A stretch of 25,952 nucleotides of DNA from a virus, in IMG/VR virus record IMGVR_UViG_3300042469_000664, positions 1 through 25,952 of that record; one strand, 5' to 3'. Below, in pieces: positions 1-25,952 of the stretch. Each line of letters opens with the position of its first letter. The stretch's first letter is position 1. A program made the translations under genes and the position numbers. The notes beneath the pieces are model-generated. The model saw only the letters and a list, made by a program, of their open reading frames with translations. It had not been told where the DNA came from and did not search any database.

Positions 1-81
1 CCTGCGGACCTGTATGACGCCCGCGACCGGCCTGCCCCCAAACTAAGGCCCCGCTTCAAGCTGGTACGGCCGGGGAGGTAG
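1..81 (+). CDS. 3' end of an upstream gene (partial)
   Basis: The first frame is open from the window edge to a TAG at 79-81. It ends in a basic, proline-rich tail (PAPKLRPRFKLVRPGR), and the next gene starts two bases later. This close spacing fits a coupled gene pair. Another frame stops at 44-46 and could instead be the real end of the upstream gene. No function can be read from 26 residues. Confidence 0.4.
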   Translation, partial: PADLYDARDRPAPKLRPRFKLVRPGR

Positions 82-83
82 CC

Positions 84-704
84 ATGTTCCGCCCTAAGAG
101 AACCATCCACATTCTGCGCAAGCGGGTTGTACCCCTGCAGATAGAGCCGCCGCCTCTTTCGCAAGAGGCGCGTCTTGCAGCCATGCCCCCTGTTCCAGAT
201 GTGCCAGCCGCTAAGCCGGGCAGCAATCTGGACGATCTGTTCAAGAAGGTATTCAATAGACGCTGGAATAGCTGGTACGAGGAAATGGGCGACGTAGAAA
301 GTGCCCGGATGGTCTACCGCTTTGCGGCCGAAGGCTCCAAGCCTAAAGGGGTAGCCATCGCCCAAGGCCGCGCTCGGGCGCTGCACGGTACGGGGCACCA
401 CGCGGGGCTGTTCAAATTCGTCCCGGACTTGGTCATAGAACTAGGCGAGTTGCGTCTGCAGCGTAGCTACGCAATCTTGCGCATCACGATAGGGGACGAG
501 TCTTTGCATGTTGACGTATTTCCCACGGAATACTTCGACAAAGCGTTGGGCCATCCTTCTTTTGTGCTGGACACCGACTACGTGGCGGGTCACAATCCGT
601 TCGTGGGTATAGGCCATAAAATGGAAAGGATTTTCTGTAGGCCGTCCCGGGGGACCCCGGAGGCGTTCGACTTTCACGATGTCAATTGGACAGACGACGA
701 CTAA
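84..704 (+). CDS. hypothetical protein, 206 aa
   Basis: I do not recognise this protein. The start is supported by a strong GGGGAGG at 72-78, five bases before the ATG. Residues 1-55 are basic and proline-rich (MFRPKRTIHILRKRVV, then PPPLS and PPVPDVPAAKPG) and look like a flexible leader. From about residue 60 the sequence looks folded, with a mixed alpha/beta pattern (DDLFKKVFNRRWNSWYEEMGD, then LRITIGDESLHVDVFPTEYFDKALG). There is no signal peptide or membrane segment. The proline-rich basic start resembles the starts of several other proteins in this window, including the ParB-like protein and the terminase. It probably belongs to an operon with the following gene, 27 bases downstream. 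Confidence 0.8.
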   Translation: MFRPKRTIHILRKRVVPLQIEPPPLSQEARLAAMPPVPDVPAAKPGSNLDDLFKKVFNRRWNSWYEEMGDVESARMVYRFAAEGSKPKGVAIAQGRARALHGTGHHAGLFKFVPDLVIELGELRLQRSYAILRITIGDESLHVDVFPTEYFDKALGHPSFVLDTDYVAGHNPFVGIGHKMERIFCRPSRGTPEAFDFHDVNWTDDD

Positions 705-731
705 TCTCCACCAGCGATGGAGCTAAACCTA

Positions 732-998
732 ATGGCCGATGTTAAGGATAACTTTATCGATCCGTTCGCGGATGGCTACGATGCCCAGAAAGCGGGCAAG
801 CTGTTTCGGGACAATCCGTACATGCACGCAGTGCGGAGGAATTTCCGGACAGAGGCGGGGAGGGAGGAAGCGGCGATGGACACGGCTATCGCTCGCCAGC
901 GGTGGGACGATGGCATGCTTACCGCCATAGAGGACCGGTTCCAAAATCCCCCTCGCAAAAGCAAGAACAAGATACACAAAACGTTCCGGGGCGACTGA
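732..998 (+). CDS. small hypothetical protein, 88 aa
   Basis: An unknown small, charged, soluble protein that starts MADVKDNFIDPFADGYDAQKAGKLF and ends in a very basic tail (PPRKSKNKIHKTFRGD). I place the start at 732 because GGAG at 719-722 lies nine bases upstream. The in-frame ATG at 717 has no ribosome-binding site and overlaps that GGAG. The basic tail could bind nucleic acid, but this is only inference. The gene is closed by a strong intrinsic terminator five bases after its stop codon, so it is the last gene of its transcription unit. Confidence 0.75.
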   Translation: MADVKDNFIDPFADGYDAQKAGKLFRDNPYMHAVRRNFRTEAGREEAAMDTAIARQRWDDGMLTAIEDRFQNPPRKSKNKIHKTFRGD

Positions 999-1002
999 CG
1001 GT

Positions 1003-1029
1003 AAGCGGGGTTGAAAAGCCCCGCTTTTT
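1003..1029 (+). terminator. intrinsic terminator after the 732 gene
   Basis: Perfect 8-bp stem, AAGCGGGG (1003-1010) pairing with CCCCGCTT (1019-1026), with an 8-nt loop and a run of five T from 1025. This is a classic rho-independent terminator. Confidence 0.9.
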
Positions 1030-1040
1030 CCTTGTATTAT
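1011..1040 (+). promoter_or_regulatory. candidate sigma70-type promoter for the 1062 gene
   Basis: TTGAAA at 1011-1016 and TATTAT at 1035-1040 are 18 bases apart. The -35 box lies in the loop of the preceding terminator. Transcription would begin near 1047, giving a short leader that contains GAGGAAA just before the ATG at 1062. This is a motif match only. Confidence 0.5.
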
Positions 1041-1061
1041 CAGAGTCTTAGCGAGGAAACC

Positions 1062-1274
1062 ATGGCCGACGACAACAACACCGCGACGATATACTTCCCC
1101 TCGATCCAGATAACTCTGGACTTGCCGGGGCAGGCGCATCTACTGACGCCTGAATTTCACCAAGAAGTGCGGGATGCGGCCGTTCCTGTGTTTGACGAGG
1201 TGCGAGAGAGGTTGGGCTCCCTCGTTGCAGAAAAACTCGCAAGCTATCTTTACCAGCGCAAGCTGCCACTGTAA
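1062..1274 (+). CDS. small hypothetical protein, 70 aa
   Basis: Unknown acidic small protein beginning MADDNNTATIYFPSIQITLDLPGQ. The first half looks beta-rich and the second half looks like an amphipathic helix (VPVFDEVRERLGSLVAEKLASYLYQRKLPL). The start is set by GAGGAAA three to nine bases upstream of the ATG. The longer frame from a TTG at 1011 runs through the terminator and is unlikely. The next protein (1295) has a similar length and predicted layout, a beta-like N-terminal part followed by a helix, but no clear sequence identity. The two may act together. Confidence 0.75.
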   Translation: MADDNNTATIYFPSIQITLDLPGQAHLLTPEFHQEVRDAAVPVFDEVRERLGSLVAEKLASYLYQRKLPL

Positions 1275-1277
1275 CTT

Positions 1278-1293
1278 TTGCAAACGAGTACAA
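1278..1293 (+). repeat. dispersed 16-bp element, copy 1 (degenerate)
   Basis: TTGCAAACGAGTACAA. The left half and centre are perfect, and the right half is degenerate. It fills the gap between two genes and lies one base before the ATG at 1295, where a ribosome-binding site would normally be. Confidence 0.6.
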
Positions 1294-1294
1294 A

Positions 1295-1606
1295 ATGCCC
1301 GACAGCATCAACGCCATGCCCGTCCCCCACCTGACTCGCCACTTTATGATCGAAGTGGCTGCTCCCGTCGTCAGCATCCTCGGCTCGCAAGCGGTCAACT
1401 CGCTGGAGCTACAGTATTTCACGCCCGAGACGAACGTGCAGGCCAACGAGAAGGACTGTCACGCCATCGAAGTGCACTTCGTGCACGATGCCATTCGGCC
1501 GATGTTCCGGGTGACGGCGCTGGACCCCGATGGGCTCGTGGCCCCGCTGCGAGACAAGCTCACGCAGATTGTCGAAAAGCTGCAGGTCGGCGACACTTCC
1601 CTCTAG
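1295..1606 (+). CDS. small hypothetical protein, 103 aa
   Basis: Unknown protein beginning MPDSINAMPVPHLTRHFMIEVAAPVVSILG. It appears to be an alpha/beta fold, with alternating hydrophobic strands (LELQYFTPET, CHAIEVHFVHDAIRPMFRVTALD) and a final amphipathic helix (LVAPLRDKLTQIVEKLQVG). There is no recognisable Shine-Dalgarno site. The upstream bases are taken up by a degenerate copy of the dispersed element, so translation may depend on coupling with the 1062 gene, whose stop codon is 20 bases upstream. An internal ATG at residue 8 also lacks a ribosome-binding site. Confidence 0.75.
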   Translation: MPDSINAMPVPHLTRHFMIEVAAPVVSILGSQAVNSLELQYFTPETNVQANEKDCHAIEVHFVHDAIRPMFRVTALDPDGLVAPLRDKLTQIVEKLQVGDTSL

Positions 1607-1658
1607 CCGAAAGGCAGGGTCCGGGGTAAACTACCGGCGGTACAACCACGGGGTAAAA

Positions 1659-1910
1659 ATGCCGGATCAATTCGTAGTTTGCAGCGCCATCGACCAGCAA
1701 TTTCTGGAAGATAGCCTTAACGAATTCATGCATGCCGCAGCGGCACGCAGGATAGACTATTCCCATGTAGCGGTCGCGCTGCAGCGGGGGGCGGTTCACA
1801 TGGCCGTTATGGCGGGCATCGGGGACGCGGCTATCGTTGAAGCCTGCGAAACCTACATCGGTGCGGCCCGCCAGAACGTCGCCAAGGCGAGGGCACTACG
1901 ACCAAATTAG
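1659..1910 (+). CDS. small hypothetical protein, 83 aa
   Basis: Unknown, apparently all-helical protein (MPDQFVVCSAIDQQFLEDSLNEFMHAAAARRIDYSHVAVALQRG, then VEACETYIGAARQNVAKARALRPN). The start is at 1659, with a weak GGGG six bases upstream. The frame stays open further upstream, but it overlaps the preceding gene and has no better start. The stop is ten bases before the next gene, so the two are probably co-transcribed. Confidence 0.7.
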   Translation: MPDQFVVCSAIDQQFLEDSLNEFMHAAAARRIDYSHVAVALQRGAVHMAVMAGIGDAAIVEACETYIGAARQNVAKARALRPN

Positions 1911-1919
1911 CGGGGGTCT

Positions 1920-2168
1920 ATGAGTAGCGTATCGGCCAACACGGAAACCAAGAAACAGGAGCAACGGCTAGAAGCCCAATTGGCGGTAATAGAGAAGGGG
2001 CTGAGATATCAGCGCCAGCGTCTCTGCGATCACCACTTCGAAGCTCCTATGTCCAATCTTGAGTACGGTATGATATACCGGGCTTATGAAGAGTTCGTGG
2101 ATAAACGGACCGCTATCCGGGCTGCTCTGTTCGACATAGCCCACCCGCATCTTGCGCAGCGGACATGA
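1920..2168 (+). CDS. small hypothetical coiled-coil protein, 82 aa
   Basis: Unknown protein. Residues 8-40 (ETKKQEQRLEAQLAVIEKGL, continuing RYQRQRLCDHH) look like a coiled coil. A second helical stretch follows (MIYRAYEEFVDKRTAIRAALFDIAHP). GGGGGT lies just before the ATG. It is the last gene of this plus-strand run: a terminator begins one base after the stop codon, and a convergent reverse-strand gene lies beyond. Confidence 0.75.
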   Translation: MSSVSANTETKKQEQRLEAQLAVIEKGLRYQRQRLCDHHFEAPMSNLEYGMIYRAYEEFVDKRTAIRAALFDIAHPHLAQRT

Positions 2169-2169
2169 A

Positions 2170-2197
2170 AAAGCGGCCTCCTAACGGGGGCCGCTTT
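2170..2197. terminator. bidirectional intrinsic terminator between convergent genes
   Basis: AAAGCGGCC (2170-2178) pairs with GGCCGCTTT (2189-2197), and an inner TCC/GGG extends the stem. T-rich tracts follow the stem on both strands, so it can end both the plus-strand gene at 1920 and the minus-strand gene whose stop is at 2221. Confidence 0.85.
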
Positions 2198-2201
2198 CTC
2201 T

Positions 2202-2217
2202 TTGCAATCGCTTGCAA
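2202..2217 (+). repeat. dispersed 16-bp element, copy 2
   Basis: TTGCAATCGCTTGCAA, a full match to TTGCAANCGNTTGCAA. It lies in the 52-base gap between two convergent genes, four bases beyond the bidirectional terminator and three bases from the minus-strand stop. Confidence 0.95.
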
Positions 2218-2220
2218 AAG

Positions 2221-2751
2221 CTATCGGACGAACGAGTCCGGCTCACCATCGCCGCGCCGGTAGACGGGCGGGACCGCATTGGCGTTGCCGACCACCGAAT
2301 TCCAGTAGGAGGCCGGGAGGCCGCGCCGCTGGATGGCACCGCTGGCGAGGTCGACCGCGATCTGCTCGACGTGCCGCTGCTGATCCGTGTTGCGGGGATC
2401 GTGCAGCCAGTGGGCGTAGTAGTGGGTGCCCGGCGCGAGCCCGGCGACGTTGCTCTGGTACGCGAGGTAGACCGGTTCCGGGGCGGCGACTGCCACCGTT
2501 TCCACGACCTCGACCGCAGGGGCGGCCTCGACAGGCTGTTCCGGCTCGGGCGGCGGGGGCGGCGACGGGTCCTGCCCTTCGGTGCTGCTCGACTGGCTCT
2601 CGTCCGGCGCGGGCGGGGTATCTCCGTCCTGCTTGGTATCGTCGCCTTCGCTGGACTGCTCCGTGCCGTTCTGTTCCGTCGTGGGGTCGGTAGTGGTGGT
2701 ATCGTCGCCCGTCGGAGGCGGCGTCTTGGTAGTCTTAGCCTTGGCTGCCAT
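2221..2751 (-). CDS. proline/threonine-rich protein of unknown function, 176 aa
   Basis: This is the only gene on the reverse strand. A clear AGGAGAG lies seven bases before its ATG. Residues 1-70 are low-complexity and acidic (repeated T, E, D, Q, S), followed by a PPPPPEPEQP tract and a VEVVETVAVAAPEP linker. The last 80 residues look folded, with many aromatics (YLAYQSNVAGLAPGTHYYAHW and ASYWNSVVGNANAVPPVYRRG). A disordered linker joined to a small compact C-terminal domain is often seen in virion surface or accessory proteins. That is inference; I do not recognise the family. The frames on the opposite strand here are shadows. The gene ends at the shared terminator and is divergent from the 2848 gene. 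Confidence 0.8.
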   Translation of the reverse strand: MAAKAKTTKTPPPTGDDTTTTDPTTEQNGTEQSSEGDDTKQDGDTPPAPDESQSSSTEGQDPSPPPPPEPEQPVEAAPAVEVVETVAVAAPEPVYLAYQSNVAGLAPGTHYYAHWLHDPRNTDQQRHVEQIAVDLASGAIQRRGLPASYWNSVVGNANAVPPVYRRGDGEPDSFVR

Positions 2752-2778
2752 CTTGATCTCTCCTAGTTATGGTAGAGG

Positions 2779-2807
2779 TTGCGCGGATAGTGCCGCGATA
2801 GTATGCT
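2779..2807 (+). promoter_or_regulatory. candidate promoter, TTGCGC-17-TATGCT
   Basis: TTGCGC at 2779-2784 and TATGCT at 2802-2807 are 17 bases apart. The same pair of hexamers with the same spacing occurs at 9583-9611, which suggests a shared phage promoter type. Transcription would begin near 2814, just upstream of element copy 3 and the 2848 gene. Confidence 0.6.
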
Positions 2808-2827
2808 TACACCATAAACGCCCCACT

Positions 2828-2843
2828 TTGCAAACGGTTGCAG
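2828..2843 (+). repeat. dispersed 16-bp element, copy 3
   Basis: TTGCAAACGGTTGCAG, with one change at the last position. It lies between the predicted transcription start (about 2814) and the ATG at 2848, a position where a bound protein would block transcription or translation. Confidence 0.9.
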
Positions 2844-2847
2844 ACAA

Positions 2848-3072
2848 ATGATACTACAGCAGCAGTACCAGAATTACCGGAGAGTGGTGGCTAACGGTCT
2901 AGCCAACAAAGACTGCCTCACCGAATGGGAGGTCAAATTCCTCTCGGACTTCGATGTCAAGTTCGACAAGTTCGGGCTCAATACCTTCGTGACGGCCAAT
3001 CAAGACGAGGCGTTCGACTGGATCGAGAAAACTCTGCGCGATAAGCTCGGGGATGACTACGCGAATTCCTAG
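2848..3072 (+). CDS. small hypothetical protein, 74 aa
   Basis: Unknown, mostly helical protein (MILQQQYQNYRRVVANGLANK, then LTEWEVKFLSDFDVKFDKFG, and EAFDWIEKTLRDKLGDDYANS). It has no Shine-Dalgarno site: the four bases before the ATG follow directly on element copy 3. It has its own candidate promoter at 2779-2807. It is the first plus-strand gene after the reverse-strand gene and is a good candidate for an individually controlled product. Confidence 0.7.
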   Translation: MILQQQYQNYRRVVANGLANKDCLTEWEVKFLSDFDVKFDKFGLNTFVTANQDEAFDWIEKTLRDKLGDDYANS

Positions 3073-3081
3073 TTAGCCGCC

Positions 3082-3110
3082 TTGCGGGGAAAGGCTAGCG
3101 AGCGTACACT
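3082..3110 (+). promoter_or_regulatory. candidate promoter, TTGCGG-17-TACACT
   Basis: TTGCGG at 3082-3087 and TACACT at 3105-3110 are 17 bases apart. The expected transcription start (3116-3118) coincides with the ATG at 3117, which would give a leaderless mRNA. This agrees with the absence of a ribosome-binding site there. Confidence 0.5.
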
Positions 3111-3116
3111 ACCTCT

Positions 3117-3677
3117 ATGCAAAACGCTCTTACAAAACCCCCGGCACGAGGCCCCCATCCTCTTTTGCGGGGCAACACCCAGCACCGCGATATCTGGACC
3201 TACTTCGAATTGGCTAAGGCCGATGAACGGGGTATGACCGCCGCCGAGTTGCGGGACGCCCTGAAATGGCCGCACCATATCGCCATGGCCCGCGTCACCG
3301 AAATGGTAAACGAGGGGCTGCTCGTGCCCACGGGGCAGATGCGCCTCCTGCCGCCGAGATACCAACGCAGCGGCAAGGTCTACACCCGGGTTAAGGAAGG
3401 CGAGACTGCCCACGGCCGGGACCAGATCAAAGTCAGCTTCGAAATCCGGGTCAACGAATACGGCGAGTACAGCTTGGGCCGTTGCGAGATCGTAGGACAA
3501 ACGCCTCACGAGGCCGCTAATGCCTCCCGGGGCATTTTGCAAACGGTTGCAACTTCCACCACCACAGTGCGGGTTCCGCGCCCCACGGAAGCGTTCGCTA
3601 TCCGCCGTCGCGCTGTTAGCGACGTTGTATCAAAAGACTTGACAATTACGGATGTCGAATACACAGTGGAGTCCTAA
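3117..3677 (+). CDS. winged-helix-like protein, 186 aa
   Basis: Residues 25-80 look like a winged helix-turn-helix domain: helix (RDIWTYFELAKADERG), helix (MTAAELRDALKW), recognition helix (HHIAMARVTEMVNEG), then a wing (LLVPTGQMRLLPPRYQRSGKVYTRV). Family resemblance suggests DNA binding, but no exact family is recognised. The middle part (KVSFEIRVNEYGEYSLGRCEIVG) looks like beta strands. Element copy 4 is embedded at residues 141-145 (LQTVA). There is no Shine-Dalgarno site, and a promoter just upstream would give a leaderless transcript. Its stop codon lies in a hairpin that also contains the ribosome-binding site of the next gene. A regulatory role is possible. Confidence 0.75.
   Translation: MQNALTKPPARGPHPLLRGNTQHRDIWTYFELAKADERGMTAAELRDALKWPHHIAMARVTEMVNEGLLVPTGQMRLLPPRYQRSGKVYTRVKEGETAHGRDQIKVSFEIRVNEYGEYSLGRCEIVGQTPHEAANASRGILQTVATSTTTVRVPRPTEAFAIRRRAVSDVVSKDLTITDVEYTVES
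3537..3552 (+). repeat. dispersed 16-bp element, copy 4
   Basis: TTGCAAACGGTTGCAA, a full consensus match inside the winged-helix-like gene, read as Leu-Gln-Thr-Val-Ala. It is 125 bases from the gene's end and 87 bases upstream of the TTGACA box at 3639. Confidence 0.95.
3639..3665 (+). promoter_or_regulatory. weak candidate promoter for the SLOG gene
   Basis: A perfect TTGACA at 3639-3644 is followed after 15 bases by TACACA at 3660-3665. The spacing is short, so this is tentative. It lies inside the end of the preceding gene and would drive the 3695-5831 pair. Confidence 0.35.
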
Positions 3678-3693
3678 ACTTAACAAGGACTCC
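3668..3693 (+). promoter_or_regulatory. hairpin masking the ribosome-binding site of the 3695 gene
   Basis: GGAGTCCT (3668-3675) pairs perfectly with AGGACTCC (3686-3693) around a 10-nt loop. The right arm contains the AAGGA ribosome-binding site for the ATG at 3695. The upstream stop codon (3675-3677) sits at the top of the left arm, so ribosomes finishing the upstream gene would open it. This fits translational coupling. It could instead be a protein-binding palindrome. Confidence 0.5.
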
Positions 3694-3694
3694 C

Positions 3695-4114
3695 ATGATT
3701 TACGGTGTGTTCGGCCCAAGAGACGTAATGCCGCAAGCACTCAGGCTTGCAGGCTCCGCAAAGTCCGAAGACAACGGGCTCGTCCCTTACGACAATTTCG
3801 AATACATCGCGAAGCAACTGGATGCTTTTCGCGACATAGACGGCCTCATTCTCGGGGGCGGTCTTGGCGTTGAGAAATTCGCGGAGGATTGGGCCAAGGA
3901 CCGCAACGTCCCGTACTCCACCATCCGGCCCAACTTTGCTGCGCATGGCGGGGAGCGAGCCCACGCCTTCAAGTCGCGCAACGTCGCCATCATCGAGCGG
4001 TCGCACCGGCTGATCGTGTTCTGGGACGGCATACCCAACGGCCCGCTCGGGGCGGTACTCGCTGACGCGATGACCCTCAAAAAGGAAGTCCACCTCCTGC
4101 CGCTGGAGATTTAG
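3695..4114 (+). CDS. SLOG-superfamily (DUF2493/YspA-like) nucleotide-binding protein, 139 aa
   Basis: The layout matches the small Rossmann-like SLOG proteins. There is an N-terminal strand (MIYGVFGPRD). A glycine-rich GGGLG at residues 54-58 is followed by the helix VEKFAEDWAKDRNVPY. An R-N pair at residues 95-96 (SRNVAIIERSHRLIVFW) follows, then FWDG at 109-112. Members bind or process nucleotides or nucleotide-derived signals, and some act in bacterial defence, but the exact ligand cannot be told from sequence. The start has AAGGA five bases upstream, inside a hairpin. It is one base from the glycosyltransferase gene, which suggests a joint role. Confidence 0.8.
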   Translation: MIYGVFGPRDVMPQALRLAGSAKSEDNGLVPYDNFEYIAKQLDAFRDIDGLILGGGLGVEKFAEDWAKDRNVPYSTIRPNFAAHGGERAHAFKSRNVAIIERSHRLIVFWDGIPNGPLGAVLADAMTLKKEVHLLPLEI

Positions 4115-4115
4115 G

Positions 4116-5831
4116 ATGTATAGTCCTCGTCTCCGTATCCTGATCGACCCCGTCTATGTGCAGATATCCAATCTGTCCGGGTCCTCCACCTATCGCAAGT
4201 ACGTGACGCTCGTCCGTGAATTGGTCAAGGACGGGCATTACGTTTATTGGTGCGTGCCCGATGAAAGCAAATACGTCCCGGACGAAATCGAGAACCACCC
4301 CAACGTCGGCATCATCCGAACGACGGCCATTCAAGACCAATTTGTGGTGGATGGTCTTATCACTGATCAGTTTTTCAATCTTTTTAACCGGGTGGGTGGC
4401 AAGTATCATATCGATGTGCTGGTTACTTCACGAACCTCGCTGGCTCTACATTATAAGCGGCTGCTGGAGCCACCACGCTTTCACGACAATGGTGGGAACT
4501 ATACTGACAAGGGTTACGGGCTTCCCGTAGTAATCCTCGAAGAGTTCCCCCAAACCCGGAAGCGGCAGAACACCGGGGAAGCCTACTGGCTTGAGCAATG
4601 CATGGGATACATCGCCAGCGAGGCGACGGTGTTCCTGTCCAATCACAACCGCGAGGAAGTGACGGCGGGGATGCTCGATTACATGCGCACATCCCTTGTC
4701 GATAAGTTCGCACGCGAGCAGGCTACGGTTATCCCGGCCGGTATCGAGTGCGACCAACTCGACGCCCTTTACGATCCAGACAGGTGGCGGCACGAACCGG
4801 GTTATCAGGTCGTCAGCATTGGTCGCATTTTCGGTGTTAGCTACATCGAATACCTACCTTGGTTCGACTATCTCTTTAAGGCAGGAATGGACGATGTCAG
4901 ACTCACTGTTTCGCTTTCGGGAGCATTGGGCGGACCTATGCGGTCGAAGCTTGCTAAGATCGGTTTCCCATTTGATAGTCTCGGACGCCAGTTCCGAATA
5001 CTTGAGGGTAACAATCGAGCTAACTTTATCCGCCAGCTTCGCGGGTACCATTCGTTTGTTTGTCCCATGTCCCACCTCGACCACCCCACGGGTATTTTCG
5101 AGGCCATCTACATGGGACTACCCGGAGTCATGCCGGTTGCAGACTTTCAGCAATCCTTTTTCAAAGACTGGCCGTGGGTTATTGCTCCAAAAGATAAGGG
5201 CGCACTTATCGGGCACCTGAATTGGATACGTGAGAACAAGGAAGAAGCCCGCCGCATGGTCCTTCCGTTCCGCGAAGAAATCCGGGCCAAGTACGACGCC
5301 AAGAACACGATTGCACTCGTTTGCAAATCGATCACCGACGCGGCGCAGTCGCACCTCGACCGGTTCAAGACTTCGGGGGCGGTCATCCGGTTCTGCGAGG
5401 AGCTTCAAGGCGAACGCTACAAAATGCAGGATGTTGTGGACTTCCTGCGCAAGCAAGGGTATATGGGCGTCTCCATCGGGGACATGTCCATCCGCACAAC
5501 GTTCACCTATGCCTTTGGTGCGATCCACCACACTATGCGCAAGGCCGGGTACATCGATGTATGCGAAGGCCCGGACCCGTACTTTGTACGACGGGATATT
5601 TTCGAGCGTGACTACCTGCCCCGGCAGGCGTCTCGCCCGATTATTCCGCTAACCGACGATGAAAACTTAATCGAGGAACCTAATGCCTCTAGTAAAGCCA
5701 AGCTCCGGTACGCTGTTGCCCCCCGTAACACCGGGCAACAAAATCGGCTTTCAGCCCCGATTGCTGCGCCAAGCACCGGGAACGCCCCCACCGGCCGCCC
5801 CGGGCGGAAGCCCCTCAAAAAACCCGGCTAA
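4116..5831 (+). CDS. GT-B fold glycosyltransferase with a C-terminal winged-helix-like domain, 571 aa
   Basis: Residues 1-220 and 230-415 look like the two Rossmann halves of a GT-B enzyme. The first opens with LRILIDPVYVQISNLSG. The second has YQVVSIGRIFGVSYIEYL and a GT4-like nucleotide-sugar motif near residue 325 (SHLDHPTGIFEAIYMGLPGV), where the E of FEAI is the expected donor-binding glutamate. Residues 422-493 look like an added winged helix (YKMQDVVDFLRKQGY, a helix TYAFGAIHHTMRKAGYID, and a wing PDPYFVRRD). The tail is basic and proline-rich and overlaps the next gene by 149 bases. Family knowledge supports sugar transfer from an activated donor. The acceptor is unknown: phage or host DNA, or a surface polymer. 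The gene starts directly after the SLOG gene. Confidence 0.8.
   Translation: MYSPRLRILIDPVYVQISNLSGSSTYRKYVTLVRELVKDGHYVYWCVPDESKYVPDEIENHPNVGIIRTTAIQDQFVVDGLITDQFFNLFNRVGGKYHIDVLVTSRTSLALHYKRLLEPPRFHDNGGNYTDKGYGLPVVILEEFPQTRKRQNTGEAYWLEQCMGYIASEATVFLSNHNREEVTAGMLDYMRTSLVDKFAREQATVIPAGIECDQLDALYDPDRWRHEPGYQVVSIGRIFGVSYIEYLPWFDYLFKAGMDDVRLTVSLSGALGGPMRSKLAKIGFPFDSLGRQFRILEGNNRANFIRQLRGYHSFVCPMSHLDHPTGIFEAIYMGLPGVMPVADFQQSFFKDWPWVIAPKDKGALIGHLNWIRENKEEARRMVLPFREEIRAKYDAKNTIALVCKSITDAAQSHLDRFKTSGAVIRFCEELQGERYKMQDVVDFLRKQGYMGVSIGDMSIRTTFTYAFGAIHHTMRKAGYIDVCEGPDPYFVRRDIFERDYLPRQASRPIIPLTDDENLIEEPNASSKAKLRYAVAPRNTGQQNRLSAPIAAPSTGNAPTGRPGRKPLKKPG
5311..5326 (+). repeat. dispersed 16-bp element, copy 5
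   Basis: TTGCACTCGTTTGCAA, one mismatch in the left half. It lies inside the glycosyltransferase gene in a different frame from most copies, read as Ile-Ala-Leu-Val-Cys-Lys. Confidence 0.7.
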
Positions 5832-6663
5832 ACGGCCCGCTACGGGGGTTCTGCAACCGGTTGCAAAGCCTCCCGCCGTCGCGCTGCAGCCGTCCAACGT
5901 GCTGCAGCTTTTCGACATTCCGCATGACCTTCTCGTAGCGTCGCCCGAGAACCCCAACGAGCAGGACGACACGACTTTCGACCAAGTCCTTGAGGGCATG
6001 AAGCGCGACGGCTTCGATGAGAACATCATCGTGGTCCCGTATGTCGGCGCGGACCCGACCTTGCAGGGCAAGTACATCATCGTCTCGGGGCATCACAGGG
6101 CCAAGGCCGCGAAGATGCTCGGCCTACCCGGGGTACCGTCCAAAATTCATTCCAATTGGGATGACATGAAGCGCAAGCTGGAGCTTGTGCGGCGGAACCA
6201 ACTGCGGGGCTCGGTCAATCCCCAGAAGTTCACCAAGCTCTACGACGAGGTGATCAAGACCGGCCTCGACGCATCGGTCGTCAAGATGCAAATGGGCATC
6301 ACGAACGACAAGGCGTTCCAGCACCTCTACAAGGCGGTGTCGGCTAATCTGCCGCCTGCGGCCAAGAAGAAGCTGGACGAAGCCAAGGAAACGATCACGT
6401 CTGTTGACGACCTCTCGGGGGTTATCAGCCAGATTATGAAGGAACACGGCTCCGACCTCGCCCACGGCTTCCTGATCTTCTCCCGGGGCGGCAAGGACCA
6501 CATGAAGGTGGACATGACCCCGGAGCTATGGGCCAAGCTGCAGTCGGCGGCTACGCAGTGCCGGGGCGACAACACCAAGATGGGGCAGTTGATCGTGGCG
6601 GGGCTGGAGAAGGTGGTCGCCGCTTCGCTGCCCTCTAAGGTGCCGTTGAAGAAAGGCAAGTAG
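5683..6663 (+). CDS. ParB/Spo0J-type N-terminal domain protein, 326 aa
   Basis: Residues 75-190 match the ParB/Srx nuclease-like domain. An N-terminal segment lists a residue-spaced helix (TTFDQVLEGMKRDGFDE). A beta strand leads into the hallmark SGHHRAKAAKML, with G136-H137-H138-R139. ParB proteins use this motif to bind CTP, and some phage relatives are nucleases. A helical middle part follows (LRGSVNPQKFTKLYDEVIKTG and an HTH-like DASVVKMQMGITNDKAFQHLY). A C-terminal helical region could form a dimer. Residues 1-70 are proline-rich. The start has GAGGA five bases upstream but lies inside the glycosyltransferase gene. Its place next to terminase suggests a role in packaging, genome segregation or regulation. 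It could bind the dispersed element, but that is untested. Confidence 0.8.
   Translation: MPLVKPSSGTLLPPVTPGNKIGFQPRLLRQAPGTPPPAAPGGSPSKNPAKRPATGVLQPVAKPPAVALQPSNVLQLFDIPHDLLVASPENPNEQDDTTFDQVLEGMKRDGFDENIIVVPYVGADPTLQGKYIIVSGHHRAKAAKMLGLPGVPSKIHSNWDDMKRKLELVRRNQLRGSVNPQKFTKLYDEVIKTGLDASVVKMQMGITNDKAFQHLYKAVSANLPPAAKKKLDEAKETITSVDDLSGVISQIMKEHGSDLAHGFLIFSRGGKDHMKVDMTPELWAKLQSAATQCRGDNTKMGQLIVAGLEKVVAASLPSKVPLKKGK
5851..5866 (+). repeat. dispersed 16-bp element, copy 6
   Basis: CTGCAACCGGTTGCAA, one change at the first position. It begins 20 bases after the glycosyltransferase stop codon, within the proline-rich leader of the ParB-like protein (Leu-Gln-Pro-Val-Ala). Confidence 0.9.
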
Positions 6664-6669
6664 CGCGTT

Positions 6670-7335
6670 ATGACTATGCTTCGCCAGAAGATCAGACTGC
6701 GTCCGCCTCGCCGCGTGATGGTGTCCCTTAAGCCGGGGACGCCGGGGTACCAGAAACAAGCCCAAGAGCGGTACTACCGCAAGCTTGTAGCGGACCACAC
6801 GTCGTTGAAGGACATCATACACAATCTGGCCGAAGGCGTTGCCCCGCTTGCTATCGCCAAGCATTACGCGCAGCAAGGTCTTATAGACGTGCACGAGAAC
6901 GTCTTCTATAAGGCCCTGCTGCTGTTCCGTAAGGAAAACCATGCGGCCATCCAGAAGCAGGGGACCGGCAGTAAGCTGGACGCGATGATCAGCCCGAAGC
7001 TGGCCCCGCTCGACGGAGTGTCTACGGCCCACCAGCTTTTGCGGCTGCAGAAGGACCGGCTTGCTATTGCGCACGCTTTCGAACAGACCACCAATATGCC
7101 GGTGCAGAACGTGCATCGCGATATAGCGGAGGCCCGGGAGCTTATCGAGGTTATCCTGCGGACCGAAGGGCGTGCGGGCGGGGGCGGGCAGAGCGCCAAA
7201 GCCATGAACCAGAGTTTCGCCCCGGACGTGTCCGAAAACCTTGAGAAGCTGCGGCGTGAAACCGATGGCGGGGACGCCCTGCACAATCTTACGCGTGAAC
7301 TGGTAAAGACCCATGGCGACTCAGATAGTAGTTAA
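6670..7335 (+). CDS. putative small terminase subunit, 221 aa
   Basis: I call this mainly from position: it lies directly before the large terminase and overlaps it by 23 bases. The start of the protein is very basic (LRQKIRLRPPRRVMVSLKPG). Residues 40-95 look like a helix-turn-helix (SLKDIIHNLAEGVAPLAIAKHYAQQG, then VFYKALLLFRKEN). Helices with coiled-coil character follow (STAHQLLRLQKDRLAIAHAF and VHRDIAEARELIEVILRTEG). DNA-binding N-terminus, helical oligomerisation core and location all fit a small terminase, which recognises phage DNA and controls cutting. Direct sequence similarity is not evident. No clear Shine-Dalgarno site precedes the ATG, and a second ATG follows two codons later. 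Confidence 0.55.
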   Translation: MTMLRQKIRLRPPRRVMVSLKPGTPGYQKQAQERYYRKLVADHTSLKDIIHNLAEGVAPLAIAKHYAQQGLIDVHENVFYKALLLFRKENHAAIQKQGTGSKLDAMISPKLAPLDGVSTAHQLLRLQKDRLAIAHAFEQTTNMPVQNVHRDIAEARELIEVILRTEGRAGGGGQSAKAMNQSFAPDVSENLEKLRRETDGGDALHNLTRELVKTHGDSDSS

Positions 7336-9574
7336 GCGGCCGAAGCTCATTCTTCCGCCGGGGGTGGTACTGCCCTCGTTTGTGCCGAAGAAGCCCCCGC
7401 CGCATCTGCAAACGGTTGCAAACAAAAGCCCGCTCATTATGAAGCGGGCGTTGCTACGTTCGGTAGAGGAAGGGCACGTCTCCCCGGTCGATACCGAATT
7501 CTCTATGGACGAGAAGACCGCCACGATCCTGCAGCAAATCCGCCAAGAGGCCGAAGGTCTTGACGACGCGAAGATGCGTGATCTGTGGCTGGACGCGTGC
7601 AACACGTACGCGAAGAGCGGGAACGTTACGGCCTTGACCGAGATTACGGCCTACCGCCGTAGCGTCGTGTCCATGGAAGAGTTCATGTACACCGAGACGT
7701 ATCTCGGGCAGAAAGAGGACGAAATCTATCCGGGCGTGCACAAGGCGTGCATGGAACTGGACAACGACATTTACAATGAAGCGGTTCTAAAGGGCGCTCT
7801 GGGCATCGGCAAGACGACCATCGCCAACATCCACATTCCGCGCGTCGTCTACAAGCTGTCCTGTATGCGCCACCCCCAGACTACCTACGGGGTGCGTTCG
7901 GCGTCGTCGCTGGTTATCTCGATCCAGTCCATTCGCCTAGCTACGGCCAAGAAAGCCGTCTTTCAGGAAATGGCTCCGATCTTCCGTAACAGCCCGTACT
8001 TCCGGAGTATGTACCCGTACGATCCGTACGTCACGTCGCAGATGGTATTCCGGCGGCAGAACGTCAGCATCATGCCGGTGTCGTCCTCAACGACCGGCGC
8101 TATCTCCATGAACGTCATCGCGGGCATCCTCGATGAAATGAACTTCATGCAGAAGATCAAGGACTCGAAATCTTCGCAGGCGTCGGACGAGGGGACGTTC
8201 GATCAGGCGAAGCAAATGTACGAGACTATCACTCGTCGCCGTCAATCGCGCTTCAACAAGAAGGGCAAGCTCCCGGGTATCATGTTCCTCATTTCGTCGT
8301 CCAAGTACCCGGACGACTTCACCGAGAAGAAAGCGGCCGAGGCGACCATGTGCGGGGGAACCAACCCGCATATCTACGTGTTCTCGCTGGCGCAGTGGGA
8401 AGCCAAGGGAGCCGAAAGCTTCCTGCCCGAGAAATTCAAGGTGCAGATAGGCACCGCTTTCGTCCGCTCGCGCATCCTAAAGCAAGACGCCGAAACCGGA
8501 GAGTGGGAACAGCCCGACGAAGGGTGCCGGGTCATCGAAGTTCCCATGGACTTCTTTCCGGCCTTCCAGACGAACGTTGACGATAGCTTGCGAGACTTCG
8601 GCGGTATCACGCTGCTGTCCCAGCGGCCCTTCATCGCCCGCCGTGAAATGGTCACCGTCGCTATGCACAACGGTGAAAAGGCGGGCTACCTCAATCCCAT
8701 GAAGGGACTTGAGGCTATCGACCTTGAGCTTGGCATGCCGGTGCTGGACATCACCCGGGTGCGTACCGAAGGGCACCTGATCAACAGTCCGCGCCATATC
8801 CACGTTGACTTGGGGCATAAGCGGGATGCCTGCGGACTAGCCATGGGGCATATCGTCGGCCAGAAGCTTATCGAGCGTATCGACAAGAACACGGGGCTTG
8901 TCACTCGATCCGTCGCCCCCATGATCGCCGTCGATCTGGTCGCCCGCATCGTGAAGCCCCCGGGCGGGGAGATCGAATTCGCCAAGGTCCGGGAATTCAT
9001 CAAGACACTACGGGATGCCTACCACTATCCCATCGAGTGGGTCACCTTCGACGGCTTCCAATCCATCGACAGTCGCCAAATCCTCCGCAAGGAAGGGTTC
9101 AAGGCGGACTACCAATCGGTCGAGGACGTGGAAAGCTATCGGTCACTACGCGATGCCCTGTACGAGGAGCGGGTGCTGCTGCCCCATCACATGGTCCTAA
9201 ACCAAGAACTGGTCGGCCTAGAGTGGAAGCAAGACGGCAGCAAGGAAAAGGTCGATCATCCTACCAACGGATCGAAGGACGTTGCTGACGGCGTCTGCGG
9301 CGTCGTATCGTTCCTGTTGCGCCGTCGTGCCTCTTGGGCGGGCACCATAAGCGGGGCGACGGACATCAACCTGTCGGACCTCTCCCAGAATTCGCAGCGC
9401 GTCACCACCCCGGCTTTGCAAGCGGTTGCAAATACAGGGGCGGCCGGGGAAGCCGCCAACGATGCGCACGACAAGGGCTTGGCCGCGAAAACCGGCACGC
9501 TGAGCGGGCACAGGACCACCCAAGCTCGCCGCAATGTCCATCGAAAAAAGGTCAATAGACGCGTTTATACATAG
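7313..9574 (+). CDS. terL: large terminase subunit, 753 aa
   Basis: This is the motor and nuclease that packages DNA into the prohead. Residues 161-169 (GALGIGKTT) are the ATP-binding Walker A loop. The Walker B acidic pair is D274-E275 in VIAGILDEMNF. The C-terminal RNase H-like nuclease is marked by D499 in HVDLGHKRDACGLAMGH, D in IEWVTFDGFQSID (about residue 584), and D659 in SKDVADGVCGVV. At 753 residues it is longer than most large terminases. The excess is a proline-rich N-terminal leader (residues 1-45) and a C-terminal tail. Both extensions carry a copy of the dispersed element (7 and 8). The start overlaps the previous gene, so translation is probably coupled. Confidence 0.93.
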   Translation: MATQIVVKRPKLILPPGVVLPSFVPKKPPPHLQTVANKSPLIMKRALLRSVEEGHVSPVDTEFSMDEKTATILQQIRQEAEGLDDAKMRDLWLDACNTYAKSGNVTALTEITAYRRSVVSMEEFMYTETYLGQKEDEIYPGVHKACMELDNDIYNEAVLKGALGIGKTTIANIHIPRVVYKLSCMRHPQTTYGVRSASSLVISIQSIRLATAKKAVFQEMAPIFRNSPYFRSMYPYDPYVTSQMVFRRQNVSIMPVSSSTTGAISMNVIAGILDEMNFMQKIKDSKSSQASDEGTFDQAKQMYETITRRRQSRFNKKGKLPGIMFLISSSKYPDDFTEKKAAEATMCGGTNPHIYVFSLAQWEAKGAESFLPEKFKVQIGTAFVRSRILKQDAETGEWEQPDEGCRVIEVPMDFFPAFQTNVDDSLRDFGGITLLSQRPFIARREMVTVAMHNGEKAGYLNPMKGLEAIDLELGMPVLDITRVRTEGHLINSPRHIHVDLGHKRDACGLAMGHIVGQKLIERIDKNTGLVTRSVAPMIAVDLVARIVKPPGGEIEFAKVREFIKTLRDAYHYPIEWVTFDGFQSIDSRQILRKEGFKADYQSVEDVESYRSLRDALYEERVLLPHHMVLNQELVGLEWKQDGSKEKVDHPTNGSKDVADGVCGVVSFLLRRRASWAGTISGATDINLSDLSQNSQRVTTPALQAVANTGAAGEAANDAHDKGLAAKTGTLSGHRTTQARRNVHRKKVNRRVYT
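7406..7421 (+). repeat. dispersed 16-bp element, copy 7
   Basis: CTGCAAACGGTTGCAA, in the non-conserved N-terminal leader of the large terminase (Leu-Gln-Thr-Val-Ala, residues 32-36). Confidence 0.92.
9416..9431 (+). repeat. dispersed 16-bp element, copy 8
   Basis: TTGCAAGCGGTTGCAA, a full consensus match in the C-terminal tail of the large terminase (Leu-Gln-Ala-Val-Ala), 143 bases before its end. It is 152 bases upstream of the promoter at 9583. Confidence 0.95.
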
Positions 9575-9582
9575 TCTAACGT

Positions 9583-9611
9583 TTGCGCTAAATGGCCCCT
9601 CATGCTATGCT
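9583..9611 (+). promoter_or_regulatory. candidate promoter, TTGCGC-17-TATGCT with extended -10
   Basis: TTGCGC at 9583-9588 and TATGCT at 9606-9611, 17 bases apart, are the same hexamers and spacing as at 2779-2807. A TG at 9603-9604 gives an extended -10. It would start transcription near 9618 for the accessory block beginning at 9636. Confidence 0.65.
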
Positions 9612-9635
9612 TACGCACCAGCATCGAGGAGCAAA

Positions 9636-10250
9636 ATGCAAACATTCGACATGTGCCCATCGCCTTGGATCGATGAGGCGGAAGGGGAAATATGGGAGGA
9701 CGGGGTACGTCTCTTCCATAGGTGGCTCTGGCATAAATTCGGGGAGCGCTACTTCTACGGGCACGAAGTAGCCGAGCATCTGGACGTGCATCGCGAGATC
9801 ACGGACCACTGGCTTAACGTCGTCAAGTCTTACGAACTGATCGATGTCGAATTCATCGACATCATCCCCAAGAACCGTACCGGCGAGCATGAAATGCTCT
9901 GCTACATCGTGCGGGAAACTCCCGAAGAGGGCGGCGCGCAGCCGATAGTGGCGGACGAATTGCGGGACTTCGATCCGTGGGTTGACCGCAGCTACGACGC
10001 GGAGATACCCAACCTCCTGTGGCCCGACCTCACCATCGACAAGTATTACGACATCACGTTCGATGAGGTTAAGGCCACAACGGGCAAGGCCCGTCGCCGC
10101 CATACCCATTACCCCTTCATGCCAGTGCCCTGCACGGAGTTGCCCCGCTATGCCTCTGCTAAAACGTGGGGCGATACTCGCCGCGCCGACCGTTCCCTCC
10201 CCGATCCCAAGTGGCAGGCTGCTATCGAAAACGCCATTACGCCCGCGTAG
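9636..10250 (+). CDS. hypothetical protein with possible winged-helix N-terminus, 204 aa
   Basis: The start at 9636 is chosen because GAGGAG lies four bases upstream. A longer frame from 9534 would overlap the terminase and the promoter. Residues 15-70 resemble a winged helix: WEDGVRLFHRWLWHKFG, HEVAEHLDVHREITDHWLNVVKSYELIDVEFIDI. The remainder is acidic and rich in aromatics (DELRDFDPWVDRSYDAEIPNLLWPDLTIDKYYDITFDEV) and ends in a basic stretch. No family is recognised. It has its own promoter and opens the accessory block between terminase and portal. A DNA-binding or regulatory role is a weak inference. Confidence 0.75.
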   Translation: MQTFDMCPSPWIDEAEGEIWEDGVRLFHRWLWHKFGERYFYGHEVAEHLDVHREITDHWLNVVKSYELIDVEFIDIIPKNRTGEHEMLCYIVRETPEEGGAQPIVADELRDFDPWVDRSYDAEIPNLLWPDLTIDKYYDITFDEVKATTGKARRRHTHYPFMPVPCTELPRYASAKTWGDTRRADRSLPDPKWQAAIENAITPA

Positions 10251-10302
10251 CCTGACGGGGGCGCTAGACCAATATCTCTCGTTCGTGGAGAAGCACGGTC
10301 GT

Positions 10303-10686
10303 ATGGCATCGGAGTGGCGGGAATTCCATGTTGGGAGCGCCCGCCCTGCGGTCCTGCGCGTGATGGTCAACAAGCTGTACTACTTTGCAGCGGCCATCGA
10401 GGGCATCGGTCCGAAGGAATTCAAGCTTATTGCAAACGTCTGCAAAAGCTGGAACGTGATACTGGATACCTATCTGCTGGCGACCTACAAGTATTACCAG
10501 AAGGACGATCCGATCTTGTCGGACTTCTCGTATGATGCGCTGGTGCAATACATCGCGTATCACCATATGGCCGTGCGGAAACTCGCCGTAAACGGGGCAG
10601 TCCTGCCGGTTCCGTTTGGCCCCTCCTCCTCTCATGCTATAATCGTCCCCAGCGACATCATCGAATTTTCACGGGTTTACGAATGA
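10303..10686 (+). CDS. small helical protein, weakly like the DNA ligase N-terminal (Ia) segment, 127 aa
   Basis: Residues 35-90 (LIANVCKSWNVILDTYLLATYKYYQKDDPILSDFSYDALVQYIAYHH) resemble the helical Ia segment that starts bacterial NAD-dependent DNA ligases, where a tyrosine pair is followed by DDP-x-I-S-D-x-x-YD. No adenylation domain follows, so this is not a ligase by itself. The start is uncertain. I prefer the ATG at 10303, with GAGAAG nine bases upstream; a GTG at 10285 has no ribosome-binding site. The stop codon overlaps the next start as ATGA. Element copy 9 is inside the gene. Confidence 0.6.
   Translation: MASEWREFHVGSARPAVLRVMVNKLYYFAAAIEGIGPKEFKLIANVCKSWNVILDTYLLATYKYYQKDDPILSDFSYDALVQYIAYHHMAVRKLAVNGAVLPVPFGPSSSHAIIVPSDIIEFSRVYE
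10430..10445 (+). repeat. dispersed 16-bp element, copy 9
   Basis: TTGCAAACGTCTGCAA, one mismatch in the right half. It is inside the 10303 gene, read as Ile-Ala-Asn-Val-Cys-Lys. This is the same frame as copy 5 and differs from most intragenic copies. Confidence 0.88.
10615..10643 (+). promoter_or_regulatory. candidate promoter with perfect extended -10
   Basis: TATAAT at 10638-10643 is perfect and preceded by TG at 10635-10636. The -35 (TTTGGC, 10615-10620) is weak. It lies inside the end of the 10303 gene and would drive the four-cysteine genes from about 10650. Confidence 0.6.
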
Positions 10687-11255
10687 CCATCGATCCGTTC
10701 TTTCGCGACCTACCTCTGCGGAGCGAAGCCAAGCTTAAGGCTTTGGGCTTCGGAGAGTTTGAGCTTCGGGAACACAAGCGGTTGGTCGACCGGTACCTGA
10801 AACTCCTGACGGCGTATCACACGGCCGAGGAAGCCAAGGATTGGGACGCCAGCTACATCGCGGAGCAGGAGATCGTAGCCCTCGCCACGACGGTGCATTT
10901 CCGGGGCGAGGACCCCAACGATATTCCTCTGGAGACGCTGCGGTATATCGTGAACAAGGCTCCGAATTCGCCAGCCCCGGATGCGGTCACGATGCAGTAC
11001 CGGGACAAGATCAAGTCCAAAGCGCCGTCGATCCGGGCCAAGTGCGTCAAATGCATGGGCGGTGCCCCCAGCCTAGTGAAGGGGTGCCCGTCCACTACCT
11101 GCCTGCTATGGCCGTTTCGCATGGGCACGAACCCTGTGCGCGGGGCACTCTCACCGCCAGTTACGGAAATCCTTATCCCCGAGGAACTGGCCGAAGAACT
11201 GAAACAAGAGCGCGTCGATAACGAGGACGCGGAAAAAGACGACGTAGGAGCGTAA
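10683..11255 (+). CDS. four-cysteine (CxxC-x10-C-x4-C) protein A, 190 aa
   Basis: The C-terminal part has C121, C124, C135 and C140 in RAKCVKCMGGAPSLVKGC followed by CLLWPFRMGTNP. This spacing suggests a small metal-binding site, probably zinc. Similar CxxC-GG...C...CPL-W/Y-xFR-x-G-x-NP segments occur in many uncharacterised phage proteins. The N-terminal 100 residues are helical and acidic (FELREHKRLVDRYLKLLTAYHTAEEAKDWDASYIAEQE), and the tail is highly acidic. The next gene carries the same motif with identical spacing. The start overlaps the previous stop as ATGA, and a strong -10 lies 40 bases upstream. Confidence 0.8.
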   Translation: MTIDPFFRDLPLRSEAKLKALGFGEFELREHKRLVDRYLKLLTAYHTAEEAKDWDASYIAEQEIVALATTVHFRGEDPNDIPLETLRYIVNKAPNSPAPDAVTMQYRDKIKSKAPSIRAKCVKCMGGAPSLVKGCPSTTCLLWPFRMGTNPVRGALSPPVTEILIPEELAEELKQERVDNEDAEKDDVGA

Positions 11256-11256
11256 C

Positions 11257-11634
11257 ATGGCATTGATACGTGCGGGCGCTGCGGCCAGCGCTCTACCGGC
11301 CGTTCCGAGGCAATGGCGTCCCGATCCCAAGGCCGTCATGGAAATGATACCCGTCGAGGTGCGCCTCATCATGGGGCAAATTCTGTACGGGGATCGTGAG
11401 CCCAAATCCATACCTTCGGATGACATCTTCGTGCTGATGCGCACGGCACACGATCCCAGCCTCCCCGCCGAGAAGGCGTACCGGGACCGCGTGGTTAACC
11501 GGGGTACCGCCATCCGGGGTTTTTGTGTACTATGTCAGGGAGGCTCACCCAAGCAAGTACGTCTCTGCGACGACGTGACTTGCCCCTTGTGGGTATTTCG
11601 TATGGGCGGGAACCCGCTCTCTAGGAGGCGATAA
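11257..11634 (+). CDS. four-cysteine (CxxC-x10-C-x4-C) protein B, 125 aa
   Basis: Paralogue of the preceding gene product over the cysteine module: C90, C93, C104 and C109 in RGFCVLCQGGSPKQVRLC followed by TCPLWVFRMGGNP. The cysteine spacing (3, 11, 5) is identical to the neighbour, and the FRMG-x-NP tail is shared. The first 85 residues differ, although both contain a segment that ends in a basic stretch just before the first cysteine (YRDKIKSKAPSIRAKC and YRDRVVNRGTAIRGFC), so the relation extends upstream of the cysteines. AGGAG lies five bases before the ATG. A tandem duplication followed by divergence is likely. A nucleic-acid or protein-binding zinc module is inferred. Confidence 0.82.
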   Translation: MALIRAGAAASALPAVPRQWRPDPKAVMEMIPVEVRLIMGQILYGDREPKSIPSDDIFVLMRTAHDPSLPAEKAYRDRVVNRGTAIRGFCVLCQGGSPKQVRLCDDVTCPLWVFRMGGNPLSRRR

Positions 11635-11635
11635 A

Positions 11636-11929
11636 ATGGAATTCACAAGCAAGCCTCTATCAGCGGAGGCTCGGATTTTCGTGGAGGCCCTCGATAAGGC
11701 CGAGAAAGAATTCATCGCGGCTCGCGGGGGAAACCTACCCGACATTGTCGAAATGCTCGCGATCTACGCTAGGAACGTCGGGACCATCGTCGGCTACACC
11801 GGGTCAGTCAATCCGCTGCTGGTACCTCAACTCATGCAGGTAGTTGAGGCCAATATCATGCAGGCTGTGCAGGCCGGTATCACCGGGGGCGCAGGGGGCA
11901 CCAGCGAACCCGGCCCCCGAGTACACTAG
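11636..11929 (+). CDS. small hypothetical protein, 97 aa
   Basis: Unknown protein with a perfect AGGAGG ribosome-binding site. It begins MEFTSKPLSAEARIFVEALDKAEKEFIAA and is mostly helical. The second half is hydrophobic (LVPQLMQVVEANIMQAVQAGITGGAGG), which may be a packing helix rather than a membrane segment, as it contains polar residues. It starts one base after the preceding stop and its own stop abuts the next ATG, so it is a middle gene of an operon. Confidence 0.75.
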   Translation: MEFTSKPLSAEARIFVEALDKAEKEFIAARGGNLPDIVEMLAIYARNVGTIVGYTGSVNPLLVPQLMQVVEANIMQAVQAGITGGAGGTSEPGPRVH

Positions 11930-12439
11930 ATGCGCGGCTATCGTAGGGCGTATTTTTCGGAGTGCCGGAAATGGCGATACTCTCTGTACATCGTATGGGA
12001 CGGATCGCTGCCGCTCTTGCACTGCTGCATGCTGAACCCGTCTACAGCGGACGAGTTCAAGAACGATCCCACGGTACACCGCCAATGCGAAAGAGCGAGG
12101 CGGATGGGGTGCGGCGGGCTAATCGTGACCAACGCCTACGCATGGCGGGACACGTATCCCGAGGGCCTGTACGTCACCCCCGATCCTATCGGTAAGTTCA
12201 ACGACGTGTGGATCGTGCGCGCGGCCAAACAAGCCAAGGTCACTATCTGCGGGTGGGGCCACCACTGCGACAAGGTATCCCGTAAACTCGGGATGGATCG
12301 TATGCCCCGGAGCGAATGGCTCATAGACCTTATGGGGGCAGAGGGCGTCGTACCGATGGCGCTAGGCTTCACCAAGGACGGGTCGCCACGTCACCCTCTC
12401 TACTGCGCATACGACACAGAATTAGAGCCAATGTGCTAG
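11930..12439 (+). CDS. DUF1643 family protein, 169 aa
   Basis: The motif MLNPSTADEFKNDPTVHRQC followed by a helix and GLIVTNAYAWRDTYPEGL is the signature of DUF1643 proteins, which are common in phages and mobile elements and have no established biochemical role. The family's usual length (about 150-200 residues) is matched. Further conserved-looking segments are TICGWGHHCD and PMALGFTKDGSPRHPLYC. The N-terminus is basic and cysteine-rich. The ATG directly follows the previous stop (TAGATG), so translation is probably coupled. It is the last gene of the accessory block, and element copy 10 begins one base after its end. Confidence 0.85.
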   Translation: MRGYRRAYFSECRKWRYSLYIVWDGSLPLLHCCMLNPSTADEFKNDPTVHRQCERARRMGCGGLIVTNAYAWRDTYPEGLYVTPDPIGKFNDVWIVRAAKQAKVTICGWGHHCDKVSRKLGMDRMPRSEWLIDLMGAEGVVPMALGFTKDGSPRHPLYCAYDTELEPMC

Positions 12440-12440
12440 T

Positions 12441-12456
12441 TTGCAACCGATTGCAA
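12441..12456 (+). repeat. dispersed 16-bp element, copy 10
   Basis: TTGCAACCGATTGCAA, a full consensus match. It starts right after the DUF1643 gene and ends 16 bases before the -35 box of the portal-gene promoter. Confidence 0.95.
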
Positions 12457-12472
12457 AGCCCGTCGAAAGTTG

Positions 12473-12502
12473 TTGACGGGGGATACCACTATGGCATAGT
12501 AT
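12473..12502 (+). promoter_or_regulatory. candidate promoter for the portal/head operon
   Basis: TTGACG at 12473-12478 and TAGTAT at 12497-12502 are 18 bases apart. It sits in the 91-base gap before the portal gene and is the best candidate for driving the head genes. Confidence 0.6.
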
Positions 12503-12509
12503 CCCGGCT

Positions 12510-12521
12510 AACAAATTTGTT
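12510..12521. promoter_or_regulatory. 12-bp perfect palindrome before the portal gene
   Basis: AACAAATTTGTT is a perfect palindrome at the expected transcription start of the 12473 promoter and ten bases before the ATG. It could be an operator half pair or a coincidence; it occurs only once here. Confidence 0.35.
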
Positions 12522-12530
12522 GGCGGGTAC

Positions 12531-14357
12531 ATGGCACTTCGCAAATTGCTTACGCCACCTAAGCGCAACGCGGTGGTCAAGGATACGCGACGGAATGGGC
12601 GGGTGCTAACTGTTAGCATCGCTGCCTCTCCTCGCACCGAAGCATTCGACGCTCTGACGGAGCGAGCCCATAGAAAGGGGCAGCAACTTACCGATCCCTT
12701 CGCGTCAATGTACTTGGCCGCGGGCGGTACCGGAGGTTTGTCCATCGTGCAGCCGCAGTACAATCTGCAGCGGCTCGCGGACATGGTGCAGATCAGCAAC
12801 ATCCTCCGTCAGTGCATCGAGTCGTACACTGTCAACATCGACAGCTACGGCGGCGTGCTGGAGTACGTCGGTCCGGAAGGCGGCATGAAGAAGCCCGCCG
12901 CCCAAGCGGAGAAGGCCGAGCTTGAAGCCTTCATAGCCGGGTGCAGTGCCGAGTTCTCGTTTACAGAACTGCGCACAATGCATCGGTGGGACAAGGAGAC
13001 TCTCGGCTTCGGGACCTTCGAAGTCACCCGGGCGCAGAACGGCAAGGTGGCGATGTTCGACCATCTGCCGTCGATCACCATCCGCCGCACCACCAAGGAC
13101 AAGACCCCGGTCGAGATCGAAGTTCTGGTGCCTGAGACGGGGGACAACGGCATCGTCAAGTACCGCAAGACGGCGATGAAACGCCACTTCTGCCGGTACG
13201 TGCAGTCCGCCGCCGATGGTCGGAAAACCTACTTCAAGGAGTTTGGCGATCCCCGGCCGGTCAATCCCAAGACCGGGGCGGTGGACGCCTCGCTGAGCAT
13301 CGAGGACCAAGCCACGGAAGTGCTATGCCTTGGGCACTATGTCCCGGGAAGCACCTACGGCCTGCCGCGATGGCTTGGACAGGTGCCGTCCATTCTGGGT
13401 TCCCGCGAAAGCGAAATGGTGAACCTGAATTTCTTCCGCGAGAACGCCATCCCTGCGATGGCTATCTTGATTTCGGGGGGTGCCCTCACGGCCGAGTCCT
13501 TCGAAACCATCGAGAACTACATCACGGCGCTCAAAGGCCAGAAGGCCATGCACCGCATGATCGTGCTGGAAGCCACCGCCGATGATATGACGGGCTCCAC
13601 CGATCACGCGCAGTCGGCTCCCAAGATCGACATGAAGCCGATGATCAGCGAGCGCCAGCAGGACGGCCTCTTTCAGGACTACGACCAGAAGTCGCAGCAG
13701 AAGGTGCGTTCGTCCTTCCGCCTGCCCCCGATCTACGCAGGTCGCGCCGAGGACTACACCCGGGCGAGTGCGCAGGCTTCCATGCAGACCGCCGAGAACC
13801 AGATTTTCGGGCCGGAACGCATGGCGTTCGATGACATGTTCAACAGCAAAATCCTGCGGACGTTCCAGCCTCGCTACTGGCGGTACAAATCCTACGGCCC
13901 GCCGTTGAACGAGCCCGAAACCCTGTCTCGTATGCTGGCCGCTTTCGAGACGACCGGGGCGCTCACCCCCAACGTCGTGATCAAGATCGCGAACCGCATG
14001 CTGGACGTGCAGATCGAGCCGATCAAGGAAGAATGGGGCGATATGCCCTTCGGCCTGACGCTAGACGCTTTGCAATCGGGTGCAAAAGTAAAGGGCCTCG
14101 AAAACTATATCACACAGGTCGAAACGGCGGCTGCCGCGCCTCCTGCAGCGGCGGGGGCCAAGCCCACAAACGACAACAAACCCGCCGCCACGGCCGGGAA
14201 AAAGCCCCTAGCGCGCAAGCTCATTGCGCCCCCGGCTACCGGCCCGGGTTCCGCGTCGTTCATCGCCATGCAGCGCATGGTTCGACGGGAACTCAAGATG
14301 CACACCCGGGATATCCGCAACGCCATTTCCGAAGGGGCGCTCGATGAAGCCGTCTGA
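12531..14357 (+). CDS. portal protein, PBSX-like, 608 aa
   Basis: The portal forms the dodecameric ring at the packaging vertex. The family is shown by a central block characteristic of PBSX-like portals: TYGLPRWLGQVPSILGSRESE then MVNLNFFRENAIPAMAILISG, followed by KSQQKVRSSFRLPPIYAGRAEDYTRASAQASM, where a particle-like docking motif is expected. N-terminal residues 1-60 form a basic leader. At 608 residues it is somewhat long. The added C-terminal tail (from about 515) is alanine/proline-rich and ends in a basic helix; it may reach into the capsid. Element copy 11 lies at the start of that tail. The end overlaps the next gene by 14 bases. Confidence 0.9.
   Translation: MALRKLLTPPKRNAVVKDTRRNGRVLTVSIAASPRTEAFDALTERAHRKGQQLTDPFASMYLAAGGTGGLSIVQPQYNLQRLADMVQISNILRQCIESYTVNIDSYGGVLEYVGPEGGMKKPAAQAEKAELEAFIAGCSAEFSFTELRTMHRWDKETLGFGTFEVTRAQNGKVAMFDHLPSITIRRTTKDKTPVEIEVLVPETGDNGIVKYRKTAMKRHFCRYVQSAADGRKTYFKEFGDPRPVNPKTGAVDASLSIEDQATEVLCLGHYVPGSTYGLPRWLGQVPSILGSRESEMVNLNFFRENAIPAMAILISGGALTAESFETIENYITALKGQKAMHRMIVLEATADDMTGSTDHAQSAPKIDMKPMISERQQDGLFQDYDQKSQQKVRSSFRLPPIYAGRAEDYTRASAQASMQTAENQIFGPERMAFDDMFNSKILRTFQPRYWRYKSYGPPLNEPETLSRMLAAFETTGALTPNVVIKIANRMLDVQIEPIKEEWGDMPFGLTLDALQSGAKVKGLENYITQVETAAAAPPAAAGAKPTNDNKPAATAGKKPLARKLIAPPATGPGSASFIAMQRMVRRELKMHTRDIRNAISEGALDEAV
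14070..14085 (+). repeat. dispersed 16-bp element, copy 11
   Basis: TTGCAATCGGGTGCAA, one mismatch in the right half, in the portal gene near the start of its variable tail (Leu-Gln-Ser-Gly-Ala). Confidence 0.88.
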
Positions 14358-15039
14358 CATTATCAAGCGGGCCAATGTCCCGCTCTGGCGGCCGAGTACG
14401 GAACTTGTGCGGCGCTATCAGACACCGCCGGAAATGGCTCGCAAGGGCCTGTCCAAAATCCTCATGCCGGTGCGCACCCGGAAGTTCATCGAGGACGAGC
14501 GGATCGTAATGGGGGAAGTCTACGCTCCCCATGTCATCGACACCCACGGCGAAATGATGCTCCACATCGACGTGCGCAAGATGGGGCATTCGTGGCTGCT
14601 CGATAACAAGGGCGCTATGATCGACATCATGCACAACAACAAAATTGTGCACGCCGCCCCGGTGGAAAGCTTCATCGCCCGCAAGGACGACCCGGAATAC
14701 GCCGAAGGCGCTTGGGTACTCGGCACCAAGCTGTTCGATGACGACGCATGGGCCGACTGCAAGAGCGGTAAGCTCGGCGGCTACTCCGTCGAAGCCTATG
14801 TGCGTAAGCAAGACGCACTCGTGGATTTGGAGATCACGCCGCTCGCTTTTGGCGTGGTGGAAAAAAGTGGTGGACACGACCACTATTATTCGCTAAAGAT
14901 TAACGATGAAGGCAAAGTAGTTGGCGGGATGACTTCTACCGACGACGGCCATTATCATGTAATTCGCTACGGGACGGCTACGGAAGAGCCTTCCGATAAG
15001 GCGGTTGACTTCCACCAACATCGGTTCTTTTTGGTGTAA
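14344..15039 (+). CDS. XkdF-like putative prohead protease, 231 aa
   Basis: XkdF-type proteins are putative serine proteases that process the prohead scaffold. The match is the segment FIARKDDPEYAEGAWVLGTKLFDDDAWADCKSGKLGGYSVEAYVRK (in parts), which follows the family pattern of WVLG, then W-x-x-x-KSG, then GYS. A candidate catalytic serine is in GYSVEAY (about residue 150), with histidines upstream (THGEMMLHIDVRKMGHSW). The C-terminus has an HDHYYSLKI and DGHYHVIRY histidine-rich tail, which is unusual. The start at 14344 overlaps the portal gene end by 14 bases and has AAGGGG upstream; a longer frame from 14224 lies inside the portal gene. The catalytic assignment is tentative. Confidence 0.75.
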   Translation: MKPSDIIKRANVPLWRPSTELVRRYQTPPEMARKGLSKILMPVRTRKFIEDERIVMGEVYAPHVIDTHGEMMLHIDVRKMGHSWLLDNKGAMIDIMHNNKIVHAAPVESFIARKDDPEYAEGAWVLGTKLFDDDAWADCKSGKLGGYSVEAYVRKQDALVDLEITPLAFGVVEKSGGHDHYYSLKINDEGKVVGGMTSTDDGHYHVIRYGTATEEPSDKAVDFHQHRFFLV

Positions 15040-15044
15040 TCGCC

Positions 15045-16283
15045 ATGCGAGTCAAGCCGAAGATCGTTACACGACGTGTTCGTCTGCTCCGTGACCCCAA
15101 TCCGACCTACGTGTCGCTAGTGGATCACGGTGCGAACCAGACGCCGTTCTCGGTCGTCAAATCCCACCTACCCAACGGAGTCACTGCCATGAAGGTCAAG
15201 CTGCCCCTCAAGCCCGCCACGACCAAGGTCGCCAAGACCGAAGGACAGGAGGGCTCCAAGGATCAGGCCATCCTCAAGATGACGTTTCCGGTCGCCAACT
15301 ACCCGACCGAGGCCGCTGTCAAGGCGTATCTCGACAAGAACCGTTTCGACGGCGACATCACCATTTCGAAGGGCAAGGACGACCTGTTCTTCACGGCGGC
15401 GTCCAAGCTGGCCGAGGCCGACCTCACCGACATCCGTCAGGTCCCCTGCGAGAAGGGCGCGCTCGCGTTCGTCGGCAAGATCAAGGCCCCCGAGAGCGAC
15501 GACGAAGACGACAGCGAAGGCGACGAGGGCGAGAGCGCGTCGAAGCTGGCCGCCCCGTTCGTCAACATCAAGCGCTTCTCGTGGTACGACGCCTACTACG
15601 ACGAGAGCAAGGACCCGATCGACATCCTCAAGGCCGGGATGAAGGACGGCCTGCCGCCGGGCATGGAAGACATCATGTTCGCCGTCACCCGGTCCATCGC
15701 CAACGTGATCAAGGACGCGGGCGAAGGCGACATGGGCGCCAACATCGACAACATCGGCAGCAGCATGGCGAAGCTCGTCAAGGGCGTCGCCAATCTGTAC
15801 GTGACCCTCTCGTCCGAAGCGACCGAGAAGGCCATCAAGGGCATCGACAAGGACTCCGCCGCCGTCGCCTTCAAGACCATGATCGATACGTGGATCGAGA
15901 AGAACGCCGGGGACGTGACCGACGCCGCTTTGCAATCGTTTGCAGACGCCGCCAACATCCCGGCCGAAGGCGACGACGAGAAGGACCCGGCGCTCAAGGG
16001 CGTCAAGGTCAAGGCGGTCAAGGAAGTCGACATGTCGGCCTCGATTGCCGAAGCGGTCGGCAAGGCGGTCGGCGCGCTCGTCGCCCCGCTCAACGAGACG
16101 GTGACGAAGCTCGTTTCGACGCAGGAAGGCATCACCAAGCGACTGGATGACGCCGAGAAGCGCGCCCCGACCCGCAAGGCCGCCCTCGACGCCGAGATCG
16201 AGAAGGTCACCCCGGAAGTCACCGAGAAGGACCTGTTCGGCCGCTTCGGCCTCGCCGGTGGCCTCGGCTTCGGCAGTCGCTAG
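15045..16283 (+). CDS. putative head scaffold/capsid assembly protein, 412 aa
   Basis: The leader VSLVDHGANQTPFSVVKS (residues 24-41) is typical of phage head-assembly proteins coded next to XkdF-like proteases. After it come a lysine-rich stretch, a globular region with acidic repeats (ESDDEDDSEGDEGES), a helical middle, and a C-terminal coiled coil (AVGKAVGALVAPLNETVTKL, ITKRLDDAEKRAPTRKAAL). Such long helical, acidic proteins just before the major capsid gene commonly serve as scaffold. Codon use is strongly biased to C-ending and AAG codons, unlike the early genes, as in highly expressed genes. An internal ATG at 15189 (MKVKLPLK) could make a shorter form. Copy 12 of the element is inside. 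Confidence 0.65.
   Translation: MRVKPKIVTRRVRLLRDPNPTYVSLVDHGANQTPFSVVKSHLPNGVTAMKVKLPLKPATTKVAKTEGQEGSKDQAILKMTFPVANYPTEAAVKAYLDKNRFDGDITISKGKDDLFFTAASKLAEADLTDIRQVPCEKGALAFVGKIKAPESDDEDDSEGDEGESASKLAAPFVNIKRFSWYDAYYDESKDPIDILKAGMKDGLPPGMEDIMFAVTRSIANVIKDAGEGDMGANIDNIGSSMAKLVKGVANLYVTLSSEATEKAIKGIDKDSAAVAFKTMIDTWIEKNAGDVTDAALQSFADAANIPAEGDDEKDPALKGVKVKAVKEVDMSASIAEAVGKAVGALVAPLNETVTKLVSTQEGITKRLDDAEKRAPTRKAALDAEIEKVTPEVTEKDLFGRFGLAGGLGFGSR
15930..15945 (+). repeat. dispersed 16-bp element, copy 12
   Basis: TTGCAATCGTTTGCAG, one change at the last position, inside the scaffold-like gene (Leu-Gln-Ser-Phe-Ala). The TTG and GTTTGC codons stand out against the C-rich codon use of this gene. Confidence 0.9.
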
Positions 16284-16338
16284 AACTACGCTACCTAAAG
16301 CATAATTTCTCACCGGCCGTTAATAGGCCACGTAGTTC
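16283..16338 (+). other. 8-bp inverted repeat in the capsid gene leader
   Basis: GAACTACG (16283-16290) and CGTAGTTC (16331-16338) are perfect inverted arms separated by 40 bases, in the gap before the major capsid gene. The right arm lies 13 bases before the GGAGAAAG ribosome-binding site. It may form a long 5' stem-loop. There is no T-run, so it is not an intrinsic terminator. Confidence 0.4.
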
Positions 16339-16359
16339 AAAGCAACTGGAGAAAGTCAA

Positions 16360-17313
16360 ATGAGTCCCTTGGAAATCATGCAGAAGGCCGATACGTCGCT
16401 GGCCGATCTGATCAACGGGGCGGGCATGATGCAGCCCGAGCAGGCAGGCCGCTTCCTTCGTCTCGTCATGGACGAACCCACGATCCTGAACAAGGCCCGT
16501 GTCGTCGCCATGAAGCGCCCGAAGATGGAGATCAGCAAGGTCGGCTTCACGTCCCGCCTGCTGCGCCCCGCCAATCAGGGCGTCATCAGCGGCCCGCGTG
16601 CCGGTGACGAAGGTCCCCGCGCCCTGCTGCGGTCGCAGCGCGCCATGCCGACGCTGGAGCGCCTCACTCTGGAGACGGTCGAGTACATCGCGGAACTCGA
16701 CCTCCCCTACGAGGTGCTGGAAGACAACATCGAGGGCGGTGCCATCGACGGCACGCAGTTCCAGCAGACGCTTCTGGAGGAAATGGCGAAGCGCATCGCC
16801 CTCGACCTCGAAGAGCTTCTGATCCTCGGTGACACGGCCTCGGGCGACACCTACCTCGCCACGCAGGACGGCATCCTCAAGCAGACGGTGTCCAACATCG
16901 TCAACCACGCCGGGCAGGTCGTGAACCCGAACCTCTTCGGCAACATGGTCAAGGCGCTGCCGAACAAGTACCACCGGCTGCTCAACCGCATGCAGTATTT
17001 CGTCGCCAAGACGAAGGAAATCGACTACCGCATGCAGGTCGCCAATCGCCAGACGCAGTTGGGCGATGCGCTCCTCACCGGCCAGTCGCCGGTCGCCGTC
17101 CTCGGCGTCCCGATGACCTCGGCGTCCGTCATGCCCGCGTCCAGCGCGATCCTGACGGACCCGCGCAACATCATCTGGGGTGTCCAGCGCGACATCCGGA
17201 TGGAGTTCGACCGCGACACCCGTGAGCGCTCGATCTTCGTGGTCGTGTCGCTGCGCATCGCGACGAAGTTCGAACAGGAGGACATGGTCGTCAAGGCCAT
17301 CAACATCGGCTAG
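16360..17313 (+). CDS. major capsid protein, HK97-fold, 317 aa
   Basis: The main shell protein is identified by position, length and composition. It has an N-terminal helix (SPLEIMQKADTSLADLINGAGM), the LPYEVLEDNIEGGAID type spine segment, a helix EEMAKRIALDLEELLILGDT, an acidic loop (ASGDTYLATQDGILKQ), and a terminal beta strand set ending VQRDIRMEFDRDTRERSIFVVVSLRIATKFEQEDMVVKA (in parts). The pattern of a dEallLGdt segment followed by a final strand rich in R-x-x-I is usual for HK97-like capsids. The ribosome-binding site GGAGAAAG is strong. Codon use is highly biased, as expected for the most abundant virion protein. The gene is followed by a hairpin formed around element copy 13. Confidence 0.88.
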   Translation: MSPLEIMQKADTSLADLINGAGMMQPEQAGRFLRLVMDEPTILNKARVVAMKRPKMEISKVGFTSRLLRPANQGVISGPRAGDEGPRALLRSQRAMPTLERLTLETVEYIAELDLPYEVLEDNIEGGAIDGTQFQQTLLEEMAKRIALDLEELLILGDTASGDTYLATQDGILKQTVSNIVNHAGQVVNPNLFGNMVKALPNKYHRLLNRMQYFVAKTKEIDYRMQVANRQTQLGDALLTGQSPVAVLGVPMTSASVMPASSAILTDPRNIIWGVQRDIRMEFDRDTRERSIFVVVSLRIATKFEQEDMVVKAINIG

Positions 17314-17327
17314 TCCGCCGACCGGCG

Positions 17328-17357
17328 CGGGGGTTTGCAAACGATTGCAAACCCCCG
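17328..17357. repeat. dispersed 16-bp element, copy 13, inside a 13-bp stem after the capsid gene
   Basis: The core TTGCAAACGATTGCAA is at 17335-17350. It is extended on both sides by matching bases (CGGGGGT and ACCCCCG), giving 13-bp inverted arms around ACGA. The transcript could form a strong hairpin 14 bases after the capsid stop, but there is no T-run, so it may be a weak or factor-assisted terminator or an mRNA-stabilising hairpin. The right TTGCAA (17345-17350) is also 18 bases from CATAAA at 17369-17374, so it might act as a -35 box. Confidence 0.92.
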
Positions 17358-17396
17358 AACCGTTTCAACATAAACCCTAATAGGAAAGATAAACTC

Positions 17397-17819
17397 ATGG
17401 CACTTAAGCCTTCCACTCCGATCCGGGGCCTCCCCGGCCGCCTGTCCAAGATTGGCCCGGCAAACCAAGGCGCGTTCCGCACGCTTGGCACTGCCCCGGC
17501 CGTTGCCGCCAAGACGCAGGTCGAGCCCACCGAGAAGGCGTACATCGCCACTCTGGAGCGGGGCCAGACCTACTGCTACAAGGATGAATTCTTCACCATT
17601 GGCCGTCCGCGTGTCGTGGACAAGGAACTCGCCGCCAAGCTGCGGGAACTCTCGGCGGTGGTCGAACTCGATGGGCGCGAATTCGACGCGATGCTTTTCA
17701 GCGTCGTGTACGAAGTGCCCACGCAGGAAATCCTCAACGAAGGCAAGAACGAGCGTCCGGTGCGCGAAGTCCTGCCCCCTGCCCTTCGTCGTCCGTTCAA
17801 CCGTGTCCAGTCCCGCTAG
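17397..17819 (+). CDS. hypothetical head-associated protein, 140 aa
   Basis: No family is recognised. Location between the major capsid gene and the connectors suggests a capsid-associated, stabilising or head-closure protein. The N-terminal third is basic, proline-rich and likely flexible (MALKPSTPIRGLPGRLSKIG), then a compact part with YIATLERGQTYCYKDEFFTIGRPRVVDK and an amphipathic helix (LAAKLRELSAVVEL), and the end is basic (ALRRPFNRVQSR). AGGAAAG precedes the ATG. A strong terminator follows. Confidence 0.75.
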   Translation: MALKPSTPIRGLPGRLSKIGPANQGAFRTLGTAPAVAAKTQVEPTEKAYIATLERGQTYCYKDEFFTIGRPRVVDKELAAKLRELSAVVELDGREFDAMLFSVVYEVPTQEILNEGKNERPVREVLPPALRRPFNRVQSR

Positions 17820-17839
17820 GCTGGGCACCATGTAGGCGG

Positions 17840-17873
17840 GGCGGCTTCCAGAAATGGGGGCCGCCTTTGCTTT
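17840..17873 (+). terminator. intrinsic terminator after the 17397 gene
   Basis: GGCGGCTTCC (17840-17849) can pair with GGGGGCCGCC (17856-17865), including two G-T pairs, around a 6-nt loop. TTTGCTTT follows. The next gene's AGGAG begins at 17874. Confidence 0.8.
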
Positions 17874-17884
17874 AGGAGAATACA

Positions 17885-18532
17885 ATGCCCGAGCCCATTT
17901 TCTGCAGCGCTGAGAAGGTCAAGGCGCAGTTGCGCGGCGGGGCTATCAACCTTGAGGCCGAGATCGTTGCGCTGTTGCCGGGGGTGACTCGCGTCATCCA
18001 AGGGCACACGCGCCGCAACTGGATCAAAGGCTCCTACACCGAATATTTCAGGACGCCGGGAGCCTCCGACCTCCGTCCCCCGCTGTACACCCTCACCGAG
18101 CGCAATGTGGACTTCTCCGTCACGCCGGTTGCGACGTATGACGTGAACGGCATCCACCCCGCCGACTACATCCCGCTGGTGTCGGGCACCGACTACATGC
18201 TGACGGACCCGCGTCCGCAGTACGAGAGCCCCAAGATGCTGTTGAACATCTGCACCGATTACTCGGAGCGGGGGATCAAGCTGGTCTATACGGCGGGTTT
18301 CGCCATGGACAGCGGCACGGGTATTGTGTCTGTGCCCGACAACATCGCGACGGCTTGCGCCATACAGGTGGCCCACATGATCCGGCGCAATCTGGCTGCT
18401 GCCATCGGCAAGGACAGCAAGACGGACAACAACAAGGACACCGTCAAGTACACGAAGGAAAGCATCCTCGTGGCCGAGGCCCTGTCCCTGCTGCAAGGCG
18501 GGGAACGTCGCACGATGGTAGGCCGGGGATAA
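17885..18532 (+). CDS. head-tail connector, gp6-like adaptor, 215 aa
   Basis: These proteins bind below the portal and connect it to the neck. The recognisable features are the helical start (AEIVALLPGVTRVIQGHTRRNW), a variable beta middle, then GIKLVYTAGFAMDSGTGIVSVPDNIATACAIQVAHMIRRNL (in parts), the usual 'LVYTAGF...VP..I..A' segment of gp6-like connectors. The final helix may dock to the portal. Length 215 is typical to slightly long. AGGAG lies six bases upstream. The stop codon shares one base with the next start (TAATG). Confidence 0.85.
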   Translation: MPEPIFCSAEKVKAQLRGGAINLEAEIVALLPGVTRVIQGHTRRNWIKGSYTEYFRTPGASDLRPPLYTLTERNVDFSVTPVATYDVNGIHPADYIPLVSGTDYMLTDPRPQYESPKMLLNICTDYSERGIKLVYTAGFAMDSGTGIVSVPDNIATACAIQVAHMIRRNLAAAIGKDSKTDNNKDTVKYTKESILVAEALSLLQGGERRTMVGRG

Positions 18533-19341
18533 TGGCCGCTCGCGTCCAGATAGTTAACGCACGTATCCCGGAGACAGGCATCGGGGAACTGCGTCGTCTG
18601 GCCGAGGGAATGGCCGTCGAGGAAATCGCTGCGCCACGGGTAGCCCGCGCCTTCGATACGTTCCTTAACCGTGTGGCAAGGGGGGCTAGCGACCGTTTCC
18701 CTTACAGAAAAACGGGCATGCGGAAGCAGATCATACGTGGCAGCGCCCGGGTAACGGGTGGCACCAGTTTCGCGTCAATCCGTGGCTATTTCTACGTCGA
18801 TCCCGCCATGGCTTCGCATGAATATGGGGCGACGATCCGGGCTAAGCGCACGCGCTATCTTGCGATACCCATCGCTGACGGGTTGAACCCTGACGGCACG
18901 CCCAAGCGCACCGGCCCCCGCGCGTGGAACCGCTTCAAGACCTTCGTGTGGACGAACAAACAAACCGGCCGCAAGTACATCGTGTACTCGCGCAAGCGGG
19001 GGACGCCCTACCGGCTGGCCTTCCTGTATCTGCTGATGCCGATGGTCAAGGTTCGGGCGACCCGCACTATCCGTAACGAGTACGACCGCCAGTTTCCCGC
19101 GCTGTACTCGCAGGTTGTGCAAATCCTGCGCACCGCTATGGCACAAGCCTACGCCAAGCGTGTAAAGGCAGCGGAGCAATTGCTACAGGTACGGCAGGCT
19201 GCAGCCAAGAGTGGCACCAAGGTTTCGGCCGCTGCGACTGTGCGCGCGTATATCGCAGCCAAGAACATTTCGCCGCAGAACACAGTGCGGGTGCCCGACG
19301 CGGTGAACCACGCTGGCCGTCTTACCCCGAGGTATTACTAG
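18532..19341 (+). CDS. neck / head-closure-like protein, 269 aa
   Basis: Position between the connector and the putative tail-terminator gene and the sequence pattern point to a neck or virion morphogenesis protein of the HK97 gp10 or DUF6441 type. Supporting segments: GYFYVDPAMASHEYGATIRAKRTRYLAIPIADG, then WTNKQTGRKYIVYSRKRGTPYRLAFLYLLMPMVKV (in parts). A helical C-terminus follows (QAYAKRVKAAEQLLQVRQAAA) and an end rich in basic and aromatic residues. The whole protein is very basic. The start at 18532 overlaps the previous stop; a longer frame from 18355 would lie within the connector gene. Confidence 0.7.
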   Translation: MAARVQIVNARIPETGIGELRRLAEGMAVEEIAAPRVARAFDTFLNRVARGASDRFPYRKTGMRKQIIRGSARVTGGTSFASIRGYFYVDPAMASHEYGATIRAKRTRYLAIPIADGLNPDGTPKRTGPRAWNRFKTFVWTNKQTGRKYIVYSRKRGTPYRLAFLYLLMPMVKVRATRTIRNEYDRQFPALYSQVVQILRTAMAQAYAKRVKAAEQLLQVRQAAAKSGTKVSAAATVRAYIAAKNISPQNTVRVPDAVNHAGRLTPRYY

Positions 19342-19343
19342 CT

Positions 19344-19910
19344 ATGGCTACGTCCATCGATATCCCCGACTACACCGTTGCCATCCCGCCGATGACGTGC
19401 CGGGACCGCATCATGTACCGCATTCTGCAAACGATTGCAGACATCCCCAATCCCTACTCCACAGTCGGAGACAGCAACGCCTCGCATGGCGACCTCTTCA
19501 ACGAGGTTGTATTCGGGGACACAGTGGCCGTTCCGGCAGAGGTAAATCCTGTCGTCGGGATAGTGGAAATGGAGGAAACTCCTATCGCCCTGCTGTTCCC
19601 GTACGTGGATAAAGAGCTTCGTATATCGGTGGAATTCCGCTGGTTGCCCGATAAAAAAGATGTGGACACCTTTAGGCTGTTCCGATACTATCTGGCGCAG
19701 TTGACTTCACGTCTCACAGGCAAGTCCGACGAGGTGCAGCGTATGCCCACGGCAGACCACCCGGAGGGCCTGACTATCGGCGTGAGGGAGGACGGTAATT
19801 TCCCGCAAATCGAGGGAGCCGAGGAAGAGGCTCCGTCGGGTGTGTTGAACCTAATTGTAACTTACCGCCACGTTAATGGCGATCCGTACAAGTTCCATCC
19901 CAACGATTGA
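19344..19910 (+). CDS. putative tail terminator / completion protein, 188 aa
   Basis: Called from position immediately before the tail tube gene and from its general shape: an N-terminal helix containing DRIMYRILQTIADIPNPYSTVGD, then strands (PIALLFPYVDKELRISVEFRWLPD), a helix (FRLFRYYLAQLTSRLTG), and a final strand pair (SGVLNLIVTYRHVNGDPYK). Tail terminators stop tube growth and join head to tail. No sequence signature fixes the family. The ATG is two bases after the previous stop, with GAGG eleven bases upstream. Element copy 14 is near the start. Confidence 0.6.
   Translation: MATSIDIPDYTVAIPPMTCRDRIMYRILQTIADIPNPYSTVGDSNASHGDLFNEVVFGDTVAVPAEVNPVVGIVEMEETPIALLFPYVDKELRISVEFRWLPDKKDVDTFRLFRYYLAQLTSRLTGKSDEVQRMPTADHPEGLTIGVREDGNFPQIEGAEEEAPSGVLNLIVTYRHVNGDPYKFHPND
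19425..19440 (+). repeat. dispersed 16-bp element, copy 14
   Basis: CTGCAAACGATTGCAG. Both outer bases are changed and remain complementary, so symmetry is kept. It lies 81 bases into the tail-terminator-like gene (Leu-Gln-Thr-Ile-Ala). Confidence 0.92.
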
Positions 19911-19922
19911 CGAGGAATAATC

Positions 19923-20096
19923 ATGCCTCCCGTTACCCCGCCTGCCGAGCCCGTTGTTGAGCCGGAAATCGTCGCCCCGGTTACGCCGACCGTGGCGCTC
20001 CCCGACCCGCCCCCGCACTTCGACCCGCTCTACGGGCAGGCGGGCTCCTTCCACTATCATCCGGTGACCGGCGCGCTGGTCCGGGACGACAAGTAA
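19923..20096 (+). CDS. small proline/valine-rich protein, 57 aa
   Basis: A very short gene that has GAGGAA seven bases before its ATG and ends at TAA 20094-20096. The first 30 residues are a proline/valine/glutamate linker (PPAEPVVEPEIVAPVTPTVA), and the last 25 are compact and aromatic (HFDPLYGQAGSFHYHPVTGALVRDDK). The linker resembles that of the reverse-strand gene product at 2221-2751 (VEAAPAVEVVETVAVAAPEP). Its location between the tail terminator and tail tube genes suggests a virion-associated small protein. Function is unknown. Confidence 0.75.
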   Translation: MPPVTPPAEPVVEPEIVAPVTPTVALPDPPPHFDPLYGQAGSFHYHPVTGALVRDDK

Positions 20097-20121
20097 GCCC
20101 GCCCCCGGCAACCCCTCAATT

Positions 20122-20137
20122 CTGCAAACGATTGCAA
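20122..20137 (+). repeat. dispersed 16-bp element, copy 15
   Basis: CTGCAAACGATTGCAA, one change at the first position. It lies in the 53-base gap before the tail tube gene, two bases before its GGAG ribosome-binding site. Confidence 0.93.
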
Positions 20138-20149
20138 ACGGAGTAACCA

Positions 20150-21718
20150 ATGACTGTCGCCAACGCCCCTCTGACCCAGCGCTCGCTTATGCTGGCGAAG
20201 ATCGAGAGTACGTTCAACACGGACGCACTGCCTGTCCCGACCACCGACGCGTTTCTCGTCGGCGATGTGGACTTGAAGGTCGACTCCACTGTGCTGGAGC
20301 GCAACTTCTTCCGCGCCTCGCTGTCCACCATCCCCGTGTCCATGGGCCGCAAGATCGTGACCGTCACGTTCCGGCACGAGATCAAGGGCAGCGGCACCGT
20401 GGGCGTCGCCCCCAAGCTCGGCACGCTGTTGCGCGGCTGCGGCTTTGCGGCCACCGCCGTCACCGCTGGCGCTGCTACGCAGATCGCCAACATCACGTCG
20501 GAACCGACCAACACCGGCCCCGCTGTCACCTTCGCCAAGACCACGGTTCCCGGCGCGACGGGGCATGGCCGTTACCGGTTTACGGTCGTCCTCGGCGGCG
20601 CGTCGGCCACGGCGAAAATCCGTGTCACGGGCAACCCGGGTGACATCGATGACCCGACCCTCCTCAATTCCGAGGAGATTTCGGCGCAGGTGTTCGGTCC
20701 GGGCACCCCGGCCATTACCGTCACTGTCGGCGGCACTGCGCTGATCCCCACCTTCACGATTGTCGGCACGGGCAGCGCCGGTGACATGATCGTGGTGACG
20801 CTCGGTGGCTACCGCGCCTCCTATGTCCTCACCGGCGCGGAAGGCAGCGTTGCGGCTATCGCTACGGCGCTCACGGCTGCAATCTCGGCGGCCGACCCGG
20901 GCTCCCTGTGGACCGAAGCCTCTGCGGCTGGCGTGGTCACCGTCACGTTCACCAATGCGGCGGCTGGCGTCGTCGTGACCACTGCGGTGACCGGCCTCGT
21001 GTGCGGGGCCAATCTCGCCGTCGTCACCCCGTCGTGGACCGGCTCGCTCGTGCTGGGGGACAGCTACTTCACGGACACCCGTGTCGTCGGTGTCCACTAC
21101 TCCCCGATCAGTGCGAATTTCGAGAGCCTCACGTTCGCCGTCTTCTTCGATGGTGCGCTGCATCGTGTCACGGGTGCCCGTGGCAATGTGCAGTTCACCT
21201 GCGAGGCGGGGCAGCTTGCCATGGCGAGCTTCACCTTCACCGGCCAGTACGCTTCCGCGTACAAGGCGGCGCTCCCCACCACGGCGGTGTACGAACGCAG
21301 CCGTCCGGCACAGGTGGAACTCGCCACCCTCGCGCTGGGCGTCGGCAAGTTCCTGCGGGCTCAGTCGTGGACCGTGGACATGGGCATCACCATCCAGCCG
21401 CGCGACAGCGTCTCGCATTCGGATGGCTACATGGGCGGGCAGCTTACCGCCCGTAACCCGACCGGCGGCCTGAACCCCGAGGCGGACAGCGAAGACCTGT
21501 TCCCGGCGTGGGGCTACCTCACCACCTCGCCGCTCCTGCGCTTCAACGCGCGTGTCGGCACGACGCCGGGCAACATCATCCGGTTCATGTCGGAGTCGGC
21601 TCAGGTGCGCAACGTGCAGTACACGGATCGCAACGGCAACCGGGTGTTCGACATGTCGCTCGGCTTCCCCCGGGACAGCGACGCGGGTGACGACGAAATC
21701 CGGCTGGTCGCCTGCTAG
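20150..21718 (+). CDS. major tail tube protein with inserted Ig-like region, 522 aa
   Basis: The tail tube forms the channel of the tail. The N-terminal start RSLMLAKIESTFNTDALPV, DAFLVGDVDLKVDSTVLERNF and TVTFRHEIKGSG fits siphovirus tube proteins, and the C-terminal half resumes that fold (VHYSPISANFESLTFAVFFDGALHRVTGARGNVQF in parts). Residues about 120-300 form an inserted beta-rich region. This includes a segment common in phage virion proteins (TIVGTGSAGDMIVVTLGGYRASYVLTGAEGSV in parts). It probably displays domains on the outside of the tail. At 522 residues it is much longer than the usual 150-300. GGAG lies upstream of the ATG. Confidence 0.87.
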   Translation: MTVANAPLTQRSLMLAKIESTFNTDALPVPTTDAFLVGDVDLKVDSTVLERNFFRASLSTIPVSMGRKIVTVTFRHEIKGSGTVGVAPKLGTLLRGCGFAATAVTAGAATQIANITSEPTNTGPAVTFAKTTVPGATGHGRYRFTVVLGGASATAKIRVTGNPGDIDDPTLLNSEEISAQVFGPGTPAITVTVGGTALIPTFTIVGTGSAGDMIVVTLGGYRASYVLTGAEGSVAAIATALTAAISAADPGSLWTEASAAGVVTVTFTNAAAGVVVTTAVTGLVCGANLAVVTPSWTGSLVLGDSYFTDTRVVGVHYSPISANFESLTFAVFFDGALHRVTGARGNVQFTCEAGQLAMASFTFTGQYASAYKAALPTTAVYERSRPAQVELATLALGVGKFLRAQSWTVDMGITIQPRDSVSHSDGYMGGQLTARNPTGGLNPEADSEDLFPAWGYLTTSPLLRFNARVGTTPGNIIRFMSESAQVRNVQYTDRNGNRVFDMSLGFPRDSDAGDDEIRLVAC

Positions 21719-21744
21719 AAAAGGCAGACAGTAAAGACATATTA

Positions 21745-21776
21745 GGGGCCGCCGTCCGCAAGATGGTGGCCCCTTT
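21745..21776 (+). terminator. intrinsic terminator after the tail tube gene
   Basis: GGGGCCGCC (21745-21753) pairs with GGTGGCCCC (21765-21773), 9 bp with one G-T pair, followed by TTTC. The run of T is short. Confidence 0.75.
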
Positions 21777-21803
21777 CGTCATGTGCTAACAGGAGAGATC
21801 GTT

Positions 21804-22391
21804 ATGATCGACAGTATCCCCCTTTCTATGAACGTCAATACCGTGGTGGGCGTCACCCCGGTGTACGTGGCCCGTCCGACCCGGGGTGGCACCGTACTCA
21901 TGGTGAACGTCGAGGTCATCGGCGCGCGTGTCCGCCAAGGCAAGATGCTCATCAACACCTTCGCTGACGCGGACGTGAACGTCGCGACGGACGAAATCAC
22001 CGAGGTCGGGCATCCGTATGTCACGGGTGACGGTCCGTACTACCTGACGACCACCGTCGCCCTTCCTGCTGGGCTGCTCACTGCTACCCCTTACTACGTC
22101 GTGAAAACCGGGAACGACACCTTCCTGCTGGTGCTGTCCTACGAAGACGCCATGTCGTACGCTGGCTACAGCACGGCCAAGCAAGACCAAATCCGTGTCG
22201 ATATTACCGGCGCGGCCGGGGGCGGCACGAACACCATCGGCACGGCGCTCGCCACCGCTGCCGCTACGCATGTCCTCGGCAACGCCTCCATTCTGCTTGG
22301 CGTCCTCGGCACTTACGCCCTCGACTCCCCGAATGGCGTTACGCTGCAGGGCACGGCTGCGGGCTCCAAGATCAACTACTGGTGGGCGTAA
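21804..22391 (+). CDS. beta-rich virion-type protein, 195 aa
   Basis: AGGAGAGA lies six bases before the ATG at 21804; an upstream GTG at 21783 lies before that site and is unlikely. Residues 68-115 (GHPYVTGDGPYYLTTTVALPAGLLTATPYYVVKT in parts) fit a small beta domain that recurs in phage structural proteins with the pattern 'GHGFVTGDGPV-LT-...LPAGL...YYVI'. The first 60 residues form strands (VTPVYVARPTRGGTVLMVNVEVIGARVRQGK). The tail has GTALATAAATHVLGNASILLG. It may decorate the tail or be a second tail protein. Function is not proven. Confidence 0.65.
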   Translation: MIDSIPLSMNVNTVVGVTPVYVARPTRGGTVLMVNVEVIGARVRQGKMLINTFADADVNVATDEITEVGHPYVTGDGPYYLTTTVALPAGLLTATPYYVVKTGNDTFLLVLSYEDAMSYAGYSTAKQDQIRVDITGAAGGGTNTIGTALATAAATHVLGNASILLGVLGTYALDSPNGVTLQGTAAGSKINYWWA

Positions 22392-22407
22392 CTGTAACCG
22401 GTTGCAA
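22392..22407 (+). repeat. dispersed 16-bp element, copy 16
   Basis: CTGTAACCGGTTGCAA, two changes in the left half. It starts immediately after the stop codon of the 21804 gene, in the 33-base gap before the 22425 gene. Confidence 0.75.
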
Positions 22408-22424
22408 AATGAGTACCTGATCCC

Positions 22425-22625
22425 ATGAAGATCGTAACTTACCTAGTGGGCAGGGAAACAGACATCGTGGATGCCAACGGCAAGAAAGTGCTGTTGGTCT
22501 ACGCAAAGAAGTTGACACGCGGGCAGGCAGAGCCTATCATGCGCGCGAACCCCGGGACTGAAATCTTCAAGCACACCGTGCACAGTGACGGGTATGAGGT
22601 TTGCAACCGTTTGCAAACTGCATAG
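22425..22625 (+). CDS. small hypothetical protein, 66 aa
   Basis: Unknown small basic protein that begins MKIVTYLVGRETDIVDANGKKVLLVYAKKLTRGQ. It has an N-terminal strand pair and a helix. It lacks a Shine-Dalgarno site. The 5' gap holds element copy 16, and the last codons (Val-Cys-Asn-Arg-Leu-Gln-Thr-Ala) are built from copy 17, so it is bracketed by two elements 209 bases apart. It lies between virion genes and the tail-assembly chaperone. Confidence 0.7.
   Translation: MKIVTYLVGRETDIVDANGKKVLLVYAKKLTRGQAEPIMRANPGTEIFKHTVHSDGYEVCNRLQTA
22601..22616 (+). repeat. dispersed 16-bp element, copy 17
   Basis: TTGCAACCGTTTGCAA, a full consensus match. It forms the last codons of the 22425 gene, in a third reading frame (Cys-Asn-Arg-Leu-Gln), and ends nine bases before that gene's end. 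It is the last copy before the window edge. Confidence 0.95.
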
Positions 22626-22649
22626 CAGGGGCCAGAAAGGGCAACAGCA

Positions 22650-23198
22650 ATGCCGATCATCGGTTTGAACAAAGCAGAGACGGAGGAGATTTATCTCCCC
22701 GAAGACGAGTCCACCCCCGCCGAAGAGCGTACCTACTTCCTTATCGGGGCTCTCGATGTGGACGTGCGCAATTCGTGCATGGATCGTCTGCAGGTGCAGG
22801 AACTCACCAAGGATGGCGCATTCCGGGCCGTCACGCGCGGGCTGGAGATCAACACCGATCTGTGCCGCGCGGGTATCCGGGGCTGGCGCAACTTCCGCAA
22901 CGAGAACAACGCGGAAATCCCCTTCCGTCAGGTCGTCGGCGTGATCCACGGTCGCCAGCTTATGGTGGTCGATGACGAGTGCATGGCTACCCTCCCGCCG
23001 CACGTCGTCAACTTTCTCGGGCAGGAGATCATGGGAAGGAACACGGCCACCAAGGCCACCCAAAAAAAATTGAAACAGCTATTGTCGCCTCCGAATTCTA
23101 CGGAGACAAACTCGACTGCGTCCGGTGCATCGCAGACGGGAGACAAGCCGAACGAGGATGCACCGGCCCCGGGGCATTCGAATGGTGGACAGACCTAG
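22650..23198 (+). CDS. tail assembly chaperone, short form (gpG-like), 182 aa
   Basis: By position just before the tape measure gene and by the frameshift signal this is the short member of the tail-assembly chaperone pair, which in lambda (G/GT) helps load the tape measure protein. The protein is acidic (MPIIGLNKAETEEIYLPEDEST) with a strand-rich N-terminal half and a C-terminal disordered tail (SPPNSTETNSTASGASQTGD). AAGGG lies nine bases upstream of the ATG. The zero frame continues to TAG at 23196-23198 after passing the slippery A-run at 23062-23069. Confidence 0.83.
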   Translation: MPIIGLNKAETEEIYLPEDESTPAEERTYFLIGALDVDVRNSCMDRLQVQELTKDGAFRAVTRGLEINTDLCRAGIRGWRNFRNENNAEIPFRQVVGVIHGRQLMVVDDECMATLPPHVVNFLGQEIMGRNTATKATQKKLKQLLSPPNSTETNSTASGASQTGDKPNEDAPAPGHSNGGQT

Positions 23199-23458
23199 AC
23201 GGCGAGCCACGCGATGACTGCCCACGGCGACCCATCTATCAGGACACGCCGTGGTGGAACCGATTGGTCGAAGCCTACAACGGATGGACCGCAGGGTTCA
23301 TGCCTCACACAGGCGGGATGAGCGACCAAGCGTCTAACTATCTAACCATAATGCAGTGGTTCGGGAGTGCCCTAAACAGGGTGCAATTCCTTAAGAACCA
23401 AAAAGCCGCTCCTACCACTGAAAGCAGTGGCGGGGGCGTCAGTGTATTGAGGAGATAG
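22650..23458 (+). CDS. tail assembly chaperone, -1 frameshift fusion (gpGT-like), about 269 aa
   Basis: A -1 shift at A AAA AAA (23063-23069) joins the first 140 residues of the short form to a further 129 residues in the -1 frame that end at TAG 23456-23458. The extension (KKIETAIVASEFYGDKLDCV, then GAFEWWTDLDGEPRDDCPRRP and a helical end) has no start codon of its own near the slip site and fills the gap exactly to the tape measure start. This is the conserved G/GT arrangement. It probably binds the tape measure protein. The extension has a cysteine pair (CVRC) and is rich in tryptophan. Confidence 0.8.
23063..23069 (+). other. programmed -1 ribosomal frameshift site
   Basis: In the zero frame the codons are CAA AAA AAA TTG. 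The A AAA AAA heptamer fits the X XXY YYZ slippery rule. A small hairpin, CTCCG (23089-23093) with CGGAG (23101-23105), lies about 20 bases downstream and may stimulate the shift. Confidence 0.8.
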
Positions 23459-23460
23459 CG

Positions 23461-25952
23461 ATGGCGGGCGAAAGCGGATACGGGCAAGCTGGACAGTTCA
23501 ACCAGCTTGCCATGGCGGCGATGGCGGCCAACACCCAGATGGGGCTTCTTAGCCGCAGCATCATGGGCACTGGCGTAGCCGTCAGCATGATCTCCCACTC
23601 TGTGAGCCAATTTGCCGCCTTAGAGCAGACGCTCGTTCTCACGAACGCCGTCGCCGGGGGCACTTCCAAAGAATTCTCGCAAATGTCCAAGCAGGTGCGG
23701 GACTTTGCGCTGGCTACCAAGTTCTCGGCCAACGAGAGCGCGCAGGCCATGTACTTCCTCGCCAGCGCGGGTATGTCGGTCAAGCAATCCATGTCGGCCA
23801 TGACGGGCGTGCTGCTGCTAGCGCAGGCCACGCTGTCCGATGTGGCTATCGTGTCCGATACGGTGGCCTCGTCCATCGCTGCGTTTGGCCTTGCGGCAGG
23901 CTCGGCCATGCGGGTGTCAAACCTATTCTCGGCCTCGATCAATGCGTCGCAGGCCACCATCGAAAAGCTGGCGTTCTCCATGCGTCAGGTGTCCCCGGTC
24001 GCCGCGTCCTTCGGGCAGGAGATCGAAGAGACGGTTACCCAGCTTTCGCTGCTGTACAACGTCGGCCTTCGCGGTGAGCAGGCGGGTACTGCCCTGCGTA
24101 ACGTCATGGTGCGTCTGGCCAACCCCACTGGTAACGCCAAGGAAGCGTTGCTCCAGATGGGCATCGCCACCCAGACCACGACGGGTAAGTTGCGCTCGCT
24201 GCAGGCGATCTTGTCGGATTTCCGGGACGTTAACCCGGACAGCGCCAGCATGAAGGTCGTCGTGGAGGACGAAGCGCTGGCGGGCTTCCAAGCCCTGATC
24301 AACGCTACGAAGGAGTACAACCGCGAGCAGATGAAGCTGGAAGACCCGGGCAAGCTCGGTAAGATCGAGGATACTGAGCGGCGACGGGGTATGGCCCCGG
24401 GCTCGATCAGGAACGACATGGAGTTCATGCGCGCCAGCATCACCGGCACGCAGAGTGCCGTCGAAGTAGCCATGAAACAGATGGTTACGCTGTCTGGCTC
24501 CATGGCACAGGCGCGTAACGCTGCCAACGATTTCGGCCTTACCATGGGCGAGTCTCTGGCCCCGGCTATCAAGACGGTGGCTAACGCGGTCATCGACGCC
24601 ACTCTGTGGTGGCGCGAAATGGACAGCGGCATGAAGTCCAGCCTCACCACGCTACCACTGATAGTCGCGGGGGTGTACGCTTTGGTTAAGGCCCAGCAAG
24701 TGCTGCGGGCCACGTCAGCCCTGCGGCTGGATCGTATGGCGCTTTCGGCTTCGCGGGCGTACGAGAATACGGGCCTGCCGTTCTCGCAGAGTGCCGCAGA
24801 GCGCGCTAGGCGTAACCAGCGAGTAGCGTACGGTCCGTTCGGGGTTGACCCGGATACCGGCGCTCCCGTGCAGACTCGCGCTCGTGTAAACAACCCGGTA
24901 ACCATGACCGGCGCGAGCATGTTTCAAGTGGGACCGGGACAGCGGTTCGCCAACACTGTCCTCCCGCAGACCTCCGTCACCGGCACCTTCGTGGATCATC
25001 CGCGTTACGGGCAAGTTCCGGTTACGCAGCGCAACAACGGTAGTTGGGCCGTGCAGGCCGGTACTCCCGGAGGTATCGGCGGGCGTACCGTATCGGGCAC
25101 TCTCGACCGTTACCAGATGGCCGACCTCAACGGACAGCAGGTACGAGGCCGGGTAACTCAGGTGAACGGCCCTGTTTCCACTATTGCTAACGGTCCCGGA
25201 GCCGGAGCGGGAGTATTGGGCGCGGGCAGTATGGAGCGGTACACGCGGGACGCCTCTGGCGCTCTAGTTAAGCAGAGCATGGCGGGCCGTGCCCTCGGCG
25301 CTATAGGGACTGCCGGAACCATTCTGGGCACGGTGTTCCTTGCCTACGAGAGCATCCAGTTGATCGCGGGGCTCATCGGTCCGAAGAAGGAAGAACGGGA
25401 AAAGGAAGTCGTTAAGACGGATATCGCGGGCGACTCTATCCGCCAGATGCGTAACTCCGTCCAGATGGGCGGTACTCCTGCGGAGCAGTATGACCGCCTC
25501 GGCGTAGTCCTAAAGACGCTTGACGATCAAGTGCAAGCCATGTGGCAGAGGCGGGGTTTCTACGAAACGGCGCAGAACGACCGTAGCGAGCAATTTCGTA
25601 AGATGCTCACGGATGATGGTTCTTTCGGCCAATTGAACGCCCGTGTCCGCGAAGCGTTGCTCGATGCGCTGTCCACTAATGACGTGAACAAGCTGCCCCA
25701 GAGAGGGCCGGAAGCTAACACCGCGCTGAGAATTTTTAACAGGGTGGCTATGTCGCCCGAAGGTAAGTCGCTCCTGGGTGACTCCGATGCCGACAAGGTG
25801 AACAAGGACCAGATTACCGAAAATCTGCAAGATACCAACTTAGCGCGCAATAGGGTTATCCTCGCGCAGGAGGCTCAAAAGCGTAGGCCCGGATATGACG
25901 GCAGTAGACAGGCTGTGGACCTTAACAACGCCTCCAAGAAACTAATGGAGGA
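23461..25952 (+). CDS. tail tape measure protein, TP901-type (5' part, runs off window)
   Basis: The tape measure protein fixes tail length and lies in the tail tube. I see an open frame of 830 codons to the window edge with no stop. GAGGAG lies just upstream of the ATG. Residues 45-230 match the TP901 core: FAALEQTLVLTNAVAGGTSKEF, FALATKFSANESAQAMYFLASAG, then QLSLLYNVGLRGEQAGTALRNVMVRLANPTGNAKEAL (in parts). A membrane-like helix is at about 400 (LTTLPLIVAGVYALV) and another near 620 (ALGAIGTAGTILGTVFLAYESIQLIAGLI). Residues about 460-600 are polar, glycine-rich and non-helical. The protein continues beyond 25952. Confidence 0.93.
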   Translation, partial: MAGESGYGQAGQFNQLAMAAMAANTQMGLLSRSIMGTGVAVSMISHSVSQFAALEQTLVLTNAVAGGTSKEFSQMSKQVRDFALATKFSANESAQAMYFLASAGMSVKQSMSAMTGVLLLAQATLSDVAIVSDTVASSIAAFGLAAGSAMRVSNLFSASINASQATIEKLAFSMRQVSPVAASFGQEIEETVTQLSLLYNVGLRGEQAGTALRNVMVRLANPTGNAKEALLQMGIATQTTTGKLRSLQAILSDFRDVNPDSASMKVVVEDEALAGFQALINATKEYNREQMKLEDPGKLGKIEDTERRRGMAPGSIRNDMEFMRASITGTQSAVEVAMKQMVTLSGSMAQARNAANDFGLTMGESLAPAIKTVANAVIDATLWWREMDSGMKSSLTTLPLIVAGVYALVKAQQVLRATSALRLDRMALSASRAYENTGLPFSQSAAERARRNQRVAYGPFGVDPDTGAPVQTRARVNNPVTMTGASMFQVGPGQRFANTVLPQTSVTGTFVDHPRYGQVPVTQRNNGSWAVQAGTPGGIGGRTVSGTLDRYQMADLNGQQVRGRVTQVNGPVSTIANGPGAGAGVLGAGSMERYTRDASGALVKQSMAGRALGAIGTAGTILGTVFLAYESIQLIAGLIGPKKEEREKEVVKTDIAGDSIRQMRNSVQMGGTPAEQYDRLGVVLKTLDDQVQAMWQRRGFYETAQNDRSEQFRKMLTDDGSFGQLNARVREALLDALSTNDVNKLPQRGPEANTALRIFNRVAMSPEGKSLLGDSDADKVNKDQITENLQDTNLARNRVILAQEAQKRRPGYDGSRQAVDLNNASKKLME

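Follow-up and report, generated by a model that had tools for sequence, protein, structure and literature searches.

Cluster A mycobacteriophages such as L5 and Bxb1 carry tens of short dispersed sites, the stoperators, whose consensus varies between related groups (PMC3029335). Stoperators are asymmetric 13-bp sites oriented against transcription, and the phages that carry them are temperate and have a known repressor. The phage sites described here are like them in being dispersed over the phage genome, at similar density and with a group-specific consensus. Unlike stoperators, however, they are palindromic and evenly spaced, half of them lie in genes, and they occur mostly without lysogeny genes.

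The chromosomal sites of Noc (NBS) and the parS sites share another set of features with the phage array, as they are 16-bp palindromes with a central CG, a centre that most of the phage site classes have, and their specificity can be switched by a few residues. NBS are also scattered round the chromosome. In contrast, the phage array is phage-wide at about 2 kb and uses other bases (TTGCAANC), and its candidate reader, phrog_17202, has no recognisable CTPase domain. On plasmid RK2 the palindromic operators of the ParB-family protein KorB are likewise spread over the replicon, and a ParB-like protein of the phage has a fold closest to KorB. RK2 has about a dozen KorB operators, several of them tied to promoters, whereas the phage arrays have 40-60 sites, mostly free of promoter ties. 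The DNA uptake words of Haemophilus and Neisseria (USS and DUS) are also genome-wide and fairly even, lie in and between genes and are conserved at the DNA level. They serve DNA uptake by cells and are not palindromic, unlike the phage sites, for which no uptake role is evident.

A palindrome dispersed through the window

The window, the whole 25,952-base stretch of viral DNA that was analysed, holds 17 copies of TTTGCAANCG-NTTGCAAA (the hyphen marks the centre), where chance would give about zero. Allowing up to two mismatches, TGCAANCGNNTGCA has 41 strand-matches in the window, against 7.7 +/- 3.5 in shuffles (maximum 18). Intergenic DNA makes up 4.4% of the sequence and holds 7/17 copies, an enrichment with P=4e-6, and the copies are spaced more evenly than at random (CV 0.48 against 0.92, P=0.0007). 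The copies, which carry no strand, are listed below with the ParB-like gene.

1277..1294, palindrome copy TTTGCAAACGAGTACAAA, intergenic
2201..2218, palindrome copy TTTGCAATCGCTTGCAAA, intergenic
2827..2844, palindrome copy TTTGCAAACGGTTGCAGA, intergenic
3536..3553, copy read as LQTVA, inside the winged-helix-like gene 3117-3677
5310..5327, copy read as IALVCK, inside the glycosyltransferase gene 4116-5831; residues replaced, no indel versus homologues
5683..6663, plus strand, ParB-like protein (predicted KorB/ParB/Noc fold); phrog_26387, E 4e-47; best Foldseek match KorB 8qa9, E 1.6e-8
5850..5867, copy read as LQPVA, in the variable leader of the ParB-like gene
7405..7422, copy read as LQTVA, in the variable leader of the large terminase gene 7313-9574
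9415..9432, copy read as LQAVA, in the variable tail of the large terminase gene
10429..10446, copy read as IANVCK, in an open frame ending at 10686
12440..12457, palindrome copy TTTGCAACCGATTGCAAA, intergenic
14069..14086, copy read as LQSGA, in the portal gene 12531-14357; no indel at the copy versus most homologues
15929..15946, copy read as LQSFA, inside gene 15045-16283
17334..17351, palindrome copy TTTGCAAACGATTGCAAA, intergenic, 3' of the major capsid gene
19424..19441, copy read as LQTIA, inside gene 19344-19910, without an indel at the copy
20121..20138, palindrome copy TCTGCAAACGATTGCAAA, intergenic
22391..22408, weaker palindrome copy ACTGTAACCGGTTGCAAA, intergenic
22600..22617, copy read as CNRLQ, at the 3' end of gene 22425-22625

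All ten copies that a sequence-only reading had placed inside genes are present where it put them, and its three reading frames were recovered: seven copies are read as Leu-Gln-x-x-Ala, two (5311 and 10430) as Ile-Ala-x-Val-Cys-Lys and one (22601) as Cys-Asn-Arg-Leu-Gln. The copies at 2201 and 2827 stand on either side of gene 2221-2751, the sole minus-strand gene of the window. A SLOG-family protein (YAcAr, PF10686) is encoded at 3695-4114, immediately upstream of the glycosyltransferase.

The terminase, portal and capsid genes of the window resemble those of ~95-kb siphophages of alphaproteobacteria, namely Rhodobacter phages RcDurkin, RcMenchie, RcKickapoo and RcTiptonus and Agrobacterium phage JP1. 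Positions 25826-25952 are identical to bases 1-127 of G015 (IMGVR_UViG_3300044530_001128, 65,185 bases), and the tape-measure frame runs on from the window into that record. This exact 127-base overlap and the continuing frame make it most likely that the two records are neighbouring contigs from the assembly of a single phage genome. The site consensus is identical in both, and jointly they carry 55 sites with a CV of 0.48.

Related phages carry arrays of their own version

De novo palindrome counts reveal a dominant dispersed palindrome, of its own version, in most of the ~95-100-kb relatives examined. Site classes include TGCAAACG, TGCAATCG, TTGCAGG and TATAAC, and additional classes are found in the 20-kb loci surrounding the ParB-like gene. 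Classes are distributed as follows.

TTGCAAAC-G..: JP1, G029, G020
TGCAATC-G..: RcDurkin, G022, G018, G028
TTGCAGGn-n..: G001, G002
TTGCAACC-G..: G033
TTGCAAGC-G..: G026
TATAACnn(n)GTTATA: G012, G009

Written as single words, whole palindromes read TTTGCAAACGTTTGCAAA and, in the RcDurkin version, TGCAATCGATTGCA. One relative of the ParB-like gene's neighbourhood, L231, has another class, TGATAACGTTATCA. Each array is a single genome-wide, nearly regular set of 16-18-bp palindromes, with a CG centre in most classes; TTGCAGGn-nCCTGCAA and TATAACnnnGTTATA have no fixed CG centre. In the RcDurkin copies (loci L132/L133), pooled over genomes, a G-to-A change at the first G of the core affects the left arm 20 times, giving TACAAT, against 5 for the matching change in the right arm; on the coding strand TACAAT looks like a -10 hexamer.

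Across the family there is one site per 1.4-4.3 kb. The spacing CV is 0.38-0.62, versus about 0.92-0.98 for random placement, with P<0.0005 in JP1, RcDurkin, G022, G027, G029, G001, G002, G015 and G019. Sites and CV are 53 and 0.49 in RcDurkin, 46 and 0.46 in JP1, 40 and 0.42 in G022, 58 and 0.47 in G001, 38 and 0.43 in G015, and 45 and 0.46 in G009. Spacing in G018, G028, G026 and G007 is just marginally more even than random. Intergenic sequence is 7.3% of the JP1 genome and holds 28/43 of its copies; the count in RcDurkin is 27/58.

Phages of one class partly share their site places, even where their proteins are 34-57% identical, but phages of different classes almost never do (RcDurkin and G012, 0/18; JP1 and G001, 0/7). 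It is therefore the presence of a site every ~2 kb that is under selection, and a class switch resets the positions. The G006/G008 lineage keeps both candidate proteins discussed below and has no dispersed array. In G008, contig positions ~50.4-60.5 kb (the L168 region) hold ~15 degenerate TGCAAn4TTGCA sites, about nine of them within 55.4-56.15 kb, and these clustered sites resemble a centromere or origin cluster. This lineage counts against a reading in which either protein needs a dispersed array, and every account of the sites has to fit it.

Selection acts on the DNA word

To separate DNA from peptide, third codon positions in RcDurkin and its three sister phages of R. capsulatus (~98.5% identity) were compared between copies and flanks. 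Within 28 intragenic cores 1/406 comparisons differ between RcDurkin and its sisters, against 159/3156 in flanking codons. Counted as distinct columns over the four phages, 1/132 third positions vary in copies versus 139/1546 in flanks (Fisher P=9e-5), and random same-frame 14-mers from the same genes vary as little as the copies at P=0.0035. A more distant pair, G001 and G002, shares site-bearing genes that are 57% identical in protein. Here 25/32 intragenic copies lie at the orthologous place (0.5 expected), and identical residues use the same codon in 79/95 cases (83%) within copies and in 49% of cases elsewhere (P=9e-12); amino-acid identity is hardly higher in copies (67% versus 60%). As codons are kept with amino-acid identity barely raised, it is the DNA word, not the encoded peptide, that selection keeps in and between genes, and a shared peptide motif is ruled out by the G001/G002 comparison. 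Synonymous change is thus strongly suppressed at the elements relative to flanking codons in close and distant pairs alike, as expected from the original claim that DNA and not protein is conserved.

Reading frames are used unequally, 36:16:4 in the pooled window, JP1 and RcDurkin copies (P=8e-7). The preference is real and fits the proposed avoidance of cysteine, since a Cys is unavoidable in each of the two rarer frames. The further proposal that copies sit where insertion is tolerated describes only some genes. It holds for the leaders of the large terminase and ParB-like genes, where copies lie within lineage-specific insertions, and fails for the glycosyltransferase, portal and 19344 genes, where the copy substitutes residues without an indel relative to most or all homologues. 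In constrained proteins, then, copies mostly arise through substitution.

A candidate reader of the palindromes

Because the DNA word rather than a protein is kept in and between genes, a protein probably reads the palindrome, and it probably does so to organise or control the whole viral genome. Two non-enzymatic DNA-binding candidates are present in 11/11 near-complete arrays tested, the ParB-like protein, with its KorB/ParB fold, and phrog_17202, which weakly resembles ParB/Noc DNA-binding domains. We infer that phrog_17202 is the leading candidate reader. It occurs in every near-complete record examined; the window lacks it, and the adjoining contig G015 carries it. Its tails are rich in Ala, Lys and Pro (49-87% A+K+P) and histone-H1-like. 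In structure models built from window and IMG/VR sequences only, the top Foldseek matches of its helical domain are mostly ParB/Noc structures, none significant (best E 0.24). One member matches borfam_49, a Borrelia plasmid partition family (E 9e-4). A profile search of PDB sequences gave no ParB link, and an hhalign comparison with the ParB-like family yielded no match. The motifs GGxRK and GWWKA occur in the domain in 3/3 TTGCAGG phages, unlike in the other classes, and such class-specific residues favour phrog_17202 as reader, with the class correlation confounded by relatedness.

The phrog_17202 gene directly adjoins two ParB_N-like genes in G018 (26198-29885), G022 (49514-53396) and G027 (6794-10755), and this adjacency suggests a functional link. 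A palindrome lies upstream of phrog_17202 in 10/17 genomes, as it does for an AAA-ATPase gene. The upstream site was dropped as a sign of autoregulation, as by our own estimate intergenic preference alone gives nearly 10/17. LacI-family operators resemble the sites, and a LacI-type reader was rejected with PF00356 matches in 0/20 records.

Alternative explanations

The array could serve stoperator-like silencing, with a phage repressor on dispersed operators halting transcription genome-wide, in lysogeny or as a temporal shut-off, and the site versions marking immunity groups. Cluster A stoperators are indeed alike in density (~one per 2 kb), in dispersal and in class differences between relatives (PMC3029335), and the phage copies are enriched between genes, in JP1 often directly upstream of the ribosome-binding site. 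However, the same measurement on the stoperators of Jabith (cluster A2, of the same stoperator type as L5) gives uneven spacing (CV 0.96, P 0.61) of asymmetric, oriented sites, whereas the phage sites are palindromic and metrically spaced (CV about 0.4-0.6 in most phages). Nor are they confined mainly to intergenic DNA, given the 7/17, 28/43 and 27/58 counts in the window, JP1 and RcDurkin, and about half lie deep within genes.

Genes for lysogeny are mostly missing as well. An integrase is found in 3/17 records, ParA (AAA_31 match), the ATPase of plasmid-type ParABS partition, in 0/17, and a scan of 84,980 prokaryote genomes, within its sensitivity, turned up no relatives. Repressors of the HTH_3/XRE type occur in just 5/21 records, which also removes them as a universal reader. 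Intergenic copies have no clear promoter signal alongside, and an association with promoters is unsupported overall (JP1, 6/16 intergenic copies versus 4/23 copy-free gaps; RcDurkin, 0/15). We regard silencing as unlikely, though it is the main rival.

The ParB-like protein beside the terminase may itself read the sites, loading as a KorB- or Noc-like sliding clamp. It is universal in the group and has a KorB/ParB/Noc fold in the model, and parS (TGTTTCAC-GTGAAACA) and NBS (TATTTCCC-GGGAAATA) share with most of the phage site classes the geometry of CG-centred 16-bp palindromes (PMC7383237). Its predicted recognition helix, however, barely varies among phages of class A (GFTKKDAFEKVYKSI), of class GG (GFTKEDAFKKVYKSI) and with no array (GFTKEQAFKKLYSSV). 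That it reads the sites in this way is doubtful, and it may be kept as a second-choice candidate partner.

A role in RNA, as an mRNA hairpin that directs processing or controls translation, would suit a palindrome that can fold on either strand in genomes with almost all genes co-oriented, but the sequence itself is kept beyond pairing, with 80 transitions that keep G-U wobble versus 142 that break it, making this reading very improbable. That the palindromes are remains of a short mobile insertion copied repeatedly into the genome, as the copies within lineage-specific leader or linker insertions might suggest, is very improbable: copies in conserved genes arise free of indels, spacing is nearly regular, purifying selection is strong and whole sets change class together.

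A proposed genome-wide role

We consider the palindromes to be putative genome-wide sites of a phage-encoded dimeric protein, phrog_17202 being the best candidate, with a role that is probably architectural or protective and not that of a lysogeny repressor, and we give this reading an even chance. Such a protein would bind each palindrome and so decorate the genome about every 2 kb, and the ParB-like protein encoded beside the terminase, of CTPase fold, may act as its partner. The job would be genome-wide, whether folding the phage DNA, protecting it, or keeping it accessible or apart, with no particular gene controlled. Spacing that stays regular across long genes speaks for such an architectural or protective role.

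A broader proposal, which we advance tentatively as one possible account, is that these ~100-kb phages, most of them virulent, make a nucleoid protein of their own. This would be phrog_17202, a sequence-specific, CTPase-less DNA-binding protein of ParB/Noc-like type with H1-like tails, and it would require a genome-wide array of sites at metric spacing. A change in its specificity would force ~50 sites to re-evolve at new places, with spacing kept. What the arrays show is selection, over a whole viral genome, for a metric property, namely one site per ~2 kb; it is strong enough to rewrite codons of conserved genes, and the array is rebuilt after each class switch. If the reader is found, these phages would allow a phage's organisation of its DNA at genome scale to be studied in a testable and genetically tractable case, and would hold a natural record of joint specificity change in a DNA-binding protein and its ~50 targets.
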